NCBI RefSeq assembly: GCF_000759025.1
Contig: NZ_JPOS01000079.1
Location: forward strand, 124,001-188,000
Source: Phaeodactylibacter xiamenensis
Lineage (GTDB): Bacteria; Bacteroidota; Bacteroidia; Chitinophagales; Saprospiraceae
Direction of reading: 5' to 3'
DNA: 64,000 nucleotides
This document shows, one piece after another, positions 1-64,000 of the stretch; the stretch's first letter is position 1; the number at the start of each line of letters is the position of its first letter. A program made the translations under genes and the position numbers. Under the pieces are notes generated by a model that saw only the letters and a program-made list of their open reading frames with translations, did not search any database and was not told where the DNA came from.

Positions 1-1
1 G

Positions 2-451
2 AAGGTCAACGGCAATGCTGAATTGCTCAAAGAACGCAATAAGCATGAACCCGGCGATGAGTTTATGCTGACTATCAACCGGGGCGGTATGATTAAGGAT
101 TTAGGCGCAAAATTCTACCTCTGCGAGCGCGTGGAAGAAGAAGTGCCGGCTATTGTTGAGGAGACGATGGACGTACCGGAAAGCACCCTTGAGCTGGGCA
201 ATTACCGGGCATTCCCGAATCCGAGCTACGGACTGATCCGGGTACAGTTTGCCGCTGAGGAGGCACCGGTAAGCGTGCAAATCACAGATGTCTCCGGCAG
301 AGTGGTGTATCAGCAGCAGCTCAATCAGTTTGATGGCTATTTTGATGAGGAAATCGACCTGAGTGGCGCTACGCCCGGGAATTTATTCCTGACCATTCAG
401 CAAGATGGCAAACTCACCACTAAGCAATTACTGCTGATTAACCGGGTGTAA
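2..451 (+). CDS. C-terminal part of a T9SS-secreted protein (type A sorting domain)
   Basis: The reading frame is open from the first bases of the window, so the gene begins upstream and only about 149 residues are visible. The last 85 or so residues, from NYRAFPNPSYGLIRVQF onward, have the layout of a T9SS type A C-terminal sorting domain: an F/YPNP motif, a beta-strand with alternating hydrophobics, a VSGRVVYQ strand, and a short basic end (KQLLLINRV). Family knowledge: such domains direct proteins through the type IX secretion system to the cell surface or medium and are cleaved on export. The function of the missing N-terminal part cannot be told. A hairpin follows the stop. Confidence 0.8.
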   Translation, partial: KVNGNAELLKERNKHEPGDEFMLTINRGGMIKDLGAKFYLCERVEEEVPAIVEETMDVPESTLELGNYRAFPNPSYGLIRVQFAAEEAPVSVQITDVSGRVVYQQQLNQFDGYFDEEIDLSGATPGNLFLTIQQDGKLTTKQLLLINRV

Positions 452-474
452 AGAACCATCCTTGAAAAAGTGTT

Positions 475-510
475 TTGTGCCCAGGGTGCTGATTAGTACC
501 TTGGGCACAA
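475..510 (+). terminator. Hairpin after the T9SS cargo gene
   Basis: Arms at 475-487 and 498-510 pair almost perfectly (ttgtgcccagggt against accttgggcacaa, one G.T pair) around a 10-nt loop, 24 bases after the stop of the upstream gene. There is no run of T after it, so it is a weak or factor-assisted terminator or an mRNA-end stabiliser. It ends 10 bases before the start of the next gene. Confidence 0.5.
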
Positions 511-519
511 ATCGTTTGT

Positions 520-1461
520 ATGAGTTCTTTTGACTTCGACAGCTTCGCCAACCGCCTGCGCAAAATGGACAAGCACCTGCGCAAGTGGGCGCGTAAGAAA
601 AACATCACCTGCTACCGGGTGTACGATGCTGACCTGCCGAGCTTCCCTCTGGCGGTAGACCGGTACGAGGCCTATCTTCACGTTGCGGAGTACAAAAAAG
701 ACCACGGCATGGATGAGGATTCCTACCGGTTGTGGCGGGCCGGCACCCGCCGGGCACTGAGCGAAGCCCTGGAGGTGCCCAATGCCAACATTTACTACAA
801 AGAGCGCAAGCCTCAGAAAGGCCGGGAGCAATACGAAAAGCTGAGCAAACAGCAATCAGAAATCATCGTACAGGAAAACGGGCTACTGTTCATCGTCAAT
901 CTGGCCGATTACCTGGATACCGGGCTGTTTTTGGACCACCGCCCCACCCGGGAAGCCGTCCGTGCTCAGGCCGAAGGTAAACGCGTACTCAACCTTTTTG
1001 CCTACACCGGCTCCTTTACCGTTTATGCGGCAGCGGGCGGCGCAACCGCAACCACCACCATCGACTTGTCGAATACCTATCTGGAATGGGCCAAACGAAA
1101 TCTGGAGCAGAACAACCTCACAGGGCCTCAACATGAGTACGTCCGCGCGGACGTCAAAGCCTGGCTGCAACAGCCGGTGGCGCAAATGTATGACCTCATC
1201 GTACTCGACCCGCCTACCTTTTCCAATTCCAAAGCTATGTATGACATCCTTGACACGCAGCGCGACCACCCCGAGCTCATCAACGGCTGCCTGAAGCGCC
1301 TGTCACCGGAAGGGCTGCTGTATTTCTCCACCAACTTCCGGAAGTTTAAACTGGAACCGGAAAAGTTGCACGCCAGCCGCATCAAAGACATCACCGGCGC
1401 CACCATCCCCAAGGATTTCCGCAATCCTAAGATTCACCACTGCTGGTTGTTGCAGCATTAG
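520..1461 (+). CDS. rlmK: Stand-alone RlmK-type 23S rRNA (guanine-N7) methyltransferase
   Basis: This 313-aa protein aligns from end to end, by recognition, with the C-terminal (RlmK) half of E. coli RlmKL, which makes m7G2069 in 23S rRNA. Shared landmarks are FANRLRK near residue 10, the CYRVYDADLP block at 31-40, NLADYLDTGLFLDHR at 127-141, the SAM-binding loop LNLFAYTGS at 157-165, the IDLSNTYLEWA strand at 181-191, and the catalytic-side DPPTFSNSK at 230-238. The N-terminal THUMP/RlmL half, which makes m2G2445, is absent, so this is a single-activity enzyme. The start ATG follows a hairpin directly. Its stop overlaps by 4 bases the stop of the convergent small membrane gene. Confidence 0.85.
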   Translation: MSSFDFDSFANRLRKMDKHLRKWARKKNITCYRVYDADLPSFPLAVDRYEAYLHVAEYKKDHGMDEDSYRLWRAGTRRALSEALEVPNANIYYKERKPQKGREQYEKLSKQQSEIIVQENGLLFIVNLADYLDTGLFLDHRPTREAVRAQAEGKRVLNLFAYTGSFTVYAAAGGATATTTIDLSNTYLEWAKRNLEQNNLTGPQHEYVRADVKAWLQQPVAQMYDLIVLDPPTFSNSKAMYDILDTQRDHPELINGCLKRLSPEGLLYFSTNFRKFKLEPEKLHASRIKDITGATIPKDFRNPKIHHCWLLQH

Positions 1462-1757
1462 GACGCCGCCCGTCTGAAGCGGTCCAACAGGTAAAACAGC
1501 GCCCCAAACGGGATAAGCGGCAGCAGCCACAAAATTTGAGCACCGTTTAGCCCAAGAGCTTCCTTTAGCAGGAATAGCACGCCCATCCATACCGTAAATC
1601 CAAGGGCTACCAGCAACCGCCGTTTGCGGTCAAAGCGGAGGTCCGTCCCACACTCCGGGCAGGGCCAGGTGTCCCCCAGGCTACGGAATAGCATGCCGCT
1701 GAGGTACGCTTTGGGGCTGTATCGGTATTGGCAGTTTGGACAAGTTCTCGCATCCAT
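1458..1757 (-). CDS. Small zinc-ribbon membrane protein
   Basis: A 99-aa protein starting at MDARTCPNCQYRYSP. The open frame runs 26 codons further upstream, but that stretch has no domain character and the internal ATG puts the zinc ribbon at the N-terminus, as is usual. Two CxxC pairs (CPNC near residue 6, CPEC near residue 33) form a likely zinc ribbon. Two hydrophobic segments follow (VALGFTVWMGVLFLL and ILWLLPLIPFGALFYLL), and the tail ends RFRRAAS. It resembles the many short CXXC-ribbon two-helix membrane proteins of Bacteroidota, whose function is unknown. It converges on rlmK with a 4-base overlap. Confidence 0.65.
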   Translation of the reverse strand: MDARTCPNCQYRYSPKAYLSGMLFRSLGDTWPCPECGTDLRFDRKRRLLVALGFTVWMGVLFLLKEALGLNGAQILWLLPLIPFGALFYLLDRFRRAAS

Positions 1758-2110
1758 AATTAGTGAAATTTGATTTTTTCTGCTAGATTCCCGGAGAATA
1801 ACCGGTAAAGCCGGTAAGGTTATTTTTGAAAACAACGGTTGGGCGTTTTGGATGACCGTCTTTTCGTTTTTACCGTCTTTTTGAGGTATCCTAATGAGGG
1901 AAACCGGTAACGGTTGCAGCTGAATCCTTAGCAGCTATGCTTAGTTGCAAGCCTCTGCGACCTTTGCGAATACCTTTGCGGTCTTTGCGTGACCCCCTCC
2001 ACGGCCTTTGCGACCCCCTTTGCGGCCTTTGCGTGAACCCCCTCCGTGAACCTTGCAAGCCCCCCAAGCTGTTAAATCATAAGAACAAGACAACAATAGC
2101 AAAAAATACC
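1758..2110. other. 353-bp intergenic region with CTTTGCG repeats
   Basis: This gap separates the divergent zinc-ribbon gene and pepD. The first half is AT-rich and holds a partly repeated accggtaa motif and a lone -7-like TATTTTTG at 1821-1828. The second half (about 1955-2060) is a run of imperfect repeats of the octamer cctttgcg. One repeat gives TACCTTTG at 1971-1978, which fits the Bacteroidota -7 consensus TAnnTTTG, with a TTG at 1945-1947 upstream, so pepD transcription could start near 1985. I see no gene. The frame open from 1937 into pepD is read through the repeats and looks non-coding. Confidence 0.5.
1955..2060. repeat. Imperfect short tandem repeats of cctttgcg
   Basis: About ten near-copies of ctttgcg (cctctgcg, cctttgcg, tctttgcg, cctttgcgtga) separated by 0-9 bases, ending at ccgtgaaccttgcaag. 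The repeats lie just upstream of the pepD start. Read as protein they give a Leu/Pro/Arg/Cys-rich string with no family character, so they are better taken as an intergenic microsatellite-like array. Confidence 0.7.
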
Positions 2111-3565
2111 ATGAGTCAAATTCCCACCCTAAGCCTTGAGCCCAAGCCCATCTGGAAAAATTTCGAAGCCCTGAACGCTGTGCCCCGCCCTTCCAAAAAG
2201 GAAGACCGGGTCATTGCCTTCATGCGCGCCTTCGGCGAAAGCCTGAAACTGCCCACCCTGGTCGATGAACTGGGTAACGTCGTCATCAAAAAGCCCGCGA
2301 CGCCCGGCATGGAAAACCGACCCACAGTTATTCTGCAATCTCATCTCGATATGGTGCATCAAAAAAATGCCGGCACCGACTTCGACTTCAATACTGAGGG
2401 CATCCGCAGTACCATACAGGGGGAATGGGTGACCGCAGAAGGCACCACGCTGGGCGCAGACAATGGTATTGGCGTGGCTGCCATCATGGCTGTGCTGGAA
2501 GCCGATGACCTTAAGCACCCGCCCATTGAAGCCCTTTTTACCATAGATGAAGAAACAGGCATGACTGGTGCCAAGGGGCTCGATGCGAGCATGCTGGAGG
2601 GCAGCATCCTGCTCAACCTGGATTCCGAAGAAGACGACGAACTAACTATTGGCTGTGCAGGCGGCATTGACAGCAATACCCAAATGGACTACATGGAAGA
2701 AGCCCCACCCGTCAACAGTACAGCCCTGCAACTAACTGTCCGCGGGCTAAAAGGCGGCCACTCCGGTATGGATATCCACAAAGGGCGGGCGAATGCCAAT
2801 AAGCTAATGAACCGCCTGCTGTACAAAACCGGTGAACCCTATGGGCTCCGCATCGCCTCCATTGATGGCGGCAGCCTCCGCAACGCCATTCCCCGGGAGT
2901 CTGTAGCCATAGTGGTGGTTCCCAACGGGCATCTGACTGCCTTCCTGGAAGCCTTTGAAGCCCGCCGCCGGGAAATGTTAAGTGAGTTTGCCGCTATTGA
3001 GCCCGGAATGACGATTGAGCAGGCTGAAACCACCCTCCCCGAAAAGGTCATGCGGCTGGAAGACCAGGAAAAAGTCCTCGCTGCTCTTTACGCCGTCCCG
3101 AATGGCGTATGGCGCATGAGCCCCGATATTCCCAATCTGGTGGAAACTTCCAGCAGCCTGGCCAGAGTCATCGTGAAGGACGGAAGCTTTGTGACGCAGA
3201 GCCTGCAGCGCAGTTCCATTGAGTCGGGTAAGCATGATGTGGCTGCTGCCGTTCGCGCTGCCTTTGAAGCCGCTGGTGCGACAGTGGTCAACGATGGCGA
3301 CTACCCCGGTTGGGCCCCTGATGCTGATTCCAAAATCATGCGCACGATGGAAGGCCTGTACAAAGACCTCTTCGACGATGCCCCCAAGGTCTCTGCCTGT
3401 CACGCCGGCCTGGAATGCGGTATTCTCAGTCAGCACATGCCGGAGCTGGATATGATTTCCTTTGGGCCCACTATCCACCACGCCCACTCGCCCGATGAAC
3501 AGGTGCATATTGCTTCGGTGCAGAAGTTTTGGCGGTATTTGGTAGGGGCGTTGGAGCGGATTTAA
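2111..3565 (+). CDS. pepD: Aminoacyl-histidine dipeptidase (cytosol non-specific dipeptidase, M20)
   Basis: A 484-aa M20-family metallopeptidase, the same length as E. coli PepD (485 aa). It hydrolyses dipeptides, notably Xaa-His, in the cytoplasm using a two-zinc site. The zinc ligands are visible: H78 and D80 in SHLDMVHQKN, D117 in LGADNGIGVA, and E147/E148 in TIDEETGMTGAKG. The lid/dimerisation domain sits in the middle (KGGHSGMDIHKGRANANKLMN). The C-terminal ligand region is GPTIHHAHSPDEQV. The start chosen is the ATG of MSQIPTLSLEPKPIWKNF, where homology begins. The frame stays open 58 codons upstream through a CTTTGCG repeat array, which I reject as coding. A hairpin follows the stop. 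Confidence 0.9.
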   Translation: MSQIPTLSLEPKPIWKNFEALNAVPRPSKKEDRVIAFMRAFGESLKLPTLVDELGNVVIKKPATPGMENRPTVILQSHLDMVHQKNAGTDFDFNTEGIRSTIQGEWVTAEGTTLGADNGIGVAAIMAVLEADDLKHPPIEALFTIDEETGMTGAKGLDASMLEGSILLNLDSEEDDELTIGCAGGIDSNTQMDYMEEAPPVNSTALQLTVRGLKGGHSGMDIHKGRANANKLMNRLLYKTGEPYGLRIASIDGGSLRNAIPRESVAIVVVPNGHLTAFLEAFEARRREMLSEFAAIEPGMTIEQAETTLPEKVMRLEDQEKVLAALYAVPNGVWRMSPDIPNLVETSSSLARVIVKDGSFVTQSLQRSSIESGKHDVAAAVRAAFEAAGATVVNDGDYPGWAPDADSKIMRTMEGLYKDLFDDAPKVSACHAGLECGILSQHMPELDMISFGPTIHHAHSPDEQVHIASVQKFWRYLVGALERI

Positions 3566-3569
3566 AGAC

Positions 3570-3589
3570 TTTAGCGAATTTTCGCTAAA
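3570..3589 (+). terminator. Hairpin terminator after pepD
   Basis: A perfect 9-bp stem, tttagcgaa paired with ttcgctaaa around a two-base loop, starts 5 bases after the pepD stop and is followed by ttttatt. It fits a short intrinsic terminator, although the stem is AT-rich. Confidence 0.5.
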
Positions 3590-3663
3590 TTTTATTGCGT
3601 GTCCGGTCAAATATGCCGATATTATGCGGGTAAAATCATTACCTATAAAAAAGAGTTAGACCC

Positions 3664-5469
3664 ATGGCCGAGTACGTCAATATGGACACCCTGCGCTTTC
3701 AGCTTTATCAGGTGCACGATATGCCGCAGCTTTTTCAGTATGCCCGTTATGCGGAATACGATAAGGATGCAGTGGATATCTTTCTGGACTCCATCAAGGA
3801 TTTCTCCGATCAGGATTTATACCCTTCCTTCCGGGAAATGGATGAAGCCCCGGCGCACTTTAAGGATGGCAAAATCGTTGTGCACCCTGCTGTAGGGGAG
3901 GCGATGAAAAAAGGAGGCGAACTGGGCGTAATTGGCGCGTCCTACGATATGCAAGCCGGCGGGCTTCAACTGCCGGGCATGGCATTCCACGCAGCCTACT
4001 ACATTATGGAGGCGGCTAATAATAACATACCGGGCTACCTGGGGCTGACCGCCGGTGCTGCTCACCTCATTATTGCCTTTGGCAACGAATGGCTGAACGA
4101 AACCTTTGTGGGCAAAATGCTGGGCGGTCAGTGGGGAGGTACCATGTGCCTAACCGAGCCACAGGCAGGCAGCTCACTTTCGGATATCACCACCACCGCC
4201 TACCCTCAGGAGGATGGCACTTACCGGATCAAAGGGCAGAAAATTTTCATCTCCGGAGGGGATCATGAGCACAACGACAACTTCGTGCACCTCGTGCTGG
4301 CCCGCATCGAAGGCGCACCGGCAGGGACAAAGGGTATCTCCCTGTTTGTGGTGCCGAAAAAGCGCCCGGAAGCAGGCAACCTGGTACCCAATGACGTCAT
4401 CACGGCAGGCGATTACCAAAAAATGGGCCAAAAGGGTTACTGTACCACCCACCTGGTATTTGGAGAAAATGAAGGGTCTACCGGCTGGCTCGTAGGTGAG
4501 CCGCATAAGGGGCTGAAGTACATGTTCCAAATGATGAATGAGGCGCGGATCGCGGTAGGGCGAGGTGCGGTATCTATCGCTTCGGCTGCCTATCACGCTT
4601 CCCTGCAGTACGCACAGGAGCGCCCGCAGGGCCGCCGCCTGAAAAACGATGGCACGAAGGATGTCTCCGAAGAGCAGACGCTCATCATCAACCATCCGGA
4701 TGTACGCCGGATGCTGCTTCTGCAAAAGGCTATATACGAAGGGGCATTGAGCGTGGTTAATCAGACGGCACTGTACCATGACCTGGAAATGGTATCCGAA
4801 GGGGAAGACCATGAAAAATACTACCTCCTGCTGGAACTGCTCACGCCGATTGCCAAAACCTATCCATCTGAGAAGTGCCGGGAAGCCGTGGACAATGGGC
4901 TGCAGGTGCTGGGCGGTTACGGTTTCTGCACCGATTTCGTGTTGCAGCAATACCTGAGAGATATCCGGATTATGTCTATCTACGAAGGCACCACTGGCAT
5001 TCAGTCGCAGGACCTCCTGGGGCGAAAGGTGACGATGCAGAAAGGCAAAGCCCTGGAATACCTGGCTGCCGAAGTGCAAAAAGATATGGAAGCGGCACTG
5101 ACCTACGATGAGCTCAAGCCTTACGCTGGCATGCTGGGCCAAAAATTACAGCTGGTGCAAAAAGTACTGGGCAAGCTGATGCCTTACGCCATGAAAGGAC
5201 AGTATGAGCGCTACCTGTCCGACGCGACCCTCTTCATGCAGATGATGAGCACGGTAGTGGTAGGCTGGCAATGGCTCAAAATGGCGACTGCTGCCAAACA
5301 GGCTCTCGTCACTGGTGATGATACGTACACCACGGCTTTCTACGAAAGTAAGGTGCATACCCTTAAGTTTTTCTACAAGTACGAACTGGCGAAAGTCGAC
5401 AGCCTGGCTCAAATCCTGATGGATGAAGCGGTGCTGACGATCCTGGAAGAGAAGGAGCTGATTTGCTAG
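3664..5469 (+). CDS. Acyl-CoA dehydrogenase, long (about 600-aa) type
   Basis: A 601-aa FAD-dependent acyl-CoA dehydrogenase that introduces the alpha-beta double bond in fatty acyl-CoA during beta-oxidation and passes electrons to ETF. Visible landmarks: LTEPQAGSSLSDI and KGQKIFISGG in the middle FAD domain, GRGAVSIASAAYHASLQYAQ at the start of the C-terminal helical domain, and GGYGFCTDFVLQQYLRDIRIM followed by SIYEGTTGIQS, where the Glu of YEGTTG is the usual catalytic base. An extra C-terminal domain of about 130 residues is typical of the 590-600-aa subfamily (AidB/FadE5-like architecture). The substrate chain length cannot be told. The gene stands alone and shares a bidirectional terminator with the convergent giant gene. 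Confidence 0.88.
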   Translation: MAEYVNMDTLRFQLYQVHDMPQLFQYARYAEYDKDAVDIFLDSIKDFSDQDLYPSFREMDEAPAHFKDGKIVVHPAVGEAMKKGGELGVIGASYDMQAGGLQLPGMAFHAAYYIMEAANNNIPGYLGLTAGAAHLIIAFGNEWLNETFVGKMLGGQWGGTMCLTEPQAGSSLSDITTTAYPQEDGTYRIKGQKIFISGGDHEHNDNFVHLVLARIEGAPAGTKGISLFVVPKKRPEAGNLVPNDVITAGDYQKMGQKGYCTTHLVFGENEGSTGWLVGEPHKGLKYMFQMMNEARIAVGRGAVSIASAAYHASLQYAQERPQGRRLKNDGTKDVSEEQTLIINHPDVRRMLLLQKAIYEGALSVVNQTALYHDLEMVSEGEDHEKYYLLLELLTPIAKTYPSEKCREAVDNGLQVLGGYGFCTDFVLQQYLRDIRIMSIYEGTTGIQSQDLLGRKVTMQKGKALEYLAAEVQKDMEAALTYDELKPYAGMLGQKLQLVQKVLGKLMPYAMKGQYERYLSDATLFMQMMSTVVVGWQWLKMATAAKQALVTGDDTYTTAFYESKVHTLKFFYKYELAKVDSLAQILMDEAVLTILEEKELIC

Positions 5470-5496
5470 GACCGACTCTGCGCCTGTAAATAAAAA

Positions 5497-5528
5497 ACGC
5501 CCGGTGAGCCTTGTTGCTTACCGGGCGT
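5497..5528 (-). terminator. Terminator between convergent genes
   Basis: A 13-bp stem (5497-5509 with 5516-5528, one G.T pair) lies between the acyl-CoA dehydrogenase stop and the stop of the minus-strand giant gene. The plus-strand run of six A directly before it gives a T-run after the hairpin on the minus strand, so it is a proper intrinsic terminator for the minus-strand gene. It may also stop the plus-strand gene. Confidence 0.75.
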
Positions 5529-5550
5529 CGTCGTTAGCAGACAGTCAAAT

Positions 5551-8500
5551 TTACCGCATCAGAACCACGTCGCCTTTGAACTGGGCGGTGGTACCGTTCT
5601 TGAAGGTCACCGTTACGTAGTACACGAAGACGCCGCTATTCATCAGGCTGCCGCGGAAGGTGCCATCCCAGCCAAACTGATCGTCATTGATGGGGAAGTT
5701 GTAAGCTTCAAAGACGGGTTCTCCCCATCGGTTGTAAACCTGGAATTCATCGACCTGCTCTACCCGGTCATCTCCCTGAACATAGAAGATGTCATTGACG
5801 CCATCCTCATTAGGAGAGAAGACATTGGGGAGGTAAACGCTTTGGCGCTGGTCCACAATGACGTTGACTTGGTCTCCCGCCATGCAGCCATTTATGTCCT
5901 GCACCATGACTGAATAGGCCGTAGTGACCAAAGGCGTAACCACCTGCTCCAGGCAATCGGGGCATTCGGTTGGGAAGCGGGGCTCCCAGATGATGGTATC
6001 GATATCTTCAGGCGCTATGTTGGTCTCAATGGCCAGGATAGCTGATGCACCGGTCTGAATGTCGATGTCTTCGCCCAAACTGACTTCCAGCTCAAGTGGC
6101 TGATTGATGAGGATAGCAGCGGTAGTTACACAACCATTCACATCCTGTACCGCAACAGAGTAGTTGCCATCATCCAGCCCGGTAAAGGTGCTGTTGTTTT
6201 GGAAAGCGCCACCGTCAAGGGCGTAAACGTAAGGCGGTGTGCCTCCTTCCGCCACTATCTGCACGGCGCCATCGGTTTCCCCAAAGCAGGAAATAGGGCT
6301 GACGTTGAGGTTGATCAGCAGGTCCTCCGGGGCAGTGAGGATTACAGAATCCACCGCTATGCAGCCATTGGCGCTGGAGACCGTCACGTAGTGGGTGCCT
6401 GCCGGCAAATTGTCCACCTCTGGCGTGTTTGCCCCGGTAGACCAGCTGTAGCTAAAGGGCGGCTCAAATTCGTTGCTGAGAATATCCACTGCAGCTATGC
6501 CATCGTCACCACCGGCGCAGCTGACCTCAAACGGGCCGTAGCTAGACGTTACATTAGCAGCAATTTCCAGCGGGGCCAGGGTGGTGGTTGTAATCACCAC
6601 GCTATCGCACCCAAACTGATTGGTTAGGATTTCGGTCACGGTCCCCACATCCTCCGGCTGGCAGGAAGCGGTATTGATCAGTGTGGTATCCGAAGGCAGC
6701 AGGGTAGTGGTGGTAATGACTAAGCTATCGCACCCATTCTGATTGGTGAACAGTTCCTGCGTAGTCCCCACATCAGCCGGGTCGCAGCTATTGGCGCTGA
6801 CCATGGTGGTGTCGCTCATTAGCAGGGTAGTGGTGGTGATGATCAGGCTATCGCACCCAAACTGATTAGACAATAAGGTCTCCTCTGTGCCTACATCGGC
6901 AGGGTCGCAACTGGACTGTGTCAGGAAAGTGGTATCACTGGGTAGCAGGCTCGTGATGGTCAAAATGAGGCTGTCACAGCCAAATTGATTCGTCAGTAAA
7001 ACTTCCTCTGTCCCTACATCAGCCGGATCGCAACTGCCTGCTTCCACCATAGTAGTGTCACTGGGCAGCAGGCTGGTAACGGTGATCACCAGACTATCGC
7101 ACCCGAACTGATTTACAAATAATTCCTGCGTGGTACCTGCCTCTGCCGGGTCGCAGGTCTCCGCTGCCACTTGCACCGTATCGCTAGGCAGGAGGGTGGT
7201 GGTGGTCACGATCAGGCTGTCGCACCCAAACTGATTGGTCAGCAGCACTTCTGCTGTGCCCACCTCAGCCGGATCACAACTGGCCGCATCGAGGAAGGTC
7301 GTGTCGCTGGGTAGTAATGTCGTTGTTGTAACCACCAGGCTGTCACACCCGAACTGATTGGTCAGCAGGACTTCGGCCGTACCCACGTCCGCCGGGTTGC
7401 AGCTGGTGGCATCCAGAAAGACGGTGTCGCTCGGCAAAAGAGTAGTGGTGGTGATGACGAGGCTGTCGCATCCGTCCTGATTGCTAAAGAGTTCCTCCGT
7501 TGTGCCTACCTCTATCGGGTCACAGGTGGTCGCATCGAGCAGCGTGGTATCGCTTTCCAGGAAAAGCGTTGTCGTTACGACGAGGCTATCGCACCCAAAC
7601 TGATTCATCAGGAGGTCTTCCGTAGTGCCAACATCCGCCGGGTCACAGGAACTGATTTCCACGAAAGTGGTATCACTGGGCAGCAGGGTAGTGGTGGTGA
7701 TAACGAGGCTGTCGCACCCGTCCTGATTGCTAAAGAGCTCCTCCGTTGTGCCCACCTCTGCCGGGTCACAGGATTCGAGCTGCACCATGACCGTATCACT
7801 GAGCAGCAGAGAGACGGTGGTTATGATGACACTATCGCAGCCATCGGTATTGGTCAGCACTTCCGTAAAAGTCCCGGTTTGCGCCGGATCGCAGTTGGTG
7901 TCACTGAGCAGGGTCGTATCCGGAATGTTGACCACAAGGGTGGAAAACAACAGGCTGTCGCAGCTATTGGAACCGATCAGGGTGTCCACATAGGTGCCTG
8001 GCATGGTTTGGAAAGCACCGCCTAGCAGCAGGCTGTCCCCCTGGCAAATTTCCAATGTCTGGTTGGCACTCGTTGGGAAATTGAGGATTACAGTGGCGCT
8101 GTCTGATAATATGTTGCTGCAACCGGCCGGAGAGCTGTCACTAAGGCTGGTCAGCACATAAGTCGCGGCTCCATCCGGCATCACCGGCAGTGAATAAGGC
8201 GAGTTGACATTCTCAACCGTATTGAGCACCCCATTGGCTTCATAGGTGAAATCGAAGGGGGCAGTACCGGCGAAGTCAAAGGTAAGCAGGGCTGTAGCCC
8301 CTTCACAAATAGCGGTATCTCCGGTTAGGGTGCCAGCTGGCAGCGCGTAAAATACTACAGGCGCACCAATGGAAACCGAAAGGCAGGGGCTACTGTAGTC
8401 GGGAGCGCCGCCCGGGGTGACATCTGTAGCTACTGCGGATACATAATAGGTCTGGCCAAAATTCATGCCCGCCTGAAAGTTGAATACCGGGCTGTCGTTT

Positions 8501-11500
8501 TCTGCAAAGATGGAACCCAGTGAAGTGCCGTTGTTGTCATGCAATACGAACAGCAGGGTGTCATTGGGGTCTAGCTGAGCATCCTGATTGAAAATCAATG
8601 TAGCGGCCTCATCCTCACAAGCGGTGACCAGATTGGTGGCCATGGAACCAGCGACCGTAGCACAATCGCAGGAGAAAGTTCCGGAAACGACCGTGGGGTT
8701 GCAGTCATTGGCATCGGTGACGGTGATACTGTAGGCGCTACCATTGGCAAGGGGCGGCGTGGTATAATCCGGTGGGGTATTATTCACAATCGTGCCATCG
8801 CTGAATTGCAACTGATAGGTGGTGCTGTCCCCACCGCTAATGCTGAAGCTCAGGGTGTAATTGGTGTTGGTGGAGTCGCAGGTAGTCATGATACCGGAAA
8901 CGGTTGGAGCTGTGTTCAGTACCACTTCGGCATTGCCGGTACCAGTCACTGTACAGCCATTCCCATCTGTTACATTCAGTAAAGTGTAACTACCAGGCAG
9001 CGTGGCATTGAAGACCGCAGTCGAGTCGTTGGTGGTCAGGGCAGGCTGTGCATCTCCGTCAATAGCCACAGTGTATGTGAAAGGCTGCTGCCCGGCAAAG
9101 TCGAGTGTTAAAGCCACCGTATCCCCGCTGCCCTGGCAGATGCTGCCATTGCCACTGATTATGCCTGAAGGCAAATCGAAGATTTCAATAGTCAGCGTAT
9201 CAGCGGCGGTACAGCCCTCGGTTGTGGTGAAGGTATAGGTCACGTCATGCAGCCCGCCACCCAGTGCAGTGGGGTCTACGTTGCCCTGAGTATCAGCAGC
9301 GCCCGACCAAACCCCTCCGGCTGGGCTGGCAGAAAGGGGCTGAAGGGTGTCATTGGCACAAAATGGCCCGGCAGTAGCGATAACAGGCGCAGGCAAGGGG
9401 CTCACGGTGATAGAAATCGTATCCGCATCAGAACAACCGGCAGCATTCTCAAAAGTATAAATAGCCTGGTAGGTACCCGGCCCGTTGGCATTGGGATCGA
9501 ATACCCCGATCGTGGAGGCATCGCCCGACCAGGTACCGCCCATTGGTGTGGCAGAAAGATTGATGGGCGCTGCATCTTCGCAAAGCGTGCCCACAGAATC
9601 AATCAGGACTACCGGCAGAGGCAGGATGTCCAGTTGCAGGGTATCGGTACCTTCACAACCTTCCGGATCGGTGTAATCGTAAATCGCCTGATAGGTGCCT
9701 GGTGTCAGTGCAGAGGGGTCAAAAATGCCCTGTGCATCCACATCGCCCGACCAGGTGCCGCCCGCAGGAGCGCCTATGAGCGTATCCGGCATAGCCCCTT
9801 CGCAGTAAGGGCCGGGGTCTTGAATACTCACCTGAAGGTCAGAGCTGATTTCGAGGTCAAGAGTAGCCACCGCAACACACCCATTGGCATCTGTGTAGGT
9901 ATAGGTTACGGTGTAGGTGCCGTTGGTCCGCCCGGATGGGTCGAAGGTGCCGCCTGGCGTAGCTTCACCCCCCCATACGCCACCGCCGGGAATACCGGTG
10001 AGGGGCACGGGTGGGCTACTGCTGCAAAATGGTCCCTGTGGCGCATCAATATAGGTGAAAGGCGGTATTGCAACTTCAATCAGGAAGTCGTCCGTAGCCG
10101 TGCAGAAATTCGCATCCGTAAAGGTGTACGTGACCAGGTGAAAGCCTGGCCCAGCCTGCTGAGGGTTAAATAGGCCGTTAGGCGCTACTTCCCCGCCCCA
10201 GGTGCCGCCCGGAGGAAAGGCTTCAAGCACTACCGGCAGATCATCCTGGCAAAATGGATCCGGCTCAACAATAGCAACTACAGGATCGGGGACAATCTCA
10301 AAAACCAGATCTTCGGTAGTTGTACATCCGTTATTGTCTGTATAGGTATAGGTAGCGGTGTGAAGGCCCGGCCCGAGGACCCCGGTGATGACTTGCCCGT
10401 TGGGTAGTGCCACACCGCCCCAGGTACCTCCAAAAGGCTGAGCCTGTAGGGTGACGACACCCTCGCTCATACAAAAAGGCCCGGGAGTAGAGAAGGTCAC
10501 CGTTGGCGGCGGCAGAATCGTTACAAAGCCAGTTTGCGTCCCTGAACATCCATTCGGACCGGTAGCAGCGTAAGTCACCTGAAAGGAGCCCACACCTAAA
10601 GCTTGGGGGTTAACCTGTCCGGAGGGTGTGGCAACACCGCCCCAGGTACCACCCGGAGGCGTGGCGGTAAGGGTAACCGGAGGCCCTTCCGGGCAAAGAG
10701 GCTGCCCGGAGTTGATGACGATCGTTGGGCCGGTTAGGACCTGAATATCGAGTGTCGCCTCATTAGGGCAGATTGCTCCGGGGGTAGAGTACGTCACCTC
10801 ATGAATACCGGGGCCATTGTTCGCGGGTACAAACAAGCCGGTACTGGTGGCATCACCGCCCCAGGTACCGCCCGGTGGGTTGGCCGTCAGTTGAAAAGGA
10901 GGGTCTTCCGGGCAAAAAGGCCCCGCTGGAAAAATAGTAGGATCAGGCCCTCCTCCCGGATCACCCGGTGCGATAGTTGCGGTACCCCCGATTTCGAGCG
11001 AAAAGCCTACATCATTACCGGTGATGTTGTCCAGAATAAGCAGGTAAGTCGTACCGGCTGTCAGGTTGACCGTATTTTCCCATTCGGCGGCACCAGTGAC
11101 CCCCCAGGAAGCCTGCGGGTTGGTCGCGATGCCAGTGGGCACAAAAGGTGGGGTATTGATGGGCCCTACGTAATTACAGGAGATTTGCTGGGACCCCGCG
11201 TTCCCCGGGCAGGCATTTGCCAGCAAGGCAAAATCATAATCCGCACCCAGATTGTTAGGCGTAAGCAGCATTTCGAAAGTTCCGGCGCTGGTCGCTTCGA
11301 AAATAAAGTAATAAGTGTCGTGTTCCCCACCGACCAGGCAGGTACCATTGGCCAGGTTATCGTTATCATTTCCAGGCCCGGCAACTGTAGGCACGTTAAT
11401 GGGTCCCGGTCCGGCGAGTGGGGCGGGAGAGCAACAGTCCAGTTGTGCTTTGAGTGGGAAGGCACCAAACAGTAGTGCACCAAAAACAAGCAAGAGTAGT

Positions 11501-11517
11501 GTTCGAGTCATGGTCAT
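5551..11517 (-). CDS. Giant secreted repeat protein with gliding-motility/T9SS type B C-terminus
   Basis: A 1988-aa protein. Residues 1-24 are a signal peptide (LLLLVFGALLFGAFPLKAQ). A pre-peptidase-like beta-sandwich follows (about 25-185). Next come eight Ig-like repeats of about 74 aa carrying a GGTWGG or GGTWSG core and two Cys, then mixed Ig-like modules. An array of eleven 41-aa repeats (SCDPADVGTTEELLTNQ, then GCDSLVITTTTLLPS) covers about 6570-7930. Two SprB-type repeats follow (FSYSWSTGANTPEVDNL, YVYALDGGAFQNNST). The last 90 residues (VYLPNVFSPNEDGVNDIF, VYNRWGEPVFE, YYVTVTFKNGTTAQFKGDVVLMR) match the gliding motility-associated, T9SS type B C-terminal domain. It is probably a surface adhesin or matrix filament. 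A -7-like TACTTTTG (minus strand) lies about 115 bases upstream of the start. Confidence 0.85.
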   Translation of the reverse strand: MTMTRTLLLLVFGALLFGAFPLKAQLDCCSPAPLAGPGPINVPTVAGPGNDNDNLANGTCLVGGEHDTYYFIFEATSAGTFEMLLTPNNLGADYDFALLANACPGNAGSQQISCNYVGPINTPPFVPTGIATNPQASWGVTGAAEWENTVNLTAGTTYLLILDNITGNDVGFSLEIGGTATIAPGDPGGGPDPTIFPAGPFCPEDPPFQLTANPPGGTWGGDATSTGLFVPANNGPGIHEVTYSTPGAICPNEATLDIQVLTGPTIVINSGQPLCPEGPPVTLTATPPGGTWGGVATPSGQVNPQALGVGSFQVTYAATGPNGCSGTQTGFVTILPPPTVTFSTPGPFCMSEGVVTLQAQPFGGTWGGVALPNGQVITGVLGPGLHTATYTYTDNNGCTTTEDLVFEIVPDPVVAIVEPDPFCQDDLPVVLEAFPPGGTWGGEVAPNGLFNPQQAGPGFHLVTYTFTDANFCTATDDFLIEVAIPPFTYIDAPQGPFCSSSPPVPLTGIPGGGVWGGEATPGGTFDPSGRTNGTYTVTYTYTDANGCVAVATLDLEISSDLQVSIQDPGPYCEGAMPDTLIGAPAGGTWSGDVDAQGIFDPSALTPGTYQAIYDYTDPEGCEGTDTLQLDILPLPVVLIDSVGTLCEDAAPINLSATPMGGTWSGDASTIGVFDPNANGPGTYQAIYTFENAAGCSDADTISITVSPLPAPVIATAGPFCANDTLQPLSASPAGGVWSGAADTQGNVDPTALGGGLHDVTYTFTTTEGCTAADTLTIEIFDLPSGIISGNGSICQGSGDTVALTLDFAGQQPFTYTVAIDGDAQPALTTNDSTAVFNATLPGSYTLLNVTDGNGCTVTGTGNAEVVLNTAPTVSGIMTTCDSTNTNYTLSFSISGGDSTTYQLQFSDGTIVNNTPPDYTTPPLANGSAYSITVTDANDCNPTVVSGTFSCDCATVAGSMATNLVTACEDEAATLIFNQDAQLDPNDTLLFVLHDNNGTSLGSIFAENDSPVFNFQAGMNFGQTYYVSAVATDVTPGGAPDYSSPCLSVSIGAPVVFYALPAGTLTGDTAICEGATALLTFDFAGTAPFDFTYEANGVLNTVENVNSPYSLPVMPDGAATYVLTSLSDSSPAGCSNILSDSATVILNFPTSANQTLEICQGDSLLLGGAFQTMPGTYVDTLIGSNSCDSLLFSTLVVNIPDTTLLSDTNCDPAQTGTFTEVLTNTDGCDSVIITTVSLLLSDTVMVQLESCDPAEVGTTEELFSNQDGCDSLVITTTTLLPSDTTFVEISSCDPADVGTTEDLLMNQFGCDSLVVTTTLFLESDTTLLDATTCDPIEVGTTEELFSNQDGCDSLVITTTTLLPSDTVFLDATSCNPADVGTAEVLLTNQFGCDSLVVTTTTLLPSDTTFLDAASCDPAEVGTAEVLLTNQFGCDSLIVTTTTLLPSDTVQVAAETCDPAEAGTTQELFVNQFGCDSLVITVTSLLPSDTTMVEAGSCDPADVGTEEVLLTNQFGCDSLILTITSLLPSDTTFLTQSSCDPADVGTEETLLSNQFGCDSLIITTTTLLMSDTTMVSANSCDPADVGTTQELFTNQNGCDSLVITTTTLLPSDTTLINTASCQPEDVGTVTEILTNQFGCDSVVITTTTLAPLEIAANVTSSYGPFEVSCAGGDDGIAAVDILSNEFEPPFSYSWSTGANTPEVDNLPAGTHYVTVSSANGCIAVDSVILTAPEDLLINLNVSPISCFGETDGAVQIVAEGGTPPYVYALDGGAFQNNSTFTGLDDGNYSVAVQDVNGCVTTAAILINQPLELEVSLGEDIDIQTGASAILAIETNIAPEDIDTIIWEPRFPTECPDCLEQVVTPLVTTAYSVMVQDINGCMAGDQVNVIVDQRQSVYLPNVFSPNEDGVNDIFYVQGDDRVEQVDEFQVYNRWGEPVFEAYNFPINDDQFGWDGTFRGSLMNSGVFVYYVTVTFKNGTTAQFKGDVVLMR
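6570..7930 (-). repeat. Eleven tandem 123-bp (41-aa) repeats inside the giant gene
   Basis: The unit runs SDTTxxxxSCDPADVGTTEE then LLTNQFGCDSLVITTTTLLP, with two invariant Cys about 18 residues apart. Ten copies are exactly 41 aa; the first (CDPAQTGTFTEVLTNTDGCDS) is more diverged. Neighbouring copies differ by many synonymous changes at DNA level, so the array is not a freshly expanded microsatellite. The spaced Cys pair suggests one disulfide per module. Confidence 0.85.
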
Positions 11518-11629
11518 CTTGGTTCCTGATCAATAAAAAGCGTGATCCGCAGCTGCGAGTAGCAGTAGCGGAATTTCATGTTTTGGTCTTTAAGGAAAAG
11601 AATGGTTGGGGATCCAGGTGCGTGTGTAG

Positions 11630-11637
11630 CAAAAGTA
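11630..11637 (-). promoter_or_regulatory. Possible -7 element for the giant minus-strand gene
   Basis: On the minus strand this reads TACTTTTG, a full match to the Bacteroidota -7 consensus TAnnTTTG, about 113 bases before the start codon. No clear TTTG lies at the expected -33 spacing, so the call is tentative. Confidence 0.3.
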
Positions 11638-11759
11638 AGGCAAGCGTCGTCATTTTCCATTCTTCTTGCTGTAATAATTGTGTATTGTTTTATCCTTTAC
11701 TGTTTTCTATTGATTTAACCAATAAGGTTATTTCTTTTTCATTGCCGTACACTTTTATT

Positions 11760-12833
11760 TCACGGGAAGTTCTTTGAAAATTGGAAAGAAAGATTCATAG
11801 CATGCCTGACATAAAATCGGACAGCCCTCAGTCCAATCTGAAACACGGACAAGCTATCGATTCGGTCTTTACGGCAGAATTTACCCAACTGGGCTGAGGT
11901 TCGGGCATCAAACTCGAACAAGATACAGATGATGAAAGCCAGGCTAGCCACGATCAAGAGATTGAACAAGGTTTGAGGCTCTTCAATCCTGGTTTTATGA
12001 ATGTGGAATCCGCGAGATTTGATATCGCCGAAAAAGGTTTCAATGTGATACCTCTTTCGGTAATATGTTTCGGCTTGCGGGCCATATTCCAAGCTGGTCA
12101 ACAGATACAAAGGTCGGTCATATCGGGTCCGGTCATGCCAGAACAAGACATTGACTGGCCCAAACCCTTGCTTAGTCACATACATTTGGGGCAGGAACAA
12201 GCTTTTTTGACCGATACTTGCGGCCAAATGGCCAAAAGCCGAAGCATTCTCCATGTCCGGATGATCGGCTACCAAAGTATCCTTCGCCGTTTTTAGCACG
12301 TACTCCCAACCGTGAGCCAAACAAGACTGTTGCAACTCGCAGCCGTCGAATTCGGCATCTCCCAGCAGGAAAATCCGGCAATCCTGTTCCAGGATACTGT
12401 CCATAAGCATCGCCACTTGACCGATAATGGCCACGTGCATGTGTTCCGGGAAATGGCCTTTGGGAGCTTTACGAACTACCCAACAAATGGGAATGGCTCG
12501 CCTGCGCCAGATTACACTGACCATCAGCGCCATGCAGTCTTTGCCCACACAGGAGCCATCGATGGCCAGAACTAACTCTCCAGCCTTGCTCAGAGAGTGG
12601 AGAATCGGAAGAAGGTAGGGTATAAAGTGTACCGTGACATCGGTCCACTTATTTTGCAACCAACGCTTGGCCTTCTTGACCCGACTTTCCAGGTCAGTGG
12701 GGTCTTCCATATGGCGGCCCAACTCTGATAAAGATGCCCGGCCACCTTTGATTAAGGCACCTAATAAACCAGATAAGACGGTTAATCGACGCAAGGCGTT
12801 GCCTTGTGGAACCTCAGATTGATGCTTTATCAA
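11760..12833 (-). CDS. IS4-family DDE transposase
   Basis: A 357-aa transposase. The DDE triad is visible as D92 in LVLAIDGSCVG, D159 in FLLGDAEFDG and E265 in the IS4 signature Y258-(2)-R261-(3)-E265-(6)-K272 (within YYRKRYHIETFFGDIKS), which matches the YREK motif of the IS4 family exactly. The N-terminal helical region (RRLTVLSGLLGALI, RVKKAKRWLQNKW) is the likely DNA-binding part. A stable hairpin precedes the gene inside the element. The frame is intact and full length. Confidence 0.92.
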   Translation of the reverse strand: MIKHQSEVPQGNALRRLTVLSGLLGALIKGGRASLSELGRHMEDPTDLESRVKKAKRWLQNKWTDVTVHFIPYLLPILHSLSKAGELVLAIDGSCVGKDCMALMVSVIWRRRAIPICWVVRKAPKGHFPEHMHVAIIGQVAMLMDSILEQDCRIFLLGDAEFDGCELQQSCLAHGWEYVLKTAKDTLVADHPDMENASAFGHLAASIGQKSLFLPQMYVTKQGFGPVNVLFWHDRTRYDRPLYLLTSLEYGPQAETYYRKRYHIETFFGDIKSRGFHIHKTRIEEPQTLFNLLIVASLAFIICILFEFDARTSAQLGKFCRKDRIDSLSVFQIGLRAVRFYVRHAMNLSFQFSKNFP

Positions 12834-12868
12834 CCATTTTTTAGATCTTTGCAGAACGGCATTTTGAA

Positions 12869-12908
12869 AGGGTTTTCTGCAAAGATTTTTAAAATCTCAG
12901 AAAACCCT
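12869..12908 (-). promoter_or_regulatory. Hairpin in the transposase leader
   Basis: An 11-bp stem (agggttttctg with cagaaaaccct) encloses a second 6-bp stem (agattt with aaatct), all between the right inverted repeat and the transposase start. Several insertion sequences carry such a structure to block translation of read-through transcripts from outside the element. That role is an inference here. Confidence 0.45.
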
Positions 12909-13037
12909 TATTTTTTCTGTCTCTCTTTCCAAACTTTCAATGAACTTTTTGCCGAGCTAAAAGTGTACGGCAATGAAATTTCTTTAATCTGTGGATCAAT
13001 GATTTGCGAAAAAGTAGAAAAAAAGACGGTCTAAAGG

Positions 13038-13070
13038 TTTGCTTTTGTCTTCGGGATTAGAGTATATTTG
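13038..13070 (+). promoter_or_regulatory. Promoter of the tRNA-Gly cluster
   Basis: TTTG at 13038-13041 and TATATTTG at 13063-13070 are separated by 21 bases, a close match to the Bacteroidota housekeeping promoter (-33 TTTG, -7 TAnnTTTG). Transcription would start near 13077, about 33 bases before the first tRNA-Gly. It is the best promoter match in the window. Confidence 0.65.
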
Positions 13071-13109
13071 CATCGCTCTTAGAAAAAAGGGTATTTGAAA
13101 TATTAATAA

Positions 13110-13185
13110 GCGGATGTAGCTCAGCTGGTAGAGCGCAACCTTGCCAAGGTTGAGGTCGCGGGTTCGAATCTCGTCATCCGCTCCA
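13110..13185 (+). tRNA. tRNA-Gly(GCC), copy 1
   Basis: A canonical 76-nt cloverleaf with encoded CCA. The acceptor gcggatg pairs with catccgc. The anticodon arm is caacc-ttgccaa-ggttg with anticodon GCC at 13143-13145. The T arm is gcggg-ttcgaat-ctcgt. It is the first gene after the promoter. It is followed by a small hairpin (agtgga type) and an agcaa/ttgct hairpin, a spacer seen after most members of this array. Confidence 0.97.
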
Positions 13186-13231
13186 CTAAAAGTGGAGCAA
13201 AGTGTTGCTTCACTCATTTGAAAATAAGTAA

Positions 13232-13418
13232 GCGGATGGAGCGTCCCGATAACTATCGGGACTAAGGTTGAAGTCCGGCGGGGCCCCGACAAGCTTTGCT
13301 TCGTCGGGGATGCAGACAGGCAAAGCCTCGTCTGCATTCGAACTTGCCCTGACAAAACCTTTTCGTCAGGGTCTCGCTTGTCCGACGTAGCCTTGGCGAA
13401 GTAGGATCATCCGCTCCA
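13232..13418 (+). pseudogene. Hairpin-riddled tRNA-Gly pseudogene, copy 1
   Basis: Starts gcggatgg and ends catccgctcca like tRNA-Gly, but is 187 nt long. The D arm is replaced by the palindrome gtcccgataactatcgggac (13243-13262). The anticodon arm keeps only aaggttga. The T arm holds hairpins at 13284-13309 (ccccgac/gtcgggg), 13312-13335 (gcagac/gtctgc) and 13347-13371 (ccctgac/gtcaggg), and a fifth imperfect one at 13381-13406. No cloverleaf or anticodon remains. It is a tRNA gene copy colonised by short palindromic repeats. Confidence 0.85.
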
Positions 13419-13491
13419 CGAAGTGAAGCAAAATGTTGCTTCACGACAATTGAAATAAAATTAGTAAGCTCTAATATTTTAGGGCAAATAA

Positions 13492-13621
13492 GCGGATGTA
13501 GCTCAGCTGGTAGAGCGCAACCTTGCCAAGGTTGAGGTTCGGCGGGTCCCGACGAAGCACAGCTTGTCGGGATGCAGACAGGCAAAGCCTGGTCTGCATT
13601 CGAATCTCGTCATCCGCTCCA
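13492..13621 (+). pseudogene. tRNA-Gly(GCC) with a 54-nt net insertion in the T arm
   Basis: The acceptor, D arm and anticodon arm (GCC at 13525-13527) and the 3' end with CCA are identical to the intact tRNA-Gly. The 5' strand of the T stem is replaced by two hairpins (tcccgac/gtcggga, then gcagac/gtctgc) before ttcgaatctcg. The T arm cannot form as written. It is probably a pseudogene, unless the insert is removed from the transcript, for which there is no evidence. Confidence 0.8.
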
Positions 13622-13688
13622 AATTGATGGAGCAAAAAAGTTGCTCTTTTGTACTGAAAAATAAGATTAGCTTTAGCAAAGCAAATAA

Positions 13689-13764
13689 GCGGATGTAGCT
13701 CAGCTGGTAGAGCGCAACCTTGCCAAGGTTGAGGTCGCGGGTTCGAATCTCGTCATCCGCTCCA
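13689..13764 (+). tRNA. tRNA-Gly(GCC), copy 2
   Basis: Identical to the copy at 13110-13185: 76 nt, anticodon GCC at 13722-13724, encoded CCA. It belongs to the duplicated 314-bp segment. Confidence 0.97.
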
Positions 13765-13810
13765 CTAAAAGTGGAGCAAAGTGTTGCTTCACTCATTTGA
13801 AAATAAGTAA

Positions 13811-13997
13811 GCGGATGGAGCGTCCCGATAACTATCGGGACTAAGGTTGAAGTCCGGCGGGGCCCCGACAAGCTTTGCTTCGTCGGGGATGCAGACAGGC
13901 AAAGCCTCGTCTGCATTCGAACTTGCCCTGACAAAACCTTTTCGTCAGGGTCTCGCTTGTCCGACGTAGCCTTGGCGAAGTAGGATCATCCGCTCCA
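13811..13997 (+). pseudogene. Hairpin-riddled tRNA-Gly pseudogene, copy 2
   Basis: Exact copy of the 187-nt pseudo-tRNA at 13232-13418, with the same five palindromes. Confidence 0.85.
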
Positions 13998-14041
13998 AAT
14001 TGGAGCAAAGCAGTTGCTTCACTCATTTGAAAGGAACTAAG

Positions 14042-14187
14042 CAGATGTGGCTTCCCGGTAAAACAGAGGTAGATCATCCCTGTGCAACCGGGATTAAGTT
14101 TGAGATCGCGGGTCCCGACGAATCACAGCTTGTCGGGGATGCAGACAGGCAAAGCCTCGTCTGCATTCGAATCTCGTCATCCGCTCA
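14042..14187 (+). pseudogene. Degenerate tRNA-Gly relative at the end of the array
   Basis: Starts gcagatg and ends catccgctca. The D and anticodon region is replaced by a hairpin with arms tcccggt (14054-14060) and accggga (14088-14094), and the T arm again holds the tcccgac/gtcggg and gcagac/gtctgc hairpins before ttcgaatctcgt. The CCA is damaged. The array terminator follows at once. Confidence 0.75.
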
Positions 14188-14189
14188 AA

Positions 14190-14217
14190 AGCCTTCTGTA
14201 CGCAGAAGGCTTTTTTT
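14190..14217 (+). terminator. Strong intrinsic terminator of the tRNA-Gly array
   Basis: A perfect 9-bp stem (agccttctg with cagaaggct) with a 4-nt loop followed by seven T. It closes the transcription unit that begins at the 13038-13070 promoter, so the whole array is probably one transcript of about 1.1 kb. Confidence 0.9.
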
Positions 14218-14326
14218 GTTTGCCGGTAGCCCCTATTTTGGCTATCTTGTGAGCGCTAGTAAGCATACCACTCAACGGAGTGGAGCTTTACTTTAGCCAT
14301 ACCTTTTTATTGGATGTACCCAATTT

Positions 14327-14651
14327 GCCCGGATGGTGGAATTGGTAGACACGCAGGACTTAAAGCAATTTGAGTGCGCCGGCGGAAACGCCGGATGTAG
14401 AACTTCTCAAATTCGGGGAAGCCTTCTCCTTTATCGGAATGGTAATCCCGAGCCAAGTCCCGGCCTAGCCGGGGAAGGTGTAGAGACTTGACGGGAAGCG
14501 CCTAAGTACGGACAATCGTCGGTATACGGTGAAGAGAAAGTCCAGGTCACAAATCCTGACATTGATCGTCAGGGGCAGCGAAAGCTGTAGCTGGTAAGAA
14601 AATCCTGTGGCCATTGCGGCCGTGCGGGTTCAAGCCCCGCTCCGGGTACCA
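14327..14651 (+). tRNA. tRNA-Leu(UAA) interrupted by a group I intron
   Basis: Exons at 14327-14361 and 14599-14651 join to a leucine tRNA: acceptor gcccgga with tccgggt, spliced anticodon arm cagga-CTTAAAA-tcctg with anticodon UAA, a variable arm (ggccattgcggcc), a T arm (gcggg-ttcaagc-cccgc), discriminator A and encoded CCA. The interruption lies between U34 and A35 of the anticodon, exactly where cyanobacterial and plastid tRNA-Leu(UAA) genes carry their group I intron. A terminator hairpin follows at 14689. Confidence 0.93.
14362..14598 (+). ncRNA. Group I intron (IC3-like), 237 nt, in tRNA-Leu
   Basis: The 5' exon ends in T (14361), which can form the required U.G wobble with G14372 in a P1 helix (actt with gagt). 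The intron ends in G (14598, the terminal guanosine). Conserved core strings appear in order: P-like aattcggggaagcc, Q-like aatcccgagccaag, R-like gtgtagagacttgacggg and S-like aagagaaagtcc. No open reading frame for a homing endonuclease fits inside, so it is a minimal ribozyme. From family knowledge it should self-splice with guanosine as cofactor. Confidence 0.9.
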
Positions 14652-14688
14652 CAGGGTACTAACTATAGTACCCATTGAAACGCTGACG

Positions 14689-14720
14689 AAGCCCTGTATT
14701 CCTGGAATGCAGGGCTTTTT
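14689..14720 (+). terminator. Terminator after tRNA-Leu
   Basis: A 13-bp near-perfect stem (agccctgtattcc with ggaatgcagggct, one G.T pair) with a 3-nt loop runs into five T. A second small hairpin, gggtact/agtaccc, lies between it and the CCA end. Confidence 0.85.
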
Positions 14721-14725
14721 AGCGT

Positions 14726-14840
14726 TTGATGCCCATCCTTACGCAGCTGGGCGAACGGGACGACGACCTTAATGCCGACTTGTTTACAGTCTCTTTTGAT
14801 ACCTACAATCAGATGATTGATGCCTTTACGTTTTTGATAT
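14726..14840 (+). pseudogene. Remnant of a DUF5916-family outer-membrane protein gene
   Basis: About 37 codons from 14729 read MPILTQLGERDDDLNADLFT then VSFDTYNQMIDAFTF. The RDDDxxADxFxVxFDTYxxxxDAFxF pattern recalls the N-terminal carbohydrate-binding-like domain of DUF5916 proteins of Bacteroidota. The frame loses this character after TFLI and then runs antisense into the next gene. There is no start context or continuation, so it is a gene fragment left beside the tRNA terminator. Recognition is by motif only. Confidence 0.5.
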
Positions 14841-14854
14841 ATCCACCAAAGGGC

Positions 14855-17749
14855 CTAATATTCCAAAATAAACTTCGACAAATTCTGCCCCTTCTCCAGG
14901 TCCAGTTTTTTGCGCAGGCGGTAGCGGGCCACCTCCACGCCCCGCTGTGAGATGCTCAGCAGGTTGGCAATCTCTTTGGTGTTGAGGTTGAGCCGCAGCA
15001 GGGTGCAAAGCTTTTGCTCGTTGGGCGAGAGGTCGGGGTAGGCCTGTTGCAGGCGGGAGAGGAAATCACCGTGTACTTTATCAAAGTGAAACTCGAATTG
15101 CTCCCAGTCTTCCTGCAGCTTAAGGTTGGTGTCAATTTCCTTTACTATGCGCTCCAGGGCTTGCTTGGCCTCGGCCCAGCGGCCGTTTTCCTTCAGCGAC
15201 TGTAGTTCTTGTTTGATGGAGTCAATAAATTCATTTTTGACCACCAGGTTCATGGTGGAGGCAGCGAGCAGGTTGCTGACGTGCTGCAATTCGGTCCGAA
15301 CCTTTTCCCGTTGCAGCTGGTCTACGGCGTGCTGTTTTTCTGCCTCAATTTGTGTGAGTTTTTGCTGCTCTTTCCGCAATTCCAGCTGTTGTTGTTGTTC
15401 CAGCCGGTGGGCTTTGCGCTGATAGCGCTTGCGCTGCAGGTTGAAAAGCGTAACCAGGGCGGCGATGCCCAGCAGCAAATACAGGAGCTGAGCTACTTTA
15501 CTCAGATAAAACGGGGGCGTGACGGTGACTTGAACGGGCTGGCTTGTGATGGTCGCCCCCAGATTGCTACGGGCCTGTGCACGGAAAGTGTAAGTGCCGG
15601 GCTTCAGGTTGGTGTACTCTTTGCTCGTGGTGCCCGTCCAGGGGCTGAAGCGCTCATCGAAGCCTTCAAGAATATACCGGTATTTGGTGTCGTTCAGGTT
15701 GGAAAACTGGAAAGCTTCGATGCTGAATTTTATGATTTTTGTGCCGGGCCCCACTTGAATTTCAGCAGGGGCACCAGGCGCTGGCGCGAAGGGGTTCAGT
15801 GCATACAATTCCTGATCTTTGGAGGTGCTGTACACTTGCCGGGCGACTATCGGCTGTTGTACGGTGGGCTGGTCTTCGGCGGCGGGCATGTAGTGCACAA
15901 ACCCATCATTGGCAGAAAACAAGATGCCCTGCCGGATATGCACGGAGGCATGCAGCAGGTCGTTGTTCAGGTGGTAACGCAACTGGTAAAGCGAAGAAGG
16001 CTGGTATTGATAATTGTCCTGGCTGACTTTCTCATAAAAGCCCACACTGTTGTCGCAGAGCAGGTGGATGTTGTTCTTTTGGTCTTGGGCAACCAAATAA
16101 ACGGGCTGTTGCTCTGGCCCTTCTGAAAAAAGCTCGGTTGCCGAAATACGGGCGTTTTCAGGGTCGAGGTGGTACAGTCCTATAGAGGTGGCCAGGAAAA
16201 GCTCGTCTTCCACTTCCGACAGGGCAATTTGCTCGCCGCTCAGCTCCAGCGAATCTGCGGAGATGGGCGTGGCGGCCACCGATGTCAAATCCGGCGATAA
16301 GGATAAGCGGTAGAGCCCCTTGTAGTATTGGCTGACCCAAATGCGGCCCTCCCGGTCTTCCTCAAAAAAGCGGCTCGATAAATTGAACCCCTTCAGCGGA
16401 TGGGCCAGCGATAGCACTTGCTGAGGGCCGATTTTGAAAAGATAAAGCCCGAAGTAGCCACCCCCTATGGCATAGCCCGGTTGCGATCGCAGTGGCTTTA
16501 CGCCCCAAATGCCATCCGTAGCGGCGACCTGCCGGGCTTGCCCGTTTTCCAGCAAGAACAGCCCCCGGTGGTGGCCTGCGTACAGCCGTCCCCCAACTTC
16601 GGAAATGCCATAGGACGGCCCTTCAGTGCCGCTCAGGAACCGGCTCTTTTTTGCCCCTTTGGGAAGAAAGTAAATTCCACTGGAAGAGGTGAAATAAGCG
16701 CCTTCATTGGTCTCATAGCCTTCGTACCCGCTGCCCTGCAGACCGATATTCTTGCCGATCAGCCGCATAGGCGAATTGATATGGATCAGGGCAATGCCGT
16801 TTTGAAGCCCCACCCATAAATTCCCTTCGTAGTCCTGATAACTGCGCAGGCAGGCGTTGGTCGCCAGGCCGGCATCAACCGTGATGTGCTCCAGTACCTG
16901 AGTCTGTGGATTGAATAAAAACAGACCTGCTGTTTGGGTGGCAATGGCCATCCGGCGGTCGGAAAGCTGCAGCACGTGATTCACATAGGTGCCTTCCAGG
17001 GCTTTCTCTAGGGTAGGGTAGGGCTGTTCCATTTTCATTGGGGTCCGGTACTCCATCTGCCCGGAATTGTAAAACAACAGATAACCCTGCTCGTGTGCAA
17101 TCATGCCCGTGAGTACCCCACCGAGCGCTTCAAACCCATAGACCGGGTTCAGCCCGTTACTGCCCACTTCGAACAGCACGCCCTTTTGGGTTTGGGCGAA
17201 GAGCTTGTTGTTAACCTCAAAGCACCGCTCCAGCCCATCTTCGTGGTCCAGCACCCGGATTTCCCTGCCATCATAAACGTAAATCCCCTGAAAGGTGCAG
17301 AAATATGTTTTGCCACCGATCAGAAAAACATCCCAGACTTCATCAAATTCAGCGTGGGGCTCCGGAACAGCCGCCGCGAGCGACCGGTACTGCCAGTCGC
17401 CTTCGAAATACCCAAAGTCTCCCTGCGCCCCCACATAAAGGCGATCATGGTCTTCGTCGAAGGCTAGCGAACGGTTTTTCTTTCCGTTTTTGAAATTGTA
17501 ACGCCCCCATTCCCTGCCATTAAATGAGAGGACACAGAGGTTGTTGGCTACAAAGAGCCGCATGTCCCGGTTTTGTGCAAAGTCGATATTCTGAATCCCG
17601 GCTTTGTAGTCTGAAGGGTAGAAATTCTGAATAGGATAGATGCCCTGAAGCGGTTGAGCCACCAAAACAACAACTGAACACAGGAAAAAGTAACAGATGA
17701 ATGCCTGGTGAGTAATGTGGTGGAGGTTGTGCAGGTTTTGATTAGGCAT
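14855..17749 (-). CDS. Membrane-anchored propeller/Y_Y_Y sensor with LuxR-type HTH
   Basis: A 964-aa one-protein regulator. An N-terminal hydrophobic segment (ICYFFLCSVVVLVAQPLQG) is followed by about 600 residues of two-component-regulator-type propeller repeats (for example YEGNLWVGLQNGIALIH, DREGRIWVSQYYKGLYRL). A Y_Y_Y Ig-like domain follows (YRYILEGFDERFSPWT, YTNLKPGTYTFRAQA). Then come a transmembrane helix (AQLLYLLLGIAALVTLFNL), a Q/E/K-rich coiled coil, and a C-terminal LuxR-type helix-turn-helix (LSPNEQKLCTLLRLNLNTKEIA, followed by LLSISQRGVEVARYRLRKKL). No histidine kinase or receiver domain is present. It is divergent from the glucan operon, so by context it probably senses glucan fragments in the periplasm and controls the operon. 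Confidence 0.85.
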   Translation of the reverse strand: MPNQNLHNLHHITHQAFICYFFLCSVVVLVAQPLQGIYPIQNFYPSDYKAGIQNIDFAQNRDMRLFVANNLCVLSFNGREWGRYNFKNGKKNRSLAFDEDHDRLYVGAQGDFGYFEGDWQYRSLAAAVPEPHAEFDEVWDVFLIGGKTYFCTFQGIYVYDGREIRVLDHEDGLERCFEVNNKLFAQTQKGVLFEVGSNGLNPVYGFEALGGVLTGMIAHEQGYLLFYNSGQMEYRTPMKMEQPYPTLEKALEGTYVNHVLQLSDRRMAIATQTAGLFLFNPQTQVLEHITVDAGLATNACLRSYQDYEGNLWVGLQNGIALIHINSPMRLIGKNIGLQGSGYEGYETNEGAYFTSSSGIYFLPKGAKKSRFLSGTEGPSYGISEVGGRLYAGHHRGLFLLENGQARQVAATDGIWGVKPLRSQPGYAIGGGYFGLYLFKIGPQQVLSLAHPLKGFNLSSRFFEEDREGRIWVSQYYKGLYRLSLSPDLTSVAATPISADSLELSGEQIALSEVEDELFLATSIGLYHLDPENARISATELFSEGPEQQPVYLVAQDQKNNIHLLCDNSVGFYEKVSQDNYQYQPSSLYQLRYHLNNDLLHASVHIRQGILFSANDGFVHYMPAAEDQPTVQQPIVARQVYSTSKDQELYALNPFAPAPGAPAEIQVGPGTKIIKFSIEAFQFSNLNDTKYRYILEGFDERFSPWTGTTSKEYTNLKPGTYTFRAQARSNLGATITSQPVQVTVTPPFYLSKVAQLLYLLLGIAALVTLFNLQRKRYQRKAHRLEQQQQLELRKEQQKLTQIEAEKQHAVDQLQREKVRTELQHVSNLLAASTMNLVVKNEFIDSIKQELQSLKENGRWAEAKQALERIVKEIDTNLKLQEDWEQFEFHFDKVHGDFLSRLQQAYPDLSPNEQKLCTLLRLNLNTKEIANLLSISQRGVEVARYRLRKKLDLEKGQNLSKFILEY

Positions 17750-17972
17750 AAAGATTTGTTATTCAGGAATTTAATTTTGTTATTGTGTAAGTTTGTAGCG
17801 ATAAAATTATAAAAAGTGAAAGAAATGATGAGTTAAGTTTTTTAAGCTGGAGGTTAAAATACTATTTTTTTGGGTTAACATAGCACTGGTTTTTAGCGTG
17901 GCGCTCAGGTTGTCTTTATACTGTGCATACTGCCTGAAGCTCCATTTGCCCTAACTGATTAAATCCTTGTTT
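17750..17972. promoter_or_regulatory. Divergent control region of regulator and glucan operon
   Basis: This 223-bp AT-rich gap separates the LuxR-type regulator (minus) from the glucan operon (plus). Two plus-strand matches to TAnnTTTG occur, TAATTTTG at 17772-17779 and TAAGTTTG at 17788-17795, with no convincing -33 partner. I found no matching minus-strand element. Operator sites for the regulator would be expected here, but no clear inverted repeat stands out. Confidence 0.4.
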
Positions 17973-20900
17973 ATGTTAAAAAGATGCTTGACCTTATTAT
18001 TAATGCCGCTCCTGGCGCTCCAATTGCTCGGGCAGGCAGACGACGTTAGAGTCGTGCAAAGCGATCAGGGCATGAAACTGGTCGTTAATGGTTCCGACTT
18101 CATGGTGAATGGTATGAACTGGGACTACATCCCTATCGGGACCAATACCGTGAATGCTGGGTTCTGGGAAAAACCGGATGACATTATTAAGGCGGGGCTG
18201 GACGCAGAGATGTCGCTCCTGAAGAATATGAACGTCAACGTGATCCGGCAGTACACCGGCGTGCCCGCCCGGTGGATTCAGTATATTTATGAAAATTATG
18301 GCATTTACACCATGCTCAACCACTCTTTTGGCCGGTATGGGCTTACGTTGGATGGTGTCTGGACGCCGGTTACGCTCTACGATAGCCCGAGAACGCAGGA
18401 ATTCCTGATGAATGAAGTCACTCAACTGGTGGAAGAATATAAAAATACGCCAGGGCTTCTGCTGTACCTGCTGGGTAATGAAAACAACTACGGCCTCTTC
18501 TGGCAGGGAGCCGAAACGGAAGACTTTCCCGATGATCAGGCAAGAATTGATTTTATAGGCGAATCCCGCGGACGTCCCATGTACAAGTTGATGAACGAAG
18601 CGGCCAAAGCCATGAAAGCCATCGACTCCTCCCACCCGGTAGCCATTTGTAATGGTGATGTGCTCTTTATCGACATCATTGCCGAGGAGTGTAAAGACGT
18701 GGACATCTACGGAACAAACACCTACCGGGGTGAGTCCTTCGGTGATATGTTCCAGGTGGTGCAGGACAAGCTGAACAAGCCTATCCTGTTCACCGAGTTC
18801 GGAGCAGATGCTTTCAACGCCATAGAAATGGCCGAAGACCAAAAGATGCAGGCCCATTTTATGGTAGAAAACTGGAAAGAGATATATGCGAATGCTGCGG
18901 GTGTCGGAGGCGTAGGCAATTCTATCGGTGGTTTTACCTTCCAGTTTAGTGATGGCTGGTGGAAATTTGGATTTGATGACCGGGAAAATGCAGACCTGCA
19001 CGACAACAACGCTTCCTGGTCAAACGGCGGATATTACATCGACTATCGGGAAGGCCAGAATAACATGAACGAAGAGTGGTTTGGTATTTGCGCCAAAGGC
19101 CCTACCAACGAGCGCGGTTTGTACACGCTTTACCCAAGAGCCGCTTACTATGCCCTGAAGGAAGCGCATCAGCTAAATCCTTACACTGAAGGCACCACGG
19201 TAGCTTCAATTTATGCTTATTTTGACAACATCCAGCTCATGGATGCCGTGCTCAGAGCGCGGGGCGATAAGGCGGCCTTAGGCAACAACCAAAAACTCAG
19301 CTTGAGCAGTTTCAGGGCTGAACTTGAGACCTTCAATACTGGTGGTACGCTGCTCACAACTCCCGATGCGCCAGATGCAGCGATTCAAAACGACCCGAAC
19401 CTCACGACTTATCCGGATGAATTGGGCTTCGACCATATGCAGTCCTTCTTCTTTGGTGTGGAGGCTAATCCCACTTCAAATCTTAGGGCTACTGCCAATT
19501 TTAACCTGGTTGGCAATGTCGCGGATAACCCAATTGATGAAATTTTCTATGAAAATATCGTACGCGACCGTACCGGGAACAGAAGTGACGGCAATTTAAG
19601 ATTGTACAACGCTGAAGTAGACTGGACCGGAAAGGACTTTGATGCCAGAGCCTTTTACCGGACCGGCCATTATCACTGGCAGTATGAGGGCGACTTCTTT
19701 GGGCTTTACCCGGAAGCCAATTATGGCCCTAACCTGGATATTTACAATGGTGAAATTCTGGGTATGGAAATTGACGGCAAAAATGAATTCAGTGGGCTGA
19801 ATGTGGCTTTCGGCCCTCAGTTGTGGTGGGGCGCCAACCCGGCAGTTCTGGTGAAATACGGCCGTGAAATCAAGCATTTTAAAGTCACAGGGGTCTTCCA
19901 CGAAGATATTGACGATGCCCCCGAATTCGTGACTTCTATTGCCGTGCCCCTGCCTAAAACCCGAAGAGCAACCCTTCATGTAGAACGGGAATTAGGCCCT
20001 CTGGATATCGAACTAGGTGGTATCTGGGGCGGTTCTCCACTGAACGGGCGAAGCTTTCAGATCGTTCAGGGCGAACCGGGACGATATGAGGTATTCGAGG
20101 ATCAGATTAACCCTTCTGATAACTGGGGCGGCAAAGCCAAGGTTAAGTTTTCAAAAGGGGCATTCAACTGGTATGCGCAGGGCTCTGTAATGGGGCTTGT
20201 CGCCAATGGAGGTTTTGATGCCACCCGCACCTTCACCGGCTGGAGGCTCAAGGACAGCGGCAGCGGCAATATGAACAATTTCCTGACGGGCTTTACCTAC
20301 CTGATCGGTAACTTCCAGATTGCACCTAATTTTATGTGGCAGAAGCCTTTGGTTGATCCTATCCCCGGTGATGTCAGCGGGCCAGGGCGGCTCAGGAATA
20401 TCCTGGACGACCCCTTTGCAGTCAGAGACGGTAACCGGGAAACCATTGCAGGAGAGCTGCTGATCACGTTCGACCCTACGCCAGGTACCTGGATGTACGA
20501 TTGGGACAGTGACCGTTCGGAAGATGCCAAGTTCGCGATGAGCGCTGGCTTCGTTTACCGCCACCTGCCCACTTCTATGGATGCAGCTATTGGCTTCCTG
20601 GGTAATCGTACTTCCTTCGCGTTTCCCGGCGCGGCACCTGCACAGGACCTTTGGGAATCCAATATCCGGATGGTCTCGAAAGTCAATCCGGACCTGGGGC
20701 TCATCGCCAACATCCTGTTCGGAACAGCTCAGGCTAACGGGGACAGCGACCGGCTGCTTGAACGCTACGCTATGGACCTGCGGGCCATCTACAAGAAGTA
20801 CAAGTTCGTTTCCCAGTTCAAAGTCAATGACTGGGGTCCCTTCGATTACCACCGGGACTTCAACCTTACCTATCCGCTGCAATTGATGGTGGACATATCC

Positions 20901-21113
20901 ACTACGCTGGGCAAACCAGACTGGTACATACTGCCGGGCACTCAGCTGGGCGTACGCTGGACGTGGCGTAGCCTCAACGAGTTCTCTCCCCGCTACCTGC
21001 CCAACCTGACGGCTTCTGAGTTTGCGGAAGAGCCGACCATCAGCCCGGTAGGTTTTGAGAACGGGACCGAATGGGAATTCAGAACTTACCTCCACGTCAA
21101 CATTGGCAAATAA
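17973..21113 (+). CDS. TIM-barrel glycosidase (GH2/GH5-like) fused to a predicted outer-membrane beta-barrel
   Basis: A 1046-aa protein; the ATG at 17973 is chosen over a TTG two codons earlier. A signal peptide (LTLLLMPLLALQLLGQ) is followed by a clan-A TIM barrel (about 25-410). The likely acid/base is E170 in LLGNENNYG and the nucleophile E275 in ILFTEFGAD. From about residue 480 to the end the protein is a series of strands of alternating polarity rich in aromatics and Gly (for example NVAFGPQLWWGANPAVLVKY, AFNWYAQGSVMGLVA, GTQLGVRWTWRSL). It ends in a strand EFRTYLHVNIGK, as in integral outer-membrane barrels. So it appears to be an enzyme tethered to, or feeding, its own porin-like barrel. 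It is the first gene of the glucan operon. The barrel assignment is an inference from sequence pattern. Confidence 0.75.
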   Translation: MLKRCLTLLLMPLLALQLLGQADDVRVVQSDQGMKLVVNGSDFMVNGMNWDYIPIGTNTVNAGFWEKPDDIIKAGLDAEMSLLKNMNVNVIRQYTGVPARWIQYIYENYGIYTMLNHSFGRYGLTLDGVWTPVTLYDSPRTQEFLMNEVTQLVEEYKNTPGLLLYLLGNENNYGLFWQGAETEDFPDDQARIDFIGESRGRPMYKLMNEAAKAMKAIDSSHPVAICNGDVLFIDIIAEECKDVDIYGTNTYRGESFGDMFQVVQDKLNKPILFTEFGADAFNAIEMAEDQKMQAHFMVENWKEIYANAAGVGGVGNSIGGFTFQFSDGWWKFGFDDRENADLHDNNASWSNGGYYIDYREGQNNMNEEWFGICAKGPTNERGLYTLYPRAAYYALKEAHQLNPYTEGTTVASIYAYFDNIQLMDAVLRARGDKAALGNNQKLSLSSFRAELETFNTGGTLLTTPDAPDAAIQNDPNLTTYPDELGFDHMQSFFFGVEANPTSNLRATANFNLVGNVADNPIDEIFYENIVRDRTGNRSDGNLRLYNAEVDWTGKDFDARAFYRTGHYHWQYEGDFFGLYPEANYGPNLDIYNGEILGMEIDGKNEFSGLNVAFGPQLWWGANPAVLVKYGREIKHFKVTGVFHEDIDDAPEFVTSIAVPLPKTRRATLHVERELGPLDIELGGIWGGSPLNGRSFQIVQGEPGRYEVFEDQINPSDNWGGKAKVKFSKGAFNWYAQGSVMGLVANGGFDATRTFTGWRLKDSGSGNMNNFLTGFTYLIGNFQIAPNFMWQKPLVDPIPGDVSGPGRLRNILDDPFAVRDGNRETIAGELLITFDPTPGTWMYDWDSDRSEDAKFAMSAGFVYRHLPTSMDAAIGFLGNRTSFAFPGAAPAQDLWESNIRMVSKVNPDLGLIANILFGTAQANGDSDRLLERYAMDLRAIYKKYKFVSQFKVNDWGPFDYHRDFNLTYPLQLMVDISTTLGKPDWYILPGTQLGVRWTWRSLNEFSPRYLPNLTASEFAEEPTISPVGFENGTEWEFRTYLHVNIGK

Positions 21114-21137
21114 CTGCCATTTTGAAAAAATAAAGCC

Positions 21138-23537
21138 ATGAAGAATATAGTCATGAAACTTAATATCCTACTTTTATTTGGGCTGGTGCTGGTCCTTAGC
21201 AATTGCACAAGAGACCTCTCCGAAGAGGCAAAACCTGCTACTTTCCCAGCTAACGGGGATGTATACATTGACGGGTTTAGCCCGGGCCTGGAATACCTGC
21301 CCTTCGGTGACTCTTACTTTGAAGCGTTTTCCGTAGACGAGCAGACCGTATACGAAGGCGAATCCGCCATGCGATTTGACGTGCCTAATGTCGGGGACCC
21401 GGACGGAGCTTATGCCGGCGCTATATTCCCGGACTACGGCGGGCGTGACCTTTCCGGTTTCGATGCCCTCACGTTCTGGGCGAAAGCCAGTCAGGCCGCT
21501 AACATCAATGAAATTGGTTTTGGACAAGACTTTGCAGAAAATAAGTATGAGGTCACCCTCCTTAACCTGGAGCTGACCACCAACTGGCGTCAGTACACCA
21601 TCGCCATTCCCGATCCTTCCAAGCTGACGGAGGTCGATGGCTTGTTTTGGTACTCGGAAGGCCCGGAAGACGGCGTAGGCTATTCCTTCTGGATAGATGA
21701 GTTGAAATTCGAAAAGACCGGGAAAGTAGCCCAGCTCCGGCCCGCTATTTTTGAAGGCACAGAAGCTGCGGTTCAGACTTTTGTAGGGGTATCCACTAGT
21801 GTTGCCGGCCTGCAGCAAACCGTCAATTTGGGCAATGGCAGAGACCAAACCATTGCGGTCGCACCCAGTTACTTTGAATTCACGTCTTCTGACCCCGGCG
21901 TAGCCACGGTTGATGCTGCAGGCAATATCCTGGGCATAAGCCCGGGCGAAGCAGTCATCACCGCCACTTTAAATGGAGTGGAAGCAGCGGGTTCTGCCAC
22001 CGTGACCGTCACAGGCGAGTTTAACGGCGCTCCTACGCCTACTCAGGACCCCGCTGATGTCATTTCCATCTTTTCGGATGCGTATACCAATGAACCGGTA
22101 GACTATTATAACGGTTACTGGGCTCCCTTCCAGACCACTCAGGGGCAAGATGATATCAATATTGCCGGTGATAATATTATTTTCTACCGAGAGCTGAATT
22201 TCGTGGGCATACAGTTTCTGGACGATGCCCCAACGATCGATGCCTCCTCCATGACCCATCTCCACATCGACATTCAGCCCAGAGAGCCGGTGGAGCCAGG
22301 TGACTATCTGAACATACAGGTTGCTGACGTTGGCCCGGACAATACATTCGGTACCGGTGATGATTCTTCCGGCGAAATTTCAATTCCTGGTTCCAGTCTG
22401 ACCGAGGGGGAATGGTATAGCCTTGATGTGCCGTTTTCGGATTTGGGAGGGCTGACTGGCCGGTCTAATTTAGCGCAGGTCATCTTCGTTTCTGACGCCA
22501 CTATATCCAGTATCTACGTGGATAATGTCTACTTTTATAATGACGGAGGATCAGGTGGCCCTACTGGTCCAACCATGGCTGCTCCGGCACCAACAGCGGG
22601 TGCTGCGGATGTGATTTCCATCTTTAGCGATGCCTATACGAATATCAATTCCAACCTGAACCCGGACTGGGGGCAGGGCACTCAGGTTTCCCAGGTGAGC
22701 ATTGAGGGCAACAACACCCTACTCTACACCGGGCTGAATTTCCAGGGGCTGGAATTAGAGAGCAGCACCGATGTAAGCGAAATGGAATTCCTGCACATTG
22801 ATTACTGGACGGAAAATTCTTCTGCTCTGAACGCTTTCCTGATCAGCACCGGGCCTACTGAAACGGCGAGTGCATTGCCCGTGCCTACATCCGGATGGGC
22901 CAGCGTGGACATTCCGCTGGGTGATTTCTCACCTGTGGACCTGGCAGATATTATTCAAATGAAGTTTGATGGCAACGGCGATATCTATCTGGATAATATC
23001 TACTTCTACAAATCCTCAGGTGGCGGAGGAGATGAGCCGACTACGGCTGCACCAACGCCAACCCAGGATGCCGCAAATGTGATTTCCATGTTTAGCAATG
23101 CCTACACCAACGTAGGGGTGGATACCTGGAGGACAGACTGGTCGTCCGCGACACTGGAAGATGTTCAGGTGGCGGGCAACGATGTGAAGTTGTACACGGC
23201 CCTCGACTTTGTCGGCATTGAAACCACCGGTGGAAATCTAATTGATGCTTCTTCCATGACGCATTTCCATGTAGATGTATGGACACCGAACATGACCACC
23301 TTCCGGATCAAACTGGTGGACTTTGGTGCCGATGGTGGCTTTGATGGAGGAGACGACAGCGAGTTTGAGTTAATCTTCGACAATCTCGCTCAGGGGCAAT
23401 GGGTGTCCTATGATATCCCACTTTCGGACTTTGAGGGTCTGACCAGTACAACAAATCTGGCGCAGCTCATCTTCTCCGGACTACCCGCTGGCGGTGGAAC
23501 TCTTTATGTCGACAATGTCTATTACTATCAGCAGTAG
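21138..23537 (+). CDS. Multi-module carbohydrate-binding surface lipoprotein
   Basis: A 799-aa lipoprotein with lipobox LVLSNC (C23). About residues 35-200 form a CBM11-like beta-sandwich (VYEGESAMRFDVPN, YSFWIDELKFEKTG). About 215-290 are a Big_2-type bacterial Ig domain (FEFTSSDPGVATVDAAGNIL). Then come three copies of a 150-170-aa module beginning PTPTQDPADVISIFSDAYTN and ending IYVDNVYFYN, joined by Gly/Pro/Thr-rich linkers. There is no catalytic motif. By position between the barrel enzyme and the GH16 laminarinase it is probably a surface glycan-binding protein that replaces SusD-type capture. Ligand identity is inferred from context only. Confidence 0.75.
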   Translation: MKNIVMKLNILLLFGLVLVLSNCTRDLSEEAKPATFPANGDVYIDGFSPGLEYLPFGDSYFEAFSVDEQTVYEGESAMRFDVPNVGDPDGAYAGAIFPDYGGRDLSGFDALTFWAKASQAANINEIGFGQDFAENKYEVTLLNLELTTNWRQYTIAIPDPSKLTEVDGLFWYSEGPEDGVGYSFWIDELKFEKTGKVAQLRPAIFEGTEAAVQTFVGVSTSVAGLQQTVNLGNGRDQTIAVAPSYFEFTSSDPGVATVDAAGNILGISPGEAVITATLNGVEAAGSATVTVTGEFNGAPTPTQDPADVISIFSDAYTNEPVDYYNGYWAPFQTTQGQDDINIAGDNIIFYRELNFVGIQFLDDAPTIDASSMTHLHIDIQPREPVEPGDYLNIQVADVGPDNTFGTGDDSSGEISIPGSSLTEGEWYSLDVPFSDLGGLTGRSNLAQVIFVSDATISSIYVDNVYFYNDGGSGGPTGPTMAAPAPTAGAADVISIFSDAYTNINSNLNPDWGQGTQVSQVSIEGNNTLLYTGLNFQGLELESSTDVSEMEFLHIDYWTENSSALNAFLISTGPTETASALPVPTSGWASVDIPLGDFSPVDLADIIQMKFDGNGDIYLDNIYFYKSSGGGGDEPTTAAPTPTQDAANVISMFSNAYTNVGVDTWRTDWSSATLEDVQVAGNDVKLYTALDFVGIETTGGNLIDASSMTHFHVDVWTPNMTTFRIKLVDFGADGGFDGGDDSEFELIFDNLAQGQWVSYDIPLSDFEGLTSTTNLAQLIFSGLPAGGGTLYVDNVYYYQQ

Positions 23538-23567
23538 TCATTGCAAATGCTAACCAATTAAAAAGAA

Positions 23568-24425
23568 ATGAAAATGCAGACACCAATTTATAAAACCCGC
23601 AGGCCTGCTATCAGCATCCTTTTTGCATTGGCCCTGGGGCTTTGGTTCACGGCTTGTGAAAACAGCGAAACTCAAACGGTGGTCACCTTCACCGACCTGG
23701 CCTTCGAGGACAATTTTGATACAGACGGCCCGGTTGACGAATCCTCCTGGAATTATGAGCTTGGAAATGGCGTAAACAACGGCCTGCCTGTAGGCTGGGG
23801 CAACAATGAGTTGCAGTACTACACCGACCGCCCGGAAAACATCAAAGTCGAAGGGGGGATGCTGCACATTACTGCGCTCCGGGAAAGCTTTGAGGGCGCT
23901 GCTTTTACCTCCGCTCGTATTACGACTAAAGGTAAAGTGGAACAACGCTACGGCCGCATCGAAGCCCGCATGCAGTTGCCCTGGGGGCAGGGGCTGTGGC
24001 CGGCATTCTGGATGCTGGGCAGCAATATCGATGAAGTCGGCTGGCCGCAGTGTGGCGAAATCGATATCATGGAATACCGCGGACAGGACCCCTCAACCCT
24101 AATTGGCAGCGTACATGGCCCAGGCTACTCCGCCGGAGATGCGGTAAGCAAAGAGTACGTCCTGCCTCAGGACCGGTTTGATACAGGCTTCCATATTTTT
24201 GGTATTGAGTGGGGTCCGGAGTACATCAATTACTATGTGGATGATGTGCTGTACAATCAGATCACCCCCGAGGATGTAGATGGCGAATGGGTCTTTGACC
24301 AGCCGTTTTACATCATCCTGAACCTTGCAGTGGGCGGCAACTTTGTCGGAGCAGTAGGCCCTGATACCGTTTTTCCGCAAACCCTGCTTGTGGACTATGT
24401 CCGGGTCTACAACGGGCCTAACTAA
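23568..24425 (+). CDS. GH16 beta-1,3-glucanase (laminarinase) lipoprotein
   Basis: A 285-aa protein with lipobox LWFTAC (C30), so probably outer-membrane anchored. It is a GH16 beta-jelly-roll with the catalytic signature GEIDIMEY: nucleophile E164, assisting D166, acid/base E169. Other family landmarks are WNYELGNG, GWGNNELQYYTDRPEN, YGRIEARMQLPWGQGLWPAF and the C-terminal LLVDYVRVYN. The pattern WPAFWMLG followed by GEIDIMEYRG is that of bacterial endo-beta-1,3-glucanases. It should cut laminarin-type glucan at the cell surface. It sits 30 bases after the surface lipoprotein gene and 30 before the phosphorylase gene. Confidence 0.93.
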   Translation: MKMQTPIYKTRRPAISILFALALGLWFTACENSETQTVVTFTDLAFEDNFDTDGPVDESSWNYELGNGVNNGLPVGWGNNELQYYTDRPENIKVEGGMLHITALRESFEGAAFTSARITTKGKVEQRYGRIEARMQLPWGQGLWPAFWMLGSNIDEVGWPQCGEIDIMEYRGQDPSTLIGSVHGPGYSAGDAVSKEYVLPQDRFDTGFHIFGIEWGPEYINYYVDDVLYNQITPEDVDGEWVFDQPFYIILNLAVGGNFVGAVGPDTVFPQTLLVDYVRVYNGPN

Positions 24426-24455
24426 AGACATCAATTAACATTTGCTAAAAATAAA

Positions 24456-27400
24456 GTGTCAACTTTTATGGGTGACCACCAAACCGCTGCTTCCGTTGAT
24501 ATCCAACGGGTGAACATCAATGGCGAACCTTACTTCAAAATTTCTAACAGCGATGCCATGCGGCCCTTCTTCATGAGCATCGTCAGCGACTCCAATCACT
24601 GGCTTTTTATTGCCAGCAACGGAGGGCTGACGGCAGGCCGGAAAAACTCAGAATACGCGCTGTTCCCTTACTACACCGATGACAAAATCACGGAATCGGT
24701 CGAAGTAACGGGCAGTAAAGCGCTGTTCCGGGTGGACCAAAATGGCAATTCGGTGCTTTGGGAGCCGTTCTCTGTTCGGCAGGAAGGGCAGTACAAGCTG
24801 AGCCGCAACCTCTACAAAAATGTATACGGCAATAAAGTACGCTTTGAGGAGGTGAATCACGATCTGGGCCTCACATTCCAGTATGAATGGAGCTCCAGTG
24901 ACCGCTTTGGCTTTGTACGCCGCTCCGCCCTGATCAACCACAACGAAGCAGCGGTTTCGGTCCACCTGCTGGATGGCATTCAGAATATCCTGCCCTACGG
25001 GGTCAACAGTGAGCTGCAAATGCGCTCCAGCAACCTCGTAGATGCCTACAAAAAGAGCGAGTTGGAAAAAGATGCCGGGCTGGGTATCTATGCCCTCAGC
25101 GCCATCATCGTGGACCGGGCGGAGCCCAGCGAGGCCCTCAAAGCTAATATCGCCTGGTCTTGTGGGCTGGAGTCGCCTACCTACCTGCTGACTTCCCGCC
25201 AACTTGATGCCTTCCGGAAGGGAAAGCCGCTTCAGGAGGAAGTCGATATGCGGGCGGAGAAAGGCGCCTATTTCGTTAGTAAGGAGATGGAGCTGCCCGC
25301 CAAAGGCACCCAGGAGTGGTTGATCATGGCCGATGTCAACAAAAATCATGCGGACATTGCCCGTATTATGCATGAAATTCAGACCAGCCCGAACCTGGCC
25401 ACTGAGATTGAGGAGGACATCCGCAAAGGTACGGACCGGCTTATCGCATTGGATGCTCAGGCCGATGGGCTGCAAATGACGGCGGATGAATTCCGGGATG
25501 CCCGCCACTTCTCCAACGTGCTGTTCAACATCATGCGTGGCGGTATCTTCGATCATCACTACCAGATTGAGAAAGCAGACCTGAGCCTCTACCTGGCGAA
25601 AGCCAACAGGACTGTCTTCAAGGCGGCTCAGCCGATGCTTTCTGAACTGCCGGATACCTTTCCACTCAGCGAGCTGCGCAAGGCCGCTCAAGCTACAGGC
25701 AATACCCATCTACTCCGCCTTTGCCTGGAGTACATGCCCCTGAAGTTCAGCCGCCGTCACGGTGACCCCAGCCGCCCCTGGAACAAATTCTCCATCAATA
25801 CCCGCAGTGAGGTAGATGGCTCGAAGATACTGGACTATGAGGGCAACTGGCGGGACATCTTCCAAAACTGGGAAGCCCTGGCGCATTCTTACCCGCGCTT
25901 CGTGGAGAGCATGGTGCACAAATTCCTCAATGCCACCACCTTCGATGGTTACAATCCCTACCGGGTGACCAAGGATGGCTTCGACTGGGAAACCATCGAG
26001 CCCGATGATGCCTGGTCCTACATCGGTTACTGGGGCGACCATCAGATCATCTACCTGCTGAAGCTGCTGGAATTCTGGGAAAAGCAGTCGCCGGGCGACC
26101 TGCAGCACTACTTTAGCGAAGACCTCTTCGTTTACGCGAATGTGCCCTACAAAATCAAGCCCTTCGAGAAAATCTTGGAAGACTCCAAGGATACCATAGA
26201 GTTTGATCATGAAGCAGATGAGTCAATCCGGCAGAAAAGAGATCAGATTGGGGCCGATGGGGCACTGCTGGCGGATCAGAGCGGGCAAATCTATCAGGTG
26301 AACTTCATTGAAAAAATGTTAGCGGCCCTGCTTGCCAAAATGTCCAACTTCATTCCCGAAGGAGGCATTTGGATGAACACCCAGCGCCCGGAGTGGAATG
26401 ATGCCAATAATGCATTAGTAGGTAACGGGGTGTCAATGGTGACGCTTTACTACATGCGTCGTTTCCTACAGTTTTTTGATGACCTGTTCGCCCAGTCAGA
26501 AGCCCAGTCAGTCAGTGTATCGGCTGAGTTGCTGGACTGCTTCGAAGGGATTGCCAAAGCGCTGGACTCGAATGAAAAACTGTTATCCGGCACCTTCAGC
26601 GATAAAGACCGGATGACCGTGCTACAGGGGCTTGGTCAGGCTGCGAGCCGTTACCGGGCTAAGATATACGATCACGGTTTCTCCGGGCAAAAGCACGAGC
26701 TGAAGCTGGAAGACCTCAAAACGTTTGTTCGCCTCAGCATACGTTACCTGGACCACTCTGTAAAGGCAAATGAGCGAAAGGATGGGCTTTATCATGCTTA
26801 CAACCTCATGGCCGTGGAAGAAGATGGTGGCGTGTCCATCGAATACCTTGATGAAATGCTCGAAGGGCAGGTGGCGGTGCTCAGTGCCGGTTCCTTGTCC
26901 TCAGCGGAGGCGCTTCGGGTGTTGGATGCACTGAAAAACAGTGCCCTCTTCCGACCGGATCAGTACAGCTATATTTTGTACCCCAATAAGGACCTTGGGC
27001 GTTTTATGGCCAAAAACAACATTCCCGCCAAAATGGTGGGCGAGTCCAAACTTCTCCAAAAGCTGGTCGCGGATGGCAATGCCCAAATCCTCTATCAGGA
27101 TGTAAAAGGCGCTTACCACTTCAATGGCAATTTCAAAAACGCCAACGATCTAAAAGTGGCGCTGGATGCCCTGGCGGATACTCAGTACGCTGCATTGGCA
27201 GAAGCCGAGCGCAAGTCTGTGCTTCAGACCTTCGAAAAAGTCTTTAACCACAAAGCCTTCACCGGTCGGTCGGGCACCTTCTTCGGGTACGAAGGGTTGG
27301 GCTCCATCTACTGGCATATGGTTTCCAAGCTGCAGCTGGCCGTACAGGAATGCTGCCTGAAGGCCATCCGTGAGGGGGCAAGCCAGGAAGTGGTTGGCCG

Positions 27401-27911
27401 TTTGCTGGAGCATTACTACGAAATTAATGAGGGCATAGGCGTACACAAATCGCCGGACCTCTACGGGGCTTTTCCTACGGACCCGTACTCGCATACACCG
27501 GCGGGTAAAGGTGCACAGCAGCCGGGTATGACCGGGCAGGTGAAGGAAGATATCCTGAGCCGCTTTGGTGAACTGGGTGTCTTTTTTGAAAAGGGGCAAT
27601 TGCATTTCGACCCCTGTCTGCTCCGTAAGGAAGAGTTCCTGCAGCGGCCACGCACTTTTACCTTCCGCGATGTGGCAGGAGAGGAGCAACAGGCAGAGCT
27701 GGGCGAAGGTACGCTGGCTTTCACCATCTGTCAGGTGCCGGTGCTCTATCAATTGAGAGATGCAGCCGGGATTATGGTGGTCGGCAGTGATGGTACTGTT
27801 CATGCCTCAGAGGAAACCGCTTTAAGCCCTGATTTGAGTAAGGAAGTGTTCGAACGAAGCGGTAAGGTTGCCCGGATTGTCGTGTCGCTGAACCCTAAAG
27901 ATTTGAAATAG
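24456..27911 (+). CDS. Beta-1,3-oligoglucan phosphorylase (GH149/GH161-like, GH94 clan)
   Basis: An 1151-aa protein without signal peptide, hence cytoplasmic. The start is GTG at 24456; an ATG 4 codons later is equally possible. The N-terminal half is a GH94-like beta-sandwich (RPFFMSIVSDSNHWLFIASNG, LFPYYTDDKI), followed by an (alpha/alpha)6 barrel with the likely catalytic acid D649 in RPEWNDANNALVGNG, matching the WND motif of GH94-type phosphorylases. At about 1150 aa it is much longer than cellobiose phosphorylase (about 800) and fits GH149 or GH161, both beta-1,3-glucan phosphorylases. It should release glucose-1-phosphate from imported oligosaccharides. I cannot separate GH149 from GH161 by eye; GH149 seems likelier from size and phylum. 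Confidence 0.75.
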   Translation: MSTFMGDHQTAASVDIQRVNINGEPYFKISNSDAMRPFFMSIVSDSNHWLFIASNGGLTAGRKNSEYALFPYYTDDKITESVEVTGSKALFRVDQNGNSVLWEPFSVRQEGQYKLSRNLYKNVYGNKVRFEEVNHDLGLTFQYEWSSSDRFGFVRRSALINHNEAAVSVHLLDGIQNILPYGVNSELQMRSSNLVDAYKKSELEKDAGLGIYALSAIIVDRAEPSEALKANIAWSCGLESPTYLLTSRQLDAFRKGKPLQEEVDMRAEKGAYFVSKEMELPAKGTQEWLIMADVNKNHADIARIMHEIQTSPNLATEIEEDIRKGTDRLIALDAQADGLQMTADEFRDARHFSNVLFNIMRGGIFDHHYQIEKADLSLYLAKANRTVFKAAQPMLSELPDTFPLSELRKAAQATGNTHLLRLCLEYMPLKFSRRHGDPSRPWNKFSINTRSEVDGSKILDYEGNWRDIFQNWEALAHSYPRFVESMVHKFLNATTFDGYNPYRVTKDGFDWETIEPDDAWSYIGYWGDHQIIYLLKLLEFWEKQSPGDLQHYFSEDLFVYANVPYKIKPFEKILEDSKDTIEFDHEADESIRQKRDQIGADGALLADQSGQIYQVNFIEKMLAALLAKMSNFIPEGGIWMNTQRPEWNDANNALVGNGVSMVTLYYMRRFLQFFDDLFAQSEAQSVSVSAELLDCFEGIAKALDSNEKLLSGTFSDKDRMTVLQGLGQAASRYRAKIYDHGFSGQKHELKLEDLKTFVRLSIRYLDHSVKANERKDGLYHAYNLMAVEEDGGVSIEYLDEMLEGQVAVLSAGSLSSAEALRVLDALKNSALFRPDQYSYILYPNKDLGRFMAKNNIPAKMVGESKLLQKLVADGNAQILYQDVKGAYHFNGNFKNANDLKVALDALADTQYAALAEAERKSVLQTFEKVFNHKAFTGRSGTFFGYEGLGSIYWHMVSKLQLAVQECCLKAIREGASQEVVGRLLEHYYEINEGIGVHKSPDLYGAFPTDPYSHTPAGKGAQQPGMTGQVKEDILSRFGELGVFFEKGQLHFDPCLLRKEEFLQRPRTFTFRDVAGEEQQAELGEGTLAFTICQVPVLYQLRDAAGIMVVGSDGTVHASEETALSPDLSKEVFERSGKVARIVVSLNPKDLK

Positions 27912-27913
27912 CT

Positions 27914-29233
27914 ATGCGGAAATCAAAAAACCATCCCTTGAGTACTTTGATGCTGTCCATACTGCTGGGTGTAGCTGTGGTTATTTTCCTGGCCATTGGC
28001 TGCAGCCCATCTGCAGAAAAGGCAACGGTAACGCCAACTGAAAAACCAAATGAAGTGACCGCTGCTGACATCCTTGGCGACCCGGCTTACCGGGCTATTT
28101 CCTACGGAGGCTACCGTGCCAACAGCCGGGAGGGACAGCCTACCGTCGCTCAGCTGAAGGAGGACATGCTTTTGCTACAGGCTATGGGCATCAAGTTACT
28201 AAGGACCTATAACACCCATCTGGCGCAAGCCTCCAATCTGCTGGTCGCCATCCGCGAGCTGAAAAGCGAAGATCCTGGCTTCGAGATGTACGTTATGCTG
28301 GGCGCCTGGATCAACTGCAAAGGTGCTTTTACCGCTAATCCGGACCACAGTGCCGAAGATGCAGAAGCCAACGCTGCCGAAATCGGGCGTGCAGTGGAAA
28401 TGGCGAAAGCCTACCCTGATATCGTCAAAGTTATTGCGGTGGGCAACGAAGCTATGGTGAAATGGGCCGCCAGCTATTTTGTACAGCCGGGGGTGATCCT
28501 CAAATGGGTCAACCACCTGAAGGGGCTGAAAGCTAATGGCGAACTGCCCGAAAGCCTCTGGATTACCAGTTCAGACAATTTTGCGTCCTGGGGCGGTGGC
28601 GGTGCAGAGTATCATGTAGAGGACCTGGAGCAGTTGCTGCGGGCAGTAGACTTTGTATCCCTGCACACTTACCCTATGCACGACACCCACTACAATCCGG
28701 ACTTTTGGGGGGTAACGGAAGCCGAAGCTGAGCTGCCCAAAGCCGAACAGATTGAAGCCGCAATGGAGCGTGCTTTGGAATACGCGCAGCAGCAATACGC
28801 ACAAACTGCAGCCTACATCAGCGGGCTGGGCATTGAAAAGCCCATCCATATTGGGGAGACGGGCTGGGCGACCGCTTCCAACAGCTTCTACGGACCAGGC
28901 GGCTCGAAAGCGACCGATGAGTATAAGTCTGCCATCTACCACAAGCGCATGCGGGAGTGGACCGACGAAGATGGCATCAGCTGCTTTTACTTTGAGGCGT
29001 TTGATGAAAACTGGAAAGACGCTGGAAACCCGGGCGGCTCCGAGAACCACTTTGGGCTCTTCACGATCGATGGCAAAGCCAAGTATGCCCTTTGGGACCT
29101 GGTGGATGCCGGGGTGTTTAAAGGTTTAGGGCGCGGCGGCCAGCCTGTAGCCAAAACTATGGATGGGGACGAAGCGGCACTTCTGGAATCCGTGGAGGTA
29201 CCTCCTTTGATGGAAGAAGCGCCTGACCATTAG
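27914..29233 (+). CDS. GH17-type beta-1,3-glucanase lipoprotein
   Basis: A 439-aa protein starting 2 bases after the phosphorylase stop, so translationally linked. Lipobox FLAIGC (C30). It is a GH17-type TIM barrel: the opening YRAISYGGYRANSREGQPT, acid/base E179 in VIAVGNEAMV, SLHTYPMHDTHYNPDFW, and nucleophile E315 in IHIGETGWAT, followed by FYFEAFDENWKD, the aromatic and acidic tail of the family. The C-terminal 40 residues after WDLVDAG are a low-complexity acidic tail. It probably acts in the periplasm or on the outer membrane on beta-1,3-glucan oligosaccharides, as hydrolase or transglycosylase. Confidence 0.85.
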   Translation: MRKSKNHPLSTLMLSILLGVAVVIFLAIGCSPSAEKATVTPTEKPNEVTAADILGDPAYRAISYGGYRANSREGQPTVAQLKEDMLLLQAMGIKLLRTYNTHLAQASNLLVAIRELKSEDPGFEMYVMLGAWINCKGAFTANPDHSAEDAEANAAEIGRAVEMAKAYPDIVKVIAVGNEAMVKWAASYFVQPGVILKWVNHLKGLKANGELPESLWITSSDNFASWGGGGAEYHVEDLEQLLRAVDFVSLHTYPMHDTHYNPDFWGVTEAEAELPKAEQIEAAMERALEYAQQQYAQTAAYISGLGIEKPIHIGETGWATASNSFYGPGGSKATDEYKSAIYHKRMREWTDEDGISCFYFEAFDENWKDAGNPGGSENHFGLFTIDGKAKYALWDLVDAGVFKGLGRGGQPVAKTMDGDEAALLESVEVPPLMEEAPDH

Positions 29234-29263
29234 AACCATAAAACAGCTTTTGAGCTAAAACCT

Positions 29264-30751
29264 ATGACAAAATCTATTCACATATCCTCCTGTCTGATGG
29301 TCTTGATGATGCTTGCCGCCTGTCAATCCAGGGAACCACTACCGGTGGAAGTCTACGAAACCTCTGCCGGTGGCCATCAGCTTACGCCCTTGTCGGATTT
29401 CGCCCAGGCTGAAAATCCCATCGTGGTAAAGCTGCTGCCTGAGGAAACCTATCAGACAATCACGGGCTTTGGCGGCTCTTTTACCGAAGCATCCGCTTAC
29501 CTGCTCAATCAGCTCAGCGCTGGGAACCGCAGCAAAATTATTAATGCTTACTTCGGAACGGAAGGCGCAAAGTACTCCCTCACCCGTACGCACATGAACT
29601 CCTGCGACTTCTCCCTGGGGCATTATTCCTATGCCCCGGTGGAAGGCGATACCGCCCTGCAGCATTTTACCATAAAAGAAGACCGCGAAGACATCATCCC
29701 CATGATCAAGGATGCAATGGCTGTCTCGGAAGAGGGCTTCAAAATCATCTCCTCGCCCTGGACAGCCCCGCCCTGGATGAAAGACAACAACGACTGGATG
29801 GGGGGCAAGCTGCAGCCCCAATACTATGATACATGGGCGCTGTTTTTCTCCAAATACCTGGACGCTTATCAGGCAGAGGGCATTGATATCTGGGCATTTA
29901 CGGTGGAGAACGAGCCACTGGGCAATGATAGTAACTGGGAGAGCATGCACTTCAGCCCGGAGGAGATGACGGCCTTTGTGCAAAACCACCTCGGCCCCCG
30001 CTTAGAGGCGGACGGGCATAGTGCAAAAATCCTTGGCTACGATCAGAACCGGGAACACCTCAAAGAATGGGTGGATGACATGTACCAAAATGAAGCCACT
30101 TCCAAATATTTTGACGGTACAGCAATTCACTGGTACGCCAGTACCTATGAGGTTTTTCCGGAGGAATTGCAGTATGCTCACAAAAAAGCACCCGGGAAGC
30201 ACCTCATTCAGACCGAAGCTTGCGTGGATGCGGAAGTGCCCAAATGGAAAAACGACGACTGGTACTGGTCTCAGGAAGCCACCGACTGGGGCTGGGACTG
30301 GGCACCGGAAGACCAAAAGCACCTGCACCCGAAGTACGTGCCGGTCTACCGTTATGCCCGCGATATCATTGGCTGCCTGAACAACTGGGTAGATGGCTGG
30401 GTGGACTGGAATATGGTGCTCAACCGGCAGGGCGGCCCCAACTGGTTCAAGAACTGGTGTGTGGCCCCGGTTATCGTTGACCCCGAACAAGACGAGGTCT
30501 ACTTTACGCCCATTTACCATACCATGGCGCATTTTAGCAAATTTATTCGCCCCGGCGCTACCCGCATCGGATTTGAAAACCCGGATGATGAAATGATGGT
30601 GACAGCCGCCAGGAACCCGGATGGATCTGTCGCTGTCGTCGTTTTCAATCCCACCGAACAAGAGAAAATTCTGGCCATAGAACTGAGCGGGCAGTCCGCC
30701 CAACTATCCATCAGCAAGCAAGCGATTCAGACCATAGTCATCAAACCATAA
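29264..30751 (+). CDS. GH30 beta-glucosidase/beta-1,6-glucanase lipoprotein
   Basis: A 495-aa protein with lipobox LMMLAAC (C20). It is a GH30 TIM barrel with the C-terminal beta-domain. Landmarks: TYQTITGFGGSFTEASAYLL at about 63-82, SPWTAPPWMK at 164-173, acid/base E217 in FTVENEPLG, nucleophile E318 in LIQTEACVD, and the side beta-sandwich ending AIQTIVIKP. GH30_1/GH30_3 members of Bacteroidota often remove beta-1,6-linked glucose or cut beta-1,6-glucan, which suits debranching of laminarin side chains. The exact linkage is inferred from locus context. It is followed 12 bases later by the transporter-enzyme fusion. Confidence 0.88.
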   Translation: MTKSIHISSCLMVLMMLAACQSREPLPVEVYETSAGGHQLTPLSDFAQAENPIVVKLLPEETYQTITGFGGSFTEASAYLLNQLSAGNRSKIINAYFGTEGAKYSLTRTHMNSCDFSLGHYSYAPVEGDTALQHFTIKEDREDIIPMIKDAMAVSEEGFKIISSPWTAPPWMKDNNDWMGGKLQPQYYDTWALFFSKYLDAYQAEGIDIWAFTVENEPLGNDSNWESMHFSPEEMTAFVQNHLGPRLEADGHSAKILGYDQNREHLKEWVDDMYQNEATSKYFDGTAIHWYASTYEVFPEELQYAHKKAPGKHLIQTEACVDAEVPKWKNDDWYWSQEATDWGWDWAPEDQKHLHPKYVPVYRYARDIIGCLNNWVDGWVDWNMVLNRQGGPNWFKNWCVAPVIVDPEQDEVYFTPIYHTMAHFSKFIRPGATRIGFENPDDEMMVTAARNPDGSVAVVVFNPTEQEKILAIELSGQSAQLSISKQAIQTIVIKP

Positions 30752-30763
30752 ATAAAACCAGCG

Positions 30764-33163
30764 ATGAGTACTACAGCTAAACATACAGTGCCCTTTGGGC
30801 AGAAGGTCGCCTTCGGGCTTGGCATGCTCGCCAATCAAATGTTCCCGGCCGTACTGGGGATTTTCATGGTGGTCCTGGTACAAAACCTGGGCTTTCCGGG
30901 TTGGATGTGGGGGGTAATTTATTTCTTTCCCAGGATTTTTGATTCCTTCACGGACCCGATTATGGGCTTCATTTCGGACAACACGAAATCCAAATGGGGG
31001 CGGCGCAGGCAGTATGTGATGGCCGGTGCGATTATCATGGGGGTCGCGTTTGTAGCCATGTGGCAGCTCTACAAAACAGACCCGGCAACCGGGGAATTGG
31101 TGTCCCTCAACTACAACTTCACCTACTTCATGATCTGGTCTTTTGTTTTCTACCTGGGACTGACCATTTTCAGTGTGCCCTACGTAGCTATGGGGTATGA
31201 GATGAGTGACGATTTCCATGAGCGCACCAACATTATGGCTACTGCGCAGTGGATTGGGCAGTGGGCCTGGGTAATTGCGCCCTGGTTTTGGGTCATCATG
31301 TATGATAATGGCCCGGATGGGTGGTTCCCGGACGCAGAAACAGCTACCCGAACCCTTGCCCTTTGGGTGGGCATCATTTTGATGTTCGTTGCCATGATGC
31401 CGGCCATCTTCATTAAAAGTGAATCCACTCTGGAGAAGGATTATTCTCCGATGACACTCAAAAATATTGGCGGGAGTTTCAATGAGATCATTCTCGGTTT
31501 TAAGGAAGCGCTGAAGATCAAGCCGTTCCGGAAGCTTTGTATTTCCACCTTCTTCATTTTCAATGCGTTCAATACCGTAGCTACCTTTACTTTCTTCATC
31601 ATCGTATACCACTTGTTCAACGGGGATGCGGATGCTGCGAATGCGGGGTTCTGGCCCACACTTTTCGGTAGCCTGGGCGCGATTTCCACCACCTTTATTG
31701 TTATTCCGATTGTGGCCTGGCTATCGCGCAAAATAGGTAAGAAGCAAGCTTTTATTTTGTCGCAGGGTATTTCAATTATCGGGTATGTGATGCTGTGGTT
31801 CCTTTTGGTGCCGGGCAAGCCTTACCTGTTTATTTTTGCGCTGCCCTTCTTTTCCTTTGGTATCGGTAGCCTGTTCACCCTGATGATGTCCATGACTTCG
31901 GATGTGATTGACCTGGACGAGTTGAATACTGGCAAGCGGCGGGAAGGTATTTTCGGTGCCATTTACTGGTGGATGGTGAAGTTTGGTTTTGCCATTGCCG
32001 GTGGTTTGAGTGGGGTGATTTTGTCCATCGTAGGATTTCAGGAAGGCATTCCGGGTACAGATCAGCCTGAGGCCATTACCGGGCTGCGGATATTTTTCTC
32101 CGGACTGCCTATTGCAGGAACCCTGATTGCGATGTGGGTCATGCGCGATTACGATGTAACGGAGGAAAAAGCACTGGAAGTCCGTGCGGCGATTGACCGT
32201 AAAAAAATGGCGAAAGGAAGCTCCTCCGCTTATATGCCCGGCAAGTTGCTGGCCCTTAAAGAGGGCTTGCTTCTCAATGGGGTAGTCGGATTAGACTTTG
32301 CCGGAAAATCCACTGGTGAAATCCGCGCCCTCTTTACGGAAAAGCTCAATAGCCACCTGCACGGGCTATGCTTCAGCCCTTATGTGGAAGGTCAGGCTGC
32401 CGGTGACATCCTGTCAAAAGAACAGATTCGGCGCCGTATGGAAATCATTATGCCGCATACCGAATGGATCCGCTCATTCTCTTGTACAGAAGGCAATGAA
32501 CTGATCCCCCGAATTGCCCATGAGAAAGGCCTGAAGACAATGGTGGGGGCCTGGATCAGCGCAGACAAAGCACGGAATGAAGCCGAGATCAACGCCCTGG
32601 TAAGGCTGGCCAAAGAAGGCCTGGTGGATATAGCAGCTGTTGGTAATGAAGTGCTGCTGCGCAATGAGCTTTCGGAGCAGGAAATCATTGGTTACATTGA
32701 GCGGGTGAAGGCGCAGCTTCCAGAAGGCATACCGGTGGGCTATGTGGATGCCTACTATCAGTTCCTGGAGCGCCCTGAACTGGTTAATGCCTGTGATATT
32801 CTCCCGATCAACTGCTACCCATTCTGGGAAGGAGCAGACAGTAGCCACGCGTTGTTGTTCCTGCAGCAGATGTACACATTGGCGGCAGAAGCCGGCAGAG
32901 GCAAAAAAGTGATTGTTGCCGAAACCGGATGGCCGAGTGCGGGGCAGAGCGTGGAAGCGGCACAGCCTTCTGCTGAAAACGCTATGAAGTACTTCATCAA
33001 TGCCCAGGACTGGGCAAAAGCCAACGGTATTGAAATGTTTTACTTCTCCTCCTTCGATGAGTCCTGGAAAGTGGTCCACGAAGGCGAGGTGGGTACCCGC
33101 TGGGGGCTTTGGGACAAGCACGAACAGCCCAAGTTTGCTTCACAAAACGTAAAAACCAACTAA
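30764..33163 (+). CDS. GPH-family sugar:cation symporter fused to a cytoplasmic GH17 domain
   Basis: A 799-aa fusion. Residues 1-465 are a 12-helix MFS transporter of the glycoside-pentoside-hexuronide type, with the signature DSFTDPIMGFISDNTKSKWG followed by RRR (about 60-82) and the second-half motif SMTSDVIDLDELNTGKRREG (376-395). After a polar linker (about 470-500) residues 505-795 form a complete GH17-like domain, with acid/base E629 in AAVGNEVLL and nucleophile E720 in IVAETGWPSAG, and the end FYFSSFDESWKVVHEGE. GPH carriers have cytoplasmic termini, so the enzyme domain should face the cytoplasm at the carrier exit. The frame is continuous with no stop between the parts, and the next GH17 gene starts 4 bases later. 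Confidence 0.9.
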   Translation: MSTTAKHTVPFGQKVAFGLGMLANQMFPAVLGIFMVVLVQNLGFPGWMWGVIYFFPRIFDSFTDPIMGFISDNTKSKWGRRRQYVMAGAIIMGVAFVAMWQLYKTDPATGELVSLNYNFTYFMIWSFVFYLGLTIFSVPYVAMGYEMSDDFHERTNIMATAQWIGQWAWVIAPWFWVIMYDNGPDGWFPDAETATRTLALWVGIILMFVAMMPAIFIKSESTLEKDYSPMTLKNIGGSFNEIILGFKEALKIKPFRKLCISTFFIFNAFNTVATFTFFIIVYHLFNGDADAANAGFWPTLFGSLGAISTTFIVIPIVAWLSRKIGKKQAFILSQGISIIGYVMLWFLLVPGKPYLFIFALPFFSFGIGSLFTLMMSMTSDVIDLDELNTGKRREGIFGAIYWWMVKFGFAIAGGLSGVILSIVGFQEGIPGTDQPEAITGLRIFFSGLPIAGTLIAMWVMRDYDVTEEKALEVRAAIDRKKMAKGSSSAYMPGKLLALKEGLLLNGVVGLDFAGKSTGEIRALFTEKLNSHLHGLCFSPYVEGQAAGDILSKEQIRRRMEIIMPHTEWIRSFSCTEGNELIPRIAHEKGLKTMVGAWISADKARNEAEINALVRLAKEGLVDIAAVGNEVLLRNELSEQEIIGYIERVKAQLPEGIPVGYVDAYYQFLERPELVNACDILPINCYPFWEGADSSHALLFLQQMYTLAAEAGRGKKVIVAETGWPSAGQSVEAAQPSAENAMKYFINAQDWAKANGIEMFYFSSFDESWKVVHEGEVGTRWGLWDKHEQPKFASQNVKTN

Positions 33164-33167
33164 CAAT

Positions 33168-34055
33168 ATGTCACTACGGGTAGAACGACTGGATGGTCTG
33201 AAAGGCTTCGATTATTCCGGCAAAGACGCGGATGATTTCCGGCAGCTTTTTCAAAATGTGCTGGGCAGTGGCCTGCATGGCTTATGCTACAGTGCCTACG
33301 ATGAAGGTCAAAAACCGGGCGCTATTCTGACCAAAGCGCAGATCAGAAGGCGTATGGGGATCATTGCGCCCTACATCAAATGGGTGCGGAGCTTCTCCTG
33401 CGTGGAGGGCAATGAACTGGTGGCTGAGGTAGCCCGCGAGATGGGCATCAAAACCCTGGTCGGTGCCTGGCTGGGCGATGACAAAGACCTGAATGAGCAG
33501 GAAATAGAGGGGCTGATCCGTCAGGCAAAAGCCGGCTACGTGGATATTGCTGCTGTAGGCAATGAGGTGATGTACCGGGGCGACCTGACCGAAGGAGAAC
33601 TGCTGGAGTACATCGCGCGGGTACGGGAAGCCCTGCCCGGGGATATCCCGGTAGGCTATGTGGATGCTTATTATGAGTTCAGCGCCCGGCCACAGATTAC
33701 CGCTGCCTGTGATGTCATTCTGGCCAACTGCTACCCTTACTGGGAGGGTTGCCACATTGACTATAGCCTGATGCATGCTAAGCAAATGTACTACCAAGCT
33801 TTGCACGCCGGGCAGGGCAAAAAGGTGATCATTACAGAAACCGGCTGGCCTAGTCAGGGCACCGCACTCAATGATGCAGAGCCTGCTCACCACAATGCGC
33901 TGCGCTACTTCCTCAATATTCAGCAGTGGGCCCGGCAGGACAATATCGAGGTCTTCTACTTCTCCTCTTTCGATGAATCCTGGAAGGTAGGCGCAGAAGG
34001 GGATGTTGGGGCCTACTGGGGCCTTTGGGACAAGCATGAACAGCTGAAATTTTAA
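33168..34055 (+). CDS. Cytoplasmic GH17-like glucanase/transglycosylase
   Basis: A 295-aa single-domain protein without signal peptide. It is clearly paralogous to the GH17 domain of the preceding fusion over its whole length (LDGLKGFDYSGKDADDFRQL against NGVVGLDFAGKSTGEIRALF; shared SFSC.EGNEL, DIAAVGNEV, PVGYVDAYY, NCYP.WEG, ETGWPS). Acid/base E133 and nucleophile E224 are present. It arose by duplication of the domain next door. It should act in the cytoplasm on imported beta-glucan oligosaccharides, trimming or rearranging them for the phosphorylase. Part of its sequence recurs in the chimeric remnant near 58.3 kb. Confidence 0.85.
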   Translation: MSLRVERLDGLKGFDYSGKDADDFRQLFQNVLGSGLHGLCYSAYDEGQKPGAILTKAQIRRRMGIIAPYIKWVRSFSCVEGNELVAEVAREMGIKTLVGAWLGDDKDLNEQEIEGLIRQAKAGYVDIAAVGNEVMYRGDLTEGELLEYIARVREALPGDIPVGYVDAYYEFSARPQITAACDVILANCYPYWEGCHIDYSLMHAKQMYYQALHAGQGKKVIITETGWPSQGTALNDAEPAHHNALRYFLNIQQWARQDNIEVFYFSSFDESWKVGAEGDVGAYWGLWDKHEQLKF

Positions 34056-34061
34056 AAATTA

Positions 34062-34994
34062 ATGGAGCACAACAACCATTTGCCTTTTCCGTACGGCCGG
34101 GCGATTTGCTACTCTGGTTTTCGGGAAGGGCAACACCCTGGTGGTGAATACCCAACCTATGAGCAGGTCCGGGAAGACTTACTGATATTGCAAGGGCACT
34201 GGAAGTACCTGCGGCTTTACGATTGCGACCCGCATGGAGAGACCGTATTGCAGGTCATCCAACAGGAAAAGCTGGACTTCAAAGTCATGCAGGGCGCCTA
34301 CATCGAAGCCGAAATGAACAACTACGGCTGCCCCTGGGGCGGCGGGGTGTATGCGGAGGAACAGCTGGAGGCTAACAAAGCCAAAAACGACGCGCAGATT
34401 AACAAGCTCATCGAATGGGCCAATGCCTACCCCGACATCATCTGCTGCACCTCAGCCGGGAATGAAGCTTGTGTGGACTGGACCGACCATTACGTTCCGG
34501 TGGGGCGGGTTATTGCTTTTGTTCGCCGCCTCAAGGCTGCTACCCAGCAGCCCGTCACTTTTTGTGAAAACTATGTACCCTGGATGCACAAGCTGCGCCC
34601 GCTGGTTCAGGAGGTCGACTTCATCTCTATCCATACTTATCCGGTATGGGAGTATAAGCACATCCACGAATCCCTGGAATATACCAAAGAAAACTACTAC
34701 GGTGTTGCAGACCTTTACCCGGATACGCCGGTCGTTATCACCGAAGCCGGCTGGACGACCCGTTCCAACGGTCAGGGCATCGACCCCGGCCACGTCAATG
34801 AAGGCCTGCAAAAGACCTACTACGACGACCTTATGGACTGGACGGATACCGAAGAAATCCTCACCTTCGTCTTCGAAGCCTTCGACGAGCCCTGGAAAGG
34901 CTCACCAGACCCCAATGAGCCGGAAAAGCATTGGGGGCTGTTCCGGGTGGACCGGTCGCCTAAATCGGTGGTAGCCGGCTTGGTGAAAAAATAG
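34062..34994 (+). CDS. Second cytoplasmic GH17-like enzyme
   Basis: A 310-aa protein without signal peptide, 6 bases after the previous gene and last in the operon. It is more like the lipoprotein GH17 at 27.9 kb than its direct neighbour: YGRAICYSGFREGQHPGGEY, then SAGNEACVDW with acid/base E135, SIHTYPVWEYKH, VVITEAGWTTRSNG with nucleophile E228, and FVFEAFDEPWKG with DPNEPEKHWGLFRVD. It probably cleaves or transfers beta-1,3-glucan oligosaccharides in the cytoplasm. Its final 110 bases are the source-like match for the second half of the chimera near 58.7 kb. No terminator hairpin is evident after the stop. Confidence 0.85.
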   Translation: MEHNNHLPFPYGRAICYSGFREGQHPGGEYPTYEQVREDLLILQGHWKYLRLYDCDPHGETVLQVIQQEKLDFKVMQGAYIEAEMNNYGCPWGGGVYAEEQLEANKAKNDAQINKLIEWANAYPDIICCTSAGNEACVDWTDHYVPVGRVIAFVRRLKAATQQPVTFCENYVPWMHKLRPLVQEVDFISIHTYPVWEYKHIHESLEYTKENYYGVADLYPDTPVVITEAGWTTRSNGQGIDPGHVNEGLQKTYYDDLMDWTDTEEILTFVFEAFDEPWKGSPDPNEPEKHWGLFRVDRSPKSVVAGLVKK

Positions 34995-35226
34995 TAGAAG
35001 CCGGCACACTATTTTTGACGGTAAGAAAAAACACTTCAGTTTCTTTTGGAGAATTAAGCTATTTAATATATATTCGATATAAAGTTGCGTATTAGTGGCT
35101 TTAAGAAAGCAATAAACCTGTCTCTTTTATACCCCTTACCGATAATCGATTAAGCTGCTCCTGCAGGCAAACCTATTGGGCATGCACTCACCATTTAGGT
35201 AATTTAAGTAAAAAGTAATAAACAAT
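34995..35226. promoter_or_regulatory. Intergenic region before the secreted tail-collar gene
   Basis: A 232-bp AT-rich gap. TATTTTTG at 35010-35017 matches the -7 consensus but has no -33 partner at the right distance. No strong terminator or inverted repeat is visible. A promoter for the gene at 35227 is expected here but cannot be placed with confidence. Confidence 0.25.
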
Positions 35227-36246
35227 ATGCACAATCTAAACCTTGGTTTGGGAGGTTCCCTCCTGTACGTACCTATCATTTTGTTCTTTCTGGCGGGCTA
35301 CCAAAACACCTTGCATGCCCAGGCACCAGATGGCTTCACCTATCAGGCGGTCATTCGGGACGCGGAGGGCGCTCTGCTAGCAAATAGCCCGGTCGGGCTC
35401 CGGTTCAACATCCTTGCAGCGTGCAACGAGAGTAATATAGAGTATCAGGAAATCCATACCACGACTACCGATGAAAACGGCGTAGCTACTGTGGTCATAG
35501 GGGAAGGCGCTCAAACTGCCGGTGACTTCAGCGCCATAGACTGGTCTGCCGCCGATTTTTGCCTGAAAGAAGAAATTGACCCGGCGGGTTCAAGCGGCAA
35601 TTATACGCTATCGGCTACCACCCCGCTTAAATCGGTCCCTTTTTCCTACTTTTCATCCACCTCGGCACAGGCTATGGTAGCGGAGGAAGCCAACACCCTT
35701 GAGGCTGACTACTTAAGCCGGCTGCTGCCTATTGGCATGGTTACCCCCTTTGCCGGCTCTTCTGCCCCCGATGGCTGGCTGCTATGCGACGGGAGCGCAT
35801 TGCAGCAAAGCGAGTACCCTGATTTATACGCCGTCATCGGTAACAGTTATGGTGGTTCAGGCAATACCTTCAATCTGCCCGATTTGCGGGGAAGGGCACC
35901 TTTCGGCTACCACGCTCAGCAGGATACCTTCAGTACGCTCGGCAGCACCGGTGGAACAGTGGAACATACCCTTACCGTGGAGGAAATGCCTGAGCATATG
36001 CATACCGGGGAGACGGATAATGATGGTGAACACGAACACAGAGGAAATAATGTAGCACAGGTAGAGGACGGGACTGGCTCGTTTGTGACCGATGATCACG
36101 AGAACAACAACCCCGGATCAATAATACATAGTCAGAATAGTGCTCACCAGCATAATTTTACCACGGATCCGACCGGCGGCAACGAGCCCCACCCCAATAT
36201 GCCCCCCTTCCAGGTGCTGAATTACATAATCAAGGCCAGATATTAA
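35227..36246 (+). CDS. Secreted protein with phage tail-collar domain
   Basis: A 339-aa protein with an N-terminal signal segment (LLYVPIILFFLAGYQNTLHAQ) followed by a Bacteroidota-type leader domain (APDGFTYQAVIRDAEGALLAN, a pattern seen in many secreted proteins of this phylum). The C-terminal half (about 175-339) is a tail-collar domain: PIGMVTPFAGSSAPDGWLLC, SYGGSGNTFNLPDLRGRAP, then a His-rich stretch (EEMPEHMHTGETDNDGEHEH, SAHQHNFTTDP) and a closing MPPFQVLNYIIKARY. In phages this fold sits in tail fibres. Here the signal peptide and lack of other phage genes argue for a surface or matrix role. It directly precedes the giant secreted genes. Confidence 0.8.
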   Translation: MHNLNLGLGGSLLYVPIILFFLAGYQNTLHAQAPDGFTYQAVIRDAEGALLANSPVGLRFNILAACNESNIEYQEIHTTTTDENGVATVVIGEGAQTAGDFSAIDWSAADFCLKEEIDPAGSSGNYTLSATTPLKSVPFSYFSSTSAQAMVAEEANTLEADYLSRLLPIGMVTPFAGSSAPDGWLLCDGSALQQSEYPDLYAVIGNSYGGSGNTFNLPDLRGRAPFGYHAQQDTFSTLGSTGGTVEHTLTVEEMPEHMHTGETDNDGEHEHRGNNVAQVEDGTGSFVTDDHENNNPGSIIHSQNSAHQHNFTTDPTGGNEPHPNMPPFQVLNYIIKARY

Positions 36247-36355
36247 ATAGCATCCTGCAGAGTTCAGGGCAGGGGGGCGTCCCTTTTTGCAAAGCAAGGC
36301 CAGGGAAACGACCTCGTTGAAAACGAATTCTGAATCTCCTAACTCTACCCCGAAT

Positions 36356-39300
36356 ATGCACACGATTAAATACCTCATGGCAGCCGCAGTTGCCCTGTTT
36401 CTGTTCCATCCCTTTGCTGCTGCACAGCGTACGCTTTCCTCTGGCGGCAGCGGAGGTACGAACCCCGCTGTCGGTTCTTTTCGCTCTGGTATTGGCGGGC
36501 ACCAACCTGCCGGCACCTTAGCAGGGAATAACGGCAGCGCCTTCCGGGGTCTTCCGGTGCCCGCTGAAATCTCTAACGCGCCCAAGGCGGCTGTAGGGCT
36601 GAGCGCAGCCCAAAACGAAAGCGATGCCTATGTTGAAGTAAGGTGGGTACTGCCGAATACTTGTTTCCTTGACCCCGGTCAGCCCGGCCAGCCTGCTCCG
36701 GAAGGGGTCTATGTGGAAGTTATAGCGATGGGCGACGAATCCGTCGTTGATCAGGGAGCGGAAGTGATTTACGCAGAATTGATTCAACAGGATGTGGTGA
36801 ATGTTGTCCGGAATAGTATGCGGCATTTCGTAGGGCCGGGGCATACCGTCGTGTACAAATTAAATACCTATTTAGTAGGGCCAGGCCATGAAATTACGGC
36901 CTGCAGCAACCTGGAAGCCACAGGGCAGACTTTACCCTATCAGGCCATTGAAGCCCTGCAAGCCACCGATGAGGAAAGCCTGCACGAAATAAAACTGAGC
37001 TGGGAGAGCCATTCTGACCTGCCGAATGAGTTCATCATTCACCGTACAGACGAGGCAGGCCGGGAAGTGGTGGCAGGGACACTCCGAGATTTTGCTGCTC
37101 AGGAAACCGTATTCACATTTACGGACAGCTTTGTGCCACAGGACAGCAACAGCATACAAAATGGAGAAATCTATACTTACCGCATCACGGCCTATAGCGA
37201 GCGCTTCGATAAAACCTACAACAATCCGGAGGCGGTTGACGATGGTGAAACAGTGCCCATAGCGTTCAATGCACTAAGCCAACCGCAGGACACCCTCATC
37301 GCTTTGTCGTGGGCAGATATTCGGGACTACGCCACCCGCATTGCGCTTTTTCGCAATGATCAAGCTGTAATCGAACAGGATTTATCCGATAATCCCGCCA
37401 ATGAATACACCGATTTCTTTCCCGTTTTCGGCCAGTTCAATACCTATCGCCTGCAAGCCTATCAGGAAGACGAGCTATTGGTGGAAGTAGAAGCCAGAGA
37501 TACCCTGCCGCCCTTCGGTTATATCGCTGGTGCGGTACGAACGCCGCTCGGAGTGGGCCTGAAAGGCGTGGAAATTACAGCCACGGCTACTATCCGGGGG
37601 CAGGCTTATACCTATTCAGACACCACTGACGATCAGGGTTTATACCAGCTTGATGCCCTGTACTTCCGGGATTCCGCCACCTTCACCGTGCGCGCGGTGG
37701 CTGACGGGCAGATGATTGGCGAAGAGCCGGTCGGAATGAGTCGGGCAAAATACCGGTATGAAAAAGTCAATTTCGGCTTTAGCACAGAATTGCCCGAACT
37801 GGCTGACGACAGCCTGCGCCTGATCAACCCGGGGCTGCAAGCCGGCCTCGATGAACTTGCCCAGGCAGGCGAATGCGCTTCCAGCCGGGACACGGTCTAC
37901 TTCCAATTGTACCGGGAGGGGCAACTGGTCGACTTCGGCCGCAAGCTCGACGCACTGTCAGATGATACGGTCTACCCATTGAAGGACCGCACGGGGCAGG
38001 GCCGGTACAATTACCTGTATGAAGTTCGGGCCTACCTTTACCGCAACGATTCTGCTTTAGTCGTACGCTACAATCTGGGGAATAACACCTTCCCGGAAGT
38101 GACGCCGGTGGCCGGGCTGCAGGGCGGTATAGAGCGGGGCGTTGTCCGGCTGGACTGGTCCAACCCTTCCGCCAACATCACCGGTTTCCGGGTATACCGG
38201 GACATGGAGCTGGTTGAGGAGCTGCCATCTACCGCGACCAGCTTCCTGGATTTTTACGGCTTCCCGGGCGAAACCCATCAGTACGAAGTGACTGCTTACC
38301 GCAAAACCGGCAGCCGGCTTTCTGAATCGGAACCGGAGGACGTGGAGATGGATTTCCCTCCCTTACCAGTCCCACAAAGCCTTGGAGTTGAAGATAAACC
38401 CGGATATGCCTATATCGATTGGAATGACCAAACCGATCCCCCCCTGGAGGATCAGTTTTTTACAGGGTATAAAGTTTTTAGAAACGATTACGAGATTGGC
38501 ACCATTCTGAAGGGAGATACTACCCGGTTTACTGACCTGACCGTGCTGCCTTTCAAATCTGTATCCTATCGCATTGCAGCCTTTTTGCAACGGCCGGATA
38601 CAACAATCCTTGGAGAAGCGGTAACCTCTGGCCCCATTGGAGGGACAAGCGATGTATTTACCTCAGATGCCTATGATTTTAATTATTCACCCTCAACTCG
38701 AAAGGCAATCCTCACCCTCAATCCTGACTTTTCCAGCAGCGATTTTACCAATGCAGATGGCTTCATTTTTCGTGTTAATTTGGAGTATCATGATACCATT
38801 CGGATTGGTGAGCCAGCGTCGGTTTACCATTTCAATGGCGAAGCGAATAACTTTACAGGAGTCGTCGTTAGAGTGCGGCCCTTTAAAGAACAGGCGGAAG
38901 GCATAGTTAGCGGGCCTTTAGATGAGTTAGTATTCAGTGGCGCTCTGCCGGTGGATAATGATGATCTCGAAGCCCCTTCCAATTTCCAGGCCTCCGAGCA
39001 CCTCGCTTCCCACGTTGTACTGACCTGGGACTACCCGGTTTTCAAACTGTCTGATTTTGTCATTTATAAGGATGGTGAGGTGGTGGATACCCTGCCCACT
39101 GTTGCGAGAGCCTTCTATGACCAGGAAGCCATACCTGGACAATCGACCTCTTACGCTATTCAGGCCATTTACCAGTCATCCGGGGCAATTTCTACTTCAG
39201 TAAAGGTTGGTGATCAGGGCAAGCGGTTGCATGGATACCGGGTCAAAGGAAGAATCCTGCCCGAAACGCTTCCCAGCCTCGCCCTGGACAGTACGCGGGT

Positions 39301-42300
39301 AGAGCTGATCAGTGACGGGCGGGTGCTGGCCCGGGGCTGGACCAACGATGCAGGGGCATTTGTTTTACCGGCGATTGCCCCCACTATGATGGGCAATGAT
39401 AATGAAGTACGAATCAGAACAGAAGGGCGCAGCCTCCACCTGGTGGCTGATGCCTTGCCTTTTGATAAAAACGAATTGGAGAGCGGGGATGTATTCCTCA
39501 CCTTCCGGGATCAGTTTCAAGCGGCCGCCTATCCGGACTTCCCGCAACCTAACCGGATTGCCAGAGTGATTAATGCGGTAGCGGAAGATGGCCCTCGCGG
39601 GGAAGCCGTCCTGTTAAGCTGGCAGGCTACCCCCGGGCGTTTGGATGGTTTTGAGGTATACCGCAATACCACGCTGCTGGCCCGGATGCCCAAACGGGGC
39701 AGTACCCTGTATCTCGCTGATTCTACCGGGGTTGGAGGGATTGACTACGATTATTCCATTACGCCATACGCTATTGTCGAAGGCCGGAAGCTCCTCGGAG
39801 CGAGTGTAGTCCTGCCCAAGGTTTTTCCACGCCTGGCAGCAGTAGACTACCTCACTGCTACACCTAATCTGACGGGGTTCAATACGATCTCATTACAGTG
39901 GAGCCACCCCACGGCAGAAGCCGACCTTTTCCGATTGATCCGCAATGGCGTGGTTATAGGAGAGCTCAGTGGCCATGCAGCTATGGAGTGGGTAGACAGT
40001 ACCGGTATCCCCGGGCAGCTATACAGCTACGAGCTGGAAGCGGTGCGCAGGGTCAATGGCAGCGAGCTGGGCCGCTCTCCTTTGCGCAGTGTGCAGGTCA
40101 GGTTTCCGGGAGTCGTTGCGCCCCATCTGGAAGCCGTGCCTGATCCGGATCGGAATGGCGTGCTGCTCAGCTGGTCTTACGAAGGCAGGCATGTTTCCGG
40201 TTTTCAGCTGTTTCGCAGCGGTGAGCTCATCGGTCAATTCGCACCGGACAGCCTCGAGGTGCTGGATCAGGGCGGATTTCCCGGGGCTTCCACGAGCTAC
40301 GAACTGGTAGCCTTGCTGGAACGCAACGGGCAGCTGTACCCATCATTGCCCGAAGAAGTGGAGGTGGTGTTTCCTGTACTGCACGAGGTGGATCAGGCCC
40401 AGCTTGAAGCGGATGAAAGCCTGGGGCTGGCCCGGCTGAAGCTGCCCTATGCCTACGAAGCGATTGATGCTGTGGAGTTGCAAATCAGGAGCCTGGACGC
40501 AGGTGGGACGCTTTATGAGGAAACGCTAAGTGTCAATTATGAGGAAATTGGCCATGATACCGTGACCGTTGAACTCCCGAATGGCTGGCCGGGGCGAGAA
40601 TTTGAAGTGAAGCTGCGGGCGCTTGCCACCCGGCAGGGCGTGGACTTTTTTTCCGAAGGTACAGTACGTTCCCTGGATTATTACCCTGATCCCCCCATGG
40701 GTACGGCGCTGGAGGCCAGTGACGATGAATTCGAAAACCGCGTGGAGCTCACCTGGCAGCTCCCCTTTGAGGCGAACGTTGACAAACAGCGAATTTTGCG
40801 GGGCTCAGATATTGTGGCGACCCTACCCGCCGGGCAGCGTACTTTTTCGGACGTTATAAACGGAGATTTCGGAGGGCCTTTTCTGTATACGGTATTATCC
40901 ATCCGGGAGGCGCATGGCCAAATCTTCCGGTCCGGCGAGATCAACAATGACCATGGCTCCTGTTTGCTTACCGGGGCGAATGAAAATCTGCTCACGGAGG
41001 TAACGGCTTCAGACGGCACCTTCAAATCGCGGACCCTCATCAACTGGTCGGCGGCTTCAACCGATACCCTGCAGGGGTACCGGGTATACCGCGACGATGA
41101 ACCACTGGCTACATTGAACCCCACCAACACCTTTTATAACGATACCGAAGGCGTGCCCGGACAGGAGTACGTATACCGGGTGGAAGCCATCGGAGACAGC
41201 GGAGAAGCAGCCCAATCCAAAGCGGACCGGGGCCACCGGCAGAGCGAAGGGCGCATTGCCGGTCGGGTGCAGACTGCCATTGGCGGAGCACCTGTGGCGG
41301 GGGCTGAGATTACTGCAGTTGGCATAATTGGCGGAGAGGAATATCGCTACGAAGCGGTATCCGGGCCGGATGGCAAGTATAGCATTGAAGGGGTTTTTTA
41401 TGGAGAAGAAACAGCGGCTTACACCGTCAGCGTTTCGTACCAAGACCATGAATTCATAAATAATAACAAAGAGGTGGAATTTACACCTCAAATCTGGTCT
41501 TTCAATAATATCACGTTTTTCGACAATACTGCCTACGTCGTCGAAGGAAGGGCACTGTACGCGGGTACAGACATCGCTATCCCTGGTGCAACGGTAATGC
41601 GGAAGTACCATTTTACACCCAATACTCAGGTTTCACCGGAACTTGAGCTCGAAGAAGTCATGACGGATAAAAATGGCCGGTATAGTTTCAATGTACAGCC
41701 GGACCTGGAAGGCTTACAACGAATTGAAATCCTAATCTCGGAAACTAGTCAGTTTTTGGATGGGTCAGATACGCTCCTGATCCGCCACGATTTTGAGGCA
41801 ACCACACAGGCAGAATTTGCAAACCTCAGCGCTTTACCAACGGTAACGGAACTCAATTTTGAGGACAGGATTACTTATGACTTCGACATCGCAGTTACCA
41901 CAGTCTGCGGTGGGCCTCCCACCGATTTCGGACGGTACGAGATAGAAGTCAACCGGCCGCAGGGTGGTTTTTTCCGTACCGCGCTCACGAATGCAAATGG
42001 CCAATTAACCTTATCCTTGCCGCCGGTTAATGGGCTCCAAATCAGTGTCCGAGAGGTTGAACCCAAAGTCGCCGGCAATTTGCTGGTCCGGGACTACCTG
42101 CGGCCCCGGCCTGCCACAGCCGATATCCTGGCCTTACACCAGCAGTACGACGCATCTGGAGGGGCGCTTAATTTGGACAGCCTTGCCCGTATAGAATTGG
42201 TTTATCACAAGCCGGCGGGGATACAGCTCCTGACGCCGTTCGGGACACTCGCCTGCGGAGACCCGGACCGGCCGCGAGTCATAATGCAGGGCGAAGAGTA

Positions 42301-45300
42301 TACCGTTCAATTTGCGGTAAGCCAAACCCACCGTGGCCAGGAGTGCCCGGTGACGGAAGGCTATTTAGTGATCAACAATTCAGCAGCTGAAGTACAAACA
42401 CAAACGATTGAACTAGACGAAAACGGGCAGTTTCTTCCGTATGCTTTTACAGGAGGGTTCCCAAATTTAGTTGCTCCTCACCTGAAAGGAGTACGTATTA
42501 GTTACTTTTCGCCGACCGGAGACTTGTTGGCAGAACGGCGCCTGAGTGTGCTGGTTACCGGAACCGATCAGCTTCCGGGAAATGATATTATTGTTGAGCT
42601 GAACGATGATCAGTTCAAATTACCGGTATTGGTACTTAGAGATCCGCCCGGTGATCATAGTTACTCCTACATAGAAGAAGGAGAAACCGTGTCTGTGTCC
42701 TACGTAGATTATGATAACAACTCTTACTTAGGAAGTGCATTTACCAATCAGGGATTTACTGCGTTAGGGCTTGGGTTCTTTGCCAACGGAGAGGTGGGAG
42801 GGACCGTAACAGATAGTGATCAGACGGTATATTCCATGGAGTTTACGACACGGGAAAGAATTTCCACCTCTGCCGACCCCAGATTTGTCGGAAGAGACGC
42901 AGATGTACTCGTTGGAGTCGGTATGTCCACTCAGTATGGAATCGGGCAACAGATTCTTTTGGCAGAGGAGGATTGTGCGGTGGAGAAGAGAGAAATACTC
43001 AGTATTGCTCCTAATGGAATAAGAACGGATTGGCTGTATACCGTTGAGCAGATCGAGGCATTAATTGAAGAGCGGGAACGGCAGATACAAGAGGTGGAAG
43101 CAGGTCTTTTGCAACTCGCAGTAGACGGGGTTGAGCTGAGCACAGAGAGCACCATTGTCCGCTTAGAGACTGAGCGCAACAATTGGGAGAACGTTTTGGA
43201 CTACCACGGGCGCAAGTCAGTTCCTTACAATCAACTGTGTGCCATGACACTTGATGGGGACCTGATGTATGATGAGTTGAAAAGGGAGGGCAGAATAAAT
43301 GAGTGCGGAAAAGATATATTTGGGTTTGATATCAGTTGCCTGGCGGATGATGATTTTGATGGGCTGGACAAAGCAGACATTCAGGAAAGGGTTAATAATG
43401 CCAAAGAAGAGCAGGAGTCATTTTGCTCAATGATTGGAAACGGCCAGGGAGCTGACTTCGTGCCGAATGAAACGGTCATTTTCGACAATAGCCTCAAGGA
43501 TGCCTACACCAGGGCCTCCAGTATAATGGGCTATTGGCTGGACTCCTTATATCTGGAGGTAGACGAAATCGAGGATAGAATATCTGATGTACAGGCCGGC
43601 ATAGGCCTTTTTGAAGAAGTGGAGAACACTACCTTCTCGGGAGGTATTGAAATTGAAAAACAAAGTGTGGTAAGGCGTTTTTCGAGCTCGGAGGAGATGC
43701 ACGAACAGGAAGCGTACTTCCAGATTTCCGGTGGTTTTTTAGGTTCGAGGGAGCTGACCTTAAGTACCGGGTTTGGTGTTATCGTAGGTACAACAAATCT
43801 CACCACCGAGAACCGTATCGGTTTGGCCAACGGGGGGCGTTTCAGATGGGGGCACTCTTACTATACGGATACCACCATACAAACCATCACCGGTTACGTG
43901 CTTTCTGATGACGACCCTGGCGACCAGTTCAGCGTAACTGCCATCAAAGCCCGCACGCCTGGCCACTCTCCCTACTTCCAGCTCCTGGGTGGCCGCTCCT
44001 CCTGCCCACCCGAAGAGGGGGCTATTCAGCGCGATCAGGTGGACCTGGCACTCTACGATCCGGAAACTCAGAGTACGTTTGATTTCCTTGAGCAACGCAA
44101 TCTGGCGCCGGACGATGGGGCGGTATTTTATTTGCAAATGACCAACCTCAATCCATTTGGAGAGGCCCGGGATGTGAGCCTGTACGTAGATGGCCTTTCG
44201 AATCCTAATGGTGCCATCATTAATCTCAATGGGGATGAAGTCGGAACCAGCTCCGAAGATGGAGTGGTGTTTAACACCCTCGCTGCTGACAATCCCATAA
44301 TCGTTCCCATTGTTATGGAACGCTCCATTGACCGGTATCAATTTGATAGTATTGGCATCATCCTCCGCCCCAGTTGCATTGATGGAGACCCCGTCCTTGA
44401 TGCCCTGCGCGACACCGTCTACATCAGTACGTACTTCGATCACCCCTGCAGCGATGTCACCATCACCTCACCCGGCAACGATTGGGTCATCAACGCCCGT
44501 AACCCTTTGGATGAGAACAGCCGGGAACAGCTGGAAATCAAAATTCAGGATTATGAAGTAGAAAATACAGCCTTGCGAAGCATAGAATTGCAATACCGGC
44601 CGATCGGTACCGGAGCCAGCTGGCAAAGGATAGCCCCGGAGGATTTGGCAGGCGGCATCAACCCCATCCCGGCAGATACCCTGCTGGCGTATAATGCGGC
44701 TAACTTTGGGCCCGGGGAGCCTGCCGCCTATTATTTCATTTGGGATATTACCGAAAACAACACCTACTTTGACGGTATCTACGAAGTCAGAGCCATCAGC
44801 AATTGCGGCACCGATGGCCGGATTTTCTCCAATATCATCCGCGGGCGCATTGCCCGGCAGGTGGACCGGCTATTTGGAGTCACCGAACCCGCTGATGAGC
44901 GCCTGCAGATCGGTGATGAAATCAGCATCCGCTTCAATCAGGATATCGGATGTGGTGAGCTGGACTCCCTGCAAATGATTTTGCGCAGCCTGACAACCGG
45001 CGACACGCTGGAAGCTGAACTCATTTGCTTCAATAACGACAATACCTTGTTGATTGACCCTGCCCTTCCCATACAAGATTTGGACGGGCAGGAGCTACAG
45101 GTTCAGATCAGGAATGTGCGCGACCCCTTTGGCAATACCTACGAAGGGGATTTTGAATGGTCCTTCGAAGTTATTGGCCGGGATGTTTTCGTGCTGCCGG
45201 CGGAGCAGGAGCTCTCCCTTTACCAAAGCCAGCGGGGTGCCGCTGCCTTCAATCTTTTCACCACCGTGAATGCAAGCGTGGACTTCCAGGTACAGGGGCT

Positions 45301-47851
45301 AGCCGATTATCCGTGGCTGAGCACAGCTACACCAAGTGGTACTGCCCCATCCGGGGTAGCCACGCCATTGGTATTCGAGGTGGATGCGGGAATGCTACCC
45401 GTAGGCGATACCGTGGCAACCCTTACTGTGGCTTCCCAATCCGGGCTTTCCATACAGGGGTCGCAGGATGTTAAGTTGAAAGTTAATGTGTTCCGGGAGC
45501 CGCCCTATTGGAACCTTGACCCCAGCCAGTATAGCAGCACGCAAACGGTGATTGCCAACTACAGCTTCAGCGGACCGGAAGAGGTATCGACGGATTCACT
45601 CGACCTTATTTCCGTTTGGATGGATAACGAAATCCGGGGCATCGGGCAATTACGAGAGATACTCCCGGGCGAATACGCGGCGGTGATTGCGGTTTACGGC
45701 AATGCAGAAGATGCCGGCCGGCCACTGCAGTTCCGGGTATGGGACGCGGATCCGGGCATAGAGTATAATGCTTACCCCGGTATTTACGAAGCCAAACCCG
45801 TATTTGGAGAAGGGAGCACTATCGGCACCTTTGCCGAGCCAGAGTTATTGCTAATTGACCCTGCAAAAAACCGGGCGCGCTACATCCCGGTGAATGGGGC
45901 GGGCGATGGCGGCGGTGGCTACACCTGGCTGTCCTTCAATTCCGAAGAGCCGGACAATAGTGTCAACGCTGTGCTTCGGGAGTTGCAAGCTCCCCAGGAT
46001 GGCGATATTCTCAAAACCCGCGACCAATCGGCCGGCTACGTCGAGGGGCTGGGCTGGTTCAGCCTGAACGGCTTGGATACCATACAGCCGGAGGACGGCT
46101 ACCTCCTTTACCTGAATGGCCCCGATGATACCCTGCGCGTTACGGGCAGAGACGCGGCCTATTCTATCATTGAGCTGGATAATGGCTGGAATCTGATCGG
46201 CTTTCCGCTGCAGCAGGAGATGGGGATTAATGAAGCCCTTCAGATCACGCCAAGTGATGCCGGTGAAGAAATCAAGACGGTGCCTCAAGCCCCTGGATTG
46301 AACAATCAGTTTGCCATGTACGATGCCAGCGCGGGAATGTGGCTGGCATCAAACAATATGCAGTACCTACGGCCCAATTATGCTTACCAGCTTAAGGCGA
46401 ATGATATGGCCTTTCTGGATTATCCGGGAGCAACCGATGGCTTGCAGGGTGGAACAGGGCTGCGCCAAGCTCAACCCTTACCCAAAGCCAATCCGGCCGA
46501 CCCCTCCACCTGGAAGGTGGACCCCAGCCAGTATCCTTCCAGCATGGTGCTGACGGCTACTGTTCACTTTGACAGTATAGTATCCATTGATCCACAGGAC
46601 CGTGTGGCGGCCTTTATAAACGGAGTCTGCCGAGGAACCGCCCAGTTGGGAGAAATTACTGCACTTGACCAGTTCATGGTAGCGATGCTAATCTACGGCA
46701 GTGCCGGTGATGAAGAAATCGAACTCTTGCTCTACGACGCCAGCGCGGACCGGGTCTATCGCTGCACCGATACCTTCGAATTTATTCCGGATGGAATCGC
46801 TGGCAGCTTTGGGCAGCCATTGTCGCTTTACAATTCCCCGGCGGGCGTCTGGTTTGAAACCCGGGAAGGCTACTGCGCAGCCGATACCACTGCCGGAGCT
46901 GAAATCACCTGGTGGAGTGGACTGGAGCCTCCATTGACTTTTACCTGGAGCAACGGGCAGGAGGGAGCAGCGTTGACCGGAGTTTCACCCGGTATTTACC
47001 ACATCACCCTTACGGATGGCCTGGGGCTTTCGCTAACCGATAGCGTCACTATAGGACTCAGGCCGGAAGGTGTACCGGTTCCGGAAATCGGATACCCCCA
47101 GGGGACAGCGATTTGCCTGGGGGCACCGGCAAGTGTGGAGGCTTACCACGCTATGGCGGACGCTACGGTGCACTGGAACAGTACTACCGAAGGATTTTCA
47201 ACCGGTGTAACCTGGGCTCAAGACAGCCTTAATAGTCACTGGTCCGGTACTGCGGTAGCGATGTTGCATGGTTGTCCTTCAGATAGTGTTGCCTTTTATA
47301 TTGAAGTGGTTCAGCCTTCCGCTACCTTTAGCCGTATTACTGATTCTGTAGCGCTGACCGGTCATCCGGTGGTGTTCAGCGCAGACACACTGGCTGCAGA
47401 CTGGCATTACGAATGGGACTTTGGAGATGGTACTACTGCCACCGGGCCAGTGGTCCAGCATACTTACCCGGTGCCGGGCAATTATATAAGCGAGCTCCGG
47501 GTGCAGGATGCCCTCGACTGTACGCATCGGTCTGCTCAGTGGGTGGAGGTTCAGGCCCCCACAGCACAAGAGTTGGTCCCTAGCGGCCCTATGCCCAAAA
47601 TCATCGTGATGCCTAACCCATTTGATGAGGTGTTGACGATCACCTTGCAAGCTCCGAAGGCAGACACCTATCATTTGGACATTCGCAACTATCAGGGGCA
47701 GCTGCTTTGGGAGGGGCACTGGCAGGGACAGGGGCAACAGCAGTGGAGGTTACCGCTGCAAGTCCCGAATGGCTATTACCTGGTTCGGATGATTACTGGC
47801 GCAGGGCATACCGTTACCCTGCCTGTTTTGAAGCAAAATCAGCACCACTAA
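36356..47851 (+). CDS. Giant (3831-aa) T9SS-secreted multidomain protein
   Basis: The ATG at 36356 starts a clear signal peptide (MHTIKYLMAAAVALFLFHPF, cleavage near AAAQ). The frame is open 23 codons upstream without signal character. The body has many fibronectin-III-like repeats (for example VRLDWSNPSANITGFRVYRD), and carboxypeptidase-regulatory-like domains near 37.5, 39.2, 41.25 and 41.55 kb. A coiled coil lies near 43.03-43.2 kb (TVEQIEALIEERERQIQEVE), and an SbsA-like Ig domain near 44.9-45.2 kb. Two copies of an unnamed module follow (DPSQYSS... at about 45.5 kb, DPSQYPS... at about 46.5 kb), then a SprB repeat, a PKD domain (YEWDFGDGTTATGP) and a T9SS type A sorting domain (VMPNPFDEVLTITLQ). 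Probably a surface filament or adhesin. There is no enzyme motif. Confidence 0.88.
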   Translation: MHTIKYLMAAAVALFLFHPFAAAQRTLSSGGSGGTNPAVGSFRSGIGGHQPAGTLAGNNGSAFRGLPVPAEISNAPKAAVGLSAAQNESDAYVEVRWVLPNTCFLDPGQPGQPAPEGVYVEVIAMGDESVVDQGAEVIYAELIQQDVVNVVRNSMRHFVGPGHTVVYKLNTYLVGPGHEITACSNLEATGQTLPYQAIEALQATDEESLHEIKLSWESHSDLPNEFIIHRTDEAGREVVAGTLRDFAAQETVFTFTDSFVPQDSNSIQNGEIYTYRITAYSERFDKTYNNPEAVDDGETVPIAFNALSQPQDTLIALSWADIRDYATRIALFRNDQAVIEQDLSDNPANEYTDFFPVFGQFNTYRLQAYQEDELLVEVEARDTLPPFGYIAGAVRTPLGVGLKGVEITATATIRGQAYTYSDTTDDQGLYQLDALYFRDSATFTVRAVADGQMIGEEPVGMSRAKYRYEKVNFGFSTELPELADDSLRLINPGLQAGLDELAQAGECASSRDTVYFQLYREGQLVDFGRKLDALSDDTVYPLKDRTGQGRYNYLYEVRAYLYRNDSALVVRYNLGNNTFPEVTPVAGLQGGIERGVVRLDWSNPSANITGFRVYRDMELVEELPSTATSFLDFYGFPGETHQYEVTAYRKTGSRLSESEPEDVEMDFPPLPVPQSLGVEDKPGYAYIDWNDQTDPPLEDQFFTGYKVFRNDYEIGTILKGDTTRFTDLTVLPFKSVSYRIAAFLQRPDTTILGEAVTSGPIGGTSDVFTSDAYDFNYSPSTRKAILTLNPDFSSSDFTNADGFIFRVNLEYHDTIRIGEPASVYHFNGEANNFTGVVVRVRPFKEQAEGIVSGPLDELVFSGALPVDNDDLEAPSNFQASEHLASHVVLTWDYPVFKLSDFVIYKDGEVVDTLPTVARAFYDQEAIPGQSTSYAIQAIYQSSGAISTSVKVGDQGKRLHGYRVKGRILPETLPSLALDSTRVELISDGRVLARGWTNDAGAFVLPAIAPTMMGNDNEVRIRTEGRSLHLVADALPFDKNELESGDVFLTFRDQFQAAAYPDFPQPNRIARVINAVAEDGPRGEAVLLSWQATPGRLDGFEVYRNTTLLARMPKRGSTLYLADSTGVGGIDYDYSITPYAIVEGRKLLGASVVLPKVFPRLAAVDYLTATPNLTGFNTISLQWSHPTAEADLFRLIRNGVVIGELSGHAAMEWVDSTGIPGQLYSYELEAVRRVNGSELGRSPLRSVQVRFPGVVAPHLEAVPDPDRNGVLLSWSYEGRHVSGFQLFRSGELIGQFAPDSLEVLDQGGFPGASTSYELVALLERNGQLYPSLPEEVEVVFPVLHEVDQAQLEADESLGLARLKLPYAYEAIDAVELQIRSLDAGGTLYEETLSVNYEEIGHDTVTVELPNGWPGREFEVKLRALATRQGVDFFSEGTVRSLDYYPDPPMGTALEASDDEFENRVELTWQLPFEANVDKQRILRGSDIVATLPAGQRTFSDVINGDFGGPFLYTVLSIREAHGQIFRSGEINNDHGSCLLTGANENLLTEVTASDGTFKSRTLINWSAASTDTLQGYRVYRDDEPLATLNPTNTFYNDTEGVPGQEYVYRVEAIGDSGEAAQSKADRGHRQSEGRIAGRVQTAIGGAPVAGAEITAVGIIGGEEYRYEAVSGPDGKYSIEGVFYGEETAAYTVSVSYQDHEFINNNKEVEFTPQIWSFNNITFFDNTAYVVEGRALYAGTDIAIPGATVMRKYHFTPNTQVSPELELEEVMTDKNGRYSFNVQPDLEGLQRIEILISETSQFLDGSDTLLIRHDFEATTQAEFANLSALPTVTELNFEDRITYDFDIAVTTVCGGPPTDFGRYEIEVNRPQGGFFRTALTNANGQLTLSLPPVNGLQISVREVEPKVAGNLLVRDYLRPRPATADILALHQQYDASGGALNLDSLARIELVYHKPAGIQLLTPFGTLACGDPDRPRVIMQGEEYTVQFAVSQTHRGQECPVTEGYLVINNSAAEVQTQTIELDENGQFLPYAFTGGFPNLVAPHLKGVRISYFSPTGDLLAERRLSVLVTGTDQLPGNDIIVELNDDQFKLPVLVLRDPPGDHSYSYIEEGETVSVSYVDYDNNSYLGSAFTNQGFTALGLGFFANGEVGGTVTDSDQTVYSMEFTTRERISTSADPRFVGRDADVLVGVGMSTQYGIGQQILLAEEDCAVEKREILSIAPNGIRTDWLYTVEQIEALIEERERQIQEVEAGLLQLAVDGVELSTESTIVRLETERNNWENVLDYHGRKSVPYNQLCAMTLDGDLMYDELKREGRINECGKDIFGFDISCLADDDFDGLDKADIQERVNNAKEEQESFCSMIGNGQGADFVPNETVIFDNSLKDAYTRASSIMGYWLDSLYLEVDEIEDRISDVQAGIGLFEEVENTTFSGGIEIEKQSVVRRFSSSEEMHEQEAYFQISGGFLGSRELTLSTGFGVIVGTTNLTTENRIGLANGGRFRWGHSYYTDTTIQTITGYVLSDDDPGDQFSVTAIKARTPGHSPYFQLLGGRSSCPPEEGAIQRDQVDLALYDPETQSTFDFLEQRNLAPDDGAVFYLQMTNLNPFGEARDVSLYVDGLSNPNGAIINLNGDEVGTSSEDGVVFNTLAADNPIIVPIVMERSIDRYQFDSIGIILRPSCIDGDPVLDALRDTVYISTYFDHPCSDVTITSPGNDWVINARNPLDENSREQLEIKIQDYEVENTALRSIELQYRPIGTGASWQRIAPEDLAGGINPIPADTLLAYNAANFGPGEPAAYYFIWDITENNTYFDGIYEVRAISNCGTDGRIFSNIIRGRIARQVDRLFGVTEPADERLQIGDEISIRFNQDIGCGELDSLQMILRSLTTGDTLEAELICFNNDNTLLIDPALPIQDLDGQELQVQIRNVRDPFGNTYEGDFEWSFEVIGRDVFVLPAEQELSLYQSQRGAAAFNLFTTVNASVDFQVQGLADYPWLSTATPSGTAPSGVATPLVFEVDAGMLPVGDTVATLTVASQSGLSIQGSQDVKLKVNVFREPPYWNLDPSQYSSTQTVIANYSFSGPEEVSTDSLDLISVWMDNEIRGIGQLREILPGEYAAVIAVYGNAEDAGRPLQFRVWDADPGIEYNAYPGIYEAKPVFGEGSTIGTFAEPELLLIDPAKNRARYIPVNGAGDGGGGYTWLSFNSEEPDNSVNAVLRELQAPQDGDILKTRDQSAGYVEGLGWFSLNGLDTIQPEDGYLLYLNGPDDTLRVTGRDAAYSIIELDNGWNLIGFPLQQEMGINEALQITPSDAGEEIKTVPQAPGLNNQFAMYDASAGMWLASNNMQYLRPNYAYQLKANDMAFLDYPGATDGLQGGTGLRQAQPLPKANPADPSTWKVDPSQYPSSMVLTATVHFDSIVSIDPQDRVAAFINGVCRGTAQLGEITALDQFMVAMLIYGSAGDEEIELLLYDASADRVYRCTDTFEFIPDGIAGSFGQPLSLYNSPAGVWFETREGYCAADTTAGAEITWWSGLEPPLTFTWSNGQEGAALTGVSPGIYHITLTDGLGLSLTDSVTIGLRPEGVPVPEIGYPQGTAICLGAPASVEAYHAMADATVHWNSTTEGFSTGVTWAQDSLNSHWSGTAVAMLHGCPSDSVAFYIEVVQPSATFSRITDSVALTGHPVVFSADTLAADWHYEWDFGDGTTATGPVVQHTYPVPGNYISELRVQDALDCTHRSAQWVEVQAPTAQELVPSGPMPKIIVMPNPFDEVLTITLQAPKADTYHLDIRNYQGQLLWEGHWQGQGQQQWRLPLQVPNGYYLVRMITGAGHTVTLPVLKQNQHH

Positions 47852-47869
47852 ACCCAAACGCTCCATCTC

Positions 47870-50800
47870 ATGAAAATGGCTACACAACTTACCGGGCTTT
47901 TTATTGGCCTCTTTTTTGCCGGATTGCTGCCACTCTCGGCGCAGGATACAGCCGATCGCCAGGATCCTGGCACATGGCAGGTAACTCCCGCTGCTTACCC
48001 ACAGGATATGCTTCTGACGGGCGTCCTGGAAATAGAGGGCATAGAGTCAACGGATACCAACGATATTGTTGCGGTATTCTGGGAGCAAAGCAATAGGATA
48101 CGCGGTGTCGCCCAGCCCGTTTATGTACCCGGAATTGACCGCTATCTGCTTTCCATGTTTATTTACTCCGGAGAAAGCCCGCATCCCCCAGCGGATTCTT
48201 TGACATTTCAGGTATATGATGCCAGTTTGGATAAGGTCTTACCAGCAAAAACCAAGGTGGCCTTTGAAGCAGACGGTCTGATTGGCAGCTTCGGCAATCC
48301 TTTCCATATTGCTTCCATTAATCTGCAGCTTGCGATAAGCGCCGGCCCTGTCCTTTGCCTGGCGGATACGCTGGGATGGGCAAAAGTTAATATTTCGGGA
48401 GGAGACCCGCCTTATTCCCTTGACTGGAGCACAGGTGCTACCGTTGACAGCATCTACCATCTGGAAGCAGGCACTTATTCCCTTACCGTCACAGAAGGCA
48501 ATGGTTTTAGCCGTGAAGCGCAGGCGGTAGTGGAAAATCTGGAACAGGAAATACCAGCTCCGGTAATTTCGGCGGCTCCTGCTGATACTTTATGTGAAGG
48601 GCAATCGGTTTTCCTATTCGCCAGTGCCGATGGCGCACCCGCCGCGGATATTTACTGGTACAATGTAACGGGCAATATCGTGGAAGTCGGCAGTTTTATA
48701 GGCGTTACTGAACTGACATCTACTACCGTTTTTTCGGCGGAGACCAATCTTCGCAACTGCCTTTCTGAACAAACAGAGCAAGCTCTCTTTGCTCATCCCG
48801 CTCCCAATGCTTCGTTTATCTTAAATGACAACGACCTTGCCATTCAGGATACCTTGGTCCTGTTACCGGAGGAAGTGGTGCAGGAATATGATTACAAATG
48901 GATAATGGGGGACGGAGTTATTGGAGATGACGCTCCTTATCGGCATGTCTATCAGCAAGCGGGATTGTATGAGGTCCTGCTGGAAGTCACCACCGATGCC
49001 GGTTGTACGGCTACCTCCTCGGCATTGGTAGAAGTGGATGAGCTCAGCTTTGATCTTTTGGTCGACATCACAGCTCCCCTTTGCCAAACAGATACCACGG
49101 GCTTCATCACGGTACAGGCCGTAAATGGCATCCCGCCCTATCTCTACAGTTGGAATACCGGAGCGGACAGCCGCCGGATTGAGCACCTGTCGCCAGGCGA
49201 ATATATTGTCACGGTGACTGATCAGACTGGCACCGCCTTTTCCGATACCATCTCGCTGCAGCCTGAACAATGGGTCGTTGCGCCCGCGGTTTTGGGTGGC
49301 GGCACTTACTGTGAGGGGGCCACCGTTTCATTAACTACTCAGGAAAGCCTGATGGGTGGGCTGACCTGGTGGTACGCTGACTCTACTGGCCAGGTGCCTT
49401 TTTATGTAGGGAATACGATGACGCTGAATGGCGTTGCAGATACCGTTACTTTTTGGGCTGAAGCACGCTTGAACAATTGTGCTTCTGAGGCCAGAACACC
49501 CGCGCAGGTTTTCGTTGATGCGCCCGATGCCGGATTCATGGCTTCCGCATTAGTCAATGCTCCTGAGGATTCCATCTTTTTTACTGCGGGTGTGGTGGAT
49601 ACTACATATAGTTACGAATGGGACTTTGGAGATGGGGCAATTGCTCAGGGGCCTTCTGTGGCTCATGCCTTCGGTGCTGCCGGGGTATTCGAAGTGGAAC
49701 TCAGTGTGGTCACCGCTCAGGGTTGTACCGCAAGCGAAGTGCAATTGATAAATATTGCAGAAAGTAGTTTTCGCATTGTGCCGGTGGTAAGCGACGCAGA
49801 TTGTCCTGACAGCCCTACCGGCAGTGCCAGTTTGATATTGGAGGGTGGCCAGCCTCCTTACCGGTATCAATGGAGTAATGGCGCTTCCGGGCCGGAGGCG
49901 ACAGGCCTGCTGCCCGGGGTGTATACGGTATCTGTTACGGAAAGTTTACCTTTTGAAACCCATCCCTTGCTGCCATCTTTCACTTCGGGGGATGCTATTC
50001 TCACGGATATAGACAATGATGGTGTTATGAATGTTATGGCCGGAGGGGACAGCCTGTGGCAGTCTCATCCGGAAAATTTCCACATGGAAGCTGTTGCTGT
50101 GCCTTTGAGTAACATCACTCATCTAAGCGCTATTCCGGCTCATGAGTCGGATACCCTTCTTTTTGCAGCCGATAGCAGCGGGCTTCGCTTATCTGCTTTG
50201 CGCTATGCTGCTGATACCTTTGCCGTGGAAGTTCTTGATGCTGCCGGCAGTGAAGTGGAAGCACTCCTGGCTGCTGATATGGATGGAGACGAGGATACCG
50301 ATGTGGTAGCATTCTGGGGCGGTCAAGTCCGATGGTTCCGGCAGGGCGCTGGGAATTGGCAAAGCCAGGTGATTGGTGCGCCGGGCGGCAATACAGGACA
50401 GCTTGCGCTGGCAGACAACGGAGCGGACGGCCTGGCTGACTTGGTGGTTGGTGGTACGTGGGGACTGACCGCCTACCTTCAAACAGCTCCGGGGGATTTT
50501 TCTGCCAATTTGCTGACGGATGCATCGGTACAAGGGCTTTGGGCGTCAGACGGTTCTGTTTTGGTTCTTCAATCGGATGGTCAGGTCGCCCGCTACAGCC
50601 TGGATACCGGAACATCTGAAATACTATTCACTGCACCCACTGCCGCAAAGGGGGTGTGGGGCCTGGATATGGCGGGAAATGGCCAGGAGGATATACTGCT
50701 GGATTTAGGTACGAATGGGACGCTTTGGTACGAATCGTTGCCGAGCGGCTATCTGCAACGCGGACCGGTCGGTCCTGACGCTTCAGGGAAGATTCATTCG

Positions 50801-53800
50801 GTAGGAGATATTAATGGCGACCAACTCCCTGATTTGCTGACCGGTGCGCTGCAATGGGAAGAGAACCGAAGTGGCCAGGGCAGCACGGCGTCCACGGAGT
50901 TCATCGTGGGTGCAACAGCTGATAATTTACCCCTACCAGTCATTGCGGGCGGCGGCGGGTATTGCGCCGGCTCCAATGTGGTTCTTTCTGCGGTAGCACC
51001 AGGCAGCGAGGCGCGTTTGAACTGGTACAGAGACTCAGCTGATCTCACCCCGTTCCATACAGGCAATACCCTGGTGTTGTATGGCGTGACAGAACCGCAA
51101 TCATTGTGGGTTGAGGCGGGATATGGTGCATGCACATCTCCGGGGCGAACGAACACGCAGATTACAGTAGAAACACCATTGACTACCTTTCACCTTTCAG
51201 CAACGGGTGCCTTCCCTGGAGAGGTTTTAACGGCTGCTCCTGATACCATGCAGACCGGTTATTCCTATCACTGGGATTGGGGCGGCCTGGGGACAGCCAG
51301 TCAGGTAGAAAGTAGCTTCCAGTTTGATCAACCTGGAGTTTATGAAGTGGCCCTCACAGTTATAAGCCCCCTGGGGTGTGAAGCTTCGGCAAGCCGGACC
51401 GTTGTCATTTGGGGCAGTACCGTAAGCCTGGAAGCCGACGTTGTGCCTGCTGCGTGCAATTCCAATACGGGTATTGTACATCTGCAGGTTGAAGGAGGCA
51501 TGCCTCCATATACGTTAGCCTGGAGCAATGGGCTAACCGGGCTTTTGGCCGATAGTCTCCTAGCTGGTCAATATACCGTCACGGCTACGGATGCGGTGGG
51601 CGCTACGGCACAACTCATTTTGGAGGTGCCTGAAGCTCCTTCGGCCTTGCCAGTTCCGATGGTCTCGGGAGGGGGCACACACTGTCAGGATGAGCAGGTT
51701 ACCTTATCCGCTTTTACTGAAGCAACGGCGGCCAATATTTGGTGGTATAGTGGCCCGGATGACCTGACCCCGGTTTATGTGGGCGATCAGCTTACCCTTT
51801 TGGGCCTGAATTTGGATATGGAGTTATGGGCTGAAGCCCGTCTCGATGGGTGTGTGAGCGAACGGGTGCCGGTAACAGTTGAAGTAGCCGAAGTGAACCC
51901 GGTGATCACGGTTTCGGATTACTCCGCCCAGCCCGGAGAGGCGTTGACTTTTGAGGCCCCTGCAGGACTGGATTATGAATGGGCGTTCGGTGATGGGGAG
52001 CATGCCTTTGGGCCTGGCCCACACCTCCATGCCTATGAGCTGCCAGGAAGTTACCAAGTCTGGTTACGGGCAACGAATCCCGCAGGCTGTGTATCAGAAG
52101 TAACGGTCACAGTACAGGTATGGGCAGGAAACCTGGCTTTAGACCTTCAAGCTCAGCCTGCTACCTGTCAGGGGGCTGATGATGGCCAGGCACAGGTGCA
52201 GGTAGTGGGGGGCACACCTCCTTACAGCATTCAATGGTCAGAGGGTAGCACAGGGCCCTTTCTGAATGATGTAAGTGCAGGCGTTTATACCGTAACGGTA
52301 ACGGATGCTGATGGTTACGACAGGGCTGCCCAAGTCAGCATCCATGCAGGCTCTTCACCAGTAGCCCCCGATGTGATTATTAATGCCGGTAGCTTTATCT
52401 GTGCGGGCGAAGATGCCTGGGCTGTCGCTTATCAAACAGAAGGCGACGAAGAAGTAGACTACTTTTGGTACCCCACTGCTGTTGGTGATGAACCGGTATA
52501 CGTGGGGGAGACCCTGTTTTTGTTGGATGTAGAAGAAAGCCAGACTTACTATGTGGAGGCGCGTACAGCATCAGGTTGTTCCTCTTCCCGAACGCCGGTG
52601 CCTATACAGGTCATCCGGCCCAATGCAACTTTTACCACTGATTTTGAAGTGGTTTATGTTAATCAGCCGATTACATTCACAGCATTAAATCTTCAACTGG
52701 GGCAGACTTTTGTTTACGATTGGGGCGATAACACACCGGATGGCACCTTGTCAAACATGCAGCACACCTATTCCGAACCGGGCATTTATGAGGTTTCACT
52801 TACTGCGCTAGCTGTACAATCGGGGTGCACTGACGTACAGACCAAACGCATACAGGTGCTTGGTAGCTCAAATGCCGGAAGCGCACAAAGCGTATTGCAG
52901 GCGTTGCCTCTCTCGGAACCGGCTACCTGCCCAAACAGTGCTTCTGGTACACTATCGGCAGCCGCCATCGGCGGACTTCCTCCGTACACTTACGCCTGGA
53001 GTAACGGCAGTGCAGAAGCTTACCAGGTTGGAGTGTTGCCTGATTCGTACACTTTAACTGTTACAGATAGTCAGGGCGCCGAGGCTTTTGGGAGTACTGT
53101 AGTGGGGGCAGATGATGCGCTGGAGCCGCCCCAGTTAACCGTACTGGGCGCTCAGCCTGTTTGTCCGAGCACCCCGGTAGTTATTTCAGCTAATGGAATA
53201 CGGCCCGGAGCTACGGTATTCTGGTATGATAGCCCAATAGGCGGGGACCTGTTGGGACAGGGGCCTGTATTGGAGGCTATGGCGGGAGGCCTACCCGGCA
53301 CCATTTATGCTGAAACCAGCCTGGGCGGGTGCACTTCTCTCCGTACACCCATAGATGTAACATTTGAAATGCCAACTGCAGCTTTTTCGGTTATTCCGGC
53401 TGCGCCTTCGGTTGGGCAGGTGGTCAATATTCAGGCTTCCGAGCCCTCTGCCGCTTCCTTCTCCTGGGAATTGGGCGATGGTACTTCTGCTCAGGGTTCG
53501 GCGGTCCAGCATACTTACAATGAACCTGGCACGTACCAGGTGATCCTGACTGTCATTAGTGCCGGAGGTTGTGAAGTGGAGTCGCAAGCGTTTGTCGTGG
53601 TAAGCGGAGCCCATTCCGGAGGATTGTCGCTGGATTTGGAAATGGACCGCCCGATTTGCGCGGAAGACGCTACAGGTGGGCTTTCCGCTGTAGTCTCTGG
53701 CGGTACGCCTCCTTTTAACTATACCTGGAATACGGGAGCAGCAAACGGTACTTTAACCGGGCTGCTGCCTGGTTATTATGCTGTTACGGTTTCAGATAGC

Positions 53801-56800
53801 GAAGGCAGGACTGGTGAGGCAGCAGCGGAGCTAGCGCCTGTGGTACCTGCATTGTCAGCGCCTGTAATCGGACAAACTACAGCCACTGTCTGTGAAAGTG
53901 AAAGCGCGTGGATCTCCGCTACGGGAGGCCCCGCAGGAGCACAATATCAATGGTTGCAGGGAGGAAATGTCGTTTATACAGGCAGTTATTTATTACTTCC
54001 AGCAGTATCAGTGCCGCAATCTTATGAAGTACGCACAGTATATGAAGGCTGTGTGTCAGAAGAAAGCACAACCGCTGCGGTAGGCATTGATGCTGCGAAT
54101 GCTGCTTTTTCACTTTCTTCGGTTGTTCTTACAGCAGGTGATGTACTTGTGGTGGAAGCCGAGGGACCGGTCAGTGATGAGTATACCTGGGCTTTTGGGG
54201 ATGGAGAGACCGCTAGCGGGCCTTCCAACGGGCATATCTATACGTCGCCGGGTTTATATCAGGTGGAACTAACGGCTCAGACTCCGGGCGGTTGTAACGC
54301 TATGCAATCGCAATGGGTGGAAGTGTTGAGCAATCAGGGGGTCAGCCTTCAGGTCGCCATAGCCGCCGAAGCTCCGTCTTGTCCGGATGTGCCAGATGGT
54401 TCACTGACAGCCCTGGCAACAGGGGGCGAACCTCCTTATAACTTTAGCTGGAGCCATGGCGCATCTGATTCCTTGACGGAAGAGCTGTTGCCAGGTTTTT
54501 ATGGAGTAACTGTAACTGATGCGGAAGGGCAGGAGGTCACAGCTGATTATCAGCTGGAAAGCGCTGTGGGGGATTTGCCACCACCCATTGTGAACGCTCC
54601 CGCGCAGGCTTGTATGGGCAGTCCTGTTACACTGGTGGGAGTGCCTTCCTCGCCCGGAGCTACCGTGCTGTGGTATCCTACACCTACGGGAGGTTCCCCT
54701 GTTTATGCAGGCGCTGCCTATACCTTGCCTGCTACTGCTTCAGGATGGTACGCTGGCTCCGCTGTTGGCGGTTGTGTTTCAGAGGAGCGGACTGAAGCTG
54801 TCCTGGACCCGTTGGCTGTTTCTGCTACCTTTACCACAGATCCGATAAATGTGCTGCCTGGTTCGGCTATATCTTTCATTCCGGATACTTTAGGTTCGGA
54901 ATGGAACTATGACTGGACGTTTGGTGATGGGGGCAGCTCCTTTGATCAGGCACCGGTACATATCTATTCTTCCTCCGGTACGTTCCTGGCCACACTAACA
55001 GTAACAAGCCCTGAGGGATGCTCGGCGACCTTTTCCCGAAGCTTGGCAGTGGGGAATGGCCAGGCACTTGCGGTAACTTTTGAGTCCGTTTCTCCCTTCT
55101 GCGCAGAAGATGAAGACGGAGAAGTACAGGCGTTGGTAACAGGAGGCCTTGCTCCTCACACTTACAATTGGGCACATGGCCCAACCTCCGGCATAATTAG
55201 CGGTTTGTCCTCCGGTACCTACAACCTTACTGTTACAGACGCTGCAGGGAATACAGCAAACGGTGAAATCGTGCTGGAAAGCACTGTGCCGGCATTGCCT
55301 GCTCCGGTTGCCCTGACCGGGCAGGATACGTTATGTGCCGGAGAACTTGCTTTGATGTACGCTTACGACCCGGATGGGGTGGCGAGCAATTTCCTGTGGT
55401 ATAGTAGTGCTAGCGGTAATGGTTTGTTAGGCTCGGGCGCAGCTTACAGTCAACACGGGCTGAATGGCACCAGCCAGACCTTTTATGTAGAATCAGTGAG
55501 CAATGGCTGTCAAAGTCAGGAGCGCTCGGCGGTGACGTTGTACCAACAGGACCTATCCGCTGGCTTTCAGGTAAGCAGCCCGGTTGCTGCGACAGGGGAA
55601 TCGGTAGAGTTTCAGCCAGACTGGGTGGGGACAGGCTATACCTATCAGTGGTCATTTGGTGATGGTCAGGTAGCAGAGCAAGTGGCACCCGTTCATGCAT
55701 ACCAGGTACCTGGTATGTATTCGGTTGGATTGACGGTCAGCTCTCCGCAGGGGTGTACGGCTTCTGCGGTGCAGCCCAATGCAGTAAGCGTAGCCCCTGC
55801 CGGGCAGTTGAGCTTAGCCGTAGCTCTGCAACGGCCCGAGTGTGAAAGTGACAGCACCGGAGCCATCACTATAACAGAAGTCGTCAGCGGCACCCCTCCC
55901 TTCACCGTCAATTGGTCTAACGGGAGTACCGGAATGACTGCCGAGGGGCTGGCAGCAGGGGCATACGGGCTTACCCTGACTGATGCTGATGGGCTATCGC
56001 TGCAACGGCAACTGCAACTAAATCCATTGTTTAATACCCCACCTGAACCTGTCATTACGGTGCCTGGCGGTACTCCTTTATGTGCTTCGGAAAGTACGCT
56101 GTTCACGGCGACCACAGGGCAGGTTGTAGATCAGTATTGGTGGTATAATGAAGATAGCACCCTGATAGGAACGGGTAGCAACATTGCCCTCGCGCCTGAT
56201 GATACAGATTCTCTGTCCATATTTGTTCAGGCCAGCCGGGGCAGCTGTTTCTCGCCTTCTGCTTTTCTCAGCCTGGAAGTGCAGTCTCCGGAAGCTGATT
56301 TTAGTATTGAAGGTAATCTTACAGCTCAGGAAGCAGTAGTCTTTTTACCTGTGGCTAATGACCATGCCAGCTACAATTGGGATTTCGGGGATGGGCAGTT
56401 AACGGATTTAACCTCGCCAACGCATACCTTCCTGCTCCCAGGCGTTTATACCGTAGTTTTGGAAGTGTCAACTACTGAGGGTTGTACAGCCCAGCATTCT
56501 CAAGTCCTGACGATAGCTGCCCCACCTCAATTGACACTGGCTTTGTCTGTTGAACCAACACTTTGTGCATCTGGCACCACAGGAGCAATTCATGCTACGG
56601 CGCAGGGCGGTGTGCCACCCTTCACCTACGCCTGGAGCAATGGAGCAACGACTGCTTTTATTGAAGGGTTGCCTACAGGAGATTACAGCCTTACTGTTAC
56701 GGATGCTAACGGGCTGTCTGATAGCATTTCCGGTACCGTTACAAGTCTGGATACTCCTCCTCCGGCTCCTGAGATCCTGGCGAATGGTGGGGGCGTAATC

Positions 56801-57577
56801 TGCCGGGGTGAGCCTGCTTACTTCTCGGGTACGGTGCCCGGTTACCCTCAGGCTGCTGTAGAATGGTACGGCAGCCTCTCAGACGACACCCCCTTTGCTA
56901 CCGGTCCGGTGTGGGTAAGCCCGGGCTTTGAAACAGATGAGGTGATTTACACCCGAAGCAGGATAGCAGGCTGTACATCTGCATTAGTGCAGTATCCTAT
57001 CGAAGTGCAGGCACCGGAAGCTGTCTTCACGGTGAACCCCGGCCTGGATTTAGAGGAGGGTGACCTGGTACAGTTTTTGCCAACAGAGGTTTGTGGCAAT
57101 TGCAGTTACTTCTGGGAGTTTGGTGATAATGGATGGAGCACAGACCCGGCTCCTTACTACTTTTACAACCTGCCCGGTACCTTCGATGTGTCGCTGGAAG
57201 TGACGGATTCAGCCGGCTGTGTGGGGTATCAAATGGAAGAAAGCCTGGTTTCCGTTTCTGTTTGGGATGGGGTTGGAGGGGGACTGGACGAGCGTGGCAC
57301 GCCACTCGTAGGTAGCAGAGATATTGATGGGCGGGTATTCCCCAATCCTTTCCGGAGTTTTATTAATGCGACATTAAAGGTAGAGCAGCCTGGCCTGTAT
57401 CAGCTTGAATTGCTGGATGCCTACGGAAAGCAGTTGCTGAGGCGGGAGCTGATTCTCAGCGAGCAAGTGGAAAATATCCGGTTTAATCTAAATGGAGTAT
57501 CACTACCGGCGGGATTGTACTACTTGCGGCTTCAAGGGCAATACGGAGGCGCCGTGGTTAAATTGATCAGACAATAA
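47870..57577 (+). CDS. Giant (3235-aa) T9SS-secreted SprB/PKD repeat protein
   Basis: A signal peptide (TGLFIGLFFAGLLPLSAQ) is followed by one copy of the unnamed module shared with the preceding gene (TPAAYPQDMLLTGVLEIEG; GSFGNPFHI). Then about eleven units of roughly 230 aa are each built as SprB repeat (GG.PPY.Y.WSNG...), a Cys-containing Ig-like domain (GGTYCEGATVSLT...WWY), and a PKD domain (YEWDFGDG...AGVFEVEL...GC). One unit is enlarged by a 300-aa FG-GAP/VCBS-like propeller (49.97-50.87 kb) with DIDNDG, DMDGDEDTD and DINGDQLPD calcium-type loops. It ends in a T9SS type A sorting domain (GRVFPNPFRSFINATL...VVKLIRQ). It starts 18 bases after the preceding giant gene, so the two are probably co-transcribed. 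Confidence 0.88.
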   Translation: MKMATQLTGLFIGLFFAGLLPLSAQDTADRQDPGTWQVTPAAYPQDMLLTGVLEIEGIESTDTNDIVAVFWEQSNRIRGVAQPVYVPGIDRYLLSMFIYSGESPHPPADSLTFQVYDASLDKVLPAKTKVAFEADGLIGSFGNPFHIASINLQLAISAGPVLCLADTLGWAKVNISGGDPPYSLDWSTGATVDSIYHLEAGTYSLTVTEGNGFSREAQAVVENLEQEIPAPVISAAPADTLCEGQSVFLFASADGAPAADIYWYNVTGNIVEVGSFIGVTELTSTTVFSAETNLRNCLSEQTEQALFAHPAPNASFILNDNDLAIQDTLVLLPEEVVQEYDYKWIMGDGVIGDDAPYRHVYQQAGLYEVLLEVTTDAGCTATSSALVEVDELSFDLLVDITAPLCQTDTTGFITVQAVNGIPPYLYSWNTGADSRRIEHLSPGEYIVTVTDQTGTAFSDTISLQPEQWVVAPAVLGGGTYCEGATVSLTTQESLMGGLTWWYADSTGQVPFYVGNTMTLNGVADTVTFWAEARLNNCASEARTPAQVFVDAPDAGFMASALVNAPEDSIFFTAGVVDTTYSYEWDFGDGAIAQGPSVAHAFGAAGVFEVELSVVTAQGCTASEVQLINIAESSFRIVPVVSDADCPDSPTGSASLILEGGQPPYRYQWSNGASGPEATGLLPGVYTVSVTESLPFETHPLLPSFTSGDAILTDIDNDGVMNVMAGGDSLWQSHPENFHMEAVAVPLSNITHLSAIPAHESDTLLFAADSSGLRLSALRYAADTFAVEVLDAAGSEVEALLAADMDGDEDTDVVAFWGGQVRWFRQGAGNWQSQVIGAPGGNTGQLALADNGADGLADLVVGGTWGLTAYLQTAPGDFSANLLTDASVQGLWASDGSVLVLQSDGQVARYSLDTGTSEILFTAPTAAKGVWGLDMAGNGQEDILLDLGTNGTLWYESLPSGYLQRGPVGPDASGKIHSVGDINGDQLPDLLTGALQWEENRSGQGSTASTEFIVGATADNLPLPVIAGGGGYCAGSNVVLSAVAPGSEARLNWYRDSADLTPFHTGNTLVLYGVTEPQSLWVEAGYGACTSPGRTNTQITVETPLTTFHLSATGAFPGEVLTAAPDTMQTGYSYHWDWGGLGTASQVESSFQFDQPGVYEVALTVISPLGCEASASRTVVIWGSTVSLEADVVPAACNSNTGIVHLQVEGGMPPYTLAWSNGLTGLLADSLLAGQYTVTATDAVGATAQLILEVPEAPSALPVPMVSGGGTHCQDEQVTLSAFTEATAANIWWYSGPDDLTPVYVGDQLTLLGLNLDMELWAEARLDGCVSERVPVTVEVAEVNPVITVSDYSAQPGEALTFEAPAGLDYEWAFGDGEHAFGPGPHLHAYELPGSYQVWLRATNPAGCVSEVTVTVQVWAGNLALDLQAQPATCQGADDGQAQVQVVGGTPPYSIQWSEGSTGPFLNDVSAGVYTVTVTDADGYDRAAQVSIHAGSSPVAPDVIINAGSFICAGEDAWAVAYQTEGDEEVDYFWYPTAVGDEPVYVGETLFLLDVEESQTYYVEARTASGCSSSRTPVPIQVIRPNATFTTDFEVVYVNQPITFTALNLQLGQTFVYDWGDNTPDGTLSNMQHTYSEPGIYEVSLTALAVQSGCTDVQTKRIQVLGSSNAGSAQSVLQALPLSEPATCPNSASGTLSAAAIGGLPPYTYAWSNGSAEAYQVGVLPDSYTLTVTDSQGAEAFGSTVVGADDALEPPQLTVLGAQPVCPSTPVVISANGIRPGATVFWYDSPIGGDLLGQGPVLEAMAGGLPGTIYAETSLGGCTSLRTPIDVTFEMPTAAFSVIPAAPSVGQVVNIQASEPSAASFSWELGDGTSAQGSAVQHTYNEPGTYQVILTVISAGGCEVESQAFVVVSGAHSGGLSLDLEMDRPICAEDATGGLSAVVSGGTPPFNYTWNTGAANGTLTGLLPGYYAVTVSDSEGRTGEAAAELAPVVPALSAPVIGQTTATVCESESAWISATGGPAGAQYQWLQGGNVVYTGSYLLLPAVSVPQSYEVRTVYEGCVSEESTTAAVGIDAANAAFSLSSVVLTAGDVLVVEAEGPVSDEYTWAFGDGETASGPSNGHIYTSPGLYQVELTAQTPGGCNAMQSQWVEVLSNQGVSLQVAIAAEAPSCPDVPDGSLTALATGGEPPYNFSWSHGASDSLTEELLPGFYGVTVTDAEGQEVTADYQLESAVGDLPPPIVNAPAQACMGSPVTLVGVPSSPGATVLWYPTPTGGSPVYAGAAYTLPATASGWYAGSAVGGCVSEERTEAVLDPLAVSATFTTDPINVLPGSAISFIPDTLGSEWNYDWTFGDGGSSFDQAPVHIYSSSGTFLATLTVTSPEGCSATFSRSLAVGNGQALAVTFESVSPFCAEDEDGEVQALVTGGLAPHTYNWAHGPTSGIISGLSSGTYNLTVTDAAGNTANGEIVLESTVPALPAPVALTGQDTLCAGELALMYAYDPDGVASNFLWYSSASGNGLLGSGAAYSQHGLNGTSQTFYVESVSNGCQSQERSAVTLYQQDLSAGFQVSSPVAATGESVEFQPDWVGTGYTYQWSFGDGQVAEQVAPVHAYQVPGMYSVGLTVSSPQGCTASAVQPNAVSVAPAGQLSLAVALQRPECESDSTGAITITEVVSGTPPFTVNWSNGSTGMTAEGLAAGAYGLTLTDADGLSLQRQLQLNPLFNTPPEPVITVPGGTPLCASESTLFTATTGQVVDQYWWYNEDSTLIGTGSNIALAPDDTDSLSIFVQASRGSCFSPSAFLSLEVQSPEADFSIEGNLTAQEAVVFLPVANDHASYNWDFGDGQLTDLTSPTHTFLLPGVYTVVLEVSTTEGCTAQHSQVLTIAAPPQLTLALSVEPTLCASGTTGAIHATAQGGVPPFTYAWSNGATTAFIEGLPTGDYSLTVTDANGLSDSISGTVTSLDTPPPAPEILANGGGVICRGEPAYFSGTVPGYPQAAVEWYGSLSDDTPFATGPVWVSPGFETDEVIYTRSRIAGCTSALVQYPIEVQAPEAVFTVNPGLDLEEGDLVQFLPTEVCGNCSYFWEFGDNGWSTDPAPYYFYNLPGTFDVSLEVTDSAGCVGYQMEESLVSVSVWDGVGGGLDERGTPLVGSRDIDGRVFPNPFRSFINATLKVEQPGLYQLELLDAYGKQLLRRELILSEQVENIRFNLNGVSLPAGLYYLRLQGQYGGAVVKLIRQ

Positions 57578-57581
57578 AAAT

Positions 57582-58277
57582 ATGAAAGCAATGGTAACCA
57601 ATAGATTAGTGGGTTTACTCCTGCTGTTCGCCCTTGGCTGCGCAGCCTGTAATCCGGAAGGCGATAACCCAGGTGGTAATGCTGAAATCGAACTGCAAAT
57701 TGGAGGGACAGATGTTTATGAGGATACGCTGAAGTTTGGTCACGGTGCCACACTTCAAATCCCTTTTCGCATCCTGGGCAGTGAGGGCAGTACAGAATTG
57801 TCAATGTCAAGGCTCGAAGGCGGTTTGGTAATGTACGATGGGCAGGTACTGAATAACACAACCGTTGTGTTAGATTGGAGTGAGGGAGATGTTATTTTCC
57901 GCCCTTTGGAAGCCGGCGTGCACTCGTTTTTTTTAGAAGCCCGGGCGGCTTCCGGTTCTTCAAGTACTGCGGTAATCGAGATTATAGCTATGGAAAATCA
58001 ACGGCCGCAGGTCAGAGTGACTGCTGCGTGGGTTGCGGAGGCATCGCCGTACCACGTCCGCATCGATGCAGGAGAAAGCCTGGATACAGATGCGGATTGG
58101 GGTGGAAGTGTGATCGCTTACGAGTTTGACCTGATCGGGTTTTATAAAACAGTTACCTCAAGAAGTTTGCTGGATTATATTTACCCCAAACCAGGTCGTT
58201 ACCAAATCAGTGTGCGGGTGCAGGATAATGATGAAGCATGGTCTGATCCTGTTGTGATTGATGTGGAGGTGGAGTAG
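57582..58277 (+). CDS. PKD-domain lipoprotein
   Basis: A 231-aa protein starting 4 bases after the stop of the giant SprB/PKD gene. An N-terminal lipoprotein signal (LLLLFALGCAAC; C20 or C23 is the lipidated Cys) is followed by a beta-rich middle. The C-terminal PKD-like domain spans about 140-231 (VTAAWVAEASPYHVRIDAGE, FDLIGFYKT, YPKPGRYQISVRVQDNDEAW). No sorting domain. It may be a cell-surface partner or anchor for the co-transcribed giant protein; that is inferred from gene order only. Confidence 0.75.
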   Translation: MKAMVTNRLVGLLLLFALGCAACNPEGDNPGGNAEIELQIGGTDVYEDTLKFGHGATLQIPFRILGSEGSTELSMSRLEGGLVMYDGQVLNNTTVVLDWSEGDVIFRPLEAGVHSFFLEARAASGSSSTAVIEIIAMENQRPQVRVTAAWVAEASPYHVRIDAGESLDTDADWGGSVIAYEFDLIGFYKTVTSRSLLDYIYPKPGRYQISVRVQDNDEAWSDPVVIDVEVE

Positions 58278-58309
58278 AGCACACTGCCCTGCAGATGCTT
58301 CACTAGTTT

Positions 58310-58756
58310 GGAGGAAGTCCAGGTAGGCTATGTTGACGCTTACTTTGAATTTTGGGCCCATCCACAGATTACCGCTGCATGTGATGTCATTCTAGCCAAC
58401 TGCTACCCTTACTGGGGAAGCTGTCATATTGATTACAGCCTTATGCATGCCAAGCAGATGTATTATCAGGCCTTGCACGCCGGGCAGGGCAAGAAAGTGA
58501 TAATTACCGAAACCGGTTGGCCCAGTCAGGGCACGGCACTCAATGATGCAGCGCCTGCTCACCACAATGCGCTGCGCTACTTCCTCAATATTCAGCAGTG
58601 GGCCCGGCAGGACAATATCGAGGTCTTCTACTTCTCTCCTTCGACGAGCCCTGGAAAGGCTCACCGGACCCCAATGAGCCGGAGAAACATTGGGGCTTGT
58701 TCCGGGTGGATCGGTCGCCTAAGCTCGTGGTGCAAGGTCTGCTGACTGGCCGATGA
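58310..58756 (+). pseudogene. Chimeric GH17 remnant made from two operon genes
   Basis: From about 58317 to 58636 this matches nucleotides about 33648-33970 of the GH17 gene at 33168 (VGYVDAYFEFWAHPQITAAC ... ITETGWPSQGTALNDA ... NIQQWARQDNIEVFYF), with the last 84 bases identical. From 58638 it matches the last 110 bases of the GH17 gene at 34062 (FDEPWKGSPDPNEPEKHWGL and onward), but shifted by one base, so the first frame ends in nonsense (PSTSPGKAHRTPMS). The N-terminal half of the enzyme, including the acid/base GNE motif, and a start are missing. It is a non-functional mosaic. Confidence 0.85.
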
Positions 58757-58819
58757 AAAAGGGGCTGGTCTGGCCCTTTGAAATCGAACACACGGCAAAA
58801 GCACAGGTTGGAAAAGTTA

Positions 58820-60439
58820 ATGACCAGAATAAAACTATCGAAAACCTTTTTGCTGATTGCCTTCCTGGTAGCTTGTACACTGGGGGTCGGGGTGTTTTAT
58901 ATTTTACCTTCCTGGGTGGAGCACAAAATTCAGCAGGCTGCCGGGAACAGTCAGGTTGCCCTTTCCTATGACAAAATGGAAGTCAGCATCATTCGGCGGC
59001 AGGTGTCCTGTTTTGGTATGGAGGTGAAGGGCGATTTGCAGACCGCATCGGGGCGATGGGCCTTTCAGTATCAGGTCAAAGCCCTGCATGTCCGCCAAAT
59101 CCGATGGCTGAAATTGATTCATTCCACTTTTCATGTTTCGGAGGTGAAATGGGAGGCTCCACAGATAAACTTGGAAAGGGACACTTCCGGCAAGGTCAGG
59201 GCAGATACGACTTCCGGGCAATCTGGCAAACAATTCCGCTTTGAAATCGGCCGGCTTTACGCACAAAACGGGCAGTTTATTTACACCAATTCCCAGGACA
59301 CCACCGCCCGCGCAACCATAGATACCTTTTCGCTAGCAATTGGTGGGATCGCTTATCAGTCAGGGGAGGGACTTTCGTCAAAGGTGGCTGACTACCTCTC
59401 CTTCAACCTCCGGAGCTGTAAAATGCCGGACCGGGCGTTTTTGCACCAAATTTCCCTGTAGCAGCTCTCAGGGGATAGCCGGGACAGCACCCTCAAGCTC
59501 AAAGCCCTATCTGTTCAATCTTTGCATGGCGCCAATGATTTTGCCCGGCAAATGGACTACCGGAAGGGGCGCTACGCGCTGCAATTGCCGGCGCTACAGG
59601 TGGAAGGGCTGGGCTATAAAGCACTACTGCGAGACAGCCTCCACGCCCACTCCCTTACGCTGGAATCTCCTCAGCTGCGCGTGGTGATGGACAAGCGGGT
59701 GCCCCATGATTCTACCCGTCAGAAGTCTTTGCCGCATAACCGGCTGTCAGACTTGGGCAGGAGCGTGAGGATTAATAAAATCCTGCTACGCAGAGCGGAT
59801 ATTCAATATGCAGAGCTTTACGCCGGCCAGGAGGAACTTGGAACAGTAGATTTTAAAGATTTGAACGCTGATATCCATACAGTTGGGAACGATGCAGATC
59901 TAAGTCCTATAACCCTTGAACTAGAATGCTCCTTTTACGGAGAAGCGCCTCTTTATTTATCAGCACAGTTCCCCATCAATGACCCCGGCGCGCCCTTTCG
60001 GTACAATGCCCGGCTGGAACAGTTCCCGTTGCCCAGAGCGAATGCCATTCTGGCGGAGGCAGCAGGCTTTCGTTTTAAAAGCGGTATGGTCGATGAGCTT
60101 ACCCTGAACGCTGTGGCTAATGCACAGCAGGTAGAAGGAGAAATGCGGTTTTTTTATAAAGACTTGGATATCCAGTACCTGGACAGCGACTCCAAACTGG
60201 TGAAAAAAATACTAAATGGGGTGGTGGAAGGGTTAGCATTCCCTCAGGAAAACCTGGCGGGCGGCAAGCACCGTTTGGGAAAAATCCATGCTGACCGTGA
60301 CGACAGCCGCTCTGTTTTTCATTATCTATGGCGGTCTGCTTTGTCGGGCATCAAATCTACCATACTGCTCAACCTGGTTTTGCCCGAGGCGTTAAAACAT
60401 ACTAAGGTTGAGCCGGAGGAGGACGGCTTGAGGCACTAG
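58820..60439 (+). pseudogene. AsmA/DUF748-like envelope protein with one in-frame stop
   Basis: Two open stretches, 58820-59458 and 59462-60439, lie in the same frame and read as one protein of about 539 codons split by a TAG at 59459-59461 (ISL-stop-QLSGDSRDSTLKLKALSVQS). There is a single N-terminal membrane helix (FLLIAFLVACTLGVGVFYILP). The body alternates beta-strands like AsmA/DUF748 proteins, which span the envelope and help move lipids (FEIGRLYAQNGQFIYTNSQD; ISKILLRRADIQY-like NKILLRRADIQYAELY). The ATG at 58820 is chosen because it opens the basic MTRIKLSKTF leader. A C-to-T change of a CAG would create the stop. Either a recent nonsense mutation or a sequencing error. Confidence 0.7.
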
Positions 60440-60507
60440 TGTTTGCGCGCTATATTCCACCTCAGTTTTTTGTCTTATCTTCAGCGGGCAACCAATACGA
60501 TGCCTAA

Positions 60508-62340
60508 ATGCTACGATTCAGAACCATAGTGCTTGCTGCCCTGATCAGCTTCCTGGCTGCTGCCAGTGTTTTTGCACAAACCAAGCCTGTATTCAAGGAT
60601 GGCGAAGCTCAGATTGTACCCGCCTTCGAAAATGCAGACGAATGGATACGCCACGACCTCTGGGTGGAAACCACCTTCGACACCGATGGCGATGATAAGC
60701 CGGACCGCATGCATGTCGCTGTGACCCGCCCAAAGCAAACGGAAACGGAAGGGCTGAAACTGCCCGTCGTTTATGTATCCAGTCCTTATTTTGCCGGTGT
60801 AGCGCCAGATGTGGAGGGCTTGTTCTGGAATGTACGGCATGAGCTGGGGGAGATAGGCCCGGAGCGGGCACACCCTGAGGTGGAAATGCGTGTGGACCGC
60901 CCCATTATCTCCAACTCCCATATCCGTACCTGGGTGCCGAGGGGGTATATTGTGGTGCACTCTTCCTCTCCGGGCACAGGCTTGTCACAGGGGGCGCCCA
61001 CAGTTGGGGGCGACAATGAGTCTTTAGCGCCCAAAGCAGTCATCGACTGGCTCAATGGACGGGTAAAAGGTTACACTACGCCCGATGGCGATGAAGAAGT
61101 GGAAGCCTACTGGTCGACCGGCAAAGTAGGCATGACCGGGACTTCCTACAATGGGACCCTCCCTCTGGCCGCTGCCACCACCGGCGTGGATGGGTTAGAG
61201 GCCATCATTCCCATTGCGCCCAATACCTCTTACTACCATTACTACCGCAGCAACGGGCTGGTGCGTTCTCCGGGGGGCTACCTGGGCGAAGATATAGACG
61301 TGCTCTATGATTTCATCCACAGCGGCAATCCGGAGAAGCGGGCCTATAATAACGCCACCGTGCGCGATCAGGAAATGAAAGCAGGCATGGACCGTCAAAC
61401 CGGGGATTACAATGACTTTTGGGCGGGCCGCGACTACCTCAATGATATGGAGCCGATGAAAGCGGCCCTATTGATGTCGCATGGCTTCAACGACTGGAAT
61501 GTCATGCCGGAGCATAGCTATCGCATTTATAAAGCAGCCAAAGAGAAAGGGCTGCCTGCGCAGATTTACTACCATCAGGCCGGGCACGGCGGCCCACCAC
61601 CCATGCGGATCATGAACCGTTGGTTTACCCGCTACCTGCATGGCGTTGACAATGGGGTAGAGGACGACCCCGTAGCCTGGATTGTCAGAGAGGAGGATGA
61701 AAACAGCAACCCCACGCCCTACGAGGATTATCCGAATCCGGCAGCGGAAGCGGTTACTTTTTACCTGAAGGGTGGCGCACCGGGGCAGGGGGCACTGCAA
61801 CTACAGCCCGCCAAAAAGCCCGGGCAGGAAACGCTGACCGATAACTTCTCCTTTGATGGCAGAGCCCTTGCACAAGCCGAGTACACTAACCACCGGCTGA
61901 TGTACGTCACGCCGGAGCTGAAAGAAGACCTGCACCTTTCCGGAGTCCCCCGCGTGACCATCCGCCTGTCGAGCAGCAAGCCCGCAGCGAACTTGTCCGT
62001 ATGGCTGGTCTCCCTGCCCTGGGAGGAAGGCCGCCGCACCAAAATCACCGACAACATCATCACCCGCGGCTGGGCAGACCCGCAGAACCACGCCTCCATT
62101 CGCGAAAGCGAGCCCCTGAACCCCGGGCGGTACTATACCGTTTCCTTTGATCTTCAACCGGATGATCAGGTTATTCCCGCTGGTCAACAGATTGGGTTGA
62201 TGATTTTCTCCTCCGACCGGGATTTTACGCTTTGGCCAGACCCGGGTACCGAGCTGACCGTAGACCTGGAAAAGACGAAGCTGGTGCTACCGGTTGTGGG
62301 CGGCGAAGCGCAGGTTAGAAAGGGAATGGGGGAGGAGTAA
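60508..62340 (+). CDS. Secreted Xaa-Pro dipeptidyl-peptidase (S15 family)
   Basis: A 610-aa alpha/beta-hydrolase with signal peptide (IVLAALISFLAAASVFAQ). Catalytic triad visible: S213 in GMTGTSYNGT, D329 in HGFNDWNV and H360 in QAGHGGPP. The C-terminal beta-jelly-roll domain of S15/CocE-type enzymes is present (LHLSGVPRVTIRLSSSKPAA ... LNPGRYYTVSFDLQPDDQVI). The entry DLWVETTFDTDGDDKPDRMH is typical of PepX-like proteins. It should release Xaa-Pro dipeptides from peptides in the periplasm. CocE-type esterase activity is a weaker alternative. It is a single gene. Confidence 0.85.
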   Translation: MLRFRTIVLAALISFLAAASVFAQTKPVFKDGEAQIVPAFENADEWIRHDLWVETTFDTDGDDKPDRMHVAVTRPKQTETEGLKLPVVYVSSPYFAGVAPDVEGLFWNVRHELGEIGPERAHPEVEMRVDRPIISNSHIRTWVPRGYIVVHSSSPGTGLSQGAPTVGGDNESLAPKAVIDWLNGRVKGYTTPDGDEEVEAYWSTGKVGMTGTSYNGTLPLAAATTGVDGLEAIIPIAPNTSYYHYYRSNGLVRSPGGYLGEDIDVLYDFIHSGNPEKRAYNNATVRDQEMKAGMDRQTGDYNDFWAGRDYLNDMEPMKAALLMSHGFNDWNVMPEHSYRIYKAAKEKGLPAQIYYHQAGHGGPPPMRIMNRWFTRYLHGVDNGVEDDPVAWIVREEDENSNPTPYEDYPNPAAEAVTFYLKGGAPGQGALQLQPAKKPGQETLTDNFSFDGRALAQAEYTNHRLMYVTPELKEDLHLSGVPRVTIRLSSSKPAANLSVWLVSLPWEEGRRTKITDNIITRGWADPQNHASIRESEPLNPGRYYTVSFDLQPDDQVIPAGQQIGLMIFSSDRDFTLWPDPGTELTVDLEKTKLVLPVVGGEAQVRKGMGEE

Positions 62341-62422
62341 CTTTGGCAGCTTCCTGAAAAGCGTTGACCATTTATTTTGCAATGTCCGAAAAGGGTTGTT
62401 GAAACCACGCATTATTTGTTAT

Positions 62423-62475
62423 TGATCGTGAAAAAAGCTGGGCACTTAATGATCGTGAAAAACGTTTTATTTTTG
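62423..62475 (+). promoter_or_regulatory. Direct repeats and -7 element before the toxin-antitoxin pair
   Basis: Two exact copies of tgatcgtgaaaaa (62423-62435 and 62450-62462, 27 bases apart start to start) lie just upstream of TATTTTTG (62468-62475), a full match to the -7 consensus, 19 bases before the antitoxin ATG. The arrangement fits an operator for autoregulation by the antitoxin or toxin-antitoxin complex. Not tested. Confidence 0.4.
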
Positions 62476-62493
62476 GATTAAAAAATACCACAG

Positions 62494-62730
62494 ATGACCA
62501 TTACCATTCAGACAGCCGACAAAGAAGCTTTAGCGAAGGTGCTGAATTTACTTAAGACTTTAGGTATTAATAGTGTGAATGTTCAGCTTGAGCCCTCAAC
62601 AGCATCGGAGAGTTACATTAAGGGAGATAAAAGCATTGACCCTACCTCTTTATTTGGTATATGGAGTAAACACCCCAAGACTTTAGAGCAGGTTCGTGCC
62701 ACTGCATGGGACAGAAAATTTGAGCAGTAA
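62494..62730 (+). CDS. Small antitoxin-like protein
   Basis: A 78-aa protein that overlaps the following PIN-domain gene by one base (TAATG), the usual order antitoxin then toxin. N-terminal MTITIQTADKEALAKVLNLL then KTLGINSVNVQL looks like a small alpha/beta segment. The tail (DPTSLFGIWSKHPKTLEQVR, AWDRKFEQ) resembles the toxin-wrapping C-termini of antitoxins paired with PIN toxins. The family name is not certain. Role assigned from gene order and size. Confidence 0.65.
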   Translation: MTITIQTADKEALAKVLNLLKTLGINSVNVQLEPSTASESYIKGDKSIDPTSLFGIWSKHPKTLEQVRATAWDRKFEQ

Positions 62731-63041
62731 TGATGGTTTTGTGTGATACTAATATTTTTATACATGCTTTCAATGGTAACTCTGTTACTATTGAAGAACT
62801 AAACAAGATCGGGCTTTCAAATATCATACTCTCTGCGGTCACAGTTATGGAGCTATACCAGGGTATGGGTAACAAAGCCGAGCTGGATCAGATGAAAAAG
62901 CGAATTAATTTCTATGATAAACTTCAAATAGATAAAGCGACTTCTATCATGGCATCAGGGTTTATCGAAGATTATAGGCTTAGCCATGGTCTGCTTATAC
63001 CGGATGCCATAATTGGTGCAACTGCAATAAGGCGGCTGTAG
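62730..63041 (+). CDS. PIN-domain (VapC-like) toxin, C-terminally shortened
   Basis: A 103-aa protein with the PIN ribonuclease acidic residues: D6 in LCDTNIFIHA, E in VTVMELYQGMGN, and D in LLIPDAIIGATAI. Normal members run about 125-140 aa and end with a strand containing an Asn or Asp (TxNxKDF type) after this last motif. Here the frame stops in a palindrome directly after ATAIRRL. The last beta-strand and possibly a fourth metal ligand are missing, so activity is doubtful. Known members cleave RNA, often initiator tRNA. Confidence 0.75.
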   Translation: MMVLCDTNIFIHAFNGNSVTIEELNKIGLSNIILSAVTVMELYQGMGNKAELDQMKKRINFYDKLQIDKATSIMASGFIEDYRLSHGLLIPDAIIGATAIRRL

Positions 63042-63058
63042 CTCACCCACAGCCGCCT
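63030..63058 (-). terminator. Terminator-like hairpin between the toxin and DUF4836 genes
   Basis: A perfect 10-bp GC-rich stem (aggcggctgt with acagccgcct) and 9-nt loop. The toxin stop codon lies inside it. It sits 10 bases beyond the stop of the minus-strand gene and so can serve that gene as terminator. On the minus strand it is followed by ttattgcag, a poor T-run. Confidence 0.55.
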
Positions 63059-63067
63059 GATACATTC

Positions 63068-64000
63068 CTACAACTCCGAAGCCTCCTCTTCCTGAATTTG
63101 CTCAATCAGATAGCGAAGGCTGTTCATTTCCTTTTCTTCCAGGTCTACGCGGAACTGCACGCCCTCGCGGGTGGCCCCGGCACGCACGTCTTCAATGCGC
63201 CTGAGGTCATCATCCCATTTGGACAGGGCTACAGGTGTTCCGATGGCTGTGAAGATTTGCTCCATCATCACCTCGCCCATAGCATCGGCGACCGTGCCTG
63301 TCAGGCCGGTGTCGCCACTTTCCACCTGCTTCAGTAAATCAGGATTGCTGGCAAGATACAACAGCCCATCCTGAATTAAAATCTGCCCTTCGATGTCGAT
63401 GCTTTGCGATTGCCCGGTGGAGTCAGCTGGTGCGCCTTTCCTGAACTTCAGGAAGCGGAACCGACGGTCGGATAACTGGTCAAGGCTGCCTTCCGCCGCC
63501 GCAGCATTCAGGTTATTGAGGAAACGGGCTTCGTCTTTGAGTTTGGCAGCAAAAATGATGTTAAGCTCATCGTAGGCGGCAAGCATGATGTCCCCATCAA
63601 GCTCGTCAATCAGGCCTTCCACATCAAAACCGAATGCAGCCAGGCTTTCTTCTGCCATGCCTTTGGTGTACTTCTCGATCAGCAGTTGGTTCAGACCGGT
63701 GATGTCGAAAGCAGCGGTGAGCATAAACATGGGCGTACCAGCGGGCGCTAAGGTGGCGAAATCGGTTTTTACTTCGTCCTTAAAGAGCATGCTGAGGTCA
63801 TTTTTAATTTGCCCCTGCAGGTCGAGGGCCACTTCACTGTTCACATAGCCTTTCTCGAAAGTCAGGGTATGTGCTATGTGCTGCCCCTGCAGGTCTTCCT
63901 CGCTGTAGTTGAGCAGGGCGCCTCCGGATTTGATTCTTTCAGAGCGCAGGATGAAGTCGCTGGACAGCCAGTTCAGCAGGTCATAATCGCCATTCAGGTG
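63068..64000 (-). CDS. DUF4836-like protein, C-terminal part
   Basis: The frame is open to the window edge, so at least 310 residues are visible and the N-terminus lies beyond 64000. The sequence fits DUF4836 proteins of Bacteroidota, which are usually secreted or lipoproteins of about 500 aa: repeated amphipathic units such as LAPAGTPMFMLTAAFDITGL, FGFDVEGLIDELDGDIMLAA and IDIEGQILIQDGLLYLASNP, with an acidic end (QIQEEEASEL). Function unknown. An internal GTG at 63842-63844 could look like a start, but the upstream codons (LLNYSEEDLQGQHIAHTLTF) continue the family pattern. Confidence 0.7.
   Translation of the reverse strand, partial: HLNGDYDLLNWLSSDFILRSERIKSGGALLNYSEEDLQGQHIAHTLTFEKGYVNSEVALDLQGQIKNDLSMLFKDEVKTDFATLAPAGTPMFMLTAAFDITGLNQLLIEKYTKGMAEESLAAFGFDVEGLIDELDGDIMLAAYDELNIIFAAKLKDEARFLNNLNAAAAEGSLDQLSDRRFRFLKFRKGAPADSTGQSQSIDIEGQILIQDGLLYLASNPDLLKQVESGDTGLTGTVADAMGEVMMEQIFTAIGTPVALSKWDDDLRRIEDVRAGATREGVQFRVDLEEKEMNSLRYLIEQIQEEEASEL

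Follow-up and report, generated by a model that had tools for sequence, protein, structure and literature searches.

The nine genes at 17973-34994 of the window, i.e., the whole stretch of 64,000 nucleotides that was analysed (C79:124001-188000), form by their sequences a beta-1,3-glucan (laminarin) operon of a known type. The operon type and its copies without SusC/SusD are already known. What stands out is gene 1, in which an enzyme is joined to a predicted large outer-membrane pore that may import glucan without SusC/SusD. Laminarin, a storage sugar of algae, is among the largest marine carbon flows, and its import by Bacteroidota is inferred almost wholly from SusCD counts. Surveys based on SusCD would overlook part of this import if glucan also enters through the enzyme-fused pore. 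Gene 1 would then exemplify a fusion of transporter and enzyme in the outer membrane that is new in type and open to testing, and it would mirror the inner-membrane MFS-GH17 fusion of the same operon.

Operon organization and gene content

The nine genes lie on the same strand (Table 1). A previous sequence-only reading had described them as closely spaced with gaps of 2-30 bases, and the coordinates bore this out. Its list of GH16, four GH17, GH30, a symporter, and a lipoprotein was recovered by Pfam and lipobox search. GH17 domains were found by Pfam at four places in the operon, and that of gene 9 (26.8 bits), slightly under the Pfam cut-off, resembles the others. Gene 6 showed both GH30 and GH30C domains. 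The phosphorylase, which had been described as GH149/GH161-like, was settled as GH149, i.e., gene 4 scored 1807.5 bits with the NCBIfam GH149 equivalog (cut-off 1150) and 1627 bits with PDB 6hq6. GH161 was ruled out because the equivalog match is far above the cut-off. Gene 2 is a presumed surface glycan-binding protein and is related (799 bits) to P0016 of a laminarin-type locus on contig C81 of the host.

Table 1. Genes of the glucan operon and its divergent regulator (positions in the window).
Feature	Position	Strand	Evidence
Divergent regulator, 964 aa, Reg_prop + Y_Y_Y + LuxR-type HTH	14855..17749	-	Pfam
Gene 1, TIM enzyme-barrel fusion with signal peptide	17973..21113	+	Pfam, conservation, AF2, fold matches
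Gene 1, barrel-coding half	19257..21110	+	Profile A3
Gene 2, lipoprotein with Big_2 and repeated binding-type modules	21138..23537	+	Lipobox; Pfam
Gene 3, GH16 lipoprotein, beta-1,3-glucanase type	23568..24425	+	Pfam; lipobox
Gene 4, GH149 beta-1,3-glucan phosphorylase, without signal peptide	24456..27911	+	NCBIfam, PDB 6hq6
Gene 5, GH17 lipoprotein, FbGH17A/MlGH17A position	27914..29233	+	Pfam; lipobox
Gene 6, GH30 lipoprotein, position of FbGH30 (beta-1,6-glucosidase)	29264..30751	+	Pfam; lipobox
Gene 7, MFS_2/GPH symporter with C-terminal GH17	30764..33163	+	Pfam, NCBIfam
Gene 8, GH17, without signal peptide	33168..34055	+	Pfam
Gene 9, GH17, without signal peptide	34062..34994	+	Pfam; likeness to other GH17s

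Enzyme domain of gene 1

The start of gene 1 is most likely the ATG at 17973. A TIM domain of clan GH-A was located at approximately residues 27-440 by Pfam (GH2_C), conservation, and AF2 models. With numbering from the TTG at 17967, its putative catalytic residues by conservation are E172 and E277. The GH2 TIM domain model matched at 35.5 bits against a cut-off of 21. The N-terminal sugar-binding and Ig-like domains of GH2 were found by neither Pfam nor AF2 ahead of the TIM domain, which begins at about residue 27.

The closest folds were GH158/GH157 laminarinases (best Z 27.6, 277 residues at 2.8 Å), with GH157 and GH2 structures within 1 Z unit of GH158. In profile comparison, the GH158 structures 6pal and 9oro gave E values of about 5e-4, and a GH2 beta-galactosidase gave an equally weak 5e-4. 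GH158 laminarinase (BuGH158, 6pal; 9oro) is among the nearest folds (Z 26.6-27.6), and its catalytic-glutamate motifs align with gene 1, but the identity is just ~13-20%. As part of the whole explanation proposed below, there is an even chance that the enzyme is a GH158/GH2-like beta-glucanase.

Predicted outer-membrane barrel of gene 1

Gene 1 is the sole protein of the operon with a predicted outer-membrane barrel, which occupies its C-terminal part (approximately residues 444-1045). The sequence-only reading had guessed at a barrel here; two AF2 models and fold searches agree with it at the level of prediction. Modelled alone, the barrel has 26 strands with pTM 0.73, and its pLDDT of ~72 leaves the strand number and an open pore uncertain. 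The predicted model has an even count of antiparallel transmembrane strands, alternating loops, and a fold match, as in a barrel. In structural alignments, the best 50 were all outer-membrane barrels, i.e., AlgE (Z 14.6) first, with MOMP, Occ porins, and chitoporin. Foldseek gave TM-scores of ~0.3-0.4 for the barrel, favouring no one family, and only low scores for the full-length model because the two domains mix. No sequence relatives of the barrel were found among solved structures up to an E value of 5. From the models, we infer the topology of gene 1 and its 26 strands.

The TonB-receptor, plug, and RagA/SusC models of Pfam and NCBIfam did not match gene 1; the host's own P0013 scored 837 bits with TIGR04056. 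A TonB receptor was ruled out on this ground. The open-access literature yielded nothing relevant on fusions of a glucanase with an outer-membrane barrel.

The enzyme domain could face outward, with the barrel as an autotransporter-like display anchor, and the neighbouring lipoproteins of genes 2 and 3 could likewise be at the surface. However, long and short loops alternate in the model, which suggests that the N-terminus is periplasmic, and two enzyme-only relatives (L069 and L300) carry a plain signal peptide, suggesting a periplasmic enzyme. The outward-facing arrangement is quite improbable.

SusC/SusD in the window and the host genome

The reported absence of SusC/SusD from the operon and the window held. 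No SusD was found in the 64-kb window by scanning the organism's own genome, the nearest being at C79:62209 and C79:260300, and no TonB receptor was found by Pfam among the window's other main ORFs. The claim that the uptake step must therefore use something else fails in this organism. The full-genome search for SusC/SusD near other glucan genes, which the same reading had suggested, gave 16 SusD genes, and contig C81 carries a laminarin-type SusC-SusD-SGBP-GH16 locus. This locus is probably a second, TonB-driven glucan route of the organism.

Conservation in relatives

The gene 1 family comprises hundreds of loci. The barrel profile A3 was present in 35 of 395 genomes of the phylum, which are not phylogenetically independent, and was fused to the TIM domain in every intact case; no intact barrel without the enzyme was found with this profile in the 395 genomes. 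The next gene encodes a gene 2-type glycan-binding lipoprotein in all readable barrel-bearing loci (90/90) and in none of the eight loci with the enzyme but without the barrel. By these comparisons of sequences, the barrel, the binding lipoprotein, and GH16 are gained and lost jointly. The Reg_prop/LuxR-type regulator directly adjoins the barrel gene in 58/80 relatives.

A comparison of gene order had also been suggested. The barrel-lipoprotein order was kept in the readable barrel-bearing loci. Orthologues of the C81 SusCD lie directly upstream of the operon in 13 of the 80 related loci. Barrel and SusCD stand side by side there, so the barrel cannot be read as a plain replacement for SusCD. 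A rule that the barrel is lost where SusCD is adjacent was ruled out, as SusCD is upstream in 2/11 barrel-less and ~13/93 barrel-bearing loci (excluding a 14th, spurious 17-bit match). One genome, G079, has the operon without barrel, lipoprotein, and GH16, and a SusD 78% identical to that of C81.

The operon occurs in four or five near-complete genomes in which no SusCD locus was found linked to GH16, and SusD was not detected in two less complete operon-bearing genomes. In G111 (100% complete), G011 (99%), and G054 (98%), the operon GH16 is the sole PF00722 gene of the genome. No GH16 or GH17 was found in the SusCD neighbourhoods of these three that were read, which left out some SusD-like_2/_3-only neighbourhoods (G111 C6, C7, and C13; G011 C30 and C189; G054 C78). 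In G037 (99%), both GH16 genes are inside the operon stretch and the one SusCD pair is among housekeeping genes. G026 (95%) has the operon, and SusD was not found with three Pfam models. In G074, too, SusD was not detected. The assemblies of G026, G037, G054, and G011 are fragmented. By gene content, the case for the barrel as candidate glucan entry is stronger in these relatives than in this organism.

These relatives bear on the view that anchoring or docking the enzyme is the main role of the barrel, with all glucan entering via SusCD (here C81) or another TonB-dependent receptor in trans. The laminarin-type SusCD of the host and the joining of SusCD to the operon in 13/80 loci fit this view, and selfish laminarin uptake in Formosa was ascribed to SusCD (PMC6246565). 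Some enzyme-only forms (L301, L303, L304, and L306) have a lipobox, so anchors may be interchangeable; others (L069, L300, and L302) have none, which speaks against it. The ~600 strongly conserved barrel residues (mean column identity 68%, in an alignment that left out L129) are also much for an anchor, and the near-complete relatives without SusCD beside GH16, with others lacking detected SusD, do not fit either. A mere anchoring role is somewhat unlikely.

Proposed route of glucan uptake

Gene content, the fusion, the joint conservation of its module, and both the C81 locus and the relatives without linked SusCD are read from sequence; glucan passage and the enzyme specificity are what we infer. 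Gene 1 would be a large outer-membrane barrel with its beta-glucanase domain on the periplasmic side. The surface lipoprotein (gene 2) would bind glucan and the surface GH16 (gene 3) would cut it. The fragments would cross the gene 1 barrel passively, and the fused enzyme would trim them as they arrive. In the periplasm, the GH30 and GH17 lipoproteins would debranch and shorten the fragments, the MFS-GH17 fusion would carry short oligosaccharides across the inner membrane, and cytoplasmic GH17 and GH149 would complete the breakdown.

The most likely explanation, at about even odds, is that the barrel, lipoprotein, and GH16 work together in this way as a glucan module of the outer membrane, which in this organism would be redundant with SusCD. 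The barrel enzyme as a candidate for a different uptake route, as first suggested, is consistent with the predicted barrel and the SusCD-free relatives, but the route is not forced, since the C81 SusCD is present. More tentatively, gene 1 may represent a TonB-independent importer family, i.e., a 26-strand pore with a glucanase at its periplasmic mouth, which with the lipoprotein and GH16 would be an alternative to SusCD in Flavobacteriia and Saprospiria and the sole dedicated glucan entry in some lineages.

Small laminari-oligosaccharides made by GH16 could instead enter through general porins, gene 1 just processing them. A putative porin, FORMB_11920, is sugar-induced in Formosa (PMC6246565). 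However, in Formosa the substrates of FbGH30 and FbGH17A, both likely periplasmic, are laminarin itself or its debranched form (PMC6246565), which makes the entry of larger chains probable, and the strict barrel-lipoprotein co-occurrence would be left unexplained. Entry through general porins is very improbable.

Comparison with known systems

The variant B/variant 1 laminarin locus was published for the marine Flavobacteriia Formosa (PUL 2), Polaribacter Hel1_33_49, and Muricauda lutaonensis, and laminarin induces it in Formosa and Polaribacter (PMC6246565, PMC6298971, PMC13188888). The present operon shares with it GH16, GH149, GH17, GH30_1, MFS or an MFS-GH17 fusion, and a LuxR-type regulator, and the set of GH16, at least two GH17, GH30, GH149, MFS, and regulator in synteny is present. 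By gene content it matches the published locus, of which it is read as the Saprospiria version. The gene 7 fusion is as in Formosa FbGH17B (PMC6246565). As a strict PUL, variant B/1 differs by its susCD tandem, so the present operon is a 'CAZyme cluster' by that definition; copies without susCD are already on record (PMC5827456, PMC10108472). The first gene was annotated just as GH2 beta-glycosidase in Muricauda (PMC13188888), and it may correspond to the 'GH0' of PMC10108472; its barrel half is unmentioned in the variant B/1 literature found.

AlgE, chitoporin, maltoporin, and OprD/Occ porins are likewise barrels passing sugars or small solutes and gave the best structural alignments, but they have 16-18 strands, no fused glycoside hydrolase, and no detectable sequence relation to gene 1. 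Compared with SusC/SusD, gene 1 has no plug or TonB-receptor match and no SusD relative, carries an enzyme domain, and has ~26 predicted strands against 22 in SusC. In both systems, an outer-membrane barrel is accompanied by a binding lipoprotein and an endo-glucanase at the surface.

Operon content

Pfam, NCBIfam and a window scan confirmed the beta-1,3-glucan operon of nine close-set genes described by the sequence-only reading; neither SusC nor SusD was found within the 64-kb window. The phosphorylase, previously called GH149/GH161-like, was retained as GH149, whereas GH161 was ruled out by the equivalog and structure matches.

Features of the window and SusCD loci on other contigs of the genome
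Feature	Position	Strand	Content
DDE transposase	11760-12833		
Regulator	14855-17749	divergent from operon	Reg_prop/Y_Y_Y/LuxR
Nine-gene operon	17973-34994	+	intergenic gaps 2-30 bases; includes GH16, GH30, MFS_2 (Pfam)
Gene 1			GH2-type TIM domain (Pfam)
Gene 2			Big_2 (Pfam)
Gene 4			GH149 (NCBIfam equivalog, 1807 bits; PDB 6hq6)
Genes 5, 7, 8, 9			GH17 in each (Pfam)
MFS-GH17 fusion	30764-33163		
Phage tail-collar domain protein	35227-36246		adjoins the giant proteins
Two giant proteins	36287-57577		3854 and 3235 aa; PKD, Ig-like, SprB repeats; type IX sorting tails
C81 locus (L045)			in order: Y_Y_Y regulator, SusC, SusD, PKD-type binding lipoprotein, GH16 lipoprotein, large gene-2-related protein
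C34 locus (L040)	C34:34500-52500		SusC-SusD with GH5-like and GH16 genes

SusCD elsewhere in the genome

The genome (7.87 Mb, 164 contigs) showed 17 PF07980 matches, i.e., 16 SusD genes, because two matches share one gene. All 16 neighbourhoods were examined, and SusC/SusD pairs with GH16 were found on contigs C81 and C34. The last C81 protein is related to gene 2 (799 bits), and the C34 locus is possibly another beta-glucan PUL. It had been argued from the absence of SusCD that none serves the operon and that uptake must use something else. The former was a wrong inference and the latter fails for P. xiamenensis, since its own SusCD loci with GH16 leave no alternative uptake forced.

Gene 1

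The TIM domain spans residues about 27-440. By structure it lies closest to GH158 and GH157 laminarinases and equally close to GH2 glucuronidases, and in profile search GH158 and a GH2 enzyme matched equally weakly. E172 (GNEN) and E277 (TEFG) were invariant.

The C-terminal 600 residues are predicted to form a barrel. The full-length model (pTM 0.49) gives it about 26 strands, and modelling the barrel alone also gives 26 (pTM 0.73, pLDDT 72). Its best 50 structural alignments were all outer-membrane barrels, with AlgE, MOMP, Occ porins and chitoporin on top; no TonB-receptor or plug model of Pfam or NCBIfam matched gene 1. A long first loop of the barrel is followed by a short one, so the N-terminus, hence the enzyme, is probably periplasmic. 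With gene 1 and the MFS-GH17 protein, the operon would have a transporter joined to an enzyme at the inner as well as the outer membrane, the latter by prediction.

Relatives and the upstream SusCD unit

The gene 1 alignment was scanned against 84,980 species genomes, giving 564 related stretches, of which the best 80 were fetched. Going by their titles, they belong to Flavobacteriia and Saprospiria, with one from Flammeovirgaceae. The same gene order recurs among them, i.e., enzyme-barrel, binding lipoprotein, GH16, (more), GH149, GH17, GH30, MFS. A regulator directly adjoins gene 1 in 58 of these 80, none of the 58 having SusCD there. A same-strand SusC-SusD-lipoprotein unit lies upstream in 13 of the 80 (in L131, the contig covers just the SusD end of it). 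Among the 62 loci whose upstream sequence reaches 7 kb or more, it is present in 12. The SusC/SusD of the 13 match the C81 pair far above other pairs of this genome, e.g., 683 vs 189 bits. SusCD unit and barrel operon thus belong to one laminarin system whose parts can be separated, being joined in some genomes and apart in this one.

A probable surface module

Among 395 genomes of the phylum, the enzyme was found in 43. The barrel was present in 35, and every intact copy was fused to the enzyme. The next gene was the binding lipoprotein in 90/90 readable barrel-bearing loci vs 0/8 barrel-less ones (Fisher p 6e-12, uncorrected for kinship), where GH149 (seven) or GH30 (one) followed. GH16 followed the enzyme within three genes in 83/93 barrel-bearing loci vs none of the barrel-less. 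Two genomes (G407, G216) carry SusC-SusD-(lipoprotein)-GH16 and then a barrel-less enzyme. A third (G079) has an operon without barrel, lipoprotein and GH16, and a SusD 78% identical to that of C81. This looks like a swap of one surface module for another. A general rule that the barrel is lost beside SusCD was not borne out. Decaying gene 1 copies were seen at L309 and L308, as split open frames followed by a transposase-like gene (G341) and as a barrel remnant behind the enzyme (G230).

Genomes without linked SusCD

The single PF00722 GH16 gene of G111 (100% complete), G011 (99%) and G054 (98%) is the operon's own, which leaves no GH16 for their SusCD loci. Both GH16 genes of G037 (99%) fall within the operon's stretch, and its one SusCD pair is surrounded by housekeeping genes. 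In G026 (95%), which has the operon and a second GH16 away from it, three SusD families were searched and none was found; SusD was likewise not found in the less complete G074 (72%) and G062 (85%). G065 and G076, on the other hand, do possess SusCD loci that include GH16. Because of the genomes without linked SusCD, an outer-membrane step independent of SusCD is plausible in relatives, the main doubts being incomplete assemblies, SusD-like neighbourhoods left out and other TonB receptors. In G111, a SusCD (L222) adjoins genes resembling GH144 and GH3, perhaps a beta-1,2-glucan locus.

Proposed mechanism and known systems

Gene 1 stands as an uptake candidate by its predicted barrel and conserved module, but such a route is not forced here given the SusCD loci with GH16. 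Most likely, glucan would be bound at the surface and cut by GH16, enter passively via the barrel, and be trimmed by the fused enzyme at its periplasmic mouth. GH30 and GH17 lipoproteins would debranch and shorten it, MFS-GH17 would carry sugar inward, and GH17 and GH149 would act in the cytoplasm. The periplasmic and cytoplasmic placements follow signal peptides, lipoboxes and the Formosa analogy.

The operon is an ordinary laminarin operon of known type, without SusCD. This type is laminarin PUL variant B (PMC6298971) or variant 1 (PMC10108472), and a Muricauda PUL comprises LuxR, GH2, GH16, GH149, GH17A, GH30_1, MFS and GH17B (PMC13188888). The Formosa locus is induced by laminarin, and its FbGH30, FbGH17A and MFS-fused FbGH17B were characterised (PMC6246565). 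susCD-free copies have also been noted, as GH149 'CAZyme clusters' (PMC5827456) and in an NS4 MAG (PMC10108472). The passages covered make no mention of a barrel in the 'GH2' protein. The barrel-enzyme fusion, which is conserved and undescribed within the literature searched, is what sets this operon apart and merits experimental work.
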